From Bdellovibrio bacteriovorus (GTDB taxonomy: Bacteria > Bdellovibrionota > Bdellovibrionia > Bdellovibrionales > Bdellovibrionaceae): 64,000 nt of DNA. Position numbers and translations under genes: made by a program. The stretch's first letter is position 1, and each line of letters opens with the position of its first letter. The DNA is taken from positions 496,001-560,000 of the forward strand of contig NZ_LUKF01000016.1 of the NCBI RefSeq assembly GCF_001592755.1, given 5' to 3'. Of the stretch, positions 1 through 64,000 are shown piece by piece. The notes below the pieces were generated by a model, which had not been told where the DNA came from, searched no databases, and saw nothing but the letters and a program-made list of their open reading frames with translations.

Positions 1-810
1 GGCCGTTAAGCCCGCATGATAAAAACCAACTTGTTTGAATTTTTTTTGTAAAAGGGCCGCTGTGGTCTCTGTCACTTTGCGAGTGCCACAGTAAACGATG
101 ATTCGACCTTGCGGCGTGGACTTGATACTTTGAAGCAGCAATTCCAACTTCGCCTCTTCGTTTTCACAAAGCTCCACCTGATAATAAAGGTTCGAGCGAT
201 AAAATCCGTGAACCATGCGTTCCGGATTTTTCAAATTCAAATGCTTTGAAATATCATCCAGAACCGTCGGCGTTGCCGAGGCCGTGAGCGCAAGAATCGG
301 CACATGCGGGCAGATTTTCTTAAGGACACTTAATTGCGCATACTCTTCACGGAAATCATGCCCCCACTGTGATACACAGTGAGCTTCGTCCACCGCAAAA
401 AGAGCGATCTGACGATGTTGAATCCATTTTTGAAAGCCTTCTTTCTGAGCCCTTTCCGGCGAAAGGTACAAAACAAAGGCGCCGCCTTTATTCAACTCAG
501 CAAAAACATCGCGTTTTTCATCGTCCGATTGACCTGAGTGCAAACAGCCCGCAGGAATGCCCAGTCTTTGTAAAGACATCACTTGGTCTTTCATCAAAGC
601 TATCAAAGGTGAAATAACAATCACCAGCTTTTGAAAGTGGACAGCCGGATATTGATAACACAAAGACTTACCGCCTCCCGTAGGCAGAACGGCTAAGACG
701 TCTTTTTTTGCAAGAACCGCATCAATGATCTCTTTTTGCCCGCGACGAAATTGCGGAAGATTGAAGTATTTTTTTAGTAGATCAGATTGCGATGCCTGCT
801 GGATTTCCAT
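1..810 (-). CDS. recQ: RecQ-type ATP-dependent DNA helicase (N-terminal part, cut by window edge)
   Basis: Superfamily 2 helicase that unwinds DNA 3'-5' in recombination and repair. Reading from the ATG at 810, 270 codons stay open to the left edge. The protein shows a Q-motif-like start (FNLPQFRRGQKEII), Walker A TGGGKS at about residue 49, DEAH followed by CVSQWGHDFR (the RecQ aromatic-rich loop), motif III LTASAT, and the start of the second RecA-like domain (IIVYCGTRK). The zinc-binding, winged-helix and HRDC parts would lie to the left of the window. It is transcribed in the same direction as ftsI but is separated from it by 188 bases with a terminator, so it is probably an independent unit. 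Confidence 0.93.
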   Translation of the reverse strand, partial: MEIQQASQSDLLKKYFNLPQFRRGQKEIIDAVLAKKDVLAVLPTGGGKSLCYQYPAVHFQKLVIVISPLIALMKDQVMSLQRLGIPAGCLHSGQSDDEKRDVFAELNKGGAFVLYLSPERAQKEGFQKWIQHRQIALFAVDEAHCVSQWGHDFREEYAQLSVLKKICPHVPILALTASATPTVLDDISKHLNLKNPERMVHGFYRSNLYYQVELCENEEAKLELLLQSIKSTPQGRIIVYCGTRKVTETTAALLQKKFKQVGFYHAGLTA

Positions 811-961
811 ACCCGTGTACTTTCTGTGAAAGAGTTCTGCGAAGCAACAACAATCTGGCCTTCGCTTTGAAACTCTTCGAGCAAAGAATGAACTGGGATT
901 AGGTTTTATCTGAGGAAGAAAAGACTGACACAAGTGGCCGATGTTTGAAGAAAACTCGGAC

Positions 962-991
962 AAAAAAAGGGAAGATCTTCACAATCTTCCC
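962..991 (-). terminator. Rho-independent terminator after ftsI
   Basis: Perfect 8-bp stem GGGAAGAT/ATCTTCCC (969-976 with 84-91 of the same line) with a 7-nt loop. On the minus strand it is followed by a run of seven T, a few bases after the ftsI stop. Confidence 0.8.
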
Positions 992-998
992 TTTACTT

Positions 999-2978
999 TT
1001 ATTTCATTATAACCGTGATCTCTTTTGTTTCCGGAACCATCGATCCCGCATCGGGAATGGTATCGGCGACGACTCCCTGACCGACGAATTTCACTTTCAA
1101 GTCTTGACCGTTGATACGGCGAAGAACTTCACGTGTGGTCATGTTCTTTAAGTTCGGAACAGTTTCCCCTGTCGCCACTTCCGTGACTTTATCTAACTCT
1201 GTCGCGGTTAACACTTCTTTCGGTGGGATTTTCACAACTGGTTTAGGTTCAGCGGCAATACGACGCACCTTTTTATCAACAGTCGAAACCTCAGCCATCG
1301 GAAGTGGAGCAATACCTTCTTTGCGAACCGCATAAGAAGCCAATCGCGAGAATAACGGAGCCGCCACTGTCGCGCCATAATAAGCTTTGCGAGGAGAATC
1401 CACGGCGACGTAAATCACAAACTTGGGGTCATTTGCCGGAATGAATCCGCCGAAGCTAGAAATGTAAGCGCCTTTTAAGTAACCACGTCCGTTCGGATTG
1501 ACTTTCTGAGCCGTCCCGGTTTTTCCGCCGACCATGAAACCATCGACACGAGCGTTGCCACCCGTTCCCCCTGTCGTCGTCACCCCAACAAGCATCGCCC
1601 GCATTTGCGCCGCTTGCTCTGCCGTCAAGACACGTCGAATGGGCTTCACTTCAGTCTCTTTAAGCTCTCCTGTTTCAGCATCACGAATGCTGTGAACGAT
1701 GTACGGAGTGTTCAACACACCACCATTTGCAATGGCAGCAAAGGCATTGGCCACTTGCAAAGGAGTCGCAGAGATACCATGACCAAAAGAAATATTACTG
1801 AGCAAGTGCTGTCTCCACGGAAGAGCCTGCACCATGCCGCGCGCTTCGCCCGGAAGATCCACACCCAGTCTTTGCCCAAAGCCGAAATCTAAAAGACCTT
1901 GGCGAAGTTTGTCTGACCCCATTTTAAACGCGATCTTAGTTGTTCCGACGTTTGAAGAGACCGCAAGAATTTCACTCACTGTCAGATCTTCAAACTTTTC
2001 TTTTGTTTCAGCTTCGCGGATGATGCGATCACCGACTTTGAAGCTTCCTTTTTCACAATAAAATTTTGTATTTGGCTGAATCAATCCGTCACGCAAAGCG
2101 GCCGCGATCACGAAAGTCTTCATCGTCGAACCCGGTTCAAACGCGTCCGTCACGATTTTGTTACGACGATGCTCACCAGGAGCCTTCATTGCTTTGTTAA
2201 CATCAAAGGTCGGCGCAGAGGCCAACGCTAAAACCGCCGACGTTTTTGCTTCTAAGATCACACCCACCGCGTGATCGGCTTCGAATGTAGAAACCGCATT
2301 CGCAAGTTCACTTTCAAGTCGGTACTGAAGTTCTGAATCCACCGTCAGACGAAGTTCACTGCCTTCAGGGTTTTCAATGAACATCAAACCGTCATTGATC
2401 AAAGGACGTCCGCGGGCATCGCGCTTCACGGATACTTTCTTTTGGTTGCCCGCAAGAAGTTGATTGTAACCAAGCTCTAAACCTTCAAGCCCCTGACCTT
2501 CAATCCCCAAGAAACCCAAAGTCTGAGCCAATAAAGTTTCGTTCGGGTACACACGGCGCCACTCTTCGACAAACGAAAGACCGCGAATATCCCATGATTT
2601 AATTTCATCTGCGGTCGCTTGATCCAACATGCGCTGAATCCAAACGAAACGACGACTGCCATCTTTAATCTTCGAATACACAGATTCATAAGATTGATTT
2701 AAAGCCTTCGCTAATTTCTTTGCTGCGACTTTGCGGTTTTCGATAATTTTTGGATCGGCATAAAGAGAATAAGCCGCCGCCGACATGGCCAAGTCACGAC
2801 CATTGCTATCAACGATGGCCCCTCGGCGCGCCTGCAAAGTGACCTTGGTTTGAAACTGTCTATTTTGCAAAGAGTTTAATCTGTCATTAGGAAGGAATTG
2901 CAAGTAACCCGCACGCAGGATCAACGCCGACCACAGAACTAAAATACCTACAAAGATGATGACAATACGTGATTTCAA
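999..2978 (-). CDS. ftsI: Peptidoglycan transpeptidase, division-specific PBP3/FtsI
   Basis: Class B penicillin-binding protein that cross-links septal peptidoglycan in the periplasm. Of 659 residues, one N-terminal membrane anchor lies at about 4-24. A PBP dimerisation domain follows, then the transpeptidase domain with STMK at 284-287 (catalytic Ser), SSN at 341-343 and KTG at 486-488. A single PASTA-like domain occupies about 600-659, beginning VPNLKNMTTREVL. The gene abuts ftsL with no gap and lies in the order rsmH-ftsL-ftsI as in the dcw cluster, but murE does not follow; a terminator and recQ do. Identification rests on motifs and context and is firm. Confidence 0.95.
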   Translation of the reverse strand: MKSRIVIIFVGILVLWSALILRAGYLQFLPNDRLNSLQNRQFQTKVTLQARRGAIVDSNGRDLAMSAAAYSLYADPKIIENRKVAAKKLAKALNQSYESVYSKIKDGSRRFVWIQRMLDQATADEIKSWDIRGLSFVEEWRRVYPNETLLAQTLGFLGIEGQGLEGLELGYNQLLAGNQKKVSVKRDARGRPLINDGLMFIENPEGSELRLTVDSELQYRLESELANAVSTFEADHAVGVILEAKTSAVLALASAPTFDVNKAMKAPGEHRRNKIVTDAFEPGSTMKTFVIAAALRDGLIQPNTKFYCEKGSFKVGDRIIREAETKEKFEDLTVSEILAVSSNVGTTKIAFKMGSDKLRQGLLDFGFGQRLGVDLPGEARGMVQALPWRQHLLSNISFGHGISATPLQVANAFAAIANGGVLNTPYIVHSIRDAETGELKETEVKPIRRVLTAEQAAQMRAMLVGVTTTGGTGGNARVDGFMVGGKTGTAQKVNPNGRGYLKGAYISSFGGFIPANDPKFVIYVAVDSPRKAYYGATVAAPLFSRLASYAVRKEGIAPLPMAEVSTVDKKVRRIAAEPKPVVKIPPKEVLTATELDKVTEVATGETVPNLKNMTTREVLRRINGQDLKVKFVGQGVVADTIPDAGSMVPETKEITVIMK

Positions 2979-3323
2979 TTACAGGTCCTTTTTCGCAATG
3001 TCTTTATTCACTACTTTATCGGCTTCTTTCGTCATAGCGCCGGTCAAGTGAATGATCTGATTGGCCTGAACTTTTTTAAGTGTGAACTTTTGCTGAGCCA
3101 TCGTATCCAAAAGCTGCGGGCGTGTGATCTTCGCAAGTGCAATTTCTTTGGTGCGCTTTTCTTCCCACACTTTTTTATGCTCGCGAGTCAGTTTCAAAAC
3201 GCTATAGCCCATGCGACGTTCTTCCATTTGCAGGAAGACGATGGAAAACAAAGTAAAGATGATAACCAGAATGCTAAAAAAAGGTTTTAGCTGCCTAAAG
3301 TTTTCCGAGCTCATCCTGAGCAC
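2979..3323 (-). CDS. ftsL: FtsL-like cell division protein
   Basis: Small bitopic protein (114 aa): short cytoplasmic start, one membrane helix at about 14-33 (FFSILVIIFTLFSIVFLQM), then a periplasmic coiled-coil-like stretch. Sequence alone would not name it, because FtsL diverges fast, but size, topology and position between rsmH and ftsI are those of FtsL, the FtsB/FtsQ partner that activates FtsWI. It overlaps the end of rsmH by 29 bp and is followed at once by ftsI, so translational coupling is likely. The start could also be the Met three codons further in. Confidence 0.8.
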   Translation of the reverse strand: MLRMSSENFRQLKPFFSILVIIFTLFSIVFLQMEERRMGYSVLKLTREHKKVWEEKRTKEIALAKITRPQLLDTMAQQKFTLKKVQANQIIHLTGAMTKEADKVVNKDIAKKDL

Positions 3324-4281
3324 TCCTCTCGAAGACTCTCAACTTCGCAGAACGCGAGCGAGAGTTTTTGTCACACTCTTCCTGAGTGGGAACGATCACT
3401 TTTTTATAAACGGATCTACCTAGATCTTCCGCCTCTTTGAAGATGTTTTTCACAATACGATCTTCTAAAGAATGGAAAGAAATGACGGCCAAACGGCCAC
3501 CGGGATTTAAAGCTTTCATCATCGCAGGCAAAGCTTGTTCGACAACTTCCAGTTCCGAATTCACTGCCAGGCGCAAAGCCATAAAATATTTTGTAGCGGG
3601 ATGATGACCTTTGATCTGCCAGCCATCAACGCGTTCAATGAGGCCCGCAAGCTGACTGGTTGATTGGAATGCTTTGGTTTTGCGATCGTTAACAATCGCG
3701 CGTACGACACGAGCCGGACGATACACTTCGCCGTACTCTCTGAAGATTCGAATGAGTTCATCCTCTGAAGCCGTATTCACAAGCATCTCTGCTGTCATTC
3801 CTTGTTGCTGATTCATTCGCATATCTAGGGGGCCATCGTGATAAAAACTAAAGCCTCGTTCGGCCTGGTCTAATTGCGGAGAGCTCACACCTAGATCTAA
3901 GAGCATCATATCAAAGTTATTTAGATTATGTTCTGAAAATTGAGAGAAATTTCCATGTATTATCTTTAACTGGCCCTGCTCGACTTCCGTCTGGAAGCGC
4001 GTTTTCGCGTAACCAATCGCTGCTAGATCTTGGTCCATGACCGTGGCTTTCATCTGGGGAATCACATAGCGCATGGCCGAGTAGTGACCTCCACGTCCAA
4101 AAGTTCCATCGAAGTACGTTGGACTTTCTTTTTCGCGATAAGGATAAAAGGCGGCTAACACTTCTTGCAGCAAAACGGGATAATGCTCAGGCGAGAACTC
4201 AAAAGGCAGCTCGACTTTGGGCGGGATCACTTCTTCTTTGATCTCTACTCTTTCGCCGGATTTCGGTTTGTACTTTTTCAT
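3295..4281 (-). CDS. rsmH: 16S rRNA (cytosine1402-N4)-methyltransferase RsmH (MraW)
   Basis: SAM-dependent methyltransferase acting on C1402 of 16S rRNA. Motifs seen: DGTFGRGGH at residues 58-66 (SAM loop), DLGVSSPQLD and DMRMNQQQG, and the C-terminal VISFHSLEDR typical of the family. The frame opens further upstream with a TTG at 4353, but the ATG at 4281 has a purine-rich GAGAG just before it and gives a normal length of 328 aa. First gene of the rsmH-ftsL-ftsI block; no mraZ is found upstream, where a divergent gene starts at 4378. Confidence 0.93.
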   Translation of the reverse strand: MKKYKPKSGERVEIKEEVIPPKVELPFEFSPEHYPVLLQEVLAAFYPYREKESPTYFDGTFGRGGHYSAMRYVIPQMKATVMDQDLAAIGYAKTRFQTEVEQGQLKIIHGNFSQFSEHNLNNFDMMLLDLGVSSPQLDQAERGFSFYHDGPLDMRMNQQQGMTAEMLVNTASEDELIRIFREYGEVYRPARVVRAIVNDRKTKAFQSTSQLAGLIERVDGWQIKGHHPATKYFMALRLAVNSELEVVEQALPAMMKALNPGGRLAVISFHSLEDRIVKNIFKEAEDLGRSVYKKVIVPTQEECDKNSRSRSAKLRVFERSAQDELGKL

Positions 4282-4377
4282 AGCTGCGGACTCTCTGATC
4301 TGTAAGGAATTCCCGTGAGATTTCAAGGTATGAATTATTCTATTGAGCGTCAAGTCGCTTTGTCTTAACCTGATTTT

Positions 4378-5412
4378 ATGTTAATCAACTGTCCACGGTG
4401 TGGATTCCAGCAACCGAAAGATAAATACTGCGCGCAGTGTGGCGTCGATATGGAGAACTTCAAACCTGCGACACCTCCTATGTGGAAACGGGTTTTTGGA
4501 AATCCTTTGGTTCAACTTTCACTTTTGGTGGCGGTTGCGGGTGGCGTGGGAATCAGCCTTTACCAAAAAGGTCAGCAGAATCTTGAACGCCGGGTGAGTT
4601 ATCTTAAATCCACGGTTCAAATTAATCCTTCTTCAAACACTTCCGTGGCCTCTTTAGCGGAAGCCGTGGATTCAGAACCTACAGAACAGGCCTCTCAAGA
4701 GCCCGCAGATATGGCTTCCGATAATGATGCAACGGACGGTACGGTGAGTGCGTTTAAGGTCGCTCCCGCTGCTGGGGCAAACCCAACGGCTACGGCGACT
4801 CCGTCTCCCTCTGCCACTGAAAAATCGGCACGCGCGGGCGCTAAAGATGGTTCTCACTTGGTGGTGTATTACGCGGAAGTAGGACGAGGCAGTTTAAACG
4901 CCATCATGGGGGCCAGCCGTAGCACGGGGCAGTTCATGAACTTCAATGACTACGTAGCAGGTATTCTTCCAACCGTTGATTCGAATATCAATCGCCCTCA
5001 GATCACTATTCTTCACAAAGAAGATCGTGCTTTAGATGGTGCTCGCACTTTACAGTGGTCTTATTCAATTAAAGACCGCAGAGACCCTTCCGTAGAAATC
5101 GGTCTGACAACTTTTTTTGAAATCAGTGAAATCGAAGGCAACACGCTTCGCGGAAATTTGGAGATTCAAAGAACTTGGAAAGACCCCACACCTTCGGGAA
5201 CTTTCGAAGTGCAACGCAAATCTTTCCCCGCGATTTTCGAAATCGGTGGCCGCACAGGATTTTTCTTAGCGGGCGTCATGCCGCCGCACTCGAATCTTGA
5301 AAACGAAGACGAACTAACAGCCATTGATGTTTTCAAAATTTTGCGTTCGCCGCGCTTCAGAGCCGGTGACAGCGAGTTTGTGATTTTCATCGAGTTCGTT
5401 AAAGGCAACTAA
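4378..5412 (+). CDS. Zinc-ribbon membrane-anchored protein of unknown function
   Basis: 344 aa. An N-terminal zinc ribbon has two CxxC knuckles (CPRCG at residues 5-9 and CAQCG at 18-22). One membrane helix lies at about 44-61. A Ser/Thr/Pro/Ala-rich linker runs to about 155, then a folded region of about 185 residues rich in beta-type sequence that I do not recognise. Topology suggests the ribbon in the cytoplasm and the large domain in the periplasm. It is divergent from rsmH (start codons 96 bp apart) and 16 bp before the uracil phosphoribosyltransferase gene, so it may share that transcript. Confidence 0.75.
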   Translation: MLINCPRCGFQQPKDKYCAQCGVDMENFKPATPPMWKRVFGNPLVQLSLLVAVAGGVGISLYQKGQQNLERRVSYLKSTVQINPSSNTSVASLAEAVDSEPTEQASQEPADMASDNDATDGTVSAFKVAPAAGANPTATATPSPSATEKSARAGAKDGSHLVVYYAEVGRGSLNAIMGASRSTGQFMNFNDYVAGILPTVDSNINRPQITILHKEDRALDGARTLQWSYSIKDRRDPSVEIGLTTFFEISEIEGNTLRGNLEIQRTWKDPTPSGTFEVQRKSFPAIFEIGGRTGFFLAGVMPPHSNLENEDELTAIDVFKILRSPRFRAGDSEFVIFIEFVKGN

Positions 5413-5428
5413 TCACCAAAGGTCATTT

Positions 5429-6217
5429 ATGGGATTTCATCAGGAACTGGGACACAAATACGGGTCTCAGGTGCACATCATTGACAGTCCTTTTCTGAGT
5501 GGTCTTCTAGCCCGCTTGTGCTCTCCGGACTGCTATCAACCCGAAATCAACCGCATCGTGGAAGTGCTTTACACTCACTTGATATCTATCATCATGAACA
5601 ATGAATTTAAGTTGGAAAACTTCACGCAGCCCACGCGTATGACGGATGTTCATCCCGATAAAAAGCTTCAGGGCGTGCGTCTGTCGGCAGAGCAAAAGGC
5701 AGTCAGTGTGAACCTGGCACGTGCGGGTACTTACCCCAGCCATATTTGCTACAATGCTCTGCATTTTTCCTTAAAACCGCAGAACGTCCGCCAAGATCAT
5801 ATCTTTGCGGCGCGGGTGACGAACAACAAGGACAAGGTCACGGGAGCCGAGTTCGGCGGTATGAAAATCGGGGGTGATGTGAAAGACGCCCATGTCATTT
5901 TCCCCGACCCGATGGGTGCCACGGGCAATACAATGATTACCGCTGTGGACCACTATAAGACCCATATCGAAGGTCCCGCGAAAAAGTTTATCGCGTTAAA
6001 CCTGATTGTAACCCCTGAATATTTGAAGAATGTTCTCACCGCCCACCCTGATGTCGTGATCTATGCCTTAAGGCTTGACCGAGGACTGTCTTCTGCGGCA
6101 GTTTTAGAGGCTATTCCTGGGGAATTTTGGGATCAAGAGCGCGGCCTGAACGATAAACAATACATCGTGCCTGGCGGCGGCGGCTTTGGCGAGATCATGA
6201 ACAACTCTTTTGTGTAG
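5429..6217 (+). CDS. upp: Uracil phosphoribosyltransferase-like protein
   Basis: Probable pyrimidine salvage enzyme (uracil + PRPP to UMP). The PRPP-binding loop reads FPDPMGATGNTM, matching the DPMxATG loop of Upp, and the C-terminus (YIVPGGGGFGEI) resembles the uracil-binding end YIVPGLGDAGD. At 262 aa it is about 50 longer than typical Upp because of an N-terminal extension (SPFLSGLLARLCSPDCYQ). The next gene, hpt, is 16 bp away and also a salvage phosphoribosyltransferase, so the two form a nucleobase salvage operon. Substrate specificity is inferred; the modified C-terminal loop leaves some doubt. Confidence 0.75.
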   Translation: MGFHQELGHKYGSQVHIIDSPFLSGLLARLCSPDCYQPEINRIVEVLYTHLISIIMNNEFKLENFTQPTRMTDVHPDKKLQGVRLSAEQKAVSVNLARAGTYPSHICYNALHFSLKPQNVRQDHIFAARVTNNKDKVTGAEFGGMKIGGDVKDAHVIFPDPMGATGNTMITAVDHYKTHIEGPAKKFIALNLIVTPEYLKNVLTAHPDVVIYALRLDRGLSSAAVLEAIPGEFWDQERGLNDKQYIVPGGGGFGEIMNNSFV

Positions 6218-6233
6218 ATATGGAGAGAGCACT

Positions 6234-6764
6234 ATGACAAACCTTTCACTGAAACCTTACATCACTGAAGAACAAATTCAGGCAAAAGTAAAAGAGTTGG
6301 GCGAGACTCTTTCTAAGAAATTTAAAAATGAAAAAGTTGTCGCAGTCTGCGTTTTGAAGGGTTCTTTCATGTTCTACTCTGACTTGATCCGCAACATCAA
6401 TGCAGACATCACTTGTGAATTCTTTGGCGTGGCTTCGTACCATGGTGGAACTTCTTCTTCTGGTGAAGTGAAAGTAACATTGGACTTGGCAAGCCCGGTT
6501 GAAAACTGCCACGTGATTCTGGTTGAAGACATCATCGATACGGGTCTGACGATGAACTACTTGAAAAACGCGATCCTATCACGCAAACCAAAAAGCCTGA
6601 CAACAGTATCACTTTTAGAAAAGCCGGATGCTTTAAAAGTAAAATGTGAAATCGATCATGTTGGCTTCAAGATTCCAAACGATTTCGTTGTTGGTTACGG
6701 CTTGGATTACCAAGGTTACTACCGCAACCTTCCTTACATTGCGCAAGTTCAAAACTTCCAGTAA
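6234..6764 (+). CDS. hpt: Hypoxanthine(-guanine) phosphoribosyltransferase
   Basis: Purine salvage: converts hypoxanthine (and probably guanine) with PRPP to IMP/GMP. 176 aa, usual family size. The PRPP loop VEDIIDTGLT is at 97-106, and the flexible loop region contains SYHGGTSSSG. The frame opens at a TTG at 6210, but the ATG at 6234 follows a good GGAGAG ribosome-binding site and is preferred. Second gene of the salvage pair, followed by a strong terminator. Confidence 0.93.
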   Translation: MTNLSLKPYITEEQIQAKVKELGETLSKKFKNEKVVAVCVLKGSFMFYSDLIRNINADITCEFFGVASYHGGTSSSGEVKVTLDLASPVENCHVILVEDIIDTGLTMNYLKNAILSRKPKSLTTVSLLEKPDALKVKCEIDHVGFKIPNDFVVGYGLDYQGYYRNLPYIAQVQNFQ

Positions 6765-6785
6765 TTCATCACTAAAAGTGATTTC

Positions 6786-6812
6786 AAAAAGGGAGCCTTG
6801 GCTCCCTTTTTT
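6786..6812 (+). terminator. Rho-independent terminator after hpt
   Basis: GGGAGC-CTTG-GCTCCC hairpin flanked by A and T runs, 22 bases after the hpt stop. Confidence 0.9.
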
Positions 6813-6902
6813 ATTTTGTTAATTCGCAAAGCCCCGTTTGCATCTCAACAACCCTTCCCCTTGAAACATGACCACTCAAAGGCTCAGGCTAAAATCATCT
6901 TC

Positions 6903-7517
6903 ATGGTTGAAGCAGGCGCCCCGACACGGTATCTAGTTTGTGAAGTTTGTGGCTATCATATGCCAGTGCCTGTGCATGTGCGCGCGACGATTATCTGCGA
7001 TCGCTGTGGCAGTCGTAATACGCGACTGAATCCTAAATCCACAAAGCTGACGGCGGCTTTTTCCTTTACGGCCTTGATTCTTTATCTTCCCGCTAACTTC
7101 TTTCCATTTATGACTTTGGAAATCTATGGAAATCGTACGACATCGACAATTTGGAGCGGGATCGTTCAGCTTTCGGATACGGGATATTGGCCCATCGCCA
7201 TCATCGTTTTTTTAGCAAGTATTTTGATTCCGCTCATGAAACTGATCGTTCTGTTTTACTTGGCCGCCACCGCCAAAAACAATCAGAATCCGCGTTTTAA
7301 AACCACTCTTTATCACATCGTAGAAGCCATCGGACGGTGGTCGATGTTGGATATTTTCTTATTGGCAGTTTTAGTGGCCGTCATGAAATTAGGAAATCTT
7401 GCAGAGGTTCGTCCTGAAGCAGGTTCCATCATGTTTTTACTTGTCGTGATATTTACAATGCTCGCCTCGGCGTATTTTGATCCACAAATGTTATGGGAAA
7501 GAGAAAGTGATGACTGA
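6903..7517 (+). CDS. pqiA: PqiA/LetA-type integral membrane protein
   Basis: Inner-membrane partner of MCE lipid-transport proteins. Near the N-terminus two CxxC pairs (CEVCGYH and CDRCGS) form the rubredoxin-like metal site of the PqiA family, followed by about four membrane helices (for example SILIPLMKLIVLFYL). About 204 aa, a single PqiA repeat, roughly half the length of E. coli PqiA. The frame opens at a TTG within the upstream terminator, so I use the ATG at 6903, although no clear ribosome-binding site precedes it. It overlaps pqiB by 8 bp, so they are coupled. Confidence 0.82.
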   Translation: MVEAGAPTRYLVCEVCGYHMPVPVHVRATIICDRCGSRNTRLNPKSTKLTAAFSFTALILYLPANFFPFMTLEIYGNRTTSTIWSGIVQLSDTGYWPIAIIVFLASILIPLMKLIVLFYLAATAKNNQNPRFKTTLYHIVEAIGRWSMLDIFLLAVLVAVMKLGNLAEVRPEAGSIMFLLVVIFTMLASAYFDPQMLWERESDD

Positions 7518-8367
7518 AACAGCCACCGAACAAAAAGTGAAAGCCCTGAAAGCCGGATGGTATATCTGGCTTTTCCCCGCGTTTGCGATTGCCATTTCCG
7601 CTTGGCTTTTTTGGGACTATTGGCAACAAAGAGGTCCGCATATCAAAATATCTTTCGAGGACGGATCTCAAATCCAGCCAGGGAAAACACAGATTCGCTA
7701 TCGTGGGGTGACTATTGGTGACGTACAAAAGGTCACTATTTCCGAAAACAAAAAAGATGTGATCGCCCACGCTGTCTTACAAAAACACGCCGAAGAATTT
7801 GCCGTTGCGGGAACGCGCTTCTGGCTGGTGACTCCGAAGGTCAGCTTGCAAGGTGTTTCCGGATTAGAAACTTTGATCGAAGGCGCCTACATTTCTGTCG
7901 ATCCTGGAAAAATCGGTGGAGAACTAAAAACAGAATTTAAAGGTAAAGAAGGAGGCGAGTCCAAAGATCCACTTGAAGACACCAGCACTTATCAATTGGA
8001 AACAAGTGACTTAGGATCCGTCAGCTCTGGAGATTCTGTGACCTTCAGAGGAATGAAAATCGGCACCGTAACCAAAGAAACTTTGTCTAAAACAGGTCAA
8101 ACCGTTCTTTTGCAAATCAATATTTTAAATCGTTACGTCCGAGTTGTCAGAACGAACACTGTTTTCTGGCGCTCTTCAGGTATTAGCGCGAAGTTGGGTT
8201 TATTTAAATCCGAATTAAAAATTGACGCTCTTGATACCGTTCTTCGCGGAGGCATCGAACTTGCGACCCCCTCCCCGGCGGGAGAAATTGCGAAGGCTCA
8301 GACGAAATTTCCATTACAGGCCGATCCGCCTAAAGAATTTGAAAAATGGAACACGGTTTTAGAATAA
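7510..8367 (+). CDS. pqiB: MCE-domain protein, compact PqiB type
   Basis: 285 aa. One N-terminal membrane helix (GWYIWLFPAFAIAISAWLFW) is followed by two MCE domains, each with the typical YRGVTIGDV or FRGMKIGTV core. MCE proteins form hexameric rings or tubes that carry phospholipids across the periplasm. E. coli PqiB has three MCE domains and over 540 residues, so this is a short version; no PqiC lipoprotein follows. The ATG at 7510 lies inside the end of pqiA and is preceded by GGGAAAGAG; an earlier in-frame start at 7477 is less likely. Confidence 0.87.
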   Translation: MTETATEQKVKALKAGWYIWLFPAFAIAISAWLFWDYWQQRGPHIKISFEDGSQIQPGKTQIRYRGVTIGDVQKVTISENKKDVIAHAVLQKHAEEFAVAGTRFWLVTPKVSLQGVSGLETLIEGAYISVDPGKIGGELKTEFKGKEGGESKDPLEDTSTYQLETSDLGSVSSGDSVTFRGMKIGTVTKETLSKTGQTVLLQINILNRYVRVVRTNTVFWRSSGISAKLGLFKSELKIDALDTVLRGGIELATPSPAGEIAKAQTKFPLQADPPKEFEKWNTVLE

Positions 8368-8395
8368 AAAAAGGGGCCGAGGAGCCCCTTTTTGT
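8368..8395. terminator. Bidirectional terminator between pqiB and pirin gene
   Basis: GGGGC/GCCCC hairpin flanked by A-run on the left and T-run on the right, serving the two convergent genes. Confidence 0.8.
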
Positions 8396-9096
8396 TAACG
8401 AAGATCAAAGAACAAAAATTCCGTTTCTTTATTAGCTTTAATATTCAACATCGTTTCATTTTCGATCGCCAAAGCGTCCCCCGATTTTAAAATCGTCCCG
8501 TTGACGACAAGCTCCCCTTCCGCCAATTGCACATAAGCACCACGGCCGGGACGAAGAGAGACCTGTTGTTCCACTCCAGGTTCAAAGATCGCGGCATAAA
8601 GATCCACATCTTGATTTATTTTCTGACTATCCCCACGCCCATCTTTCGAAACCAAAAGCTTCAACTGATTTAGTTTTTGTTCGCGCGTAAAGGACTGTTG
8701 CGTGTAACCGGGCTTGGCCCCGACGACATCAGGTAAAATCCAAATTTGAAAAAGCTGAAGCTCTTCACTGTCTGAAGGATTGTATTCACTATGACGAATG
8801 CCCGTGCCCGCGTGCATGGTTTGAATTTCGCCGGCTTTGATTTCTCCGACATTTCCTAGGCTGTCTTTATGTGCCACCTTTCCTTTGAGGACATAGGTGA
8901 TGATCTCCATATCTTTATGCGGATGGGCTGGAAAGCCCGCCGATTTCGCGATCCAATCTTGATTGATCACGCGAATGTCCCGAAAACCCATAAATTGAGG
9001 ATCGTAATACTCGCTAAATGAAAAGGAATGGCGTGATTTCAGCCAACCGCCAAATTCTGCATAGCCTCTGTCTTCGGATTTACGTAAATACATCAT
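8395..9096 (-). CDS. Pirin family protein (YhaK/quercetinase-like bicupin)
   Basis: 233 aa, full pirin length. Metal-ligand motifs of the N-terminal cupin are present: HPHKDMEIITYV (two His, Glu) and HAGTGIRHSE. YhaK-type pirins bind iron or nickel, and some oxidise quercetin; the physiological role is unknown in most bacteria. The start follows AAGGGG on the minus strand. Single gene, convergent with pqiB and divergent from thyA. Confidence 0.9.
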   Translation of the reverse strand: MMYLRKSEDRGYAEFGGWLKSRHSFSFSEYYDPQFMGFRDIRVINQDWIAKSAGFPAHPHKDMEIITYVLKGKVAHKDSLGNVGEIKAGEIQTMHAGTGIRHSEYNPSDSEELQLFQIWILPDVVGAKPGYTQQSFTREQKLNQLKLLVSKDGRGDSQKINQDVDLYAAIFEPGVEQQVSLRPGRGAYVQLAEGELVVNGTILKSGDALAIENETMLNIKANKETEFLFFDLR

Positions 9097-9256
9097 ATTA
9101 GGCCCCTTTTCTCTTCATAAGATGTGCATGAAATAGGCAATGGCAAGCCCTCATGACACGATACAAAACAATGGTCCCATGCGATATGCCGTATTTCCAT
9201 AGACAAAAAAGACGGGTTCAAAAATACTGTCATTGGGCACCTCTCAGGGAGGATCG

Positions 9257-10051
9257 ATGAAGCAGTACCACGATCTTATTAAATTCGTTCTTGAAAATGG
9301 CACTAAAAAAGAAGACCGCACAGGGACCGGAACTATTTCTACTTTTGGTTATCAAATGCGCTACAACCTTGCAGAAGGTTTTCCTCTTTTAACAACGAAG
9401 AAGTTGCACACGCGCTCGATCTTTCATGAGCTTTTGTGGTTCCTTAAAGGTGAAACCAACATCAAGTATCTTCACGATAACAAAGTGACGATCTGGGACG
9501 AGTGGGCTGACGAAAACGGCAACTTGGGACCGGTGTATGGAAAACAATGGCGTTCGTGGGAAACCGCAGACGGTCGCACCATTGACCAAATCACAAACGT
9601 GGTTGAGCAAATCAAAAAAAATCCGAACTCTCGCCGCTTGTTGGTGGTGGCTTTCAATCCAGGTGACGTAGATAAAATGGCTTTGCCACCTTGCCACGCG
9701 TTCTTTCAATTCTATGTCGCTGACGGAAAACTTTCTTGTCAGCTGTATCAACGAAGTGCCGATATTTTCTTGGGCGTTCCGTTCAATATCGCGAGCTACG
9801 CTTTACTGACTCATATGATCGCGCAAGTTTGCGGTTTGGGCGTCGGTGATTTTGTTCACACATTGGGAGATGCTCATCTTTACACGAATCACTTAGAGCA
9901 AGCGCAGTTGCAGCTGACTCGTGATTTCCGTCCTCTGCCCCAATTGAAGTTGAACCCAGAAGTGAAAGATCTTTTTGCTTTCACATACGAAGACATTGAA
10001 ATTGTCGGTTACGATCCACATCCCGCAATCAAAGCGCCGGTGGCCGTATGA
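9257..10051 (+). CDS. thyA: Thymidylate synthase
   Basis: Makes dTMP from dUMP using methylene-tetrahydrofolate. 264 aa, the same as E. coli ThyA, with catalytic Cys146 in [11 protein letters not shown], the dUMP/folate region DRTGTGT near residue 20 and [18 protein letters not shown]. An in-frame TTG lies at 9233, but the ATG at 9257 directly follows AGGGAGGA and gives the standard N-terminus. It overlaps folA by ATGA, so the dihydrofolate it releases is handled by the next enzyme of the same operon. Confidence 0.97.
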
Positions 10052-10557
10052 TTTTAACCCATATTGTGGCTTGTTCGAAAAATCATGTGATCGGAACTCA
10101 AGGGGGGCTGCCCTGGGATCTTCCCGAGGACATGAAATTTTTCCGCGACACAACCAAGGGTCACATCATGATCATGGGCAGAAAGACCTTTGATTCTTTC
10201 AATGGCCGAGCTCTTCCCAATCGCTATCACATCGTGATCACCCGCGATCCGTCGAAACAAAGCTTCCCTTCGACAGAATCCAGTCCGGTGGTTTTTGTCT
10301 CTTCGATTGAAGAGGCCGTAGCGCACGCCAAACCACTGACAGCAAAATGGGGCGATGAAGTTTTCATTATCGGCGGCGGAGAAATCTACAAACAATCCAT
10401 GCCGATCACGAACAAAGTCTATCTAACCCTTATCCATCAAGAGTTTCCGGGCGACACCTATTACCCGCAAATTGACGAAAATGTTTTCACACTGAGTGCA
10501 CGTCGTGATGTGGAAGTGCCAATTCCATTTTCGTTTCTAACTTACATTCGCAAGTAG
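10048..10557 (+). CDS. folA: Dihydrofolate reductase
   Basis: Reduces dihydrofolate to tetrahydrofolate with NADPH. 169 aa. Motifs: [14 protein letters not shown] (Asp28 is the acid equivalent to E. coli Asp27), [11 protein letters not shown] (NADPH site) and FIIGGGEIY. Its ATG overlaps the thyA stop (ATGA), a common and functionally logical pairing. Confidence 0.96.
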
Positions 10558-10661
10558 GGTCTAGATTTATAGTCTCATTTTGAGAACACGGAATTTTGGA
10601 CTCTACGAACGCGATATTTCCTCCGACAATAGAATTAGCAACCATGCCTTTCGGAGTCGCG

Positions 10662-10967
10662 ATGAAAACGTCCAAACGCTTTGCCACTAAAGAAACTGCG
10701 AAGATCGAAGTTTACGGGCATATTGGAATTCTGGTTGCGAGTCTAAAAAATCTTTCCGAAACCGGCGCCTTTCTAGAAGTTTCCCAAGGTGATTACGTCC
10801 CGCAAAAAGGAGATCTTCTGAATATGACTGTCCAGCTGGACAGTCTTCGTCGTACGCACAACGTGGCCGCCGAAGTGGTTTGGAGCAAAGGTTTGGGGCT
10901 TGGCATTTGTTTTATTAACAAAGAACAAGTTCTGGAAAGAATGATGGCCAAAGCCGTTGGCTTCTAA
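10662..10967 (+). CDS. PilZ-domain protein
   Basis: About 101 aa, essentially one PilZ-like beta-barrel domain: NLSETGAFLEVS carries the N/DxSxxG part of the motif, and the C-terminal strand reads GLGLGICF. The upstream RxxxR half is imperfect (KRFATKE), so c-di-GMP binding is possible but not assured. The ATG at 10662 follows GGAG with 5-nt spacing; in-frame starts at 10644 (ATG) and 10596 (TTG) exist without clear ribosome-binding sites. It lies 15 bp before murB. Confidence 0.72.
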   Translation: MKTSKRFATKETAKIEVYGHIGILVASLKNLSETGAFLEVSQGDYVPQKGDLLNMTVQLDSLRRTHNVAAEVVWSKGLGLGICFINKEQVLERMMAKAVGF

Positions 10968-10982
10968 TAAAATCTGTAGATC

Positions 10983-11996
10983 ATGCAGATCCGCACAAAA
11001 GTTGACTTAAGCTCATTTAACACACTTCAATTACGTTCCCAGGCAGAACACTATGCGGAGCTTCGTTCACCGTCTGATTTGCATGCCGTTCAAGATGACG
11101 CCTCTTTAAAAAAACTGACTTGGAACATTTTGGGCGGCGGTAGCAACCTGGTTCTTCCTTCATCCATTCCCGGTCTGGTTTTGAAAGTTGCTAATCAAGG
11201 TAAAGAACTTGTCGCTGACGACAAAGACTTTTGGTTCGTCAAAGTTCAAGCGGGCGAAGTTTGGAATGACTTTGTTCAATGGACTTTGCAGCAAGGCTTT
11301 TGGGGTTTAGAAAATCTGTCTTTGATTCCCGGCACTGCCGGTGCGGCCCCTATTCAGAATATCGGCGCCTATGGCGTGGAGATCAAAGACACTCTTTGGG
11401 AAGTCACTTGTCTGGATTTAAAATCCGGAGAAACCAAAGTTCTTTCAAATAAAGAATGCCAATTTGCTTATCGCGATAGCTTCTTCAAACAAGAAGGCGC
11501 AGGTCGTTATCTAGTTTGGGATGTCACCTTCCGTTTACCTAAGAAAAATGTTTTGCATCTGGAATACGGAGACATCCGCAAAGAACTTGAACGCCAGCAA
11601 TTAGCAGCGGATCCTCGCACCATTGCAAATGCCGTGATTCATATTCGCCAAACGAAGCTTCCCGATCCCCGTGTTATTGGTAATGCCGGCAGCTTTTTTA
11701 AGAACCCGATTGTTTCTAAAGAAATGCGCGATTCTATTTTAATGAGGCACACCGATTTGGTGAGCTATCCGTATTTAGAAACGAATTTCAAACTTGCGGC
11801 TGGATGGTTGATTGACCGTGCTGGTTGGAAGGGTAAGAAACTGGGACCGGTTGGCATGTTTGAAAAGCAGGCCCTGGTACTTGTAAATCACGGCGGGGCC
11901 TCTGCGGATGACGTGTGGAAGCTTGCCAACCAGGTCAGCTTGGATGTGAAAAACATGTTCGGTGTTGAAATCGAGCCGGAACCGATTCGCTGGTAA
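10983..11996 (+). CDS. murB: UDP-N-acetylenolpyruvoylglucosamine reductase
   Basis: FAD/NADPH enzyme that completes UDP-MurNAc synthesis in the cytoplasm. 337 aa, long type I form. Motifs: LGGGSNLVLP (FAD), IPGTAGAAPIQNIGAYG, CQFAYRDSFFK, and NAGSFFKNP with the catalytic Ser. Located away from the dcw genes, next to the small PilZ gene. Confidence 0.95.
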   Translation: MQIRTKVDLSSFNTLQLRSQAEHYAELRSPSDLHAVQDDASLKKLTWNILGGGSNLVLPSSIPGLVLKVANQGKELVADDKDFWFVKVQAGEVWNDFVQWTLQQGFWGLENLSLIPGTAGAAPIQNIGAYGVEIKDTLWEVTCLDLKSGETKVLSNKECQFAYRDSFFKQEGAGRYLVWDVTFRLPKKNVLHLEYGDIRKELERQQLAADPRTIANAVIHIRQTKLPDPRVIGNAGSFFKNPIVSKEMRDSILMRHTDLVSYPYLETNFKLAAGWLIDRAGWKGKKLGPVGMFEKQALVLVNHGGASADDVWKLANQVSLDVKNMFGVEIEPEPIRW

Positions 11997-12106
11997 CTTT
12001 TCGCCTAGACCTAAGGCCGTGTGCACCGACTAAAGACTTGTACCTCGACATAGATAAATGACACTAAGGTATTCCTGACAGCCATGTCAGAACCCAAGGA
12101 GGGGTT

Positions 12107-13345
12107 ATGAAAATCACCAAGGTGCTCGTTGCGGCCGCTTTTATCGCCGTGGGCTTTTTGCCTTTTCAAAATGCATACACTGTCGATTCCACTCAATATT
12201 GGATGAAAGTTCGCGCCAAAGATAAGTTCGAAAGATCTTTGATCGCGAATACAGGTCTTGCCATTGAAACCACGCGCGAAGATTTCGTCGTCGGTGTTGG
12301 AAGCCTGGAAGAAAAAAACGCGATTGAGCGTTTGGGTCTTTTAGAAGTCAGCTTCCCGCTAACGGACGCGATGGATTTCCCGACGAAAGATGCCGCTTTT
12401 CATAACTACGCGGAGATGACAGAAAAACTTCGCACTCTGGTTACGAACCACAGCTCGATTGCGCAAATGAGTTCCATTGGAAAATCTGTAGAAGGTCGCG
12501 ATATCTGGGCGATTCGCATTTCTGGAAATCTGGCGCAAGCGGACTCCTTACCTGCCGCCGTGTTCATGGGTGGACATCATGCGCGCGAACATCTGTCGAT
12601 CGAACTTCCGATTTACTATGTGGAATATCTTTTAACGGAGTATGCGAAAGGCAATCCACGCGTTCAACGTTTGGTGAACAGCCGTGATATTCACTTTATT
12701 CCGATGGTGAATCCCGATGGCGCGGAATACGATATTTCGACAGGAAGTTATAAATCCTGGAGAAAAAATCGCACACGCAATAACAACGGCACTTATGGTG
12801 TCGATCTCAATCGCAACTACGCGTATGGCTGGGGCGGCGAAGGCGCCAGCACAAGTCCTAACAGTGAAACTTACCGCGGCCCGCACGCTTTCAGTGAACC
12901 TGAAACTCAGGCCATCAAGAAGTACGTCGACACGCACGAAAATATCACGATTCTTCTTTCGTTCCACACGTACTCACAGTTGATCTTGTATCCGTGGGGT
13001 CATGTTTATGAAAGCATCGCCAATGCCCAGGACAAACAAGTCCATGAAACCATGGCAAAAAAGATGGCCGAGTGGAATGGCTACACTCCCCAGCAGTCTT
13101 CCGAACTTTACATCGCCAGCGGGGATACAACGGATTGGTCTTATGCAGAACACAAGATCATCTCTTTCACTTTCGAATTAGATCCAGGAAACAGTGGCTG
13201 GGGCTCTGGCGGTTTTTACCCTGGAGCGGGCGTGATTCCGGAAGTGCAAAGAAAGAACTTAGAACCGGTTCTGTATTTGATTGAATACTCTGACAATCCT
13301 TACCGTGTTTTAGGATCTGGAAACGGTCCGATCTTTAAGCCTTAA
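12107..13345 (+). CDS. Secreted zinc carboxypeptidase, M14 family
   Basis: 412 aa with a signal peptide (about 1-25) and a propeptide-like region to about 90. The M14 catalytic domain has zinc ligands H and E in HHAREHLSIE and the third His in FHTYSQL, substrate-binding NPDGAEY and DLNRNY, and the general-base Glu in FTFELDP. It resembles carboxypeptidase A/T-like digestive exopeptidases and is probably exported. A strong AAGGAGGGG ribosome-binding site precedes the start. Monocistronic, followed by a bidirectional terminator. In a predator, prey protein digestion is a reasonable inference. Confidence 0.93.
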   Translation: MKITKVLVAAAFIAVGFLPFQNAYTVDSTQYWMKVRAKDKFERSLIANTGLAIETTREDFVVGVGSLEEKNAIERLGLLEVSFPLTDAMDFPTKDAAFHNYAEMTEKLRTLVTNHSSIAQMSSIGKSVEGRDIWAIRISGNLAQADSLPAAVFMGGHHAREHLSIELPIYYVEYLLTEYAKGNPRVQRLVNSRDIHFIPMVNPDGAEYDISTGSYKSWRKNRTRNNNGTYGVDLNRNYAYGWGGEGASTSPNSETYRGPHAFSEPETQAIKKYVDTHENITILLSFHTYSQLILYPWGHVYESIANAQDKQVHETMAKKMAEWNGYTPQQSSELYIASGDTTDWSYAEHKIISFTFELDPGNSGWGSGGFYPGAGVIPEVQRKNLEPVLYLIEYSDNPYRVLGSGNGPIFKP

Positions 13346-13351
13346 TAAACG

Positions 13352-13380
13352 AAAAAACCCAGCCTTGTGCTGGGTTTTTT
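13352..13380. terminator. Bidirectional terminator after the M14 gene
   Basis: 12-bp stem AAAAAACCCAGC/GCTGGGTTTTTT with a 5-nt loop, between convergent genes. Confidence 0.92.
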
Positions 13381-13384
13381 CTTT

Positions 13385-14392
13385 CTATCTGGTTCCTTCC
13401 AAAGCTTTTCCACGCAGTCGAACATTCGAGCCGCCAAATTCTTTGGCCCGTTTTTCTTTTGAACCTAGATGCTCGTTGACGAAACTTTCACACTCACCGG
13501 CCAAGGGATCACCGGAAGGTTTCTGGCAACAACGCAGAACTGCCGCCGGAAGTTTATTGAGCTTCATTTGCGGATCTTGCGCCATCGCCACCGAATAGTC
13601 CGAAGCACTGTGACCTTTATTAAATCGGGTGACTTCTTCACCGTTGATCCAGATATGAGGTCCTTCCCCTTTATTGCACGTGATTTCAATCGTGGACTTA
13701 GGTGTTTGTGCCAGCATTTCACTGATTTCCTGAATGCTTGAAAGGGCCTGGCTATTTCCGTACTGAGAAAGACATTTCTTCGTCATGTCTTGATTCTTGT
13801 TGAAATAATAGTTGTCGCGACAGCGCGCTAAAGGAGATTCAGAAGAAGTTTCTCGCACCAGCCACAACGAGGCCGCCATAGAAACTTCCAAACATCCTGA
13901 ACTCACCACCATATTGCAGGTTAAAGAAGCTTGTGCGTAAGGAAAGAACAAAGACCATAAGCCCGCGCCTTTGGACTTCGCCGGCAAAATCTTCATACTC
14001 ACCAATCGACGCAAGTACGACATCTTTTCTTCCAGAGTTTTATAACGATCGACTTCGATCTTGTGACCGTTGACTAGGAATTCACCCCGAAAATAGTCCG
14101 TTATTTCAACTGAAACCTTCGTGCCATCAGAAAACTTGTAGGTGATGATTCCGTCTTCGTTGGCCACTTCGGGCATTTCGACCCACAGTTTTTTCTGTAT
14201 AAGACCTTCAAGATATTTCACTTCGCCTTCATTCAAGCGAGGTTTCAATTTTTCTAATGCTTCAGAGGGTGACTTGATACGCGAAAGACTTAACGCCGTA
14301 TCGGCGATGATCTTTTTCTCTACGTCCTGCCTAGGAGTCGCAAAGACAGCAAAAGGTAAAAACAAACTGAGGATCAGTGCAGAAACTTTCAT
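13385..14392 (-). CDS. Secreted protein of unknown function
   Basis: 335 aa with a clear signal peptide (MKVSALILSLFLPFAVFA, cleaved about residue 18). The rest is soluble with eight or more Cys residues in the second half (CNMVVSSGCLE, CRDNYYF, ITCNKGEGPHIWING, LRCCQKP), suggesting disulphides in the periplasm or outside. No family recognised. Monocistronic; AGGTTCCT just upstream is a weak ribosome-binding site. Confidence 0.7.
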   Translation of the reverse strand: MKVSALILSLFLPFAVFATPRQDVEKKIIADTALSLSRIKSPSEALEKLKPRLNEGEVKYLEGLIQKKLWVEMPEVANEDGIITYKFSDGTKVSVEITDYFRGEFLVNGHKIEVDRYKTLEEKMSYLRRLVSMKILPAKSKGAGLWSLFFPYAQASLTCNMVVSSGCLEVSMAASLWLVRETSSESPLARCRDNYYFNKNQDMTKKCLSQYGNSQALSSIQEISEMLAQTPKSTIEITCNKGEGPHIWINGEEVTRFNKGHSASDYSVAMAQDPQMKLNKLPAAVLRCCQKPSGDPLAGECESFVNEHLGSKEKRAKEFGGSNVRLRGKALEGTR

Positions 14393-14486
14393 AGGAACCT
14401 CTAATTGTTATGACCCTTAACGTATCGGTTTGTTACACACCGGACTTTAGAAAAGCGGCCGCACCCAAGTCCCCGCCATTTTCGAC

Positions 14487-14509
14487 CCCTGTCTCGAAGT
14501 TAGACAGGG
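14487..14509. repeat. 8-bp perfect inverted repeat in a divergent promoter region
   Basis: CCCTGTCT-N7-AGACAGGG within the 194-bp gap between the divergent genes at 13385-14392 and 14587-15033. There is no T-run, so it is more operator-like than terminator-like. Function unknown. Confidence 0.45.
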
Positions 14510-14586
14510 TTCCTTGCCTAAAAACAAATATAAAGAAGAATACGGCGCCTTCATTTTGCACTATACAGCCATGAGGGAAAATTCGT

Positions 14587-15033
14587 ATGCGCCAATTCAA
14601 GCTGTTCGTTGCCTTCATGCTGTGTTTTTCATTTACGTCGGCCTATGCCCAAAGTCTTTGCCAGGTCTCTGGTAAAAGTCGTTTGGCCATGGACCAACGC
14701 GATGATTTAAGACTGAAATGCTTGAAGCAGAAAAAAGCGCAGCTCAATGTCTCTTCCTGTTTAAATATCGCTAAGAAAATGGAGTATTCAACCAACGCCG
14801 AAGAGGCTCGCCTGGTTTGTCTTTATGATCTTCGCGGCATCACGATCAAAGAATGCCATGCCATTTCTAAAAGCATGGAATACGCGGACACCGGAGATGA
14901 AGTTCGTTGGGAATGTCTTCGCCGGTTCAATCGCTCTTTAACGAAAAAACAGTGCACCACTTTCGCAAAGAGCATGGCGTATCCTGCCAACACTCAACGA
15001 GCAGAAGTTTACTGCGCGCAGGAACTTGAATAA
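14587..15033 (+). CDS. Small secreted Cys-rich repeat protein
   Basis: 148 aa: signal peptide (about 1-21, ending AYAQ), then four related units of about 31-36 residues. Each has a Cys near its start and another at its end: CQVSGKS...RLKC, CLNIAKKMEY...RLVC, CHAISKSMEY...RWEC, CTTFAKSMAY...EVYC. The consensus is C-x3-[AS]-K-[KS]-M-[EA]-Y ... E-[AV]-R/x-x-x-C. One disulphide per repeat is the obvious reading. Ribosome-binding site GAGGGAAA. No family recognised; it may be a small periplasmic binding or inhibitor protein. Confidence 0.75.
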   Translation: MRQFKLFVAFMLCFSFTSAYAQSLCQVSGKSRLAMDQRDDLRLKCLKQKKAQLNVSSCLNIAKKMEYSTNAEEARLVCLYDLRGITIKECHAISKSMEYADTGDEVRWECLRRFNRSLTKKQCTTFAKSMAYPANTQRAEVYCAQELE

Positions 15034-15072
15034 GCAAATTCTAATACCGATCACATTCAATACTTAGAACCT

Positions 15073-15093
15073 GTTCATTACAGGTTCATTACA
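15073..15093. promoter_or_regulatory. Possible operator: 11-bp-spaced direct repeat upstream of the TetR gene
   Basis: GTTCATTACA occurs at 15073-15082 and 15084-15093, one helical turn apart; the first copy lies in the small palindrome CTGTTCATTACAG. About 100 bp before a TetR gene, so an autoregulatory site is plausible but unproven. Confidence 0.35.
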
Positions 15094-15194
15094 ATTCTGT
15101 AAAAAACCAGACTTGCCCCTATCTGCAATGCTCCTTATTCTGTCCTCATAGGACACGAATCCAAAAGTGCGTATTTAGAAGGGATAACTCGGTC

Positions 15195-15878
15195 ATGACT
15201 CAATCTATTGAGAAAGAAAAAGCAAAGAAAACTAAGATCATCGTGAAAGCTCCAACACAAGAACGTTCAAGGCAGACTGTGGCCACGATCTTAGATGCTT
15301 GTTCTCGTCTTCTTATTTCAGAAGGCTTCTACTCTATTACTACAGACAAAATCGCGAAAGAAGCCGGCGTCAGCATCGGGTCTCTTTACCAATTCTTCGG
15401 TAATAAAGAATCTGTTGTTCAAGCAGTGGTTAAAAATATCGTTGAAGAAGATAAACGCATCATCAGTGAAAAGATGCGCGCGATTTCCCCACTTCCGCCT
15501 GAGCAACGAGTACGAGCGATGATTGAACTTGCTGTGGACACGATCCGCCGCAACTCTGAACTTCGCGCGAAACTGACAACGATCCAATATTATGTTGCTG
15601 AAGCATCTTATATGTCCGAGTCGATCCGTTTCTTCCAGGAAGTTGTTCGTTACAATCTTCCACAAATTCCGGGTCGCGATATGGAAAAGGTGTCTTATCT
15701 TGTTGTGAATGCTTTCATCGGTTTGGTGAATACAATGTCTATCGATAGACCAGAAGCCATTCATGATGCCGGCATCGTGCAAGAAATCACTCAAATGTTC
15801 TTTAAATATTTAGATCTAGAGCCTGGTAACACAGCGACATCCTCCGTAGGTGCTCGTGCTAAAGGCGACTTTATCTAA
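15195..15878 (+). CDS. TetR/AcrR family transcriptional regulator
   Basis: 227 aa. The N-terminal TetR HTH lies at about 27-75, with the typical end AKEAGVSIGSLYQFFGNKESV. The all-helical ligand-binding domain covers about 80-215. The ligand is unknown and no efflux or enzyme gene shares its transcript, so the target is not evident. The upstream gap holds a direct repeat that may be its own operator. A strong terminator follows. Confidence 0.93.
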   Translation: MTQSIEKEKAKKTKIIVKAPTQERSRQTVATILDACSRLLISEGFYSITTDKIAKEAGVSIGSLYQFFGNKESVVQAVVKNIVEEDKRIISEKMRAISPLPPEQRVRAMIELAVDTIRRNSELRAKLTTIQYYVAEASYMSESIRFFQEVVRYNLPQIPGRDMEKVSYLVVNAFIGLVNTMSIDRPEAIHDAGIVQEITQMFFKYLDLEPGNTATSSVGARAKGDFI

Positions 15879-15901
15879 ATAAAAAACGATCACCTAAAAA
15901 A

Positions 15902-15930
15902 GAAAAAGGGAGCGAAAGCTCCCTTTTTTA
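15902..15930. terminator. Bidirectional terminator after the TetR gene
   Basis: GGGAGC-GAAA-GCTCCC hairpin with GNRA-type loop and A/T runs on both sides, between convergent genes. Confidence 0.92.
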
Positions 15931-15949
15931 TTTCGTATTTTGGAAAACT

Positions 15950-17137
15950 CTAGCGACCTTTTTTATCTTCCATCGCGACCGTACGATCTTTTCTAGCCAA
16001 TGAAATCAAAGCCACATTGTATTTATCTTTAGGAACTGAAATCACGGTCTGCGCTGGGATCGGATGTCCTTTGCGCGCCTTGTGTGTCAGGTGAGGATTG
16101 TAAACTTGCGCTTTTGAATCGTCTCCGTCGAACCAACTAACAATCTCTTTGTACTTCACTGAAACGGGAAGTTTTAAGTCTTGTGCCGGCAAGGGTTTTG
16201 ACCAAACCACAGAGCCGTAATACTTGTTCGCGTTTTTTTCCACTTCAAGTGCCGCTAAGAAGCTTGCATAGAAGTTGCGGGAAGCAAAACCAAAACTCTT
16301 ACGAGAGCGAACATTTTGAATCAGTTCACCCAACTCGCGAGTTTCATAACTCTTTGTCATTTTCAAAACGCCTGTAGGGCCATGGTTATAACCAGTCACC
16401 GCCAAAGGCCAGGATTCTAACATACTGTAGTTTTGACGAAGCAGTTTCGCCGCCAGTTTCGTTGCCTCTAAAGGATGATTTCGTTTGTCCACCACAGGAG
16501 AAATCATTTTATAAGGACGAGCCGTGTAAGGCATGATCTGCCAAATACCGCTCGCACCGACTTTAGAACGCGCCATAATATTAAAAGAGCTTTCTACGAA
16601 AGCCAGACGAGTTAATTCTACGGGAACCTTGCTGTCACGGAAGATTTTTTCCATGTCTTCAAGATAGCGGCCAGAATAAAAGATGGCGTCTTGCATACGG
16701 TCTTTTTGACCTAACTGAAAACGCAGACGTTCGCCTTCTTCAGGAGTCGACAAGCGAGCCGCGATGATCTTTTTCACTTCATCGACTTTCTTTTGTTTTT
16801 CACGCTCGGTTTTTAAACCTTTAAGATCGACGATCTCGTAAACGGTTTCCACGTTTTCTGCATCGTGAATCACACCTTGCTCTGTCGTGTATTTCGTATA
16901 GACGTCGATCCAAAATTGAACCTGTTTTTCCATGCCTTTAGGAATAGAGAAAGCAGATTCGTTGTATCCCAAGGCTGCGGACTGATCGGCAAAAACAGGG
17001 GCACGCCAAGGACGAATCTCCTCAGGACTTCTGCTTAAGACTTGCGGCACGACTTGCGCAGCAATATCGCCTTGCGCTCCCGCGATTGGAGCAACAGATA
17101 AAATCGCGTATAAAATTGAGACACTCAGCTTTTTCAT
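15950..17137 (-). CDS. Lytic transglycosylase (SLT domain, MltD-like)
   Basis: 395 aa with a signal peptide (about 1-21). The SLT catalytic domain lies at about 180-310: catalytic Glu in FVESSFNIMARSK, then GASGIWQIMP and the downstream AVTGYNHGP motif. The C-terminal end (THKARKGHPIPAQTVISVP) resembles a worn LysM repeat. It cleaves the glycan backbone of peptidoglycan in the periplasm. The next gene on the same strand is a DacB-type carboxypeptidase, so two wall-remodelling enzymes sit together. Confidence 0.9.
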   Translation of the reverse strand: MKKLSVSILYAILSVAPIAGAQGDIAAQVVPQVLSRSPEEIRPWRAPVFADQSAALGYNESAFSIPKGMEKQVQFWIDVYTKYTTEQGVIHDAENVETVYEIVDLKGLKTEREKQKKVDEVKKIIAARLSTPEEGERLRFQLGQKDRMQDAIFYSGRYLEDMEKIFRDSKVPVELTRLAFVESSFNIMARSKVGASGIWQIMPYTARPYKMISPVVDKRNHPLEATKLAAKLLRQNYSMLESWPLAVTGYNHGPTGVLKMTKSYETRELGELIQNVRSRKSFGFASRNFYASFLAALEVEKNANKYYGSVVWSKPLPAQDLKLPVSVKYKEIVSWFDGDDSKAQVYNPHLTHKARKGHPIPAQTVISVPKDKYNVALISLARKDRTVAMEDKKGR

Positions 17138-17168
17138 CGAACGTCCACCTTCCTGGTTCTCATTCGGC

Positions 17169-18608
17169 TTATTTTACTAGATAGATAAGTAAATTATCAA
17201 AAAACGCACGAATCTTTGTTTCATCCGTAGACCCGTTGTAAACAAACGAAAACGTGACAACCCGACCATCCTCTAATCCCGCGTAACCCGCTAAGGATAC
17301 GACGTTCGTGAGGAATCCCGTTTTAGCACGCACCCAACGTTCCGCCGCTGAGTTCTTCATTCGCTTTTTGAGCGTGCCATCGACGCCGGCAATGGGCAAG
17401 GACGTAAGAAATTCGGGCTGGACTCGGAAATCATCACGCAAGTGGTCTAAAACTTTCCACATGGCAAAAGATGAGATTCTGTTTTCACGCGATAATCCCG
17501 AGGGCGAATTAATCTTGTACTGATCCGCGGGCAATCCCAGACTTTGCAAATGCTCATTGATGACTAGCACGCCATCCGCCAACGTGGCACCTTTTGCTTT
17601 TTTCGCAACACCCAGGTTCTTTGTCAGCATTTCCGCCACGTAGTTGTTCGAAAACTTGTTCATGTCAGCAACCATCTGCTCGATCGGCTTGCTTTCAGAC
17701 TCTGCTAAGAGGTCTGACTTCTCTGGTGTGACACCGTTCTTCACTTCTCCGGTGAGTTGAATTCCACGTTGAGCCAAAAAAGCTTTCAAGTTATAGCCTG
17801 CCCAAAGGTCGGGTTGCTGCACGTTCTTGAAAACCACGATTTCTTTAAGGCCCTGTCCAATAGAGCCGCCCACTATAATCACGTCGCCGGGAAATTTCTT
17901 ATCGTCTTCTCGATCGGCTAAAAGATTATTTCCAGATCCAGACACTGTTTTAGACCGATTGATAAGACGGATGTATTCATTTTCTGGATCAATGAAAACT
18001 TGCGCGTTCGAGCCGACACCGTTGGGGCGCACGAAAATATTCACCGAATTCCAGTTAAAGCTCATCGCCCCCACCGGAGCATCATAAGCACGATCGACTC
18101 GTTCTTTTTGTCGACTGAGGTCGTAACGGACTTTGTCAAAAAGAGTGTCGTCAACGATGATGTCACCTTCGATTTTCTTGACGTTATTGCGAGTGAAAGC
18201 ATTGACCAGATACCACATGTTTTCCGAAACGAAAGAAGGATCGCCTCCCCCTTTTAGATAGAGATTCCCTTTAAGAACACCGTTTTTCGGTTCAACGTTG
18301 GATAAGAGTTGAGTTTTGAATCTGTGGCCTGGAGGAAAGTGCTCTAGCACCGCCGACGCTGTGGCAATTTTCGAAATCGACGCGGGAATCATCACTTTCG
18401 TGCCATTGGTGTCGAGAAGAACTTTCATTTCTTCGCCTTCGCCCACGGTGGCATACATGCCTAAGTCTTTAGCATCCACACCGAACTTTTTTAAAAGAGC
18501 CTGATATTCTTTTTGCAGATCTGCGAATTTATCTTTGGATTCCGTCCCTGGTTTTTGAGCGTTCGCGAAAACAGAAAAAAACAAAATGGTGGCAATAAGA
18601 TATTTCAA
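17169..18608 (-). CDS. dacB: D-alanyl-D-alanine carboxypeptidase/endopeptidase, PBP4 type
   Basis: S13 family low-molecular-weight PBP that trims and cuts peptide cross-links. The start is chosen as TTG at 18608: it follows GAGGGGAGC at good spacing and opens straight into a signal peptide (LKYLIATILFFSVFANA). The longer frame to 18791 would add 61 residues and run into the divergent lspA gene. From this start, 479 aa: SISK at 77-80 (catalytic Ser), SNN in MNKFSNNYVAE, and KTG in WVRAKTGFLTN. Between SxxK and SxN lies the large insert typical of PBP4. Confidence 0.9.
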   Translation of the reverse strand: MKYLIATILFFSVFANAQKPGTESKDKFADLQKEYQALLKKFGVDAKDLGMYATVGEGEEMKVLLDTNGTKVMIPASISKIATASAVLEHFPPGHRFKTQLLSNVEPKNGVLKGNLYLKGGGDPSFVSENMWYLVNAFTRNNVKKIEGDIIVDDTLFDKVRYDLSRQKERVDRAYDAPVGAMSFNWNSVNIFVRPNGVGSNAQVFIDPENEYIRLINRSKTVSGSGNNLLADREDDKKFPGDVIIVGGSIGQGLKEIVVFKNVQQPDLWAGYNLKAFLAQRGIQLTGEVKNGVTPEKSDLLAESESKPIEQMVADMNKFSNNYVAEMLTKNLGVAKKAKGATLADGVLVINEHLQSLGLPADQYKINSPSGLSRENRISSFAMWKVLDHLRDDFRVQPEFLTSLPIAGVDGTLKKRMKNSAAERWVRAKTGFLTNVVSLAGYAGLEDGRVVTFSFVYNGSTDETKIRAFFDNLLIYLVK

Positions 18609-18699
18609 GTCCAGCTCCCCTCGGGCGTCCCCGTCTAGGTATAGTAAAGGCGGAAGTTTTTCTTCGCAAGAACTGGGATGAATTGTTAGACTGAAGTGC

Positions 18700-19632
18700 A
18701 TGAAAAAACGCGAATGGCTTATAGTGATTCTTCCTTTGCTCGCAACCTGGCTCGTGGACCGTGTCACGAAAATCTGGGCGACAGGAATCACACAGCTAAA
18801 ATCTTTTGGTCCGGTTCACTTTGTTTTGCATCACAATCACGGCGCAATGTTGGGACTGTTTTCAGATTTGCCGTCTGTACTAAGAATCGTGTCTCTTTCT
18901 ACGGGTGGAGCGTTCCTTCTTTGCACTTACGCTTTGATTCAATACCTTTTGCCGATCAAGTCCCTGACTTTACGAAGTGGTCTTTCCATTCTTATTGGCG
19001 GCATCATCGGCAACGTCACCGACCGGATTATCTGGGGTTATGTGGTGGACTTTATCGTTTTGGGTACGCCATCGCTTTCAAGTCCAGCATTCAACTTAGC
19101 GGATGCTTTGCAATGGTTAGGTTATGCATTGATTGTCTATGCGATCATTCGTGAAGGCGAACTTTTATGGCCTGAAAACAATGTTCGTAAGCAATATTGG
19201 GTGAACATGCCATTTCAGCTGAAGTACTGCTTCATTCTGATGGCGGTAGGTTTAAGTCTGACTTTGATTTGTTTGGTGTTCTCGTACACATATATGCGAG
19301 TGACGATTCAAGAGCTGGTGGGGAATAACGCGTTCTTATTGAATAAGTTCCTGGTTCCTTACGTCATCACTTTTATAATTATCTGTATCGCGTTTTGTGC
19401 CATCTTATTTGCTGTGGGTCGTTTGATCTCGCACCGAATTGCCGGACCGCTTTATGCCTTCGAGCGTTTTCTAAAGACTTCTTTGGAGGGAACATCTTCG
19501 CCTCTGAAACTGCGAGCTGGAGATGAATTTAAACACCTGGAAGAACTGGCCGAACAAATCAATGAGCGCCTAAATCAAATTAAAAAAGAGCGCACCGTCA
19601 ACGTCATCGAATACAAAGAAGATGAAAACTAA
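18700..19632 (+). CDS. lspA: Signal peptidase II fused to a membrane HAMP-like module
   Basis: 310 aa, about twice normal LspA. Residues 1-155 are a complete prolipoprotein signal peptidase with all landmarks: Asp20, NHGAMLG at 46-52, GNVTDR at 104-109, catalytic Asp in GYVVDFI (117) and in FNLAD (135). Residues 165-310 add two more membrane helices (about 178-200 and 217-240) separated by a roughly 16-residue periplasmic loop, then a HAMP-like segment (SHRIAGPLYAFERFLK, LRAGDEFKHLEELAEQIN). This module normally occurs as a separate signalling protein. Lipoprotein maturation should be intact; what the extra module senses or binds is unknown. Confidence 0.88.
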   Translation: MKKREWLIVILPLLATWLVDRVTKIWATGITQLKSFGPVHFVLHHNHGAMLGLFSDLPSVLRIVSLSTGGAFLLCTYALIQYLLPIKSLTLRSGLSILIGGIIGNVTDRIIWGYVVDFIVLGTPSLSSPAFNLADALQWLGYALIVYAIIREGELLWPENNVRKQYWVNMPFQLKYCFILMAVGLSLTLICLVFSYTYMRVTIQELVGNNAFLLNKFLVPYVITFIIICIAFCAILFAVGRLISHRIAGPLYAFERFLKTSLEGTSSPLKLRAGDEFKHLEELAEQINERLNQIKKERTVNVIEYKEDEN

Positions 19633-19662
19633 AAAAGGGAATCTGTGAAGATTCCCTTTTTT
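19631..19662. terminator. Bidirectional terminator after lspA
   Basis: GGGAATCT-GTGA-AGATTCCC with A and T runs, between convergent lspA and the chemoreceptor gene. Confidence 0.92.
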
Positions 19663-19667
19663 CTTTA

Positions 19668-21215
19668 TTAAGCCACATCGTTCAAGGGCAGTAAGTCTTC
19701 ATTCGTCTTTGCGACCGTTTTTGGTGTCGCTGAAGATGGTCGGGCTTTCTGCGCCTTTACCGGAGGAGGCACCGGAGATGCCGCCAACGTCTGCTCGCCT
19801 TTAATAGTTTCCACTAAAGTAGCAATCACTTGAGTCATGCTGTCAGCTTGGGCTGAAAGTTCTTCGGCGGAGGCTGCGGCCTCTTCAGAAGTTCCCGCGT
19901 TGATTTGCGTTACTTGATCCAATTGATTCATCGCCTTACTGATCTGAGCAATGCCATTGCTTTGTTCTGTGCTTGCCGCCGCGATTTCATTGTTTAATTG
20001 AGTCACCTTCTTCACGGCATTGACGATTTCATTAAGAACCACACCACTGCGCTCAGCTTGCTCACTGCCGATCTCGATACGCTCCACAGAGGTTTTGATC
20101 AGTTCAGTAATATCCTTCGCGGCTAAGGAACTTCTTTGCGCCAAGGTTCTTACGGCTTCCGCCACCACCGCAAATCCCTTGCCTTGTTCTCCCGCGCGGG
20201 CCGCTTCAACAGCCGCGTTGAGCGCCAGAAGATTCGTTTGAAAGGCGATATCATCGATCACGTTAATGATCTCTGCGATTTTTTTAGAGTCTTGTGAAAT
20301 ACCAGACATCGAGCCCACCAACGTGCGGATTTCTTGTTCACCACGAGTGGCAATCGAACTTGTCTCATTAGACAAAGAAGCCGCTTCAGCCGCATTGTTC
20401 GAGTTGACCTTCACCATAGATGAAAGCTCTTCAATTGTAGCTACAGTTTCTTCCAAAGAAGACGCTTGCTCTGTCGAGGCCTGTGAAAGCTGTTCGGAAG
20501 AAGAAGCAATCTGTTGGGCCGCCCCTGAAACCTGCATAGAAGCACTGGATAGATTTTCGATCACGGTATTGATGGCTCTGCCTAAAGAAACCAAGACAAA
20601 TCCCGCTAAACCTGTTCCTAAAAGAATCGCGAAGGCACTTACGAAGATCATCAGCATGCGTGCGTGCTCATAATTACTTTGTGCCATGGCCGCTTCTTCT
20701 TCCATGCGTTTTTCGTTGCGCTCGACCGTCGAGTTGATGATCCCTTCTCCGAATTTTCTTAAGGGAGCGCCCTTTGTCTGAGCCATAGTTAAAGCGGCTT
20801 TATCATCACCTTTGGTTGAATGATTTTTTACTTCCGCCGTCGTATTCCACCACGTCAGATAATTTTCTTTAAATTGTTCCATTTCCTTTTTTCCGGTCTC
20901 GGTAGAAATGGCATGTAAAGAGTCAATTTTTTTAAGCATTTCATCATGGCGCTTTTCCATCAAGCCCCAAGCCGTTTCCATAGCTTCTGGAGAATCTTCT
21001 AAGATCAAATTCTTTTCATTCATCATTTGCAAATAGAACAAAGCCTTGATGTCTTTAACTAAAGAAACGCGCAGGCTTTTTTCTTCGACAATAGATTTTA
21101 AGGACAGGTTGATGCCTTCCATACGAGTAAGACCGATACCGGCAATTGTTAATGAACCAAGCACAAGAATGGCCATCACAAAGGCCAACTTAAAGTTGAG
21201 ACTTCTTTTTTTCAT
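19668..21215 (-). CDS. Methyl-accepting chemotaxis protein
   Basis: 515 aa. TM1 at about 10-30, a four-helix-bundle-type periplasmic domain of about 155 residues, TM2 at about 187-210, then the cytoplasmic signalling coiled coil. Its hairpin tip reads [28 protein letters not shown], the CheA/CheW contact region. HAMP is short or degenerate ([20 protein letters not shown]). The tail is Ala/Pro/Lys-rich and ends LLPLNDVA with no CheR-binding NWETF pentapeptide. Monocistronic; ligand unknown. Confidence 0.94.
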
Positions 21216-21415
21216 TTAGATTTTCCCCTTAGTTACGCACAACACATCTTGCATTTGTATGCAAAACGACGAGGGGATTTTCGGAAAACAAACAAACAAC
21301 TTAAGTTTATTTCTAAACAAATTTTATTAACACGAAGAGATCTTCGCCGAAGAATTTTTCGGAACACTTCGAACGAAAGTCGGATTTTACCTCTGAAAAA
21401 ACGTGTTAAGGATTG

Positions 21416-22261
21416 TTAAGCGTAGACGACGGCCACGTCATTGATGCGATTTAAGTAATATCTCTTCGCCGTTTTTTCATTGTGACAAAAGGCTTGCAGA
21501 TAATCGCCATCCGGATTTCTTACAATTCCAATAGGAGTGATCCGGCGAACTTCGCCTTTTGCAGAGCCTCCCATATAAACCATGTCGATGTCTCGTTTTG
21601 CTAGAATGGCTTCTTTGATAAATTGAAATTTCGGCGCATTCAAAGCGGCTAGTGAATAATCTTTCCACCAAAGATTCTTGGCCTGGCTTTTAATGACCTC
21701 AGCCAAAGTGACGTTCTCGTTCATTTTTTGAAAGCAAGCTAAGGCCACATAAAGACAAGATTTCGCATCATCGTAGGCTCTATGAGCCTGGCCACCGTCG
21801 ATTGTTAGATGCTTCACCAAAGTTTGCAGCTTATGATTTTCTACGCCATGAATCCACTTGCGCGAAAGAAGACTGGTGCACAACGCGGGTTCGGATGGAA
21901 GAGGCAGATGGTTTTTTTCGAAATCTGCCGCCAAGAATCCCATGTCAAAAGGGGCATGGTGAGCCATGACAATCGTACCTTTGATAAAATCATGAATCTC
22001 GCGGATCTTTTCTGACATCGGTGGAGCGTCGGCGACCATCTCGTTTGTGATCCCGTGAATACCGATAATAAAATCCGTCATGAGTTCGCGCGGCTTAATT
22101 AGAAACTGCAAGCGCCCGATCTCTTCCCCTTTATACCATTTGACCGCACCGAATTCGACGATGTCATGCCCGACCGGGTAAGCACCGCTTGTTTCAGTAT
22201 CGAAAGCCACAAAGGTATATTCGTTCAAAGGAAGATCTAAATTCATAGGAACAGGCACCAT
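21416..22261 (-). CDS. DEDDh 3'-5' exonuclease fused to a WYL domain
   Basis: 281 aa from the ATG at 22261, chosen because AAAAAGGTG precedes it; an upstream in-frame ATG at 22384 would overlap the divergent porin gene. Residues 15-185 are a DnaQ-like exonuclease: FDTETSG (Asp, Glu), HHAPFDMGFL (Asp), HRAYDDA (His, Asp). Residues about 215-281 match the WYL fold: an AILAKRDIDMVY start, RRITPIGIV, DYLQAFCHN in place of WYL, and RYYLNRINDV. WYL domains bind nucleic acid or nucleotide ligands and often regulate. Likely a DNA repair or RNA-processing exonuclease under ligand control; the substrate is not known. Confidence 0.85.
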   Translation of the reverse strand: MVPVPMNLDLPLNEYTFVAFDTETSGAYPVGHDIVEFGAVKWYKGEEIGRLQFLIKPRELMTDFIIGIHGITNEMVADAPPMSEKIREIHDFIKGTIVMAHHAPFDMGFLAADFEKNHLPLPSEPALCTSLLSRKWIHGVENHKLQTLVKHLTIDGGQAHRAYDDAKSCLYVALACFQKMNENVTLAEVIKSQAKNLWWKDYSLAALNAPKFQFIKEAILAKRDIDMVYMGGSAKGEVRRITPIGIVRNPDGDYLQAFCHNEKTAKRYYLNRINDVAVVYA

Positions 22262-22370
22262 AACACCTTTTTGTGTCAGCGACCAGAGCCAAAAGTCCAG
22301 TCCCCGAAATCCCTGCAAGTGAAGTCTTTGTTTTTCAATCGCGATTAGTTCAGAATGAAAGCACTTATCT

Positions 22371-23051
22371 ATGCGAAGATACATTGCTTTTATAACTATT
22401 CTTATCAGTTCGTGGACAGCTCAAGCCGCCGATGGAACATCGCCGACGTTTGATCTTTCCGGAGACATCAGCCTGTTATCTCATTACGTGGAAAATGGTT
22501 TGTCCCAATCGGACAGATCCCCTGCTCTGCAAGGCGCTTTTTGGTTTAACTTCGGTTCCCAATTTCGCTTGGGTGTTTGGGGTTCCAATACGAACTTTGA
22601 AAATAGTGACGATCACTTTAATTTAAGACTTCTGGGCGATATCAAGGTCAGTTTTTCTCAGAACACCAACTTGATTATCAGCTACGCGCAAAGCCAGTAC
22701 TATAACGGTGGCGATCGTAACGGAAATATCATCGGCCTGCGCCTGAATATGTTTGATTACCGCATTATGTACGACAGCTTTAGCAACTGGGAAGGCACGG
22801 ACGAAAACTCCAAGCGCTTTGCTTTCGGAAAGTTCTTTAATGTTTTCAACGGTTGGAAGTGGGATAACGAAGTTGGATATAACACACCCAATATCGATGA
22901 AATAAATCCTTACTTCGATGCGCGGACGGGATTGGGAACAAAATGGGGAGTGATCTTTTTTGAAGGAGCTCTCACTGGTACCAGCGAAAGCTCCCAATTT
23001 AATGGTGCCGGAGATTTGTTTTTTATTCTGTCGGCGTCGACGGAGTTGTAA
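22371..23051 (+). CDS. TorF-like putative outer-membrane porin
   Basis: 226 aa. Signal peptide about 1-20 (ending AQAA), then alternating beta-strand sequence throughout. The segment [15 protein letters not shown] followed by [11 protein letters not shown] matches the start of the TorF/'putative porin' family (S-D-Y-x-x-G-x-S-Q...PAxQGG), and the C-terminus ends in a beta-strand. Probably an 8-12-stranded outer-membrane barrel; solute unknown. Its 3' end overlaps convergent motB by 29 bp with no terminator between. Confidence 0.65.
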
Positions 23052-23985
23052 TTCCCGCCGCTTCATTCAGCTCTTGATCCACTTGTTCTTTCAAGTTCTT
23101 CGGAGCTTCTTGTTCTTTTTTACGATTGCTGATCTGATTCACGAAGTTGTCATACACAGACATATCCACACGTGAAGGACCAAACAAGGCTTCTAACTTA
23201 CGTGGCTTACGACCGTCCGAAGTGATTTCTTTCTGCGCGATCTTCACGCGGATGAAACCCACAAGCTTCGCTGGATCAATCTCGCCTCGTTTTTCTTTCA
23301 CACTGATTCCACCGGTGACAGAAACGGTGTTTGTTTCCAAAGAAGCTAAGATTTTATTACGAACTATATCAAATCTTTCTGCCGCCACTTTGTTTGCCGT
23401 CATCACGTTGCCATCGGCAACCGCTTGAACAAACAATCCTGACGTCAACTTGATATCCGCATCTTTCAAACCTGTCGTGATGCCTTTGATTTTATCCATG
23501 ACCTTCACGAAACTTGCGTTTGGTGTCGCCGTGCCTCTTTCAAAAAGCATGTAGTCTGGAATATCAAAGTCATAACCTTCCGGAGTGACTTGTACGTTTT
23601 TCGCAACATCATTCATCTGGTCTGCCAAATAAGCAGCCACCACTTTTGTTGAACCCATATCCAAAAGATTTGGAGTTTGATCCGCTGGCTCCATAAAACT
23701 TTGGAACGCCTTCAAAGGTTCATTCAAAATATCTAAGAATAACTTTTCAAGAGTGATCTCGGCACCGAAGTTCTGGAAATTGTATTCAATCACAGACGGC
23801 GTTGAGAAATAATCTGAAACGGCTTTCTTCGTTTCTTCGGATTGACCTAAAAGCCACATCACCAGGAAGAAAGCCATAAGGGCCGTCATGAAGTCGGCCA
23901 AAGCCACCTTCCAGGAACCGCCATGATGGCCGCCTCCTGAAACGATGATCTTTTTGATGACAATGGTTTGCTTTTTTTCTGCCAT
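23023..23985 (-). CDS. motB: Flagellar motor stator protein MotB
   Basis: 320 aa. Single membrane helix with the essential proton-accepting Asp31 in [21 protein letters not shown] plug and linker region is followed by an OmpA-like peptidoglycan-binding domain (about 165-275) containing [15 protein letters not shown]. The C-terminus is charged, then Pro/Thr-rich. It anchors the stator to the wall and, with MotA, conducts ions. It is 97 bp downstream of motA. The helix pattern suggests a proton rather than sodium type, but this is inference. Confidence 0.93.
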
Positions 23986-24046
23986 TTCCTATCCAATTTT
24001 CTTGAGGTTCCGTCCTCAGTACTTATTTCTCAATCTGTTCAGCTAC

Positions 24047-24062
24047 GCGGGCTGAAGCCCGC
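24047..24062. repeat. GC-rich hairpin between motA and motB
   Basis: GCGGGCT-GA-AGCCCGC perfect 7-bp stem in the 97-bp motA-motB gap. It is very tight and lacks a T-run; it could tune motB expression or stabilise motA mRNA, or be a dispersed REP-like element. Confidence 0.4.
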
Positions 24063-24082
24063 TTCGCCCGTTTGACAGTCGA

Positions 24083-24949
24083 TTACGCTGCCTTCTTAAT
24101 TTCTTTAGTTGCTTTATCAACTTCGTCAAATGAAGGACGCTCTTCCGGCATGATTGTACGACGAGCGTACTCTACACACACAATCGGAGGCGCGCCTCTT
24201 TGCAGAGCGATCATTGCCGCTTTAATACAAGCTAGGTAACGACCTTCAGCTTCAATATCCGCACCCATTTTTGATGCTGTTGGAGCAATCAAACCGTAGG
24301 CACAGAAAACCCCTAACATCGTTCCGACCAGGGCGCCGGCAACCAAGGAACCGATCTTTTCAACCCCTTCAGTCAAGTGGGCCATGGTTTTAACGATACC
24401 AAGAACGGCGGCAACGATACCCAATCCAGGGAAACCGTCGGCGACTGTTTGCACCGCGTGCGCGGCCATGTGTTCTTCGTGGTGAATCGCTTTGATATCG
24501 GCATCAAGAAGATCATCCACGTCATACGGAGACATCTCTGCTGACAACGTGATTTTCATCGTGTCACACAGGAAGTGAACGGCGTGGTGATTGTGCATGA
24601 AACTTGGATAAGCTTTGAAGATGTCGCTTTTCTCTGGTTCCTCGATGTGTTTCTCAATCCCTTGCGGTCCTTCTTTTCTGAACGCTTGGAAAAGTTGGAA
24701 CATCATCTGCAACAATTCGACATATTCCTGCTTCTGAGGACCTTTTGCCGTCATCGCCTTGATACTCAATTTGATACCAGATTTAATAATTTTCATCGGG
24801 TTCGCAATAATATACGCACCGAGTGCGGCTCCCCCGATAATCATCATTTCGATAGGCGCTGCTTTCAAGATAACGGACATGTGACCGCCGGCTATAATGA
24901 AGCCCCCGAACACCATCACGAATACGACTATGATACCTACAAATCCCAT
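24083..24949 (-). CDS. motA: Flagellar motor stator protein MotA
   Basis: 288 aa, full length. Four membrane helices: two at the N-terminus (FVGIIVVFVMVFGGFIIAGG and the next) and two after a large cytoplasmic loop (FPGLGIVAAVLGIVKTM and AGALVGTMLGVFCAYGLIAP). The loop carries the charged residues that contact FliG. Partner of motB. Upstream at 24973-24980 (minus) reads TCCGATAG, a partial match to the sigma-28 -10 box, which would suit a late flagellar gene, but no good -35 is seen. Confidence 0.95.
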   Translation of the reverse strand: MGFVGIIVVFVMVFGGFIIAGGHMSVILKAAPIEMMIIGGAALGAYIIANPMKIIKSGIKLSIKAMTAKGPQKQEYVELLQMMFQLFQAFRKEGPQGIEKHIEEPEKSDIFKAYPSFMHNHHAVHFLCDTMKITLSAEMSPYDVDDLLDADIKAIHHEEHMAAHAVQTVADGFPGLGIVAAVLGIVKTMAHLTEGVEKIGSLVAGALVGTMLGVFCAYGLIAPTASKMGADIEAEGRYLACIKAAMIALQRGAPPIVCVEYARRTIMPEERPSFDEVDKATKEIKKAA

Positions 24950-25053
24950 AAGATATGACCTCTTCAGTTTCTCTATCGGAGACAGTTGTGGTAATATTGA
25001 GTCATTGCCGAATAAACTTGCCCATGGTCCGGACTGGGACTAAGAGGAAAAGC

Positions 25054-26862
25054 ATGAAACGCAGCCTGAAGCACATTTTAGTATTCACACTTTTGCTTTT
25101 GACGAGTCCTTGGTCTTGGGCACAGCTGAACACCAACGACACCGATCCTCTTCTGGTTGAAACGAAAGTCATTCCTTTTGAGTGGAACCCCGGCCAGGGT
25201 GGAACTCTTGAAATTAAAATGAAACTTCCAGCGGGATATCACGCTTACGATGATCAATTCAAAGTCGTTATCTTGGAGCCCGATGGATTTCAGGTGGCGC
25301 CACTGAATGTTGCACCCTTAAAAAAATGGTTCGATAAGTTTTCAAAAAAAGAGCGTCTGGGAATTGAAAATGAAGCGACCTTGCAAGCGCACATTGAAGC
25401 TCCGAATCGTTTCTTGAAAAAACATGACAAGATGAAACTTGAGCTGACTTATCAAGCTTGCTCTGAACAGTTTTGTCTTTTCCCAACAACGAAACTGATT
25501 GAAGTTCCAATCACTGTTACCGTTGTTGAAGGTTCTCCGCAAATCGTGGAACAAGAAACCACGCCGGCAATGACCTCCCCTTCTTTCTTTGACTCTGGAA
25601 GTTTTCAAAAACTTCTAGGCGCAAGTATGTTCACCGGGCTTCTCTTTGTTTTCTTAGCGGGTGTATTCACGAGCTTCACACCTTGTATCTTCCCAATGAT
25701 TCCAATCACCTTGGCGGTGTTGGGCAATCACGCCAATGAAAAAACTCGCCTGCAAAACTTTATCACTTCGTGTGTTTACGTTTTAGGTATTGCCACGACT
25801 TACTCTGTCTTAGGACTTGTGGCTGCATCGACCGGCGGTGTTTTCGGAGCGACCTTAGGAAATCCTTATGTCTTAGCCGTTATCTGCTTGATCTTCCTAG
25901 CGATGGCTTTAAGCATGTATGGTCTTTATGAGATTCAAGTGCCGGCGGCGATTCGCAATCGTTTCGGTGCGGGCCAACAGAAAAAAGGTTTAGGCGGTGC
26001 TTATCTTACGGGGCTCTTTGCTGGTATCGTAGCCAGCCCTTGCGTGGGTCCTGTGCTGGTTGCAATTTTGACTTACGTCGCTTCCACACAAAACAAAGTG
26101 ATGGGATTTCTTTTCCTATTTACTTACGCCGTCGGTTTGGGATTGATCTTTATCGCGATGGGAGTGTTCACCGAACTCAGCCGGGCACTGCCTCGCTCGG
26201 GTCCATGGATGAACGCATTCAAGTTCATTCTTGGAACTTTGATGTTAAGTGCTTTCTATTATTACTTAGAACTTCTTCTGCCAGAGCGTTGGTTTGACCT
26301 AGCGCTGGGTGTGGGCCTGATTATTTTAGCCAGCGTTTACGGTGCCTTCCTGGCAGCAGATCAAGTGGCTTCGCCTTTGAACAAAATCCGCAAAGGTCTT
26401 ATGCAAGCCGTGCTTTTGGTCGGCGTGGGTTACATCGCTTTAGCAGCTTTTGAACTTCGTCCTTATATCCGCGGTCGCATCATGGCGAACGACAGCTTAA
26501 ATCAAATCCAAAAACTTCAGTGGCAAGTTTACTCGGAAGATCTTTTGGCAGAGGCTGCAAAAAACGGAAAACCTGTGATCATCGACTTCTGGGCAGAATG
26601 GTGCGCGGCTTGCCACGAACTTGAAGAGAATACGTTTTCAGACGCTCGCGTGCGCGCGATGGGACAAAACTTTGTCTTCTTAAAATTTGATGCAACAAAA
26701 GACTCGGATAAGTTGCGCGAACTAAAAAAGAAATATGGGATTCAAGGACTGCCAACCGTGATCTTTATTAATCCTAACGGCGTTTGGATTGATGCCCTTA
26801 CACTGACGATGTTTGAAAAACCGGATGCGTTTTTAAAACGCATGGAAAAAGCAGCCCAATAA
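25054..26862 (+). CDS. dsbD: Thiol:disulphide interchange protein DsbD
   Basis: 602 aa from the ATG at 25054, which follows AAGAGGAAAA and opens a signal peptide (MKRSLKHILVFTLLLLTSPW). Domains: periplasmic nDsbD with two Cys in YQACSEQFCLFP; central eight-helix membrane domain with FTPCIFPM and GIVASPCVGP carrying the transmembrane Cys pair; C-terminal thioredoxin domain with WCAAC. It carries electrons from cytoplasmic thioredoxin to periplasmic Dsb and cytochrome-maturation partners. An in-frame start at 24955 would add an unlikely non-signal leader. Monocistronic. Confidence 0.95.
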   Translation: MKRSLKHILVFTLLLLTSPWSWAQLNTNDTDPLLVETKVIPFEWNPGQGGTLEIKMKLPAGYHAYDDQFKVVILEPDGFQVAPLNVAPLKKWFDKFSKKERLGIENEATLQAHIEAPNRFLKKHDKMKLELTYQACSEQFCLFPTTKLIEVPITVTVVEGSPQIVEQETTPAMTSPSFFDSGSFQKLLGASMFTGLLFVFLAGVFTSFTPCIFPMIPITLAVLGNHANEKTRLQNFITSCVYVLGIATTYSVLGLVAASTGGVFGATLGNPYVLAVICLIFLAMALSMYGLYEIQVPAAIRNRFGAGQQKKGLGGAYLTGLFAGIVASPCVGPVLVAILTYVASTQNKVMGFLFLFTYAVGLGLIFIAMGVFTELSRALPRSGPWMNAFKFILGTLMLSAFYYYLELLLPERWFDLALGVGLIILASVYGAFLAADQVASPLNKIRKGLMQAVLLVGVGYIALAAFELRPYIRGRIMANDSLNQIQKLQWQVYSEDLLAEAAKNGKPVIIDFWAEWCAACHELEENTFSDARVRAMGQNFVFLKFDATKDSDKLRELKKKYGIQGLPTVIFINPNGVWIDALTLTMFEKPDAFLKRMEKAAQ

Positions 26863-26892
26863 AAAAAGCCGGTGTAAAAACCGGCTTTTTTA
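26862..26892. terminator. Bidirectional terminator after dsbD
   Basis: AAAAAAGCCGG ... CCGGCTTTTTT hairpin, at the dsbD stop, between convergent genes. Confidence 0.9.
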
Positions 26893-26915
26893 TTTTGAAA
26901 AGCTGCGCGTTTCTT

Positions 26916-27419
26916 TTACAGACGTTTCAAACGCGCGATTTCCATTTTGGCTTCATTCAAAGCGGCTTGTGAAGAAATCATCTGCGCTTCTTTTTCCGCC
27001 AAAAGTTTTTGCAAGTGGTTCATGCGAACTTCAAAACTTTTGATCACGTTGTTGTGGCGATCGACCATCTCTTGAACTTTCAGATCCAGGCTTTTGCGCT
27101 CGTTCACACGTTGCGCTAGTTGCGTGATCTTCTGACCGGCTTCGGTAGCAAGCCCATTATGGCTTTGCTCTAGACGACCCAAAAGCTGACTTTGTTTTTC
27201 AAATTTGATGTTGGAAGATTTAATCAATTCATTCACCGTCGCCACCACCTTGTTCAGCTGGTCTGCCAAGGCTTGATTCTGAGCTTTCAGCTCGAAAATC
27301 TGACGATCTGTGTTCAAATAGTTGTTTCCTACTGTGCTCATGTTCGTAGGAATTTCCATTGTAGGACTCTTGGCGACTTTCTTTTCCCCAAATAGTTCCG
27401 GATTTAGTTCTTTCTGCAT
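26916..27419 (-). CDS. Coiled-coil protein of unknown function
   Basis: 167 aa, soluble. The first 35 residues are probably disordered, then almost continuous heptad-type helix from about 38 to the end (for example RQIFELKAQNQALADQLNKV and EKEAQMISSQAALNEAKMEI). No catalytic motif and no membrane segment. A TCCTAGGAGGGG-like ribosome-binding site precedes the ATG. Single gene, divergent from the gene at 27526. Likely structural or scaffolding; no function assigned. Confidence 0.72.
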   Translation of the reverse strand: MQKELNPELFGEKKVAKSPTMEIPTNMSTVGNNYLNTDRQIFELKAQNQALADQLNKVVATVNELIKSSNIKFEKQSQLLGRLEQSHNGLATEAGQKITQLAQRVNERKSLDLKVQEMVDRHNNVIKSFEVRMNHLQKLLAEKEAQMISSQAALNEAKMEIARLKRL

Positions 27420-27525
27420 AAGACGCCCCTCCTAGGACTTAAAAAAAATCTACGTCTTCTATCATATTTTTTCTGGACTAAAATTTCAAATGTTCATACT
27501 TTATGCGCGAAGGGGGAACCGCATT

Positions 27526-28575
27526 TTGCTTAAGGTTGGACAACTTTTAAAATTCGTATCTGATCTAAATCCGCAAAATACGCCCACGCGTCTGTCATTC
27601 TTCAATTTTTTGCGTGGTTTTCCTCATCCTGACGACGTTTTGACCCCAGAATTGATCGAAATGTTTTTTAACTACTGCATGGATTATCCGCACTGGGCGT
27701 CCAACAAACAGCAGCTGGGTCACGAAGTTCAGTTTTTGTTAGAGAATTTCAATAGCTTCTACCAGCAGAAGTTTGACTTGAGTCCAATCCGTTTCCCGCA
27801 AAATATGCAGCTGATCGAAATCGAGCATTTCCATGACTTGATTGACGCGGTTGGTACTTATGTTAAGACGCTTTGCGGCGAAAATGACAAGTTCCGCGTT
27901 CTTCCAGATCAGAACAAACGCGTGATCGTGATTCTTCTTCGTGAAGATAAATCTTTGGAAGTTCGTAGCTTCGATCGCAAATTCACACTTCGCAATGGTC
28001 AGTTGGAGCCTCTTCGTAAAGATTTGGTTCTTTACTACAATTCTGAATTGGAATTGAGCAGCCAGCACACCCACAAAATCGAGGTGGCTCCTTACATTAC
28101 GGCACAGTTCCGTGTGATGGGCGAAAAGGTCACAGGTTCTTTGCTTCGCGGGTATGTTTTTCAAAAACTTCAAGAAATGAAAAGCGAGCCTCTGGCAGAA
28201 CAGACGCGCGTTTTATTCCCAATTAAGCGCCTAGAGCAGTTCTTTGTCGATCGCCGAACAGATCCTTACTATCAAGATTTGGTCAGCCAACTTGAAAGAA
28301 CTTGTGCTTTAATCCAACAGGGTGACTCTGAGGCATTAAAATGGTCTTCGATCGTCTTGAACAAAGCCGAAACCGCTCTGGATAATATCTTTATGGGAGA
28401 CAAGCTCATGACTCTTCTAGTACGTGACCTCCGTCACGCCATCGGAGAGTACGGCCGTAAGAATATCTCCTCTTCTGACCTCACTGGTGGTATATTGTCT
28501 TCACAACAATTACCCGAGGCCGATGAAGAATGTCTGAAAATAACTCCGCTCAAAGAGTTCGACTTAATAAACTAA
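27526..28575 (+). CDS. Conserved-looking cytoplasmic protein of unknown function
   Basis: About 349 aa. Two starts are possible: ATG at 27490 with no ribosome-binding site, or TTG at 27526 preceded by AGGGGG at 9-nt spacing, which I prefer. No signal peptide or membrane helix. The sequence is mixed alpha/beta (RVIVILLREDKSLEVRSFDRK) with a helical C-terminus, and the final 46 bp overlap rluB in another frame, so the two are translationally linked. No family recognised. Confidence 0.68.
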   Translation: MLKVGQLLKFVSDLNPQNTPTRLSFFNFLRGFPHPDDVLTPELIEMFFNYCMDYPHWASNKQQLGHEVQFLLENFNSFYQQKFDLSPIRFPQNMQLIEIEHFHDLIDAVGTYVKTLCGENDKFRVLPDQNKRVIVILLREDKSLEVRSFDRKFTLRNGQLEPLRKDLVLYYNSELELSSQHTHKIEVAPYITAQFRVMGEKVTGSLLRGYVFQKLQEMKSEPLAEQTRVLFPIKRLEQFFVDRRTDPYYQDLVSQLERTCALIQQGDSEALKWSSIVLNKAETALDNIFMGDKLMTLLVRDLRHAIGEYGRKNISSSDLTGGILSSQQLPEADEECLKITPLKEFDLIN

Positions 28576-29396
28576 TAGCTGATTCAGGATTAGCATCCCG
28601 TCGTCATGCCGACCGCATGATCGAAGAGGGACAAGTCACTGTAAACGGAAAGCGCGTTTACGAGTTGGGTATCAAAGTTGATCCTACTGCAGACCGCATC
28701 ATGATTGACGGTAAACCTCTTCGCAAACCTTTGTCGCAAAAGTACTACCTTGTCTTTAATAAACCTCGAGGTGTCTTGACGACAATGGACGATCCTCATG
28801 GTCGCCCGACAGTGGCGGACTATTTGGGTGAAGTGCCAGCACGTGTCTTCCCTGTGGGTCGTCTGGACTGGGACTCTGAGGGTATGCTGCTTCTGACGAA
28901 CGATGGTGATTTTGCTAATAAAGTCATGCATCCGAAAGCTGAAGTAACAAAAACTTATCTTGTAAAACTAGATGGTCAACCGCAACCTCACCAAATCGAA
29001 AAGCTTAAAAAAGGTGTTTCGATTGTGGGTGGTCGCGTGTCGGCTCGTCATATTGAAAAAATCAAAAAATCCGGCGACAACAAATCTGATAAATACGAGT
29101 GGTACAAAATCGTGATCACTGAAGGTAAAAACCGTCAGATTCGTCAAATGTTTGCCAAAGTGGGCTTCGACGTTTTGAAACTTCAACGTGTGGCGATCGG
29201 TCGTTTGCGTATGGGAGCTTTGAAATCCGGCGAACTTATTTTCCTTAACGAAGTGGCTGTCGAGCGCGTCTTCTTGGCGGATGATCCGGAAGAAGTAAAA
29301 CAAAAGCGCACCTACAAAGGGCGCGCGGCTTCTCCTAAAAAGACGGCGAAACCCGCTTCTCGTATCCGCGTAAAAAAAGAATCCAAAGGCAGATAG
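28530..29396 (+). CDS. rluB: 23S rRNA pseudouridine synthase, RluB/RsuA family
   Basis: 288 aa. S4 RNA-binding domain at about 10-60 (LNKLIADSGLASRR), then the pseudouridine synthase domain with catalytic Asp in GRLDWDSEGMLLLTNDG and the family motif YEWYKIVITEGKNRQIR. The tail is Lys/Arg-rich. RluB modifies U2605 in E. coli 23S rRNA; the exact target here could be another RsuA-family site. It starts inside the previous gene. Confidence 0.92.
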   Translation: MSENNSAQRVRLNKLIADSGLASRRHADRMIEEGQVTVNGKRVYELGIKVDPTADRIMIDGKPLRKPLSQKYYLVFNKPRGVLTTMDDPHGRPTVADYLGEVPARVFPVGRLDWDSEGMLLLTNDGDFANKVMHPKAEVTKTYLVKLDGQPQPHQIEKLKKGVSIVGGRVSARHIEKIKKSGDNKSDKYEWYKIVITEGKNRQIRQMFAKVGFDVLKLQRVAIGRLRMGALKSGELIFLNEVAVERVFLADDPEEVKQKRTYKGRAASPKKTAKPASRIRVKKESKGR

Positions 29397-29399
29397 TCC

Positions 29400-30287
29400 A
29401 TGGCTTCCATAAACCCACGCTTAAGAGGCACGATCGAGATCTCTATTGCCAGCGTGGGTTTTGGATTTTTAGGCATCTTCGGTAAGTGGGCTTTTGCTTC
29501 CGGTCTTTCGGTCGGAGAATTCCTTTCTTACCGATTTACTTTAGCCGCCCTTCTGATTTGGATTTTTCTTCTTTTATTTAAACCTCAGTGGATCAAGCTT
29601 ACTCGTCGCCAGACGATGATTGCCGGCCTTTTAGGGGTTTTCGGTTACGCTTTATTCTCGACTCTTTATTTCGAAGCCATCGATGGCCTGAGTGTCACAC
29701 TCGCGGCTTTGTTGTTATACACTTACCCGTTTTGGGTGAATGTGTTTTCTCACTTTTTCACCCACGACAAAATTTCGAAGAAAGAAGCATTCTGCCTGGT
29801 GGGAGCTTCTTTGGGACTGGTGCTTTTACTTTGGGGTCATATCGAGGTTCGTAACATCTGGGCAATTGCGGCAGGATTAGGTTCGGCCATCAGTTACGCG
29901 ATCTATGTGATGTTATCTGGACGATTGCAACAAGGTGTGCGACCGATTTCTTCAAGTCTTTATGTGATCACCTTTGGTGCGATCACGCTTTCGTTGTTTC
30001 ATCGCACGGATTATTCGCACGTACAAAGTCTAACAAGCTTTCAAGCCAGCTGCATTTTTGGTATTGCGGTTATCTGCACGATCTTGCCTTTAACCTTAGA
30101 ACTCGCGGCCCTTCAAAAGTTGCGCAGCAAAGAAGTCGCGCTGCTGATGATGATTGAACCTCTGACCGCGGCTATTATGGGTGCGATGATCTTTCACGAA
30201 AGCCTTAGTCTTCGTCAACTTTGTGGGGCTCTTTTAATCGCCGGTTCTTTAGTCATCAATACTTTTAGCAAGCAAGACTCACCTTAG
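29400..30287 (+). CDS. DMT-superfamily (EamA) transporter
   Basis: 295 aa, ten membrane helices in two five-helix EamA repeats (first about 12-140, second about 152-290, with a typical end MIEPLTAAIMGAMIFHESLS). Such proteins export amino acids or other small metabolites; the substrate cannot be read from sequence. Starts 3 bp after rluB, so it is probably co-transcribed. Confidence 0.9.
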   Translation: MASINPRLRGTIEISIASVGFGFLGIFGKWAFASGLSVGEFLSYRFTLAALLIWIFLLLFKPQWIKLTRRQTMIAGLLGVFGYALFSTLYFEAIDGLSVTLAALLLYTYPFWVNVFSHFFTHDKISKKEAFCLVGASLGLVLLLWGHIEVRNIWAIAAGLGSAISYAIYVMLSGRLQQGVRPISSSLYVITFGAITLSLFHRTDYSHVQSLTSFQASCIFGIAVICTILPLTLELAALQKLRSKEVALLMMIEPLTAAIMGAMIFHESLSLRQLCGALLIAGSLVINTFSKQDSP

Positions 30288-30383
30288 GCCCCCCAGAAAT
30301 CTTTAACAGTCGTTTCAGTTTGAGACGAAATACTTATAGTGACGCAATATCACGTCTTTTCTCTTACAAACTGTTGTTAAGAA

Positions 30384-30391
30384 TCCGATAA
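30384..30391 (+). promoter_or_regulatory. Sigma-28-like -10 element of fibre gene 1
   Basis: TCCGATAA inside TGTTAAGAATCCGATAAGAA, a 20-base stretch identical before fibre gene 2. It ends 7 nt before the ATG. No convincing -35 box at the usual spacing (TACAAACT is a poor match). Confidence 0.55.
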
Positions 30392-30398
30392 GAAACAC

Positions 30399-33300
30399 AT
30401 GAGATCCGGAACGTCCATCATATTCATTCTCATGATTTTCTTTGTTTTTTCGGCCCACTCTTCGCCGAGAACCTTCACGTATCAAGGACGTATTCTTAAA
30501 TCCGACGGAACTCCTCTTGAATACAATAATGTTAGCTTTGCCTTTGAAATTACAAACGCCTCTGGAAATTGCGTTATCTATAAAGAGCAAAGAAACAATA
30601 TCAATATGCAAGGTTCCGGTGGGGTCTTTGATGTTCCCATCGGCTCGGGAGTAAAGCTTTATCCGACGACAGCCGGTTATGATTTAAGAACTGCTTTTAA
30701 CAATGCGGTTTCTCATAATTGTGAAGGCGGATCGACTTACCTTCCGCAAGAAGATGACATTCGTATCCTGCGCGTGCAGTTTCATGATGGAGTCGGCTGG
30801 AAAGCGATCACTCCCAATAATGAAATTCGTGCCGTGCCATTTGCTTCCTTTGCAACATCGGCCTCTAAATTAGGCGATAAAATCGCCGATGATTTCGTTT
30901 TAAAAACATCCGTTGGTGCGTGCGCCATTGGACAGTATCTGACTTATGATGGCACAAGCTTTTCTTGTCAGAACGATGCCGGTGGCGCGGGAATGGTCAG
31001 CGACGTGAACGTGACAGCCCCGCTGACAAAGGGCGGAACGGCTTCTATTCCAAGTATTGGCATTTCTGTAGGCACAACCGCGGGAACTGTTGCCGCTGGA
31101 AATGATTCGCGCTTTTTGAATGCCGAACGTCTGCGTGGAGTGAATGTATCGTCAACACTTCCGTCCTCGGGGGGACAAGTTCTTCAATATGATGGCAGTC
31201 AATGGGGTCCGGCAGCTTTAGGAATTTCGAGTATCACGGGATTGCAAACGGCTTTAAATGACAAAGTCGCCGTCACAATGTTTCCAACATCTTGTTCGGC
31301 GGGACAATCTTTGGTGTTCGTCACACCGGCAAATAAATTTGATTGCTACAATATTCAAATCTCTGAATCGCAAATAACGGGAACGATTTCGGGCGCAAAA
31401 ATTTCTGGAAATATCACGGGAAATGCGGCGGGCTTTACTGGGAGTTTGAACGGCGATGTCACCGGAGCTCAAGCTGCAACGGTTGTTGGAAAAATTCAAG
31501 GTGTCGACATTGATACGACGACACCAACCGCTGGTCAGGTTTTAAAATTTGTTGGTGGCAAGTGGACTCCCGCTGCCGACATTGGTACCTCCAATGCGGT
31601 TACTAACAGCGGCAACGCTACAAATATTAAAGTCGACACCAATGCCAACAGACCTGCAACAGGTGCTGTCGGCGATATTTACATGGCTTCAGATATCAAC
31701 ACCACTTTCGTGGGTTCCGGCACCGGTTGGTATACTGTCGGGACCTCAAACTTAGCTTACACTTCAGGAACACTGCCTGTTGCACGCGGTGGAACGAATA
31801 GCACTACGGCTTTGAATAACAATCGCGTGATGATGTCCTCGGGTGGTGCCATTGTTGAAGCGCCTGCCTTAACAGATGGACAGCTTCTCGTCGGTCGAAC
31901 CGGAAATTCTCCAGTCGCCGCGAATCTTGTCGCCGGCACTGGTGTGACGGTGACGAATGCTGCGGGTTCAATCACTATTTCTGCAAATGGAGGACTGGCT
32001 CCAGGTGGAACTGCTGGCGGAGATCTGAGTGGCACTTATCCAAACCCGACCGTCGCCAAAATCCAGGGAACTTCCGTTTCAGCGACCGCTCCTTCAGGGA
32101 CGGGACAAGTCTTACGTTACAATGGAACGAACTATGCAGCGAACTTTTTAAGTCTTGCGGATATTCGTTCGACGGTAACACCCGCGAATACTATTTTTCC
32201 TTCTTCTCCATGTGCCGCTGATAAAACTTTGAACTGGTCGGTTCTAACGGATACTTTTACCTGTCAGAATATTGGAATCGCCGATTCGCAAATCACCTAT
32301 TCTTCTAAATCCGCAAAAACTTTTTTAGCCGCGCCCACGGGTGCTGCGGGGGCTCCAACATTTAGAACCTTGGCGTCCACAGACTTACCAACAAGTGGCG
32401 TGACTGCCGGAACTTACACATCAGTTACCGTAGATACATATGGTCGTGTGACGGCCGCAACGAATCCAACAACCGCTTCAGGTTATGGCATCACTGACAC
32501 CTTCGTTCAGAACGGAAATTCATTCGGTGCAGCGGCGGTCTTAGGGACTAATAATGCACAGCCCTTAAGTTTTGAAACGAACGGAACGACTCGCATGAAT
32601 ATCCTTTCGACAGGAAATATTGGTGTGAATGTCGCAACTCCCCTGTCGCCTTTGCATGTCGACGGAATATTCATGGCCGGTGAAAATAGCGAACGCGCTA
32701 TTTCATTACAACCTGATGTGAGTTCAGGATTAACCGGGGCCGCTTCTGCCGCCCAAATTCGTATTTCCGAACCCAACTTTGATGAAGGGACCGCGGGTTC
32801 CACGTTTCTGACTCACGAGTCCGATGGATCCACCATTTTGGGAAATACAAGAAACAATGCAGGCCTCTCGAGCGTACGTTTTGTGACGACGCCAGATGCG
32901 GGTTCGCCCACGGAAAGAATGCGCATTCACTCGGATGGTTCTGTGAGCGTGGGCTCAACAGCCGCTCCGGTATTTATGACGGTGAATGCCGGTGGAACTG
33001 TGGCTCCTTATGTTCCAGCAACAGATCGCTTAGCTGTGATCGGTAATGCCAACACGGTCATCCAAGTAACAAGTCCCAATACGGCGGCAGGTGGAATTTA
33101 TTTCTCGGATCCCGAGGATCGCGATCCGGGTGGAATTGCTTATTCACATCTTTCAAATGCTATGTCATTCAGAGTGAATGATGCCACAAGCATGTACATT
33201 GATTCCAGCGGCAACGTCGGAGTTGGTACCACAAGCCCTGGTTTTAAGTTTGAAGTCAAAGGCGGCAATGCTCAGATCACCTCGAACACCACGATGGCCA

Positions 33301-34142
33301 ATACGGGTGCGCTTGGCGGACTTCGTATTTTTAACTCTCAATCTTCCAATTCTGCGGACTACATCAATATTGGTTGGATCGGTGAAAACAAGTACGGAAT
33401 TCAATCGGCTGACGAGTTGACCAATCGCGACCTCTTTCTAAATCCCTACGGTGGAAAAGTCGGTATCAACACCACGGCCTCAAGCCATGCGTTGACCGTC
33501 GCGGGACAAGCTTATGTCACTGATGGCGCCGGATTTGTAGAAATTCTGTCTCGCGCAGATTCTGCACTTAATGTCACTAATGACAATGGATCTAAGCGTG
33601 GCTTCACTGTCCATCACAATGCCACGACACTGTTATCCCAGTTTTACTATTGTCCCGGTGGGGCCTGCTCTTCAAAGATGACTTTTGATTACAACGGAAA
33701 TATGTGGATCGCGGGAACTTTAACTCAGGCTTCGGACCTGCGACTTAAAACCAATGTCGCACCTCTAGAAAATAGCTTGGATAAAATTCTTTCTTTGCAA
33801 GGTGTGAGTTACGACTGGAAAGATCCGCAAGGGCGTGGACACCAGATCGGTCTTATCGCTCAAGATGTCGAAAAGGTTTTTCCCGAAGCCGTCGAGACCA
33901 ATAAAGAAGGCTGGAAGGCCGTCGCCTATCAAAACCTAGTGGCTCCTTTGATTAATGCTATCAAAGAACTTCATGCCTTGGTTATGACTCAAAATGAGAA
34001 TCAAGATCGCGCTATTGCATCCTTGCAGGAATCTAACGAGATTCTGAAAACCGAAGTTCAAAACCTTTCAGAACAAAATCGCCTGCTGAAAGAGGCCCTG
34101 TGTGAATCTCATCCTCAGTCCAAGATCTGTCAAAAGAAGTAA
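30399..34142 (+). CDS. Fibre protein 1: secreted mosaic fibre adhesin with C-terminal S74 chaperone
   Basis: 1247 aa. Signal peptide about 1-22; conserved N-terminal module from FTYQGRILKSDGTPLEYNNV to about residue 150 (IRAVPFAS). A long Gly/Thr/Ser/Ala-rich beta-fibre follows with phage-tail-fibre-like units (GGDLSGTYPNPTVAKIQG, ARGGTNSTTA, SGNVGVGTTSP). At about 1110 comes an S74 intramolecular chaperone (SDLRLKTNV with the Ser/Lys self-cleavage dyad; HQIGLIAQDVEKVFPEAV), then a C-terminal coiled coil. Architecture matches the mosaic adhesive trimer proteins described from Bdellovibrio, which form trimeric surface fibres. It starts an apparent operon with the next two genes. No ribosome-binding site visible. 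Confidence 0.87.
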   Translation: MRSGTSIIFILMIFFVFSAHSSPRTFTYQGRILKSDGTPLEYNNVSFAFEITNASGNCVIYKEQRNNINMQGSGGVFDVPIGSGVKLYPTTAGYDLRTAFNNAVSHNCEGGSTYLPQEDDIRILRVQFHDGVGWKAITPNNEIRAVPFASFATSASKLGDKIADDFVLKTSVGACAIGQYLTYDGTSFSCQNDAGGAGMVSDVNVTAPLTKGGTASIPSIGISVGTTAGTVAAGNDSRFLNAERLRGVNVSSTLPSSGGQVLQYDGSQWGPAALGISSITGLQTALNDKVAVTMFPTSCSAGQSLVFVTPANKFDCYNIQISESQITGTISGAKISGNITGNAAGFTGSLNGDVTGAQAATVVGKIQGVDIDTTTPTAGQVLKFVGGKWTPAADIGTSNAVTNSGNATNIKVDTNANRPATGAVGDIYMASDINTTFVGSGTGWYTVGTSNLAYTSGTLPVARGGTNSTTALNNNRVMMSSGGAIVEAPALTDGQLLVGRTGNSPVAANLVAGTGVTVTNAAGSITISANGGLAPGGTAGGDLSGTYPNPTVAKIQGTSVSATAPSGTGQVLRYNGTNYAANFLSLADIRSTVTPANTIFPSSPCAADKTLNWSVLTDTFTCQNIGIADSQITYSSKSAKTFLAAPTGAAGAPTFRTLASTDLPTSGVTAGTYTSVTVDTYGRVTAATNPTTASGYGITDTFVQNGNSFGAAAVLGTNNAQPLSFETNGTTRMNILSTGNIGVNVATPLSPLHVDGIFMAGENSERAISLQPDVSSGLTGAASAAQIRISEPNFDEGTAGSTFLTHESDGSTILGNTRNNAGLSSVRFVTTPDAGSPTERMRIHSDGSVSVGSTAAPVFMTVNAGGTVAPYVPATDRLAVIGNANTVIQVTSPNTAAGGIYFSDPEDRDPGGIAYSHLSNAMSFRVNDATSMYIDSSGNVGVGTTSPGFKFEVKGGNAQITSNTTMANTGALGGLRIFNSQSSNSADYINIGWIGENKYGIQSADELTNRDLFLNPYGGKVGINTTASSHALTVAGQAYVTDGAGFVEILSRADSALNVTNDNGSKRGFTVHHNATTLLSQFYYCPGGACSSKMTFDYNGNMWIAGTLTQASDLRLKTNVAPLENSLDKILSLQGVSYDWKDPQGRGHQIGLIAQDVEKVFPEAVETNKEGWKAVAYQNLVAPLINAIKELHALVMTQNENQDRAIASLQESNEILKTEVQNLSEQNRLLKEALCESHPQSKICQKK

Positions 34143-34184
34143 ATTGCTTTGCTTCACGATACCAACAGCTTAAAATAGAGATAT

Positions 34185-34784
34185 ATGCACGTTCTCACTG
34201 TGACCTTGCTCTTAATAACCTCTGTAGCAGCGGCGGATGTTTGTCCCGACGGTCGCAAAAGTTCCGACTTTATCCAAGGCCCCTTGCAGTTTGTTCGCTG
34301 CCAGAACATTCAAAATGCTTACTTTGAAAAAGATCTTTTAAAGGGAGCGGACGCTTCTGGAAGCCATTTCTATAAAGTCGGATTTAACAAAGTAAATTTT
34401 GATCACGTTCAAATGACATCGGTAGAGTTCCGGGAAAACACTTTTGAAAAAGTAACGGGACTGAACTGGAATATTCAAAATTCTCGATGGATGGGTGGAA
34501 TAATAAAAGACAGCCATCTATCCAAGAATCGCCTCGACGCTTCCAAGTTGGGTGGAGTTAAAATCTATCGTACGAATTTAAGCGAAACCTCCTTAAAGGA
34601 CACAACCTGGAGCAACTGTTATTTCGAAGACGTAAATCTGGAAGGCGCGGATCTGCGCGGAGCACGCTTCGACATGTGTGTCTTTTTAAATGTACGTATG
34701 AAGGGAGCTTTATTTAACAAATACACGAAGCTTCCCATTTCTGACGCTCAAAGATCGCTTCAAGGCATGGTGTATTCACCATGA
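34185..34784 (+). CDS. Secreted pentapeptide-repeat protein
   Basis: 199 aa: signal peptide (about 1-17), then about 25 degenerate pentapeptide repeats of the A(D/N)LXX type (GADASGSHFYKVGFNKVNF; NLEGADLRGARFDMCVFLNV), predicted to fold as a right-handed four-sided beta-helix. Five Cys may form disulphides. It follows fibre gene 1 by 42 bp and overlaps the next gene by ATGA, so it is probably made together with the fibre. The role is unknown; a periplasmic or surface scaffold is an inference. Confidence 0.82.
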   Translation: MHVLTVTLLLITSVAAADVCPDGRKSSDFIQGPLQFVRCQNIQNAYFEKDLLKGADASGSHFYKVGFNKVNFDHVQMTSVEFRENTFEKVTGLNWNIQNSRWMGGIIKDSHLSKNRLDASKLGGVKIYRTNLSETSLKDTTWSNCYFEDVNLEGADLRGARFDMCVFLNVRMKGALFNKYTKLPISDAQRSLQGMVYSP

Positions 34785-37072
34785 ACAAGACACAACGGCT
34801 TTACGGCTTCTTTTTGTCTTTGACCCACATTGTGACCCTTTGGTTTTGGCGGGCCTTTGATTTCAACTACGGACTGTCGTACAAGCTTCAGAATTTAGAA
34901 TGGAATCCTTGGCCATTTATTCCTGAAGGGCACGTCTTATTTATTCAGGAACATGCGGTGGCGGTTACCAGTGTCTATATACTTTTGTCCCTTCTGACAC
35001 CTTTACTATTTCTGTTTGAAAAGCCTAAAGACCCCGTTCGTCTTGGCGCATTCACACTGACCCTATTCGCTAAGCTTGCGATCTTTTTTTCCTCTTATGA
35101 TTTTATGGGTAACTATCACTATATGGGCAACTTGTTGTTAGCCCTTTATGTGGTCTCTGGCGCCCATCTGCTTTTTTTACAAATATCATTAGCGCTTTTT
35201 TATTTCGGCGCCGGACTTTTAAAGTTCAATGCCGAATGGATCACGGGTTCGGCTCTTCTTCGTGAAACATTTTTGCAAGGATTCTGGTTACAGGCGGCCT
35301 GCGTTTACGTCATCTTGCTGGAAACAGTCTTGATCTGGTTTTTATTTGCCAAAAAAAAATATCTTCGGCTCATTACTTTGGCTCAACTGGTTGTCTTTCA
35401 TATTTTTAGCTGGCACATCGTCGGATTTTATTATCCGTCGGTGATGTTTCTATTACTGACTGTATTTCTTCTTTATCGGCCAACGGATTTTAATTTCAAG
35501 AACAACCTTCCGAAGTGGGCTCCTGTCTATTTTGCCCTTTTCTTAGCGGCTCAGCTTTATCCAAAGCTGCTTAATAAGAATGAAGCTTTGACCGCCGAGG
35601 GACGAATGCTTTCTTTGAATATGCTTGATGCCAAAACAGAATGCCTGGCATCGTTTGAGCTTCCAACCCAAGACGGATATTTGTACCTGGATCAACCGCT
35701 TTCTTATGCGATTCGCATCCGCTGTGATCCGTTGGTTTATTTTAATTATGCAAAAAAACTGTGCGCGCAATCTTCACATGTCACTGTCCCGAGTGTTAAG
35801 ATAAATCTGAAATCACGCAAACAGACCGATTATCAAGACACCTGGGTCATTCGTGACCAAGAAATGTGTGACAAAGAACTTACCTATTCGATCTTCCTGA
35901 ATGATTGGGTTCACGCAAGTCGCGAACTTTCGGCGCCGACATCAGCACCGGAAAAAGCTTACTCTCATTGGCGGGAAAATCCGCAACGGACCGGAGAATC
36001 TCGTCATCTGATGAAGGCCTCGTTTACCACTTCCTTGCTGCCCTTTCCTTTTCAGGAAAACATTCACTCTGCCGGTAAATCCAGTCCTATAGCTTTTAAA
36101 AACCTTTGGTTCGTAGGAAGCGACAGCGGTTCCTTGTACGCCTTTGATAATTCTTCTTTTCTTTGGAGAGACTATTTCCCTAAGCCTATCTTTGGCTTTC
36201 ATGGGTCCGGTGTGACCACCGAAGATGGAGATCTCTATCTAGGTGCTTACGACGGAATTCTGCATAAGATCCGCAGTAAAGATGGAAAAAGAATCTGGTC
36301 CGTTAAATTGGGAAGTGCGATTGGATCTTCTCCCCTATTGGTAAATGGTTTGCTGTATGTCGCGGTCGAAAATCTGCCTGATAGCAGCACTTTCTTTGCG
36401 CTGGATCCGCGCAGTGGGGCTATTCGCTGGAGCTCAAATAAAATCAAGGGACTTGCTCACGCTTCGCTGAGCTATCACGCCAAAAGCGAGCAGGTATTCG
36501 GGGCTACGGGTACCGGTGAAGTGATTTCCTTTCACTCGCGGTCCGGGAAGGAAATGTGGCGTATAAACGTCTCGGGAAAGATTATTTCTACGCCTTTAGT
36601 CACTGACGAATCCGTGGTCATTGTCAGTACAGAGGGAGATGTCCAAGCACTGAATGTCCGTAACGGAACCTTGCGCTGGCATCATCAGTTAGGCTCGGGA
36701 TCTCGGGCCTCCCCTTCTTATCATTCTAAAGAAAATATCTTGATAGTTCCCTCTGAAAATGGCGACATCACGGCTTTGCAAGCCGCCGATGGGGCCGAGC
36801 TTTGGCGGAAGATGAATGCCCACCTTCACGTATCGAGCGGAATCATTGCCCGTTACGGTAAGGCCGATGTTTATATAGATCAGTGCCAGGAAAAAACTTT
36901 GTGTTTTCTAAATGTGAAAACTGGCACCGTGCTAGAAACTTATTCCCTGCCAGACAGTTTTTCATCAACGCCTATGCTGAAAGAAGACGGTCTTTATATC
37001 ACTCTTGATGGGTCAGCGGGCTTATGGCGCTTGGGTGAGAACGTAAAGACTGCAAAACAGTCTGCAAAGTAG
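34781..37072 (+). CDS. HTTM membrane domain fused to a PQQ-type beta-propeller
   Basis: 763 aa. Residues about 1-260 are a multi-helix membrane domain of the HTTM type (vitamin K-dependent carboxylase-like), with the marker FYFGAGLLKFNAEWITG. Residues about 265-400 are a periplasmic linker domain with several Cys. Residues about 410-750 are a PQQ/BamB-like propeller with recurring blades (GSLYAFDNSSFLWRD, GEVISFHSRSGKEMW, GDVQALNVRNGTLRW, GDITALQAADGAELW). No gamma-carboxylase catalytic residues could be verified. Coupled to the pentapeptide gene (ATGA); its 3' end overlaps the convergent GT-C-like gene by 74 bp. Confidence 0.8.
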   Translation: MNKTQRLYGFFLSLTHIVTLWFWRAFDFNYGLSYKLQNLEWNPWPFIPEGHVLFIQEHAVAVTSVYILLSLLTPLLFLFEKPKDPVRLGAFTLTLFAKLAIFFSSYDFMGNYHYMGNLLLALYVVSGAHLLFLQISLALFYFGAGLLKFNAEWITGSALLRETFLQGFWLQAACVYVILLETVLIWFLFAKKKYLRLITLAQLVVFHIFSWHIVGFYYPSVMFLLLTVFLLYRPTDFNFKNNLPKWAPVYFALFLAAQLYPKLLNKNEALTAEGRMLSLNMLDAKTECLASFELPTQDGYLYLDQPLSYAIRIRCDPLVYFNYAKKLCAQSSHVTVPSVKINLKSRKQTDYQDTWVIRDQEMCDKELTYSIFLNDWVHASRELSAPTSAPEKAYSHWRENPQRTGESRHLMKASFTTSLLPFPFQENIHSAGKSSPIAFKNLWFVGSDSGSLYAFDNSSFLWRDYFPKPIFGFHGSGVTTEDGDLYLGAYDGILHKIRSKDGKRIWSVKLGSAIGSSPLLVNGLLYVAVENLPDSSTFFALDPRSGAIRWSSNKIKGLAHASLSYHAKSEQVFGATGTGEVISFHSRSGKEMWRINVSGKIISTPLVTDESVVIVSTEGDVQALNVRNGTLRWHHQLGSGSRASPSYHSKENILIVPSENGDITALQAADGAELWRKMNAHLHVSSGIIARYGKADVYIDQCQEKTLCFLNVKTGTVLETYSLPDSFSSTPMLKEDGLYITLDGSAGLWRLGENVKTAKQSAK

Positions 37073-38837
37073 CCCGGTTAATTTCTTGTGCCTTTTGCGA
37101 AGGCTCCGCCTTTTGCAAATTCTCGACGACCGTGCCTAAGTATTCTGCGCGATTTAAAGTTGTCCGATGTTGATACTGCGTAAGTTGATAAAGTAAGGAT
37201 TCGTAGCTTTCAGGTATCGCCTCTGTCATGTTCGCTTGCAAAGCCAAATCTGCATGCAAAAGCTGCCCCGCTATGGCCACAAGAGGATGATTATTTTCTA
37301 CTCCACCCGGCAAAGGGGAAGGCTTTTGAATAACATCCAATGGAAAATGAATCTGAAAATGATCGCGAATGTAGGTCATCGTCAGATTTCGACAGAACAG
37401 CTCTTCTTCTGTCATCGGTTGGCTGTTGACCTCTCGGTAAGCCTTTATAAGATTTTTTTCTTCACAGTTATTGGACGTTTCAAGGCAGTTTAAAATCTTT
37501 GGAAGAACGTCTTTACAGACGCCCGGTGTTGTCCACACCAAGTGATCCGCAGACCTGGCGGAAACAAAGTTCAAGCGGGTTTCCAGCTCCGTTAGTTTTT
37601 CGTCCATGGATTTAGACGAAAAAAGATTTCGTTCAAAATTTCGAATCAACGTGTCTGAGGACGGAATCATCAAAAGCAGCGCGGTCAGAACAGCACCCAG
37701 CGAAAGAGGTCTTTGCAACTTAGAAAGGTTTTGGTTCGCGATGTATGCAAAGTTAATGGCTAATACCGGAAGGAAAGAATAGATAAAGCGAGCTTCTCCG
37801 GGGTTCGAGAAGAAAACGGCCGCGCACTGACAAAGAATAAATAATAAGAAAAGGCGGGTTATCGGGTTCGAAAGAATCTGCGATATATAGAAAAGTGTAC
37901 AAAGAAATATTAAAAGATAAAGACCGCTGAAGATCTTACTGAGGGTCGTCATTCTTCCTTTCATTGGATCAGGATAGAAAGGCCCGTCAAAGATGTTCAG
38001 CAAGCTGCGCGATTGCAAGGCCGCCACCCACGGTCGTTCTTGCACACAGGCCTTCGCCGTTTGCACATAGTAAAACGTATCGCGAAAGTCATTTTCTAAA
38101 AATAAAGACCGCGTTTCTCTAAGAGACCAAAATGATGGCGGTCGAAACCAGAATGAATTCTGCTCATTTTTAAAATCCAGCGTGGGTGCTTGACACCAGG
38201 CCTGAGCGATATTGGCGCCGCGGTTTAAATTCAAAGATGCTGTTCCTTGCCGATCAAATCGACTGTTCAAAAGCGAAAGACCCGCTAACAGAAACACCAT
38301 GAGCGCAAAGCCAACCAGACTCTGCTTCCGAGACATTCTTTTTGCCTCAATCGGAAAAGTGAGCGCGTAGAACGAAAAAAGCAAAAGGAATGGCAGAATA
38401 ATATTTCTTAACGCAAACGAGATACCTAATAAAACGAAAATGCCTAAATGGCGTGTCCACGATGACACTTTGAAAACTTCAAAGTAAAGCCCCAAAGCCA
38501 ACACCGTCAGGAACTGAAAAAGGCTTTCGCTTATGTTTAACGAATTCAAATAAATCTGCATGGGATTAAGCAACAAAAAGAGCCCTAAAACCCAGTTTTG
38601 CCATGGCGAAGCGACATGAAGATGACGCAGGAATCGATAGACTAGATAGGCGGTGCCCAGCCCGAAACTCTGATTCAGCCAATAAAGAAGACTCAAGCGA
38701 TATTCTAAAAGACCAATAGTATCTAAGATTTTATAAATAAGGGCCAGCCAAACCGGATAAGAACCCCATGCCGCAAAATTTCCGAAAACTTCGCCAGAAA
38801 CCACGGCCAACGCTCGCTCATCGAAGCGAAAGGCCAT
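36999..38837 (-). CDS. GT-C-like polytopic membrane protein (putative glycosyltransferase)
   Basis: 612 aa from the first ATG: about ten membrane helices, an early acidic loop (FRFDERALAVV) like the catalytic Asp/Glu loop of PMT/ArnT-type lipid-linked sugar transferases, and a soluble C-terminal part of about 200 residues. The frame stays open for 36 more codons (to 38945) and encodes a convincing first helix (LRGLFLLSILLRFAFFVFFY), yet has no ATG, GTG or TTG. Either a rare start such as ATC/ATT is used or coupling from the upstream pilin frame applies. It lies just after the pilin operon, so pilin or surface glycosylation is a guess. Confidence 0.65.
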   Translation of the reverse strand: MAFRFDERALAVVSGEVFGNFAAWGSYPVWLALIYKILDTIGLLEYRLSLLYWLNQSFGLGTAYLVYRFLRHLHVASPWQNWVLGLFLLLNPMQIYLNSLNISESLFQFLTVLALGLYFEVFKVSSWTRHLGIFVLLGISFALRNIILPFLLLFSFYALTFPIEAKRMSRKQSLVGFALMVFLLAGLSLLNSRFDRQGTASLNLNRGANIAQAWCQAPTLDFKNEQNSFWFRPPSFWSLRETRSLFLENDFRDTFYYVQTAKACVQERPWVAALQSRSLLNIFDGPFYPDPMKGRMTTLSKIFSGLYLLIFLCTLFYISQILSNPITRLFLLFILCQCAAVFFSNPGEARFIYSFLPVLAINFAYIANQNLSKLQRPLSLGAVLTALLLMIPSSDTLIRNFERNLFSSKSMDEKLTELETRLNFVSARSADHLVWTTPGVCKDVLPKILNCLETSNNCEEKNLIKAYREVNSQPMTEEELFCRNLTMTYIRDHFQIHFPLDVIQKPSPLPGGVENNHPLVAIAGQLLHADLALQANMTEAIPESYESLLYQLTQYQHRTTLNRAEYLGTVVENLQKAEPSQKAQEINRATLQTVLQSLRSHPSAISPLTHQE

Positions 38838-38923
38838 GTGAATGTTCCACGCCTCGCTTTTATAAAAAAATACGAAGAAAGCGAATCGAAGAAGAATGCT
38901 AAGAAGAAAAAGTCCCCGTAAGG

Positions 38924-39517
38924 TTAAAGAGATATCACACCCGTCCTAAGAATGTCGTTACTGATCGTCGTGGAAATACTTTTCGAAGTGATACGAACCA
39001 GATCTGTGTAAGTATCAATCATTTTCAGAAATTGTTTTAACTCAATTTGATTTTCACAGGCACCGGGAAAGGCATTCTTCCTTAAGTAACAGTTGTTTTG
39101 CACAGTGAAAGTTTCAATGGCAACGTTCGTTCCCTCGACATTTTTAAAGAACATTCCAAACCCCGCGCCTACGACAGGGTTTCCAGTATTGGATTTAGGA
39201 AATTCTTGAACGGAAATCACTCTTTCATTGTTATCAAGGTCGATGGAATAAGCCTTAAAGAAAAATTTAGAAACTGATCCTTCCGTGCAATTGGGCGAGT
39301 TCGGAAGACAACAGGTAACACTTATCGTGCCATCACTGCGATGAGTGATGAATGGACGACGTTTCATCGCACCTAAAACATACAGTGCCGTGATACCGGG
39401 GAACTTATTGTCCATCTCAAAAGCATTATCCGCCTCATCACATCGAGCGACCATAAGGCGTTTGGTTCTTTTCTGCATTCCACCCTGGCTTCCGGTCAGA
39501 CGATGTTCTTCCAACAA
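38924..39517 (-). CDS. C-terminal part of a PilW-like minor pilin (frame-displaced)
   Basis: 197 aa with no signal or pilin leader of its own. The frame actually opens just after a TAG at about 39561 and reads QKTAYEIILDSFLLEEHRL, so it overlaps the end of the preceding pilin frame by about a dozen codons. The only start is a weak TTG at 39517. The mixed beta sequence with Cys pairs (CCLPNSPNC, NNCYLRKNAFPGAC) fits the globular part missing from the 131-aa pilin upstream. Best read as one gene split by a +1 frame change, either a real mutation, recoding or a sequence error. Confidence 0.6.
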   Translation of the reverse strand: MLEEHRLTGSQGGMQKRTKRLMVARCDEADNAFEMDNKFPGITALYVLGAMKRRPFITHRSDGTISVTCCLPNSPNCTEGSVSKFFFKAYSIDLDNNERVISVQEFPKSNTGNPVVGAGFGMFFKNVEGTNVAIETFTVQNNCYLRKNAFPGACENQIELKQFLKMIDTYTDLVRITSKSISTTISNDILRTGVISL

Positions 39518-39524
39518 AAAGGAA

Positions 39525-39920
39525 TCAAGAATAATCTCGTATGCCGTCTTCTGCTATGGCTTCCGTGGCTTTTTCATACAGGTGACTTCCCTGGGCATTC
39601 TTAGCCCATTCTTGAGGATTTATAATCATTGAAGGCGCAGGTGAAACTGCATTGCTACCTAGACTCGTTGCCCCCGTATTGAGGGTTTGATAAAAAGTTG
39701 TCGGCATATTCAAACGGCTCATGTTTAAGTTTCTTGCCGAACGACGAATAAACATATCCATTTCTTGAATTTCACTGACCACTTCTTGCTTTTTTTCAAT
39801 GCGCTTCATCTCTTTTACAAAGACAATCGTCGCCTGACTTGATGCCAAAAGCAGAATGGCCATGATGGCACTAACCACCATGACCTCAACCAATGTGAAT
39901 CCCTTCTTATCCATAATCAC
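39525..39920 (-). CDS. PilW-like minor pilin, N-terminal part
   Basis: 131 aa. Classical type IV prepilin start: a short charged leader, then G/FTLVEVMVVSAIMAILLLA with Glu at +5 for assembly after PilD cleavage and methylation. The helix continues to about 65, then a short tail ends at TGA at 39525. This is too short for a PilW-type minor pilin, and the matching globular domain continues in the next frame. GTG start at 39920 preceded by AAGGTG; it overlaps the upstream giant pilin gene by 4 bp. Minor pilins of this set prime pilus assembly at the tip. Confidence 0.78.
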   Translation of the reverse strand: MIMDKKGFTLVEVMVVSAIMAILLLASSQATIVFVKEMKRIEKKQEVVSEIQEMDMFIRRSARNLNMSRLNMPTTFYQTLNTGATSLGSNAVSPAPSMIINPQEWAKNAQGSHLYEKATEAIAEDGIRDYS

Positions 39921-42778
39921 GGTTTCACCTTAATAAACTCCTGATACCCCAGTTCAAAATTCGACTTCTTCATTACCCACAACATTGAAATCAAAGGCTT
40001 TTGTAAATCGGCTTCTAGCAGGCGGTCTTCATCCGTACTGCAGCCTTGCGCTACGTCCTTAATGGCAATGTTTCTATTTCTGCTTGAATAACATGCGACC
40101 TTGATTTTAACCGAAGGATCTGGAACCCATTCAAACTCCTCTTGCTGTTGCGCTTGAGGCGAACTTTGCGGTCCTTGGTTACTCTTATCCACTTTGACTT
40201 TTTTCAGCAGTCGGCGCGCTTCAATAAAAGAACCGTCTCTATCGACAAGCTCCTGGCTGAGCTCCTCAAATCCCGGTTTTTTAAACGCCAGCTTAGAAAA
40301 CTCTCCTTGAAGCGCAGGGGCTAGATGCGCCCCTTGCAGAGCGACCCATACAGCACGCGGTTCGGAAGCTAACTCTGGAAACGGATAATAGTTTCCATGA
40401 GGTGCCACCGCCATGAGCGAACTCAACCAACCCGAAGAAGAATGAGGCGCAACGAAAAATCCATTCGAAGACTCACAGGCGTTACCACCATCCGCAAAGT
40501 TTGGCGATGACTTGCCGCGAGTGATGAAGAATCCTCCGCCCTTATTCTGACAGAGGAATTCATGCGAGCTTGTTTGTTCAGAAGCCACGGGAACAACGCC
40601 GCGGAATTTAACGTGATTGAAAAGCACGTAGGCAGTCCCGCCACCGGCAGGCGCACGCACGTAAGAATAAGGTGTTTCCGAAATAACCGTATGGGTCTGT
40701 ACACCTGCAGGACTATAATAAAGCATGTGACGTTGATCGACGTCATTTGAAAGCATTGCTCTAGGCACGTCTGCCACGATGCCGGCGTCTTCAACTTTGA
40801 GCGCCGTCCAGAATTCGCTAGAAACTTTATTTCCAAAAGATTTTTTCAAATCACTTGCAGCCCGAGAACTTTCTTCTTCTCCTTGTGGAGAAACGAAGAA
40901 GCCCATTTTTGCTAGATTCAGTAACTGATAACGATTGGACGCTTTAGGAATCTCATCTAAGCGGGCCACAGACCCGCCCTGTTGCAAAATACCTTCGCGC
41001 AACTGAGTCACCGGATGTGATTCGCGTCCCATATTTCGGCAGGCCTCCGGAGCCTCGGCAAAACTCACGGAAGGAATCGTCGAAGTTCCCAGAGTTCGCG
41101 CCAAAGTATACTCACCGAAAGCAAAACACATCGCAGGAAGCTTATCGTTGCAGTTTCGCGACTGATAGATCAGTTTTCCATTTTCAACTTTAGCCGAAAT
41201 ACAACGGCCTCCTCCCGCCAAGGCAATGTTTTGTTCGGCGTAAGGCAGGATTCTTTCGGCTTCGTCTTTATTTTCAGCTGCACACTCAGGAATCTGCGCA
41301 TCTAAAGGTTCTGGTGGTAACTCGTTCAACGGACCAAAGGTTTCTAGTCCCATGCGAGTGCATCCTTTAACAAAACACATCGTACAGTGGAGTGGCATTG
41401 AAGCGGCGCCGATTTCTGCCGCCCACTTATCTTCGTTATCTAGGAAGTCTGGAGTCGACACGGTTAAAGAAGGCCGCGCCGAAATAGGATTGGTTTCCGA
41501 ACACACTTTGCGACAAAGCGGCTCTGCATTATTCACTTTCACCTTCAGGCCATTGCCGCCCGGACTGAACGACATAGGAGCACTTGTATCCATTCCGCCT
41601 TGAGCATCTATCGGGTAAAAAAGCTGGTTGGAGTGTTGACGATAAGAAGTCGTCGCCGAGTTTGTGTACTCTATCGACGTTCCCGAATTGTTCAAAATAT
41701 TCTTCCCGTTGGTATCTAAGAATTCCAGCTTAGGACTGACTCGGACTCGTTCTCTATAACCATACTTGTTTTTAGAAAAATAATTCGCAAAAGCGGTGAC
41801 GTTTATAAACGGCTTGTAGTCGCGTGTGTGATTTCGGGCCGGGCAACGAAAACGGGTTTCTGTACAAGCAGCCACGACGTTTTTAGTTCGATCTGCGGAA
41901 AGACGACCATCAATGTACCGCCCTTGAACCACTTCCGTAGCAGAAAATGAAATTTCAAAAGGACTGACACCGGACTCTTCAAAAATAGTATTATTATAAA
42001 TAGTCCGTCCCGAAGGATCTCCAACACCGGTGCCTGCGGGTGACATTGACAGAATCACCCCATTAGCATCACGAACATCACACGAGCCCACGTCCAAAAC
42101 TGAAATAAGATCTTTTGAATCTGCGGAACGCTTAGAGCGCTCTCCGTTGTCTAGAATACGGTCATAGTTCGTGACCGCCTCAACCATGAAGACGGCGGTT
42201 TTTGAATCGACTCTCTGCAAACCCATAGGTAACAGAGAAAATACGGCGCTGGATTTCGTCGGATCCATTGTACGAATGCTAATACTTAAATCGACTTGTA
42301 AAGTTTTGAAATCAATAGCTTGGCTGGTCGCTAACGTATTCTTGCCCTGAACGGGTGCCAATGAAATTTTGATTTCGCCTCGATCTGAAACTTTATAATC
42401 TGATACTGACCACTCCGGTGCAAAAACCTTTTTCCACACGGTCAAAGAAAACGCCGTGTTAAGTCGCGCCTTTGTTGTCACAAGATCAATGGGTTGAATT
42501 CCAGGTTTAATCTGCTTTGGCTCTAATAAAGAACAAATGCCTTTTGTTTTAAGTCCTCCGGAAGTTTCAGCAGTTTCTAAAAGAGCCGCCCGCGTGCGGT
42601 TTAAAACGTCCGTTCCGATTCCAGGTAGTTCCTGTTTCGCAACAGAACTTTTCGCCATCGTCGAATGCTGAGTGACGATCGCGGCGATTGAAAGTATCGA
42701 CAGGGCCACGATGCCCGCGGCGATCACGCCTTCTATCACGGAAAAACCCTGTATAGATTTGATGTTCTGAGTTTTCAT
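39917..42778 (-). CDS. Giant PilV-like minor pilin with lectin-like C-terminal regions
   Basis: 953 aa, several times the usual pilin size. The N-terminus is a prepilin: leader MKTQNIKSIQG, then FSVIEGVIAAGIVALSILSI with Glu at +5. A long beta-rich, Cys-rich middle follows (about 100-560). Two regions in the C-terminal half look like C-type lectin folds: one with SFAEAPEACRNMG, ARLDEIPKASNRYQLLNLA, EFWTALKVEDAG and HEFLCQN (about 590-770), another with NFADGGNACESSNGFFVAP and RAVWVALQGAH (about 775-860). This is the architecture of a pilus-tip adhesin such as PilC/PilY-assisted tips. Ribosome-binding site GGGAG. Second gene of the pilin operon. Confidence 0.8.
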   Translation of the reverse strand: MKTQNIKSIQGFSVIEGVIAAGIVALSILSIAAIVTQHSTMAKSSVAKQELPGIGTDVLNRTRAALLETAETSGGLKTKGICSLLEPKQIKPGIQPIDLVTTKARLNTAFSLTVWKKVFAPEWSVSDYKVSDRGEIKISLAPVQGKNTLATSQAIDFKTLQVDLSISIRTMDPTKSSAVFSLLPMGLQRVDSKTAVFMVEAVTNYDRILDNGERSKRSADSKDLISVLDVGSCDVRDANGVILSMSPAGTGVGDPSGRTIYNNTIFEESGVSPFEISFSATEVVQGRYIDGRLSADRTKNVVAACTETRFRCPARNHTRDYKPFINVTAFANYFSKNKYGYRERVRVSPKLEFLDTNGKNILNNSGTSIEYTNSATTSYRQHSNQLFYPIDAQGGMDTSAPMSFSPGGNGLKVKVNNAEPLCRKVCSETNPISARPSLTVSTPDFLDNEDKWAAEIGAASMPLHCTMCFVKGCTRMGLETFGPLNELPPEPLDAQIPECAAENKDEAERILPYAEQNIALAGGGRCISAKVENGKLIYQSRNCNDKLPAMCFAFGEYTLARTLGTSTIPSVSFAEAPEACRNMGRESHPVTQLREGILQQGGSVARLDEIPKASNRYQLLNLAKMGFFVSPQGEEESSRAASDLKKSFGNKVSSEFWTALKVEDAGIVADVPRAMLSNDVDQRHMLYYSPAGVQTHTVISETPYSYVRAPAGGGTAYVLFNHVKFRGVVPVASEQTSSHEFLCQNKGGGFFITRGKSSPNFADGGNACESSNGFFVAPHSSSGWLSSLMAVAPHGNYYPFPELASEPRAVWVALQGAHLAPALQGEFSKLAFKKPGFEELSQELVDRDGSFIEARRLLKKVKVDKSNQGPQSSPQAQQQEEFEWVPDPSVKIKVACYSSRNRNIAIKDVAQGCSTDEDRLLEADLQKPLISMLWVMKKSNFELGYQEFIKVKP

Positions 42779-42812
42779 AGATCTCCCGCAAAAAAACGTT
42801 CAAAAAAAGAGA

Positions 42813-44108
42813 CTAGTTGTCGCCGTCACCATCGCCGCTGGACTGCATGACTTCAACAGGGCGTGGTCGCACCACCATCGTAGTGACCGTTGTCGTTTCC
42901 GTGACGGACTCCTGTGGAGACGTCACTTCGATTTCAGGAAGCTGAACGCCCAATCGCTTGGGTTCGATCACAGACAAAGTGGGATTCTTCACGAAGGTAC
43001 TTGCGACGTAAGGATTATAAGTGTTTCTAAACTGGGGCTTCGTGGCTTCCATCGGCGAATATCGAGAGACGCTGATATCAAACTTTTCATAGGAAAGACT
43101 TTTAAAGCTACTAGCCACAGTCACAGACGTCGACGTAGAACTGCTTGCGGAATCCCCTTCCACTTCGCGGCTGAGTCTTTGAGTTTGAAAGACGCGAACC
43201 GGTGAATAACACTTACGCTCGACTTCGGCGTTGAGTTTTTCCCCTGGCATGAAGACTTCCTGCTTACCCATCGCATCGACCAACATAACGTCTTTTTGGC
43301 GATTGGGGTAAATTTCGTTATTGTATGTCGTTGTTCTTTCATACTTAAGCTTATAGATCGCTCCCGGTCCCAAATTCGTGATGCGCACCCCGATCATAGC
43401 CGAAGCGCCGTCTTGAGGTGCTCCCAAGGGACCACGACATTCTGGGTTGTTCGTTAGCACGCTGCCGGCTTCACATTCGAAAATGCAGGACTCTCTTCCG
43501 GTATTACTAATAACCTGCACGTCGGGAGTACCGATAGGACGGCGGATCGCACCGCTTTTACTGACCTCTTTAGCTCGGCCGTCGGTTCCCATGAACTGGG
43601 TTACCGCCGTCATCACGACCATAAATCGATCGTCATCGGAAAGAGAGTTGATAAAGGGAATTTCACCCACCAGAGACCGAAATGAACTTTGTTTTGACCA
43701 GTCCACGAGGTCCATCTTTAATTCCGTAGTATAGACCTTCTTATTATCATCTTTGTTTTCTACGACAAGAACCAAAACATCGTCCTCATGACGAACAGAT
43801 TTGATATTGTACTTACTTTCAGGAATGCGCGGAGTATGGTATCCGCCGCCCCAGCGACATTTTTTATTACTTCCTAAATCTTCCCACCCATCTTCGCGAC
43901 ACAATACCAAGTTATGAGCGACAAAATAGCCGCCCAAGCCCAAGGCTTTTTGATTACCCAGATTTGTTTCCCATTCGGAATAGGCGTAAGACGATCTTCT
44001 AAAGATATCCAGTCCCATTTGAGACATGGCAGCGACACCTAATACGGAAATAACCGATATCCCTGCGACCATTGGCAGAATGCCTGCGCCAGAGTGATTC
44101 AACTTCAC
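42813..44108 (-). CDS. PilX/GspK-like minor pilin
   Basis: 431 aa, starting at GTG 44108 after CGGAGG. Prepilin-like N-terminus with leader MKLNHSGAG, then ILPMVAGISVISVLGVAAMSQM, lacking Glu at +5, as in PilX/GspK proteins that cap the tip. A large beta-rich domain with Cys pairs follows (CIFECEAGSV), then a Ser/Thr/Val-rich tail ending in alternating Gly-Asp. First gene of the minor-pilin operon (PilX-, PilV-, PilW-like), with an exact GCCGATAA box 56 bases upstream. Confidence 0.75.
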   Translation of the reverse strand: MKLNHSGAGILPMVAGISVISVLGVAAMSQMGLDIFRRSSYAYSEWETNLGNQKALGLGGYFVAHNLVLCREDGWEDLGSNKKCRWGGGYHTPRIPESKYNIKSVRHEDDVLVLVVENKDDNKKVYTTELKMDLVDWSKQSSFRSLVGEIPFINSLSDDDRFMVVMTAVTQFMGTDGRAKEVSKSGAIRRPIGTPDVQVISNTGRESCIFECEAGSVLTNNPECRGPLGAPQDGASAMIGVRITNLGPGAIYKLKYERTTTYNNEIYPNRQKDVMLVDAMGKQEVFMPGEKLNAEVERKCYSPVRVFQTQRLSREVEGDSASSSTSTSVTVASSFKSLSYEKFDISVSRYSPMEATKPQFRNTYNPYVASTFVKNPTLSVIEPKRLGVQLPEIEVTSPQESVTETTTVTTMVVRPRPVEVMQSSGDGDGDN

Positions 44109-44163
44109 AAAAACCTCCGACCGAAACGCACAAATGAAGCATTTTACTGTTGATTCCCTGAAT

Positions 44164-44171
44164 TTATCGGC
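44164..44171 (-). promoter_or_regulatory. Sigma-28-like -10 box (GCCGATAA) of the minor-pilin operon
   Basis: Exact consensus GCCGATAA on the minus strand, 55 bases before the GTG of the first pilin gene. No clear TAAA-type -35 at the standard spacing. Confidence 0.5.
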
Positions 44172-44325
44172 AACTTTAGGCCGTGAATAAACCCTGGGCT
44201 CATTACGATGTGTGGCTTAAACTTTTTTTGACTTCTCGGTTTGCTTCAAAAGTAGACGTCACTTCAGACTCTTTTAAGAGTTCGTAATGTAACTGTCTCA
44301 CTCATAAAAATGATTTGTTTCTAAC

Positions 44326-44661
44326 TTAGTAAAACTGATCTTCATTCTCTACTTGCAAGATGGCCCGAAACCCATGGCGTCCCGCTATGGCTGTCACAAG
44401 ATGGCGAAGACAATTGATAGTCCTTCCTCCACTCCCCAGAACTCTGCCGAAATTATCTTGATTCGTTTTTATGTAATAGACAGTCGTCTGCTCCCCGACG
44501 GAGTAACGGAGACCTACACAATCCGGATCAGTTGCAATTTCTTTGAGAGCCAGTTCAATAATGCGCTGGATATTTTCTCGCGCGATATTGAATCTTTCTG
44601 AAGCTCCATCTTCCATCTTTCGCACTTTAATCACTGCCACTTGCTTTCTTAGCGAACTCAT
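44326..44661 (-). CDS. KH-domain RNA-binding protein, KhpA-like
   Basis: 111 aa. The C-terminal half is a single KH fold with the RNA-gripping GxxG loop in GRVLGSGGRTINCLRHLVTAIAG, as in KhpA/YlqC. The N-terminal 40 residues are extra (FNIARENIQRIIELALKEIA), so the protein is longer than typical KhpA (about 75-80 aa). Ribosome-binding site AAGGA right before the ATG. It sits between the pilin operon and the TIGR02147 gene and not in the usual rpsP-rimM-trmD context, so it may be a specialised paralogue. Confidence 0.82.
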   Translation of the reverse strand: MSSLRKQVAVIKVRKMEDGASERFNIARENIQRIIELALKEIATDPDCVGLRYSVGEQTTVYYIKTNQDNFGRVLGSGGRTINCLRHLVTAIAGRHGFRAILQVENEDQFY

Positions 44662-44786
44662 TCCTTGGCCCCTTTCGTGACATAGTTCTTCATCTCTTGT
44701 GAAAAGTCGTTAGGCACGCTTAAGTTACTGTGTCGGACTCGACTGTATGCCCACAGATTCAAAAACTGCGATCATGCGAGGAACGG

Positions 44787-45539
44787 ATGAACGAACTTTC
44801 AAAAATCTTGATTCGCGAATTTGAAGTAAAACGCCAACGAAATTTAAAGTTCTCTTTGAGAGCCTTTGCTAAATTTTTAAAAACAGACGCCAGCAATCTT
44901 TCAAAGATAATCCGCGGTGAAAGAATTCCTTCGGCCAGCTTTGCCTTGGAGCTTCTTCAACGATTAAGTATTGAGGCGGATGAAAAAAACGCCGTTTTAA
45001 AATCCCTTGTCGAAATCAAAAGTCATCTTAAAGAAGAAAGAAAAGAAAAATCTAAAAACCTGGAAGACAAAGTCGTAGCATCGTGCCATTGGCTTCACCT
45101 TATTTTGCTGGAAATCTCGCAATTAATGACTTTAACGCCAAAACAGTTAGAAAAGATCAGCCACATTTTGAATGTCTCATCGTATGAACTCCAAATGGCT
45201 TATGATGAATTGGCAAGATGGGACTTATTAAATGAAGACGGAATTGATAACTACAGCACCATGTGCGCGCCGATCACTGCTGAAAATCTTCGCGCCATTC
45301 AACGGCAATTTTTAAAGATGGCCGTAGAGGCGATGGAAACTTACGATCTTTCGGAACGAGAAAATACGACCCTGACTTTCTCAATCCCTAAAGCTCACAT
45401 CCCCGAAGTTAAAGAGATCTTAAAAAAGACTCGCGATCGCATCAATCGTTTATCCAACGTGAATAAGAATCAGAAAAGCTGCATCTACAACGTCTCTATG
45501 GCTCTTTATCCGGTTTGCGATAGTGCCGATTTGACTTAG
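44787..45539 (+). CDS. TIGR02147/DUF4423-family protein, putative regulator
   Basis: 250 aa from the ATG at 44787, which follows GAGGAA; a GTG at 44730 is the alternative start. The N-terminal helix-turn-helix-like region (FSLRAFAKFLKTDASNLSKIIRG) resembles an XRE HTH. The C-terminal part has the DUF4423 pattern ending in REKT-type helices (TLTFSIPKAHIPEVKEILKK, RDRINRLS). This family is expanded in Bdellovibrio and Fibrobacter; function is unproven but DNA binding is likely. It lies about 100 bp before fibre gene 2 on the same strand. Confidence 0.8.
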   Translation: MNELSKILIREFEVKRQRNLKFSLRAFAKFLKTDASNLSKIIRGERIPSASFALELLQRLSIEADEKNAVLKSLVEIKSHLKEERKEKSKNLEDKVVASCHWLHLILLEISQLMTLTPKQLEKISHILNVSSYELQMAYDELARWDLLNEDGIDNYSTMCAPITAENLRAIQRQFLKMAVEAMETYDLSERENTTLTFSIPKAHIPEVKEILKKTRDRINRLSNVNKNQKSCIYNVSMALYPVCDSADLT

Positions 45540-45625
45540 ACTTGTATCAAGTTGAGACAAGATTTATAGGAATTATTACGTTTTCTCTATAATTCGCGTT
45601 CGCTCTCCGACTTTCCTGTTAAGAA

Positions 45626-45633
45626 TCCGATAA
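45626..45633 (+). promoter_or_regulatory. Sigma-28-like -10 element of fibre gene 2
   Basis: TCCGATAA within the same 20-base sequence found before fibre gene 1, also ending 7 nt before the ATG. Confidence 0.55.
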
Positions 45634-45640
45634 GAAGAAT

Positions 45641-48600
45641 ATGAAACACGGAACGTATCTTGTCTTGGTTCATATTCTTCTGGCCTCCTTAGGAAGCTTC
45701 GCCGCTCCTAATCTGCTGACTTATCAAGGCCGCATTGTGAAAGCCGACGGTACGGCACTAGAATATAACAACGTTAGCTTTCTTTTTGAAATTACGAATA
45801 ATACCGGTGCCTGTGTCATCTATCGTGAACAGAAGAACGGAATCAATATGACTAACAGTCATGGGGTTTTCGACGTTCCCATCGGTGCAGGTACGAAGCT
45901 TTTCCCGTCTTCTCCGACGAAAACTCTTTTAAATGCTTTCAATAACAGCACGACGCATGATTGCGCCGATGCGGATAACAATGTTGCTGGCAACTACACT
46001 CCTGCGGTAGGTCACACGCGTTTGCTTCGTGTGCAATTCCACGATGGTACGGGATGGAAGGTTATTAGCCCGGACAATGAAATTCGTTCTGTTCCTTTTG
46101 CCGCCTATTCGCAATCTGCAGAGAAACTGGGAGATCTAGGCGCAAATGATTTCATCGTGAAAACCGGAATTCCTTCTTGTAATGCCGGAGAGTTTTTAAC
46201 TTGGAATGGAACGGCCCTTACTTGCGCAGCGGTGTCAGGTGCAAGTGGCGGCACGGTGACTAATGTCACTTCCGCCAACTCTTATCTTACGGTCGCTAGT
46301 AATACATCGACTCCAGTTCTAACTTTGAATGTGGGTTCTACGGCAAACACCGTTGCTGCCGGCAATGACCCGCGTTTATCAGACTCTCGTCCGCCGAATG
46401 GCGCCGCTTCCGGCGATTTAAGTGGAACTTATCCAAATCCAACTGTGGCAAAGATTCAGAATGTCGCAGTTGCTACGGCGGTTCCGACAACGGGGCAGTT
46501 TTTTAAGTTCGATGGTTCCCAATGGGCGGCTTCAGCCATTGCGATTTCGGATGTGACAAACTTGAATTCCACATTCTCTAATTATCACACCACCGCGGCC
46601 TTCAATGCCGCTGTAGGAAGTGCGAATTGCGCCGCTTACCAAACTCCTTACTGGAATTCGGTTTCGGGCTCTTTTCAGTGCCAAGCGATCAACGTATCCG
46701 TCGCCGGCGATGTCAGTGGAAGTATTGGTGCCGTATCGGTTAATAAAATTAAAGGTGTCGATGTTGATACGACCGGATTATCTTCAGGACAAGTTTTGAA
46801 ATACGATGGAACGAAGTGGGCGCCTGCGAATGACAGTAATGCCGGTGGTACAGTTACAAATATTGCAACCGGCACGGGTCTTAGCGGCGGCCCGATCACT
46901 TCGACGGGAACTATTTCTTTGGCAAATACGACAGTCACCGCGGGTTCTTATACGCGAGCCAATATTACGGTGGACGCTCAGGGTCGTTTAACTGCAGCGA
47001 GCAATGGATCGGCCGTGAATCTTGCCACGGATATCACAGGAACTCTTCCAATAGCGAACGGCGGTACTGGCCAAACAAATGCGACAGACGCCTTCAACGC
47101 GCTTTCTCCTCTGACAACTAAAGGTGATATTGTCGTGAATGACGGAACCAATGACATTCGTCTTCCAGTAGGTATAAATGGCCAAGTTCTTTCCGCGAAC
47201 TCGGCCCAGGCCTCGGGCTTACAATGGGTGACTCCCACTAATGGAACTGTCACCAATGTTTCAGGCACGGCACCTATTTCGGTTTCATCCGGTTCAACAA
47301 CTCCTTCAATTTCAATCGTGGACGCGACGACCTCAGCAAAAGGAGCTGTGCAAGTAGGCGCTGGTATCGCGGTCTCTGCGGGAACTATCAGTGCGGACCC
47401 TGCTAACTTCCCTTCGGCTGTTCCGGTTTCTAAAGGTGGTACGGGCGCAACCTCTTTGACTGCAAATAGACTTCTTGCTTCCAATGGAAGTGGCAGTGCG
47501 ATCACAGCATTTAACTGTGCGACGGGACAGCTTCTTACTTTTGATGCCACAGGTATGATGACCTGTACATCTTTCGCAAATGCTTCGGTTTTTGTGAATG
47601 GCGGAAACTCTTTCGCAGCGGCAGGAACTTTAGGAACAAATGATTCCAATGCATTGAATTTAGAAACAAACAACACGGTTCGACTTACGATCAGCGCGGC
47701 AGGTGACCTCGCCGTCAATACGACGGTCGACACAAATGCAAAACTCAAGATCCGTTCTGGTTCGGCGACTCAAGCACCTCTGAGTTTAGACAGTCCGGCC
47801 TCAGGTATTCCTAGTATTGATTTTCTTCGCAATGGAACTTGGAAGGGAACTTTTGGATTCACAAATGGTGCTGGGGATGAACTTTATGTCTCTAACGGCG
47901 TGAATGGCCCTGTGATTTTTGATACCAATAACGACGAAAAAATGCGCATTCAAGCTGATGGTAAAGTGGGCATCGGTTCAAGTGGTCCAGGGGCCTTGTT
48001 ACAAGTCGGTGCTTGGGATGCCCAAGCGACTTACAATAGCATTTTCGTAGGAAGTTATCACAACACTTTAGGACAAGCTCAGTTCGTTGGTAACTGGAAC
48101 AGCACTGGATATTGGGGTATTGGCCCTGCGACAAATCCAGCTAACGGTGTCGTGCGCATTGGTAATGCAAATACGGCTGGTGATTGGAGAGCTACGCAGG
48201 ATTTGGCGCTTCAAGTTCCAGGAAGAATCGGTATCGGCCCGACGGTCACAGCTCCCGAAAGAGTGTTGCACATCAAAGGAACTGGCGGGCTTGATGATGA
48301 TCTTTATATTCAATCGCAGCACAGTGCGAGTGGCGAAGGTTCCGTGATTATCACGCGTGCGCGTGATTCTGCCGGAACGCCCGCCGCTGTTCTTACTAAT
48401 GACAGTTTAGGATTTCTTGCCTTCCGTGGATATGACGGCTCAGCCTTTGTAAATGCCGCAAGCATTAACTCCTATGCCGCATCTGACTTTGCGACTTCAA
48501 AATCATCAACGATGATATTCAGTACAATAGCGTCGGGAACATCTGCTGAACGAATGAGAATTCATTCTGACGGGAATGTCGGGATCGGAACAACGGCACC

Positions 48601-49228
48601 TCCGGGACACCTTACAGTCTCATCTGCGGCGGCGTATACGATGATCTATAATACCAACACTTCCGCCGGCGGTCAGGCTTGGCGTTGGTTATCTTCATCA
48701 ACAGCAGCGCCTCTTGGTGCGAACGCAATGTGTTTTGCTTTGAATGTTTGTTACTTCAGTCTCTACTCTACGGGTAATGCCACCCTCTCTGGCACTCTCA
48801 CTCAAGCTTCGGATGTCCGTCTTAAGAATGATATTAAACCCATCCTGAATGCGCTGGACCGAATCACAAATATCCAAGGTGTGACTTATCAATGGATCGA
48901 CAAAAATAAAGACCAGACAAAACAAATGGGTCTTATCGCCCAAGAAGTTGAAGCTGTTTTCCCTGAAGTCGTGAAAACGGATAGCAACGGCTTTAAGTCT
49001 GTCGCTTATCAAAATCTTGTAGCTCCGATCATCGAAGCCATTAAAGAGTTGAACCATAGATGGTCTTCAGATTCGGAAGTCATTCACAAAGAATTAGTCT
49101 CACAAAAAAGAGAGATCGCTTCACTGAAGGAAGAAAACGAAAAGCTGAAAACCCAGGTTCAAGAAATTTCTTCTATCAAAAAGGCGTTGTGCAAACAGGA
49201 TAAGAGTCTCGACTTCTGTATAAAGTGA
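45641..49228 (+). CDS. Fibre protein 2: secreted mosaic fibre adhesin with S74 chaperone
   Basis: 1195 aa. Signal peptide about 1-21, N-terminal TYQGRIVKADGTALEYNNVS module to about 155, then a fibre nearly the same in protein sequence as fibre 3 from about 200 to 690 (GDLSGTYPNPTVAKIQ, IANGGTGQTNATDAF, TSAKGAVQVGAGIAV, VSKGGTGATSLTANR). The distal part diverges. The S74 domain at about 1055 has SDVRLKNDIKP and QMGLIAQEVEAVFPEVV, with a coiled-coil end. Codon choice differs from fibre 3 across the shared blocks, so the duplication is old. No ribosome-binding site is evident; the CCGATAAG element abuts the start. Confidence 0.87.
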   Translation: MKHGTYLVLVHILLASLGSFAAPNLLTYQGRIVKADGTALEYNNVSFLFEITNNTGACVIYREQKNGINMTNSHGVFDVPIGAGTKLFPSSPTKTLLNAFNNSTTHDCADADNNVAGNYTPAVGHTRLLRVQFHDGTGWKVISPDNEIRSVPFAAYSQSAEKLGDLGANDFIVKTGIPSCNAGEFLTWNGTALTCAAVSGASGGTVTNVTSANSYLTVASNTSTPVLTLNVGSTANTVAAGNDPRLSDSRPPNGAASGDLSGTYPNPTVAKIQNVAVATAVPTTGQFFKFDGSQWAASAIAISDVTNLNSTFSNYHTTAAFNAAVGSANCAAYQTPYWNSVSGSFQCQAINVSVAGDVSGSIGAVSVNKIKGVDVDTTGLSSGQVLKYDGTKWAPANDSNAGGTVTNIATGTGLSGGPITSTGTISLANTTVTAGSYTRANITVDAQGRLTAASNGSAVNLATDITGTLPIANGGTGQTNATDAFNALSPLTTKGDIVVNDGTNDIRLPVGINGQVLSANSAQASGLQWVTPTNGTVTNVSGTAPISVSSGSTTPSISIVDATTSAKGAVQVGAGIAVSAGTISADPANFPSAVPVSKGGTGATSLTANRLLASNGSGSAITAFNCATGQLLTFDATGMMTCTSFANASVFVNGGNSFAAAGTLGTNDSNALNLETNNTVRLTISAAGDLAVNTTVDTNAKLKIRSGSATQAPLSLDSPASGIPSIDFLRNGTWKGTFGFTNGAGDELYVSNGVNGPVIFDTNNDEKMRIQADGKVGIGSSGPGALLQVGAWDAQATYNSIFVGSYHNTLGQAQFVGNWNSTGYWGIGPATNPANGVVRIGNANTAGDWRATQDLALQVPGRIGIGPTVTAPERVLHIKGTGGLDDDLYIQSQHSASGEGSVIITRARDSAGTPAAVLTNDSLGFLAFRGYDGSAFVNAASINSYAASDFATSKSSTMIFSTIASGTSAERMRIHSDGNVGIGTTAPPGHLTVSSAAAYTMIYNTNTSAGGQAWRWLSSSTAAPLGANAMCFALNVCYFSLYSTGNATLSGTLTQASDVRLKNDIKPILNALDRITNIQGVTYQWIDKNKDQTKQMGLIAQEVEAVFPEVVKTDSNGFKSVAYQNLVAPIIEAIKELNHRWSSDSEVIHKELVSQKREIASLKEENEKLKTQVQEISSIKKALCKQDKSLDFCIK

Positions 49229-49334
49229 TTTTCTAAAGACTCATAACCCCTCGTCTTATTTCGAGACACATATCTTAGACTCTCTTACGTTCGAATAATT
49301 CTGGCCCTAAGACCTTCGAAAAAGTTGTCAAGAT

Positions 49335-49342
49335 TCCGATAA
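49335..49342 (+). promoter_or_regulatory. Sigma-28-like -10 element of fibre gene 3
   Basis: TCCGATAA in TGTCAAGATTCCGATAAGAT, closely matching the elements of fibres 1 and 2, again 7 nt before the ATG. Confidence 0.55.
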
Positions 49343-49349
49343 GATAAGT

Positions 49350-52300
49350 ATGAGAGCCGGTACGTCACTTATTCTATGTCTCGTTTTTTTTGCCATGTCT
49401 GCGGTCCATGCGGCGCCGGCCTTATTCACCTATCAAGGGCGTATCTTAAAAGCAGATGGTCAGGCCTTAGAACACAGCTCTGTCAGTTTTATTTTTGAAG
49501 TCACAAACCCTAACGGCACTTGTGTAATTTATCGTGAACAAAAAGACGGCATTAACATGGTGAACTCCAAGGGCGTCTTTGATGTGCCTATTGGTTCAGG
49601 CACAAAACTTTTTCCTGCCGATCCTTTCTATTCTCTCTTAGACGCTTTCAACAACGCCAAGACACATGATTGCGTCGGCGGGGCAACTTATTCGGCGTTA
49701 TCCGGGGACATTCGCCTTCTTAAAGTTCAGTTTCATGATGGCAGTGGCTGGAAAGTCATTTCACCGTCGAATGAAATCCGCACAGTTCCTTTTTCCGCGT
49801 ATGCTCATTCCTCTGAAAGATTGGGTACTAAAACGGAAAATGATTTCTTCGTCAAAACGGGATTGCCAGCCTGTTCTGCAGGTGAGTTCTTAAGCTGGGA
49901 TGGAACGGCTTTAGGATGTGCACCCGTCTCAGGAGCCAGCGGTGGCACCGTCACCAACGTGACTTCTGCTAACTCTTACATCACTGTTACCAGCGGAACT
50001 TCCACACCCCAACTGACGTTGAATGTGGGCACGGGAGCGGGCACTGTCGCTGCCGGAAATGATTCACGCTTGAGCGATGCTCGTACGCCCACGGGAACTG
50101 CGAGTGGGGATCTTAGTGGCACTTATCCCAATCCTTCTGTTGCAAAAATTCAAAATGTGGCAGTTGCAAATGCGGCCCCTTCTGCAAATCAGTTTTTTAA
50201 ATTTGATGGGTCTCAGTGGACTGGCTCTTCTATTGCAATTTCAGATGTTACGAACTTAAGTGCAACGCTCGCGACCTATAAAACGACGGCTTCGTTTAAT
50301 ACCGCCGTCGGCAGTGCGAACTGTGCGGCTCACCAAACTCCTTACTGGAATTCAGTGTCTGGTTCATTTCAGTGTCAGGCGATCAATGTTTCTGTTGCTG
50401 GAGACGTCAGCGGAACAATCGGCGCCGTTTCGGTTAATAAAATCAAAGGTGTCGACGTCGATACGACAGGCTTAACTTCGGGACAAGTTTTAAAATATGA
50501 TGGAACTAAGTGGGCTCCGGCTAATGACAGCAATGCTGGCGGCACCGTTACTAATATTGCAACGGGAACAGGTCTTAGTGGCGGACCTATTACTGCAACT
50601 GGAACTATTTCGTTAGCGAATACGGCTGTGACTGCTGGATCTTATGGCTCGACGACCCAGGTGGGAACTTTTACGGTGGATGCTCAAGGACGCTTAACGG
50701 CGGCAAGCAACACCGCGATCGCATTCCCCGTCACTTCGGTGGCAACAAAAACCGGAGCCGTCACTCTTGATTATGGTGATATCACTAGCGCTGCTTCAAA
50801 ATATCTGACTTATCGTCCTAACAATGTCGCCTGTACCGACGGTCAAACTTTGAAATGGGTGACGGCGAATTTACGCTGGGAATGTGCGAACGATACGGAT
50901 ACATCAAGTGGCGGAACCGTCACCAATATCGCCACAGGTACGGGCCTGAGTGGTGGTCCGATTACTTCCACCGGAACTATTTCGCTTGCAAACACCGCAG
51001 TAACGGCGGGCTCCTATACTCGCGCAAATATCACTGTCGATGCCCAAGGCCGTTTAACTTCGGCAACAAATGGCGGCGCAATCAATCTTGCTACTGAAGT
51101 CACCGGCACCCTCCCTATTGCTAACGGCGGTACGGGACAAACTTCAGCAACAGCCGCTTTTAACGCTCTTTCTCCTCTGACAACCAAGGGTGATCTTGTT
51201 GTTAACGATGGCACAAATGACATTCGTCTGCCAGTGGGCACCAATGGACAAGTTCTTTCTGCAAACTCGGCACAAGCATCAGGCTTACAATGGGTGACAC
51301 CTCCTAATGGAACTGTGACCAGCGTTTCAGGAACAGCTCCTATCGCCGTCGCAACGGGAACTTCAACGCCTGTTATTTCTATTAGTGATGCAACAACGAG
51401 TGCAAAAGGTGCCGTGCAAGTAGGCGCTGGTATTGCGGTCACTAGCGGTACTATCAGTGCCGATCCAGCCAATTTTCCAACGACAGTTCCCGTTTCTAAA
51501 GGTGGTACGGGAGCTACATCACTGACTGCAAACAGACTTCTCGCATCGAATGGAACCGGGTCCGCGGTCACGGCATTTAACTGCGCGGTCGGACAGCTTT
51601 TAACGTTTGATGGCACGGGAATGATGACATGTACGTCGTTTGCTAATGGTTCCGTTTTTGTAAACGGTGGTAATTCATTCGCAGGCACAGCAACGTTGGG
51701 TACAAACGATGCGAATTCACTTGTTCTAGAAACTAACAACTCCGCTCGCATAACAATTCTTTCGGGCGGCAACGTCGGTATTAAAGAAGCTTCTCCGGCC
51801 GGCAACTTGCATATCACTGACGCCGCCGGCGCAGATATTCGCTTACAAGACAACAACGCAACAACTCCTGCGGCTCTTCGCATTCTTTCTGAAGGCGGTG
51901 TTAACTACATCGAATCCGGTGCAAACTTCACCTCGGGTTCCGCGGCGGATCTTCACTTCACGGATATGATGGGACAAAAGCGCTGGATGACGGTGAAAGC
52001 CAATGGTTGGGTGGGTATCGGTGATACAACACCGTCCTCTCAACTAGAGGTCACAAGTCTGAGTACTAGTCCGACCGTCGTTGCACGATTTAATATGCTC
52101 CCGGTTCCAACAGCCGATGTCGCAGGAAACCTTCACGGCTCTTGGTCTACGATCACTCCTAACAATGGCTTCAACTATTCGGGATCTATTTATGGAGCCG
52201 TAAACCGAATCGAAACTGGAGCCAGTCAGACAGGTTCCATTAATGCCGCAGTAGGTACTACAGCTGACGTGTATAACAAATCGTCTTCCGCTATTGGCAC

Positions 52301-53480
52301 TGCATCTGGTGTGTACGGAGCCGTCTTAAATACTTCAACCGGTTCCGTATCAGCGGCAAGAGCCGGCTACTTTACAGTTACTAACTCCGGAGGCGGGACC
52401 GTCAATAACGCCTATGGTATTTACATTGACGGCATCGCAGGTACATCCAAATACGGGCTTTATCAGGCTGATGCCGCTGCCAACAATTACTTTGCTGGAA
52501 GATTAGGTGTGAACACGAATGCCCCTCTCGGCAACCTCCATATCGGAAGTAGCGGAACTGGCGCTTTCGCTTACTCTTCCTTTCAGATGGGAAGTGACGC
52601 CACAGCAACTCATAACTTCCATTGGGCAAACGAATATACGAATGGCGCGCGGTCACTACGTCTTTATAACGGCAACTTGGGTTCAGGCACTCCTTTAATG
52701 TCCGTGAATGCGGCTGGTGGAGTCACGATGGGTGAAGGAACAGGCGGAGCCGGACTTCTTTCATTGAAACCAGGAAACATCGACCACGTTTACTTGCAGT
52801 TATTCGCGCGAACGGCTTCTCCCAACACACGTTCTGCCTGGATAGGTTTTGGCGCCAATGCGACCATTGACCTTTCTGTGACCAATGAACTTGAAGGTGG
52901 CCAAATTTATTTCAATACAAAATCCGGTGGAGCTCAAAGTGCTCGCATCATCTTCGCGGCAGATGGAACCGCTTACAAACCAGGCGGAGGCTCTTGGGCC
53001 GCCACTTCCGACGCTCGCCTTAAAACCGACATCAAAGATTTTAATCCGGGCCTTGACGAACTTCTTAAGGTTCATCCCGTGAGCTTCCGCTATAACGGTA
53101 AAGGTGGAACTGTTGACGATGGAAAACACTATATCGGGGTTATCGCACAAGAGTTAGCTCCGATTGCGCCTTACATGATTCAAAAAGAAAAGACGAAGAT
53201 CAATAAGACGGACAAAGAAGAATCTGAAATTTACAAAGTGGATCCTTCGGCCTTCACTTATATGTTGATCAATTCAATCAAACAACTGACTCAGAAGTTT
53301 TCGTCCTTCGAAAGCAAAGTGAAATCCTTGTTTAACAATCATGAAGACCGCTTGGAAAACCTCGAAAAACAAATGGTTTTATTGCAAAAGCAAAATGAAG
53401 AACTGAAAAGACAGAACGAAGAACTTATAAAGCATTTGAAGTCTCAAGGTGAGACGCGTGCTCCGGCTTCTTCTAAGTAA
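49350..53480 (+). CDS. Fibre protein 3: secreted mosaic fibre adhesin, largest, with S74-type end
   Basis: 1376 aa. Signal peptide about 1-21, the same N-terminal module (FTYQGRILKADGQALEHSSV), shaft shared with fibre 2, plus an internal duplicate of a 54-58-residue shaft unit. A distal insert at about 900-1050 (VYNKSSSAIGTASGVYGAV, NAYGIYIDGIAGT) is shared only with fibre 4. The S74 domain at about 1217 is of a different subtype from fibres 1 and 2 (SDARLKTDIKDFNPGLDELL, YIGVIAQELAPIAPYMIQ) and is followed by a long Lys/Glu coiled coil. Likely a trimeric surface fibre. Confidence 0.87.
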   Translation: MRAGTSLILCLVFFAMSAVHAAPALFTYQGRILKADGQALEHSSVSFIFEVTNPNGTCVIYREQKDGINMVNSKGVFDVPIGSGTKLFPADPFYSLLDAFNNAKTHDCVGGATYSALSGDIRLLKVQFHDGSGWKVISPSNEIRTVPFSAYAHSSERLGTKTENDFFVKTGLPACSAGEFLSWDGTALGCAPVSGASGGTVTNVTSANSYITVTSGTSTPQLTLNVGTGAGTVAAGNDSRLSDARTPTGTASGDLSGTYPNPSVAKIQNVAVANAAPSANQFFKFDGSQWTGSSIAISDVTNLSATLATYKTTASFNTAVGSANCAAHQTPYWNSVSGSFQCQAINVSVAGDVSGTIGAVSVNKIKGVDVDTTGLTSGQVLKYDGTKWAPANDSNAGGTVTNIATGTGLSGGPITATGTISLANTAVTAGSYGSTTQVGTFTVDAQGRLTAASNTAIAFPVTSVATKTGAVTLDYGDITSAASKYLTYRPNNVACTDGQTLKWVTANLRWECANDTDTSSGGTVTNIATGTGLSGGPITSTGTISLANTAVTAGSYTRANITVDAQGRLTSATNGGAINLATEVTGTLPIANGGTGQTSATAAFNALSPLTTKGDLVVNDGTNDIRLPVGTNGQVLSANSAQASGLQWVTPPNGTVTSVSGTAPIAVATGTSTPVISISDATTSAKGAVQVGAGIAVTSGTISADPANFPTTVPVSKGGTGATSLTANRLLASNGTGSAVTAFNCAVGQLLTFDGTGMMTCTSFANGSVFVNGGNSFAGTATLGTNDANSLVLETNNSARITILSGGNVGIKEASPAGNLHITDAAGADIRLQDNNATTPAALRILSEGGVNYIESGANFTSGSAADLHFTDMMGQKRWMTVKANGWVGIGDTTPSSQLEVTSLSTSPTVVARFNMLPVPTADVAGNLHGSWSTITPNNGFNYSGSIYGAVNRIETGASQTGSINAAVGTTADVYNKSSSAIGTASGVYGAVLNTSTGSVSAARAGYFTVTNSGGGTVNNAYGIYIDGIAGTSKYGLYQADAAANNYFAGRLGVNTNAPLGNLHIGSSGTGAFAYSSFQMGSDATATHNFHWANEYTNGARSLRLYNGNLGSGTPLMSVNAAGGVTMGEGTGGAGLLSLKPGNIDHVYLQLFARTASPNTRSAWIGFGANATIDLSVTNELEGGQIYFNTKSGGAQSARIIFAADGTAYKPGGGSWAATSDARLKTDIKDFNPGLDELLKVHPVSFRYNGKGGTVDDGKHYIGVIAQELAPIAPYMIQKEKTKINKTDKEESEIYKVDPSAFTYMLINSIKQLTQKFSSFESKVKSLFNNHEDRLENLEKQMVLLQKQNEELKRQNEELIKHLKSQGETRAPASSK
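50538..50711 (+). repeat. Shaft repeat unit, copy 1 (in fibre gene 3)
   Basis: Encodes 58 residues beginning GGTVTNIATGTGLSGGPIT and ending TVDAQGRLTAASN; repeated at 50910-51071 with four residues fewer and many synonymous differences. Fibre 2 has a single copy. Confidence 0.85.
50910..51071 (+). repeat. Shaft repeat unit, copy 2 (in fibre gene 3)
   Basis: 54-residue copy of the unit at 50538, the version closest to the single copy in fibre 2 (TAGSYTRANITVDAQGRLT), so copy 1 plus its linker looks like the addition. Confidence 0.85.
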
Positions 53481-53505
53481 AGTGCTTAGGAAAACATCAA
53501 ATTCA

Positions 53506-53513
53506 ACCGATAA
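53506..53513 (+). promoter_or_regulatory. Sigma-28-like -10 element of the lipoprotein gene
   Basis: ACCGATAAG, 21 nt before the GTG start. Unlike the fibre genes there is room for a leader with a strong GGAGG ribosome-binding site. Confidence 0.5.
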
Positions 53514-53534
53514 GTATTATGTCGGAGGTGGTAC

Positions 53535-53825
53535 GTGAAAAATCTGATTCTCCTGACACTCTTGGTGTCTACAACTGTCGGTTGTTCGATGGAAGCTTCC
53601 TTAGAACAATTAGCGAAAGAAATTCCGACAATTAAATTTCAAGATCCTGCAAAAACAACGGGCTTAGTCTCTGGTTCTACGCAAACAGGTACAGCTTCCG
53701 GTGGTGGCGTGACCTATCACGTACAAAGCACCGTCGGTAACTATATGTCGGGAATTGAACAAACCACTTCAGACAACACTTATAAAGTCTATAGCTCCGT
53801 TCAAGGGGCTATCGTCTCTAACTAA
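53535..53825 (+). CDS. Small lipoprotein within the fibre cluster
   Basis: 96 aa, GTG start after CGGAGGTGG. Lipoprotein signal peptide with the lipobox before Cys17 (LLVSTTVGC). The mature part of 80 residues is Thr/Ser/Gly/Gln-rich and probably beta (GGGVTYHVQSTVGNYMSG). No family recognised. Located between fibre genes 3 and 4 with its own CCGATAAG element. A role in anchoring or exporting fibres at the outer membrane is an inference from position only. Confidence 0.75.
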   Translation: MKNLILLTLLVSTTVGCSMEASLEQLAKEIPTIKFQDPAKTTGLVSGSTQTGTASGGGVTYHVQSTVGNYMSGIEQTTSDNTYKVYSSVQGAIVSN

Positions 53826-53919
53826 CTTAAAGTCCTTCTTGTTAAATTCATTTAAAGACAATAGATTCGTTCTCTTAGAGTCGTTACCCGGTTGTAATAT
53901 ATAGAATCCCTCATAATAA

Positions 53920-53927
53920 ACCGATAA
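53920..53927 (+). promoter_or_regulatory. Sigma-28-like -10 element of fibre gene 4
   Basis: ACCGATAAG, 9 nt before the ATG, with no ribosome-binding site between. Confidence 0.5.
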
Positions 53928-53936
53928 GTCTTTAAT

Positions 53937-56321
53937 ATGAAAATCTTGAACGTTTCGGTTTTTTTCATGTCTCTAGTAGGGACTGCAACGACCTTCGCAG
54001 TTCCAGGTTCTCTAACCTATCAAGGAAGAATTAAAAATTCCGACGGACTTCCACTTGAAGTTAACGGCGTTCGCTTTGAATTTTCCATTACCAATCCCTC
54101 GGGCTCTTGCGTTCTCTATAAAGAAATATCTTCGGCGATTGATATGCGCAATTCTTCCGGCGTCTTTGACGTCCCTATCGGCACAGGCACAAAAAATTAT
54201 CCCGTCGACCCAGGCTTCAAGCTGTTGAATGCCTTTAACAATGCCGTCACGTTAAATTGTGAAGGCGGAGGCACCTACGTCCCTATCGCTGATGACAAAA
54301 GACTTTTAAGAGTTCAATTCTATGATGGCACAGGTTGGAAGCTCATCAGTCCCGACAGTGAGATCCGCAGTGTTCCTTTTGCCGGTCACGCACAGTATGC
54401 TGAGACCGCGCAAAAACTTGGCTCAAATACAGTCGCCGACTTTATTTTAAAATCCAGTGTGCCTCTTTGTGGTGCTGGTGAGTATCTTCGACATATTGCT
54501 CCCGCCGGCACATTTCAATGCACAGTTCCCGTTGTGAATGGAAATGACGTCAGCGGAAATATTTCCGGTAGCTCTGCGGGCTTTACTGGAAATTTAAGCG
54601 GTGATGTTTCGGGAACTCAAAGTGCGACAAGCGTTGATAAAATCAAAGGCGTCGCCGTTAATATGACGGGCCTTGCTTCTGGAAAAGTTCTTAAATACAA
54701 CGGAACAAATTGGGCACCTGCAGATGATACGGATACCAATACCGATGATAAAATCCGCGGTGTCGATGTTTCTGCAACCACGCCGGTCAGTGGACAAGTT
54801 TTAGTTCACAACGGATCGGCTTGGGCTCCCCAATATTTTGGCATGGGACAATTGCGATCGACAGTCACGGGCACAGCTCAAGTTCCCGCTTCGTGTTCTA
54901 CTGCCGATAAAACTTTGACTTGGAATTCAATCACGGACTCATTTGCTTGCACCACGATTGCGATCGCGAACACTCAAGTAACAGGCCTTGGAACAGCGGC
55001 TACGAAAAACTTCGGAACCTCTTCAGGAAATCTTGTAGAGCTTGATGGCACCGGAAGGATTCCGGCTTCACTTCTCCCCGCTTCTAGCGGAAACATTCTA
55101 GACGGCGGCAACAGCACTGGCGCCACCGTGAACGTCGGAACCAACGACGGACAGGCGCTAAGTTTCGAGACCAACAATTCGGCGCGAATGACTATCACCA
55201 GTGCCGGAGATATTGGAATTGGCACGGCATCTCCCGGATATAGACTGCAAGTCAATAAAACTTCCAATGCTACGGCCGCTGGCAATATCGCCGCTTCTTT
55301 TAATTTCATGTGGGCGGCACCAACAAGTTCCAGCGCAAGCACTTTTGTCGGTCAATACAACGGCGCTGAAAGCGATGGAACATCCGCCGCTATCACCGGT
55401 GGCATTTTAGCGCAGATCAACTACACACATCACAACGGCTCAAACGCTTTAGATAAACTTGTTGCTTCATGGTCCGGTACTTACAATAAATCCTCAGCGA
55501 CGGTGGGATCCTCACTAGCAGTTCAGGGTGAAGTGAATAACGATGCCTCGGGAATAATTTCGCAAGCGATAGGACTTCACTCACGCGTTAGAAATAACGG
55601 CAGTGGCTCAATCACAAATGCTTATGGCGTCTATGTCGATGGCGTGCAAGGAACAAACAAGTGGTCCATCTACACGAATGATCCTACAGTGCCGTCGTAC
55701 TTTGCCGGTTATGTGGGTATCGGAACGAACTCTCCAACAGCTCCACTGGATGTCGTCGGTGGCTCCGCTTATTTTACGCGCTCTCAGAATGACGCCTGGG
55801 GAAGTAACTTTGTTGTTCGCAAAGATCGAGCTGGCGCCATAGTTCAAAACGCAGATGAAGTGGGATACGTGAACTTTGCAGCGCATGACGGATCTACCTA
55901 CAGAACCGGAGCTTCGATTGCCGCATTAGTTGACGGCGTTCCTGGCCTTAACGATATGCCGACCCGTCTTATCTTCGCCACAACTTCAGATGGTTTCAAT
56001 GCTCCTGTCGAACGCATGCGAATCACCAGTGGCGGTAACGTCGGCATTGGAACGACGAATCCTACAGAACGGTTGGACCTTGGCGGAGGTAATATCAAAA
56101 TTGGCCACGAAATCGTCAGTGTAGCCCAGCCTGCGGGGGCCGCAGTAGGTTGGTATTTCGCCAGTTGCCCTGCGGGAAAATATGTGACCGGCGGTGCCTG
56201 TACGAGCGGATCTGGATCTATGGTTTTAAATTCGGACCTCACCCAGACTACTTACGGCTGTTATAAGCCGGATACTAGTTCCAACATCGTCGTTAAAGCG
56301 ATTTGTATGAACGTTCGCTAA
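53937..56321 (+). CDS. Fibre protein 4: short mosaic fibre adhesin with a Cys-rich tip, no S74
   Basis: 794 aa. Signal peptide about 1-20, N-terminal LTYQGRIKNSDGLPLEVNGV module to about 150, fibre units (NISGSSAGFTGNLSGDVSG, LRSTVTGTA followed by ADKTLTW as in fibre 1), then the insert shared with fibre 3 (TYNKSSATVGSSLAVQG, NAYGVYVDGVQGTNKW). After GNVGIGTTNP the usual S74 chaperone is missing. Instead a tip of about 75 residues holds four Cys (FASCPAGKYVTGGACTSG, TTYGCYKP, AICMNVR). The tip is the likely receptor-binding part. Confidence 0.85.
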   Translation: MKILNVSVFFMSLVGTATTFAVPGSLTYQGRIKNSDGLPLEVNGVRFEFSITNPSGSCVLYKEISSAIDMRNSSGVFDVPIGTGTKNYPVDPGFKLLNAFNNAVTLNCEGGGTYVPIADDKRLLRVQFYDGTGWKLISPDSEIRSVPFAGHAQYAETAQKLGSNTVADFILKSSVPLCGAGEYLRHIAPAGTFQCTVPVVNGNDVSGNISGSSAGFTGNLSGDVSGTQSATSVDKIKGVAVNMTGLASGKVLKYNGTNWAPADDTDTNTDDKIRGVDVSATTPVSGQVLVHNGSAWAPQYFGMGQLRSTVTGTAQVPASCSTADKTLTWNSITDSFACTTIAIANTQVTGLGTAATKNFGTSSGNLVELDGTGRIPASLLPASSGNILDGGNSTGATVNVGTNDGQALSFETNNSARMTITSAGDIGIGTASPGYRLQVNKTSNATAAGNIAASFNFMWAAPTSSSASTFVGQYNGAESDGTSAAITGGILAQINYTHHNGSNALDKLVASWSGTYNKSSATVGSSLAVQGEVNNDASGIISQAIGLHSRVRNNGSGSITNAYGVYVDGVQGTNKWSIYTNDPTVPSYFAGYVGIGTNSPTAPLDVVGGSAYFTRSQNDAWGSNFVVRKDRAGAIVQNADEVGYVNFAAHDGSTYRTGASIAALVDGVPGLNDMPTRLIFATTSDGFNAPVERMRITSGGNVGIGTTNPTERLDLGGGNIKIGHEIVSVAQPAGAAVGWYFASCPAGKYVTGGACTSGSGSMVLNSDLTQTTYGCYKPDTSSNIVVKAICMNVR

Positions 56322-56360
56322 ACTCAAGTCGAGTCGGGGCCGGCATTTCAGCAACGAGCC

Positions 56361-56388
56361 TTAAGTTTCATTTTAAGACAGCCGATAA
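56361..56388 (+). promoter_or_regulatory. Sigma-28 (FliA)-like promoter
   Basis: TTAAGTTT (seven of eight to TAAAGTTT) - 12 nt - GCCGATAA (exact). This is the best full sigma-28 match in the window; start codon of the next gene 33 bases downstream with GGAAGGG ribosome-binding site. Confidence 0.6.
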
Positions 56389-56420
56389 AGCTTTTAGACA
56401 AACCATGGAAGGGTTTTCTT

Positions 56421-57134
56421 ATGAAGTTATTAACTCTTGTTCTGCTTCTTGCCGGTTTCACGATGAAATCACAAGCCGCCGATATCGCCATCGTGGATGT
56501 TCGCCGCAATATCACGATGTCTGAAGATGACACCGTCTACAAAGACTTCTACATCAACGCGGGTCCCTCTTCAGGATTGAAAAAGAATCTGGTGGTGACA
56601 GCCGTTCGTAAACTCAATATTCGTGATGCCAGTGGTGCCAACGCTGTTGGTGAAATCACGGTGCCGGTGGGACAGCTAAAAATCATCGCTGTTTACGACA
56701 AAGTCGCCGTGGCTCGCGAGTACACTCTTTTATCTCGTGATGAACTTCCGATGTTAGAGCAAATAGGAATAATGACTGGGGACCGCATCGACCTTCAGGG
56801 CTCGTTCATTGATAATTCTAAGCCCAAAGCAAAACGCAAAGTGGCAGAGTCCTCGGGTGAAGGGCCTACAGCATCGGCAACGGTGGTCGCGGTCACTGTC
56901 GCTCCTTCAGCAACGGCTTTACCCACAGTGACGGGAGCTCTTTCCCCTGCCACGGCGGCCCCTACTGGAACAAACCCTGTAGTTTCTGCCAACACGAAAG
57001 CGAATAGTCTCCTTTCTGCCGCAACTAATAGCAGTTCAGCCTCTGCTGCCCCTGCGGCCGCGGCATCCTCGGCTCCGGCCGGGGAAACCCTTGAAAAAAC
57101 GGCGGATTCTGGTAACAACACTCTTCATGAGTGA
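56421..57134 (+). CDS. Secreted protein of unknown function with Ala/Ser/Pro-rich tail
   Basis: 237 aa: signal peptide about 1-19 (ending SQAA). A compact domain of about 110 residues contains an SH3-like or FlgT-C-like beta run (VGEITVPVGQLKIIAVYDKVAVARE). The low-complexity C-terminal 100 residues (Ala, Ser, Thr, Pro) are probably an unstructured spacer. The domain resembles periplasmic proteins with a conserved 'GxLxVxxVxxxxAxGxv' strand pair, but no family is certain. The gene has its own sigma-28-like promoter and overlaps prmA by 8 bp, so it may also drive the downstream genes. Confidence 0.72.
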   Translation: MKLLTLVLLLAGFTMKSQAADIAIVDVRRNITMSEDDTVYKDFYINAGPSSGLKKNLVVTAVRKLNIRDASGANAVGEITVPVGQLKIIAVYDKVAVAREYTLLSRDELPMLEQIGIMTGDRIDLQGSFIDNSKPKAKRKVAESSGEGPTASATVVAVTVAPSATALPTVTGALSPATAAPTGTNPVVSANTKANSLLSAATNSSSASAAPAAAASSAPAGETLEKTADSGNNTLHE

Positions 57135-58029
57135 CAATTCTTATTTCCGCGTTCGTCTAAGCCAAGTTCCAGCAGAGCTGGAAGACATCATCACCACACA
57201 TAGTTTTGAATGTGGAGCCTCTGGAGTGACAGAGGCTTTGGCTTTTATTCAGCCAGATCTTACCTACGATCCTAAACTTCTTCACGTCCGCTCTCACGAA
57301 GTGGATGTGTTCTTCCCCGAAAAACCAGCACAGAATTTCTTTGATGGCCTTCTTGAAATCAACGGCGGCATCAAATGGAATATCTTTGAAGAAGAAAACA
57401 AAGACTGGCTTGAGGAATGGAAAAAAGGTTTTAAACCTTTCAAGCTCGTCGGTGATTTCTGGGTTGTTCCAAGCTGGTTGCAGCCTCCTGAAGAATGCAA
57501 ACACGCGATCTTTATCGATCCGGGCATGGCATTTGGAACCGGCACTCATGCGACCACACAGATGATGGCTTTCTTTATTCATAAACTCGCTGAAAAATAT
57601 AAAAACGACGTGAAAGAGTGGGCTCTTCTTGATGTCGGGACAGGCACCGCGATTTTGGCGATGCTTGCGCAAATGAGCGGCATGGGTCTTGTTACTGGAA
57701 TCGAGATTGATCCGGAAGCACGCCGTGTGGCTCGTGAAAATGTGAAGTTGAATAAACTTGAACAAATCGACATTCCCGAAACACAGATTGAAGATATGCG
57801 CTCTCAATACGATGTCGTGGTTGCGAACATCATCGATGGTGTTCTGATCAACATCAAATCGGATCTTCTTCGTGTGCTAAAACCAGGTGGTCATATTCTT
57901 CTGACAGGTATTTTAGAAGAACGTGATAACCACTTCTTTGAAAAGTTCATGGAAAACTCAGGCCTCACCGTTCTTCGCCGTTTAGAAAAAGACGAGTGGG
58001 TTGGATACTGGGCGCAGTCAAAAGCATGA
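57127..58029 (+). CDS. prmA: Ribosomal protein L11 methyltransferase
   Basis: 300 aa from the ATG at 57127; an upstream in-frame start would add 12 residues and is not needed. Motifs: IDPGMAFGTGTHATT and LLDVGTGTAILAMLA (SAM loop), VVANIIDGVL (catalytic NPPY-like NI motif of PrmA). It trimethylates L11. It overlaps the preceding gene by 8 bp and rsmE by ATGA, the usual prmA-rsmE pairing. Confidence 0.94.
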   Translation: MSDNSYFRVRLSQVPAELEDIITTHSFECGASGVTEALAFIQPDLTYDPKLLHVRSHEVDVFFPEKPAQNFFDGLLEINGGIKWNIFEEENKDWLEEWKKGFKPFKLVGDFWVVPSWLQPPEECKHAIFIDPGMAFGTGTHATTQMMAFFIHKLAEKYKNDVKEWALLDVGTGTAILAMLAQMSGMGLVTGIEIDPEARRVARENVKLNKLEQIDIPETQIEDMRSQYDVVVANIIDGVLINIKSDLLRVLKPGGHILLTGILEERDNHFFEKFMENSGLTVLRRLEKDEWVGYWAQSKA

Positions 58030-58787
58030 GACGTTATTGGATAGAGAAAAAAGATTTATTCCAAGATCAGGTGAACTTCACTGGGGACGTCTTTCATCAT
58101 ATTTTCGATGTCTGTCGCCAAGAAGTAGGTTCAAAGTTTGAAGTCCTTACTGAAGACAGTAAAGCCTACTTCGTTGAAGTCACGCAAGTCTCAAAGAAAA
58201 ATGCCACGGCAAGAATTCTCGAAGAGCGGACGATTCCTCCTTTGAAGGAACCGCATATTCATTTAGCACTTTCTATTTCGCGCTTCCCCGTGATGGATGC
58301 CATCATGGAAAAAGCCGTGGAGATGGGTGTGAAAAGCATTCAGCCTTTCTTTTCTGAATTCAGCTTCCTGCGCTCGGGCGAAAAACTTTCTGATAACAAG
58401 GTCGAGCGTTGGGATAAGATCGTCCGCTCCGCCACCCAACAATCTGGCCGCGGCGACCTCATGAAAGTTCAACCGGCAATCTCGTTTGAGAAAGTATCAG
58501 GTTTGATTAACCGGGACGCTGGTCATGTGGGTCTATTTGCTTATGAGGGTCCGTCGACTCTTAGCATCAAGGATTATGTTCAACAGGTGAAGTCTCTAAA
58601 CCCTCAAGGCGTCAAAGCCATCTGGATTATCGTGGGTTCTGAAGGGGGATTTTCTCACAATGAAGTCGAAAAATTCCAGGAACTAGGCCTTCGCCCAGTC
58701 ACCTTGGGACCCCAGGTTTTGCGAGTTGAAACGGCTTGCATGGCTCTGGTATCAGTCCTAAAGTATGACTTTGATCTGATGTGTTGA
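58026..58787 (+). CDS. rsmE: 16S rRNA (uracil1498-N3)-methyltransferase RsmE
   Basis: 253 aa from the ATG at 58026 (MRRYWIEKKD). SPOUT-class knot: IIVGSEGGFSHNEVEKF, then LGPQVLRVETACMAL, both diagnostic. N-terminal PUA-like RNA-binding domain. Methylates U1498 of 16S rRNA. Coupled to prmA by ATGA overlap. Confidence 0.95.
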   Translation: MRRYWIEKKDLFQDQVNFTGDVFHHIFDVCRQEVGSKFEVLTEDSKAYFVEVTQVSKKNATARILEERTIPPLKEPHIHLALSISRFPVMDAIMEKAVEMGVKSIQPFFSEFSFLRSGEKLSDNKVERWDKIVRSATQQSGRGDLMKVQPAISFEKVSGLINRDAGHVGLFAYEGPSTLSIKDYVQQVKSLNPQGVKAIWIIVGSEGGFSHNEVEKFQELGLRPVTLGPQVLRVETACMALVSVLKYDFDLMC

Positions 58788-58798
58788 AAGGAGAGGGA

Positions 58799-59578
58799 AT
58801 GGATCCCTTCGAGGAATTTGAGTTTAAGCCGCTCACGGACGGTCTAGGTTTTCACAAAAAGAAAACAGCCGGCGCAGCCAAAGACGAAGCTCAGACAGAA
58901 ACGTTTTCTAAAAACCGTATGATGGATCAAGGCTTGGAATTGATCGAGGAATCCTCTGTCGATCCTTTGCGTCCTCCTCTTCCACGCAAAAACCGCAACT
59001 CTTCAACACAAATCCAACCAACTCCGGGTGCTACGGAAGTGGGTGGTGATGGCTCTGCGGCCGTTGATGAAATTCTTAAGACGCTTCAAAAGAACCGCCG
59101 GTTGGATTTCGACAACAGCAAACAAAAAATCTCTCAAACGGCTGTTAAAGAAGAGTACAAAAAAGCGACTTGGAGTTTTTCAGCTGCCATGCTTGATGGC
59201 ATGCTTGTCGTAGCTTCGAGCCTTCTTTGCATGATCATTCTTTTGGTTATCACCAAAGTCGATTTGATCGGCAACCTTACAAACCCAGACTCTCAGGGTA
59301 TGATCTATCTTGCGACACTGTCTTTGTTCGCGATGGTGAGTTTTGCTTACCTGACAGTGAATCGTCTGTTCATGGGCTGCACTCCGGGTGAATGGGCTTT
59401 CGATCAACGCGTGGGTCAGCCTGCAGAGTTGAACAAAGCTTCCTACTCCTTGCGTGTGGTTGCTCGTTCATTCTTAGTGATTACGACAGGATTTATTGTA
59501 TTCCCGCTTCTTTCGACTGTTCTGGGACAGGACCTTGCGGGTTCTATCACAGGCGCTCGCCTGTATAAAAAGGCATAG
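58799..59578 (+). CDS. RDD-family membrane protein
   Basis: 259 aa from the ATG at 58799 after GGAGAGGGA. The first 125 residues are polar and probably disordered (EEFEFKPLTDGLGFHKKK), followed by three to four membrane helices with the RDD signature (SAAMLDGMLVVASSL carrying the Asp; FMGCTPGEWAFDQRVGQ). RDD proteins are poorly understood; some act as ion or proton antiporters. Expressed with rsmE and the following gene (4-11-bp gaps). Confidence 0.83.
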   Translation: MDPFEEFEFKPLTDGLGFHKKKTAGAAKDEAQTETFSKNRMMDQGLELIEESSVDPLRPPLPRKNRNSSTQIQPTPGATEVGGDGSAAVDEILKTLQKNRRLDFDNSKQKISQTAVKEEYKKATWSFSAAMLDGMLVVASSLLCMIILLVITKVDLIGNLTNPDSQGMIYLATLSLFAMVSFAYLTVNRLFMGCTPGEWAFDQRVGQPAELNKASYSLRVVARSFLVITTGFIVFPLLSTVLGQDLAGSITGARLYKKA

Positions 59579-59582
59579 TTTT

Positions 59583-60050
59583 ATGGGCCAAGTTCGTAAA
59601 TTTGATGATATTGAAACCAGCTTGGCTCCGCTTCGCACTCAAGGAAAAAAAGTCGTCTTCACAAATGGATGCTTCGACCTTTTGCACGTCGGCCACGTTC
59701 GTTATCTTCAAGAGGCCAAAGCCTTGGGTGACGTCTTGGTTGTTGGTGTAAACTCCGATGCCAGCGTTAAAAAACTTAAAGGCCCTACTCGCCCCGTGCA
59801 AATTGAAAATGACCGTGCCGAGATCTTAGCGGCTTTAGGAGCTGTGGATTTCACGGTGATCTTCACTGAGGAAACGCCGGAAAACCTGATTCACAAAGTT
59901 CGTCCCGATATCTTAGTAAAAGGCGGCGACTGGAGTATTGAATCCATCGTCGGTGCTCCTTTTGTGATGTCCTATGGCGGGAAAGTGATGTCACTTCAAT
60001 TCGTTGATGGCAAATCAACAACAAAACTGATCGAAAAAGCGCAAAAATAG
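59583..60050 (+). CDS. hldE: D-glycero-beta-D-manno-heptose 1-phosphate adenylyltransferase
   Basis: 155 aa from the ATG at 59583. Nucleotidyltransferase of the RfaE domain II type: TNGCFDLLHVGHVRYL (HxGH), KGPTRPVQIENDRAEIL, and GGDWSIESIVGA. It makes ADP-heptose for LPS core. It corresponds to the C-terminal half of E. coli HldE; the kinase half must be elsewhere. Last gene of the prmA-rsmE run, ending at a strong terminator. Confidence 0.92.
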   Translation: MGQVRKFDDIETSLAPLRTQGKKVVFTNGCFDLLHVGHVRYLQEAKALGDVLVVGVNSDASVKKLKGPTRPVQIENDRAEILAALGAVDFTVIFTEETPENLIHKVRPDILVKGGDWSIESIVGAPFVMSYGGKVMSLQFVDGKSTTKLIEKAQK

Positions 60051-60070
60051 TTTTTAAAAATTAAAGACAT

Positions 60071-60106
60071 AAAAAAAGGGAATACAGATTTTGTATTCCC
60101 TTTTTT
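60071..60106. terminator. Bidirectional terminator after hldE
   Basis: 9-bp stem GGGAATACA/TGTATTCCC with 5-nt loop and A/T runs, between convergent genes. Confidence 0.93.
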
Positions 60107-60109
60107 ATT

Positions 60110-60964
60110 TTAGTTCGTAGGACAGATAGCCGCGCGTTCAGCCGCGGTGATTGAAAACTTCACGTAAGGTTTGAAAGACTTTAAGCGATTGCGAATCGTT
60201 GTGAATCCCGAAGAATTTCCGTCCGTGTTTTTCACCCAATAGGCATCCACTTTTTCATTGCTCCAGCCACAGAACTGTTTCAAGGCCATGCCCGAAATCA
60301 GGCCGGAGGAATGCCAGCCGTTCCAGCAATGCGCATAGATCGGACCATTCATTTTTCCTTTGATACGGTTGTAAACCATTTGCAGGATGGCTTCGTTTTC
60401 TCCCGCCGCCGCGTACTGTTTGTACTGCATGGTGTGGCTTTGGTGAGACGTGTTTTGACAAGACACACTTCGAGGTGCTGTTTCGTAGTTTTCTGAATAA
60501 AGATAAACGGAAGCTCCGAAATCTTCTTTACAAAGATTATTCAGACCGACAGTTGGCAAAGGGTTTACATTGTTTCTTGGCGTGCTGAGATACTTATTAT
60601 TAGCTCCTCCGCGGTACATCACACCGTGAAGAACTACACGGAAATTGCGAGTGCCCCAAAGTTCGTCAACACCATCACCTCTGTTATCAGTGAGTTTTGC
60701 GAAAGTGTCAGACAGCTCATAACGGTCTTTGTACTTCTGAGCTTCTCTTTGAATGCTAAAGGCATTTGCACCAGTATCAGGCGTAGATCCGGATGAATTG
60801 GAATCGTCAGGTATTTGATTGGGCTCCTCTTGACCCACATTTCCTGAAGCGGCGTCTTGCACGCCTTTCATGAGCGCAGCTTCCATACATCCAGTAAGTT
60901 GAGTAACGGCAGCGAATAAAATGATTGCGGTTTTGAAATATCCTGTTTTCATTCTCTTGATCAT
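60110..60964 (-). CDS. Lipoprotein with a dual-specificity-phosphatase-like domain lacking the P-loop Arg
   Basis: 284 aa from the ATG at 60964 (ATG at 60952 equally possible). Lipobox AVTQLTGC, a Ser/Asp-rich linker to about 70, then a tyrosine/dual-specificity phosphatase-like fold: VMYRGGANNKYL early, and the P-loop region IYAHCWNGWHSSGLISG. Compared with HCxxGxxR(S/T) the Cys is present but the Arg position holds Ser, so catalysis is doubtful or altered. Surface or periplasmic. It is divergent from the kinase-like gene at 61157. Inositol phosphatase-like relatives are also possible. Confidence 0.72.
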   Translation of the reverse strand: MIKRMKTGYFKTAIILFAAVTQLTGCMEAALMKGVQDAASGNVGQEEPNQIPDDSNSSGSTPDTGANAFSIQREAQKYKDRYELSDTFAKLTDNRGDGVDELWGTRNFRVVLHGVMYRGGANNKYLSTPRNNVNPLPTVGLNNLCKEDFGASVYLYSENYETAPRSVSCQNTSHQSHTMQYKQYAAAGENEAILQMVYNRIKGKMNGPIYAHCWNGWHSSGLISGMALKQFCGWSNEKVDAYWVKNTDGNSSGFTTIRNRLKSFKPYVKFSITAAERAAICPTN

Positions 60965-61156
60965 GCTGAAGTTTTGTCGAAACACACAATCAGACTAGAC
61001 CCACTTTTCTCTGAATACGAGGGCTTCGCAGATTTCCCTGTCCCTTTGTAAAGCCTGCGACTATGTAGATAAGAATATTCTCTTTTTTGTAAGGTGCCGT
61101 TGCTGCCGTTCCTCTTTATAAATGGCTCATCACCCTAATCAGAAAAGAGCTTTAAT

Positions 61157-62512
61157 ATGAGTAAGAAATGGATTTCCGTCCTATGTGTGACTGCGTGCGC
61201 GTCTTCTTCCTTCGCCTTGAATCTCTCCGAGCTGCAAGGTGAGCGCCGTGTAGAGTTTAGATCGCCTCAAGGTTTGGCAGAGGTTTGTGTTGTTCCAAAA
61301 AAATGGCCAGGAGCTTCTTATCGCGCCGATGACGTAGAAAAAGAAAATGATCTTTGCAGCTACGACTTTCACACGAATATGGGAATTTGTCCGAAGTACA
61401 CCTCAACAAATCCCGCAATCCTTTTATTAAAACCAAATGCCTCTTATTCTAAGGCGGCGATTGATGCCTCCAACTGCGACGTTAAAAAGATGAATGTGAA
61501 AACGGAAGCGAAGTTTAAACAATCTGTGACCTGCTCCTACACTCCAGCCATTCTTGCTTACTATCCTGTTTCCAGAATTCTAGGTAATGTCGGTCGCGTC
61601 CCTGTAGCCGTTATTCGCTCCATGGATCGTGACGTCCACTCTCGTCAAACTGACAAGGCTATTGCTCACTTTCAAAATAGCGCGGATGACATTAAATACT
61701 CCTGGAATGCCATGGGAAAAGTTCATAAAAATCCCGCGAACTATCCAACTGTGATTGATGGAACTTTGAGCCAGATTTACGGAGCTCTTTCCGATAATAT
61801 TAAGAACGAAGAGCAATATGTTGAAGTCAGTGGCAAAGGTTCGTATGACACGCGCTATGAGCGTTTTTTGCAGCAGCCTCCATTTTTAAAAGTTTCCGGC
61901 TCTCAAACAGTGGAACAAATGTTGGGAACAAAAGACTTTGCAGCCGTGGCGCAGACGGTGACGCAGATGAAAGATGTGTCGGATTTAGTTCTTTTAGACA
62001 CTCTTATGAATCAACAAGATCGTATTGGAAACATTCACTATAAATTCTATTGGTATGCCGCCCACCCATCGACCCAGAAGATCGAACGCATGAAATCCGA
62101 AGCAAAATGGGTGGGAAATCAATTGCAAGTCCCGCAAGCGGAAAGAGACTTGATGACTGGCAAGCAGGCGGCTCTTATCAAAGAAATGGTTCTTAAGGAC
62201 AATGACTGCGGCATCGTTAAAACAAACATGATGAGACGAGTGAGCGCTCTGGAAAAAGTCCGCCACATGAGCTACAACACCTACCGTCGCTTTATGGCTT
62301 TTGAACGCACTTTGAAAGATGCCTACACCAAAGATTATTTCATGAAAGAGATGCTTTTCACGTCGAGCGACTATGGTGTGCTAGTAGGAAATGCGACGAA
62401 AGCAAAACAAATCCTGCTTTCAAAATGCCAAGCGGGCGAATTGATCTTCGACGTGGATCTTGAAACATACATCCCCGGTGCGACGAAACCTTCTTATCGC
62501 TGTGACCTTTAG
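61157..62512 (+). CDS. Secreted protein with FAM20/PI-kinase-like motifs
   Basis: 451 aa. Signal peptide about 1-20. Later segments fit the order seen in FAM20/PI3-4K-like atypical kinases. AILLLKPNASYS could supply the ATP-binding Lys. SRILGNVGRVPVAVIR is the helix plus 'LG..VP' strand. DLVLLDTLMNQQDRIGNIHYKFYW resembles the catalytic loop (N-x-x-DR-x-x-N), and LKDNDCGIV resembles the metal-binding DN/DxD. About ten Cys suggest disulphides, suited to an extracytoplasmic enzyme. I infer this from motifs only; it could be an unrelated secreted protein. The 3' end lies 1 bp from the convergent VTC gene. Confidence 0.6.
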   Translation: MSKKWISVLCVTACASSSFALNLSELQGERRVEFRSPQGLAEVCVVPKKWPGASYRADDVEKENDLCSYDFHTNMGICPKYTSTNPAILLLKPNASYSKAAIDASNCDVKKMNVKTEAKFKQSVTCSYTPAILAYYPVSRILGNVGRVPVAVIRSMDRDVHSRQTDKAIAHFQNSADDIKYSWNAMGKVHKNPANYPTVIDGTLSQIYGALSDNIKNEEQYVEVSGKGSYDTRYERFLQQPPFLKVSGSQTVEQMLGTKDFAAVAQTVTQMKDVSDLVLLDTLMNQQDRIGNIHYKFYWYAAHPSTQKIERMKSEAKWVGNQLQVPQAERDLMTGKQAALIKEMVLKDNDCGIVKTNMMRRVSALEKVRHMSYNTYRRFMAFERTLKDAYTKDYFMKEMLFTSSDYGVLVGNATKAKQILLSKCQAGELIFDVDLETYIPGATKPSYRCDL

Positions 62513-62513
62513 T

Positions 62514-63299
62514 TTATCGATAAAGGATTCCTGACGAGACCACGTCAGGAATCCCTAAGTGAGTCGCCATAGAGTTGCCAAACTTAGAAAACGACCCACC
62601 GACCAACCCGAACTTACGAATCAGATCAATCATCCAAAGCGGAATTTTCTTTTCGCACTTCAGTTCTAAAACTACGCACTTTCCCGGTTCTTCAAAAGAT
62701 TCCGGGTGATCGTAATGCGACAAAAGCTTTTCGTTGGGCGTAACAGTCCAAGTGTTCGCTTCGTGAAAACGCAGGTCGCGGTCAAAGGTCACACGGGCAT
62801 AGTCGTCGACGTGGGATATGTACGCCTTGCGACGATACTGAGTCAGTATGACAGGGCCGACGTTGTAAGTGATTTTTTGTCTTAGAAAATCCTCAAGATT
62901 GCCTTTGGATCCTTCCTCGACATTATCCGGGATAGTGTCGTATTCCAAAATATCCGACCAGTTGGGAATAGACACCTTTGCTCGTTTCTTTTTAACGAAC
63001 TCTCGCACCTTGTACTTCACCTCAAAAAAATACGGTGGCGCTGTTCCAGCTCCATAAGACCTGATTCGCATATTAAAACTAAAGGCATTAGCGCGTTCTT
63101 TAAAATGAAGAATAAAATAAGACGGCGAATCCAGATAAAGACTGTTGATCGTATAATACTTGTCGTCCGCGATCTCAGAAAAATGATCCATGTAGCAATA
63201 GGCTTCAACAAACCGGGAGATAGGTTCGACCATATCGGGAGAGATCAGGTACTTCAATTCATACCGCTCTAAGTTTAAAGGCGAAACCTGAATGCTCAT
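62514..63299 (-). CDS. VTC-domain protein (polyphosphate polymerase-like)
   Basis: 261 aa, essentially a single VTC tunnel domain: RYELKYLI at the start, MRIRSYG, FEVKYKVREFVKKKRAKVS (basic tunnel residues), YRRKAYIS, RVTFDRDLRF, VVLELKCEKKIPLWM and a SKF near the end. Yeast Vtc4 uses this fold to make polyphosphate from ATP. Bacterial relatives often lie near CotH-type kinase or surface genes. The ATG overlaps the stop of the TolC-like gene, so the two are coupled. No membrane helix. Confidence 0.88.
   Translation of the reverse strand: MSIQVSPLNLERYELKYLISPDMVEPISRFVEAYCYMDHFSEIADDKYYTINSLYLDSPSYFILHFKERANAFSFNMRIRSYGAGTAPPYFFEVKYKVREFVKKKRAKVSIPNWSDILEYDTIPDNVEEGSKGNLEDFLRQKITYNVGPVILTQYRRKAYISHVDDYARVTFDRDLRFHEANTWTVTPNEKLLSHYDHPESFEEPGKCVVLELKCEKKIPLWMIDLIRKFGLVGGSFSKFGNSMATHLGIPDVVSSGILYR
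62525..62554. repeat. 12-bp perfect inverted repeat at the 3' end of the VTC gene
   Basis: GGATTCCTGACG-N6-CGTCAGGAATCC, inside the last codons of the VTC gene and just after the convergent kinase-like gene. No T-run follows. Could stop or protect both transcripts. Confidence 0.6.
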
Positions 63300-64000
63300 A
63301 AAAGGGCTTTCAACGACTTATCCAGATAGTTTTTCTCTGGCGAGTTGTTTAAAATCTCTGACTCTAGTAAGTACTCAAGATACAAACTTAAGATTTCTTG
63401 CTGCTGATTTAATAGGTCTAGTTCCTCTTGCTGTTCAACGATTTTTCGCTCGATATTTGCCAATGGATCCAAACTGCTCGCTTGAATTTTACTGAGCTTC
63501 CGTGTATCTTTATAAATTTCAATCAGATTTAAAACCTGCACCCGCAAAGTTTCTAAGCGATTCCCGGTCTCTTCAATATCTCGTTGTTTTAAGGCACGCT
63601 TTAAAATCAGCTCGTTCTGTTTTTGTTTTGCCAGGTCGTCCGAGAAAAGAAATGGCAATTGCACCGTTACTTCAACTTCGTAAGAAATATCATCATTCTT
63701 GCGGTTCTGACTGACATCCAATCCCTTAAACCACTGCTTTTCTCGTCCCTTAACAATGGTCAACTCTTGGCTGATCTGCTCGATTTCTTCATTAGCTATT
63801 TTCTTTGTCAGTGAATCACCTTTCACGGCAGTTTCTTTCAGGCTCTGCTCAACATCGTCGATGCTGATCAGATTTAGATTGTCGAGCTCGCCTTCTTTCC
63901 AAGAAGGCACCCATACTTGAATCTTCGTTTCTAGCATCTGTTTTTCCTGTTGCAACAAAGCCAGCGTGCGCTTGAGTTTCACCAGCTCACTGCGTGCCGA
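63296..64000 (-). CDS. TolC-like outer-membrane efflux protein (C-terminal part, cut by window edge)
   Basis: 235 codons open to the right edge. Long amphipathic helices with OEP-family character (QKQNELILKRALKQRDIEET; NRLETLRVQVLNLIEIY), a short beta-strand pair between them (YEVEVTVQLPFLFSD), and no membrane helix, as in the second repeat of TolC. The GTG at 63982 is in frame, but reading remains open beyond it, so the true start is outside. Upstream partner of the VTC gene (ATGA overlap). Confidence 0.72.
   Translation of the reverse strand, partial: SARSELVKLKRTLALLQQEKQMLETKIQVWVPSWKEGELDNLNLISIDDVEQSLKETAVKGDSLTKKIANEEIEQISQELTIVKGREKQWFKGLDVSQNRKNDDISYEVEVTVQLPFLFSDDLAKQKQNELILKRALKQRDIEETGNRLETLRVQVLNLIEIYKDTRKLSKIQASSLDPLANIERKIVEQQEELDLLNQQQEILSLYLEYLLESEILNNSPEKNYLDKSLKALL

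Follow-up and report, generated by a model that had tools for sequence, protein, structure and literature searches.

A genus-wide hotspot for mosaic adhesive trimer fibres in Bdellovibrio, with one fibre tip replaced in place

Four fibre genes with a common base and different ends

The window, by which we mean the whole 64,000-nucleotide stretch of DNA analysed, encodes four fibre proteins in long open reading frames on its forward strand, at the positions originally predicted: MAT1 (30399-34142, 1247 aa), MAT2 (45641-49228, 1195 aa), MAT3 (49350-53480, 1376 aa) and MAT4 (53937-56321, 794 aa). Each begins with a Sec-type signal peptide, judged by eye, followed by a conserved N-terminal domain of about 130 aa. 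All four N-termini matched NF053851 (Bdello_MAT_N; cut-off 60 bits), the NCBI model of the Bdellovibrio mosaic adhesive trimer (MAT) N-terminal domain, at 221-231 bits (230.6, 227, 226.6 and 221.3 bits for MAT1 to MAT4; E 8e-69 to 6e-66), and none of 14 control genomes gave a match. The profile search that the original prediction proposed thus relates its common N-terminal module to the Bdellovibrio fibre set. These base domains lie at 30429-30908, 45674-46165, 49377-49859 and 53964-54455 on the forward strand, and those of MAT2, MAT3 and MAT4 are 58-59% identical to that of MAT1. Single-chain prediction gave a beta-rich fold (pLDDT 81) with no confident neighbour in a PDB structure search, in agreement with the published description (PMC10769870), and only weak Ig-like matches among viral structure models.

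The C-terminal ends separate the four proteins. As predicted, three carry an S74 chaperone/protease domain (PF13884, cut-off 22 bits; 72, 67 and 50 bits in round figures) with the catalytic SDxxxK motif intact: MAT1 at 33732-33893 (71.8 and 77.7 bits in two scans; SDLRLK at residue 1112), MAT2 at 48809-48976 (67.1 bits; SDVRLK at 1057) and MAT3 at 53007-53171 (50.3 bits; SDARLK at 1220), all on the forward strand. Neither domain nor motif was found in MAT4, which joins a Bd1334-type base and shaft to a separate C-terminal module and so falls in the non-S74 subgroup. The last 150 residues are 48-62% identical between MAT1 and MAT2 but 26-30% between MAT1 and MAT3, and S74 therefore occurs in two subtypes, A (MAT1, MAT2) and B (MAT3), again as foreseen. 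At least two capping-loop motifs lie in the distal part of each protein.

MAT1-4 belong to the MAT family, and the naming first given to them is upheld by the NF053851 matches, S74 content, signal peptides, capping-loop motifs and mosaic junctions. Membership is ordinary and the kind already known, because the 2024 work on B. bacteriovorus HD100 described MAT proteins (Caulton et al. 2024, PMC10769870). The HD100 superfamily has the same signal peptide, base domain, shaft, capping-loop beta-helices and mixture of S74 and non-S74 ends, as well as the same copy number per genome: 21 published MATs (13 with S74, 8 without; PMC10769870) compared with 21 MAT bases and 14 S74 proteins recovered here by whole-genome profile searches. 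The set described here, however, is the species' own.

The fibres are mosaics of a conserved base and exchanged distal parts. Between residues 150 and 650, 50-residue windows of MAT2 and MAT3 show 66-98% identity, falling to 21-36% after residue 700; MAT1 has the base common to all four and a C-terminal end like that of MAT2 and unlike that of MAT3. Residues 1-400 of MAT4 are 62-82% identical to HD100 Bd1334, compared with 22-34% beyond them, the same pattern as the 2024 paper reported for Bd1334 and Bd2133. We saw no recent gene conversion between MAT2 and MAT3, since orthologues are closer than paralogues in every comparable window.

In MAT4, a distal beta-helix module (55707-56096, forward strand) is related both to cyanophage tail fibres (44% identity, E 1e-19; phrog_9942, E 1.5e-26) and to the solved MAT tips of Bd1334 and Bd2133 (PDB matches 8ond, 8oml and 8ol4). 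Bd1334 ends in a Trp-cage tip and Bd2133 in a beta-sandwich, whereas MAT4 has neither and ends in a short domain, T1 (56064-56318, forward strand), with four cysteines (744, 755, 775 and 790). T1 had no above-cut-off match in Pfam and none among PHROGs, PDB entries, phage records and the scanned viral contigs; a Pfam match to Resistin (E 0.0014) was below cut-off and treated as chance, and a phage origin was set aside given the lack of a T1 match in viral contigs, phage records and PHROGs. A single-sequence AlphaFold2 model of T1 reached pLDDT 43, and its fold was set aside. Among 141 genomes of the order, 8 carry T1-like tips, every one of them within one family, and HD100 had no match to this tip family. 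The fibres bearing such a tip in G018, G006, G020 and G061 pass the MAT cut-off by a clear margin, the one in G041 scores 71.9 bits with part of the MAT domain, and those in G059 and G068 were read at their C-terminal ends only.

A genus-wide fibre hotspot

The locus is bounded by conserved genes that are not part of any MAT: an EamA transporter on the left (29400-30287, forward strand) and, on the right, a secreted 237-aa protein of unknown function, g56421 (56421-57134, forward strand), followed by prmA and rsmE. Between MAT1 and the other three fibres lies an 11.4-kb non-MAT stretch (34185-45539), giving a 1+3 layout, which encodes pentapeptide-repeat, PQQ-propeller membrane, 612-aa membrane, pseudopilin-like and KhpA-like proteins and a TIGR02147 regulator. 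The prediction of intervening pilin, lipoprotein and membrane genes held for a prepilin-type protein (39525-39920) and the membrane proteins, but the lipoprotein was not confirmed. G018, the closest relative found for the locus (87-99.7% protein identity across flanks and intervening genes), also has this stretch, which lies between the flanks of no other genome where both flanks were seen. In a genome-by-genome search, its 953-aa pseudopilin-like gene was strong only here and in G018, the two being 98% identical; G008 has a relative at 24%.

The interval from EamA to g56421-prmA-rsmE holds four MATs in this genome and in G018. G020 and G004 have three each, HD100, G001, G008, G015 and G022 two each, and G010 a single one; G007, G014, G021 and the sister-genus genome G024 have none, and their flanks stand roughly 150-550 bp apart. 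G002 has a sensor kinase at the site. The counts leave out G006, with the locus split between two places, and G023 and G017, each with one short fibre. The site is thus a genus-wide fibre hotspot holding 0 to 4 MATs, and the single sister-genus genome, G024, suggests that the empty form is ancestral. We considered g56421 as a MAT anchor and rejected it: the gene is present in 38 of 40 genomes, 3 of them without MATs, and is therefore a conserved flank with no sign of MAT-specificity. Truncated MATs in G006 and G017 were likewise considered as phase variation, but their junctions carry poly-T or (ATAG)n beside unrelated sequence and may be assembly faults.

Replacement of the MAT4 tip

A clear G018 orthologue was found for 19 MATs of this genome, and the tip is kept in 18 of the 19 pairs, with the last 110 residues 87-99% identical over the aligned part (only 90 residues align in one short fibre). 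The exception is MAT4, for which the same comparison gave 36.9% identity over 84 residues (E 8e-8). At the DNA level, positions 53500-55754 are 86.6% identical to G018 L023:9622-11909 and identity returns to 88.7% from position 56306 on, but nothing aligns between a 551-bp cassette here (55755-56305, forward strand) and a different 275-bp cassette in G018 (L023:11910-12184). On the left, the break comes immediately after the codons for the capping-loop motif VGIGTNSPTAPLDV (55713-55757, forward strand), where the tip exchange starts. The MAT4 tip is a cassette replaced in place, the one case of tip exchange among the 19 orthologous pairs. The orthologue comparison directly supports the predicted scheme of constant base and variable tip as to its architecture, but tips are mostly stable.

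Because the outgroup G006 has T1 and G018 retains a 3' scar of it, these sequences indicate that T1 is probably the older tip and that replacement would have occurred in the G018 lineage. The G006 orthologue of MAT4 adjoins that genome's own g56421 and has a base 88% identical and a T1 tip 84% identical to those here, with differing beta-helix modules between them. Past its own stop codon, G018 keeps ATGAgCGaTCGCTAAAC, which matches the last T1 codons; the sequence downstream of that stop reads ATGAGCGATCGCTAAACTCAAG, and the same place here and in G006 holds the last T1 codons, ATGAACGTTCGCTAA or ATGAACGTGCGCTAA. The scar is short, and the outgroup argument weighs more. The replacing tip was seen in G018 alone and, searched by itself, had no match in any other genome of the genus.

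Divergent beta-helix or tip segments have their boundaries close to capping loops in other comparisons as well. Six junctions, four from setting MAT4 and three further fibres (L037, L039 and L048; one junction per fibre) against G018 and two from setting MAT4 against G006, lie 1-14 residues from the centre of a capping-loop motif, compared with a mean of 80 for random distal positions (permutation p 5e-5, for a set assembled post hoc with some positions estimated from alignments). Two other length differences, in L036 and L049, lie in the shaft, away from these motifs.

Selection on the fibres

Pooled dN/dS across 13 pairs with G018, leaving out the swapped MAT4, was 0.025 for the base, 0.046 for the shaft, 0.089 for the beta-helix and 0.055 for S74. 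Strong purifying selection acts on the fibre genes, most tightly on the base, and they are maintained; with all segments far below 1 in these 13 pairs, nothing at this resolution points to positive selection acting through point changes. dS varied greatly among segments, from 0.03 to more than 2, a spread that would fit recombination between lineages.

Interpretation

We favour, at a probability of roughly 0.87, the reading that these are MAT-family fibres in a genus-wide hotspot, whose repertoire shifts by gain and loss of whole genes and occasional replacement of distal cassettes. The common base would hold each secreted fibre at the predator surface, followed by the repeat shaft and by beta-helix modules starting at capping loops, with the distal part predicted to contact prey. 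In MAT1-3 the C-terminal S74 chaperone would fold the distal beta-helix and then, as expected of S74, release itself by cleavage at the SDxxxK serine, and in MAT4 a small cysteine-containing tip would take its place. Change would come from cassettes replaced at capping-loop junctions, presumably by homologous recombination, and from whole genes gained and lost, rather than from fast point mutation. By analogy with HD100, trimerisation, surface display, S74 autoproteolysis and binding of prey or prey glycans are probable. Because deleting one MAT affected predation little or not at all in most published cases (PMC10769870), the role of one fibre in prey choice may be small. A stronger proposal, in which the EamA-prmA site is a dedicated hotspot for gaining, losing and re-tipping MATs, and capping-loop cassette swaps rewire prey recognition in single recombination events that leave the base unchanged, is one we hold tentatively and would sooner doubt than accept.

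It is hardly credible that the four genes encode not predator fibres but the tail fibres of a decayed prophage. Their S74 and beta-helix parts do match many tail-fibre families, the MAT4 module resembling cyanophage fibres as described above, and MAT1-3 have the C-terminal S74 chaperone/protease with SDxxxK of phage tail fibres and endosialidases such as those of T5 and K1F (PF13884). Unlike those proteins, however, MAT1-3 are predicted to be secreted by the bacterium and have a MAT base; no linked virion genes were found among the Pfam-examined genes around the fibres, which are cellular, and the flanks are ordinary cellular genes (EamA, an RNA pseudouridine synthase, prmA and rsmE). The layout is moreover syntenic across the genus, and the 21 copies are spread over the genome. 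It is also very improbable that the MAT4 tips differ by ordinary sequence divergence: T1 and the G018 tip have a weak common pattern (CPAGK, about 37% over 84 aa) and may for that reason be distant relatives, but identity is about 87% up to a single point, then absent, and about 89% again at the stop region, the cassettes differ in length by 276 bp, the other 18 pairs all keep at least 87%, and G018 retains the remnant of a T1 end.

As for function, a role of the MAT fibres at this locus in self-adhesion, vesicle anchoring or the handling of killed prey, instead of prey recognition, strikes us as unlikely though well within reason. Among the published MATs are some whose site of deposition is the vesicle or bdelloplast, and predation rarely changes when one MAT is deleted. 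Against this, tip replacement and a dN/dS higher in the beta-helix than in the base fit outward-facing, partner-dependent tips better, neither being decisive.

How a predator with a broad prey range recognizes its prey has long been asked. The two related species compared here have 19 orthologous fibres of which one pair differs in its tip, with an identifiable older allele, so that the MAT4 swap is a natural experiment on how a fibre tip might affect the prey bound; the hotspot offers a fixed place at which to read the fibre repertoire genus-wide. Two related species that differ by the in-situ exchange of one fibre tip make an unusually clean case and a useful addition. Tip exchange between orthologous MAT loci is not described in the titles and abstracts of the post-2023 Bdellovibrio MAT literature that our search covered, in which most subscription journals fell outside its range.

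The genome of the window is a Bdellovibrio other than HD100. Among the genomes compared, G005 encodes a 1151-aa MAT that aligns to the Bd1334 crystal construct (8oml) over 334 residues with no mismatch; Bd1334 itself has 1151 residues and a tryptophan at its end (PMC10769870). G005 is therefore either B. bacteriovorus HD100 itself or a genome nearly identical to it.

One pair of S74-bearing MAT fibres, one from the window's own genome (L048) and the other from G018 (L065), the closest relative found for the fibre locus, is orthologous apart from the beta-helix part. There, the two sequences diverge strongly (dN 0.4, segment spanning approximately residues 700-754), a sequence pattern that may reflect a second cassette change.

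The 11.4-kb interval between MAT1 and MAT2 (34185-45539), also present in G018, contains pseudopilin-like genes. Within it, a 953-aa prepilin-like protein (39917-42778) had no match in Pfam and, as judged by eye, carries apparent C-type-lectin-like segments. Immediately upstream of MAT2 lies a TIGR02147/DUF4423 regulator (44730-45539), which may control the fibres. At the C terminus of MAT4, the short Cys-containing tip T1 (56064-56318) weakly matched Pfam Resistin, itself a Cys-rich protein, with a below-cut-off score (E 0.0014); this likeness is probably due to chance.

In G006, the MAT locus occupies two places ~450 kb apart (L031:6051-8174 and L050:9533-13268), with the break falling within the MAT3 orthologue, reflecting either a real rearrangement or a misassembly. 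A MAT ORF of G017 (L025:7313-8848) terminates in (ATAG)n-type repeats, which adjoin an HNH-like ORF as well as long repeats rich in purines; this end possibly represents an insertion or an assembly fault.
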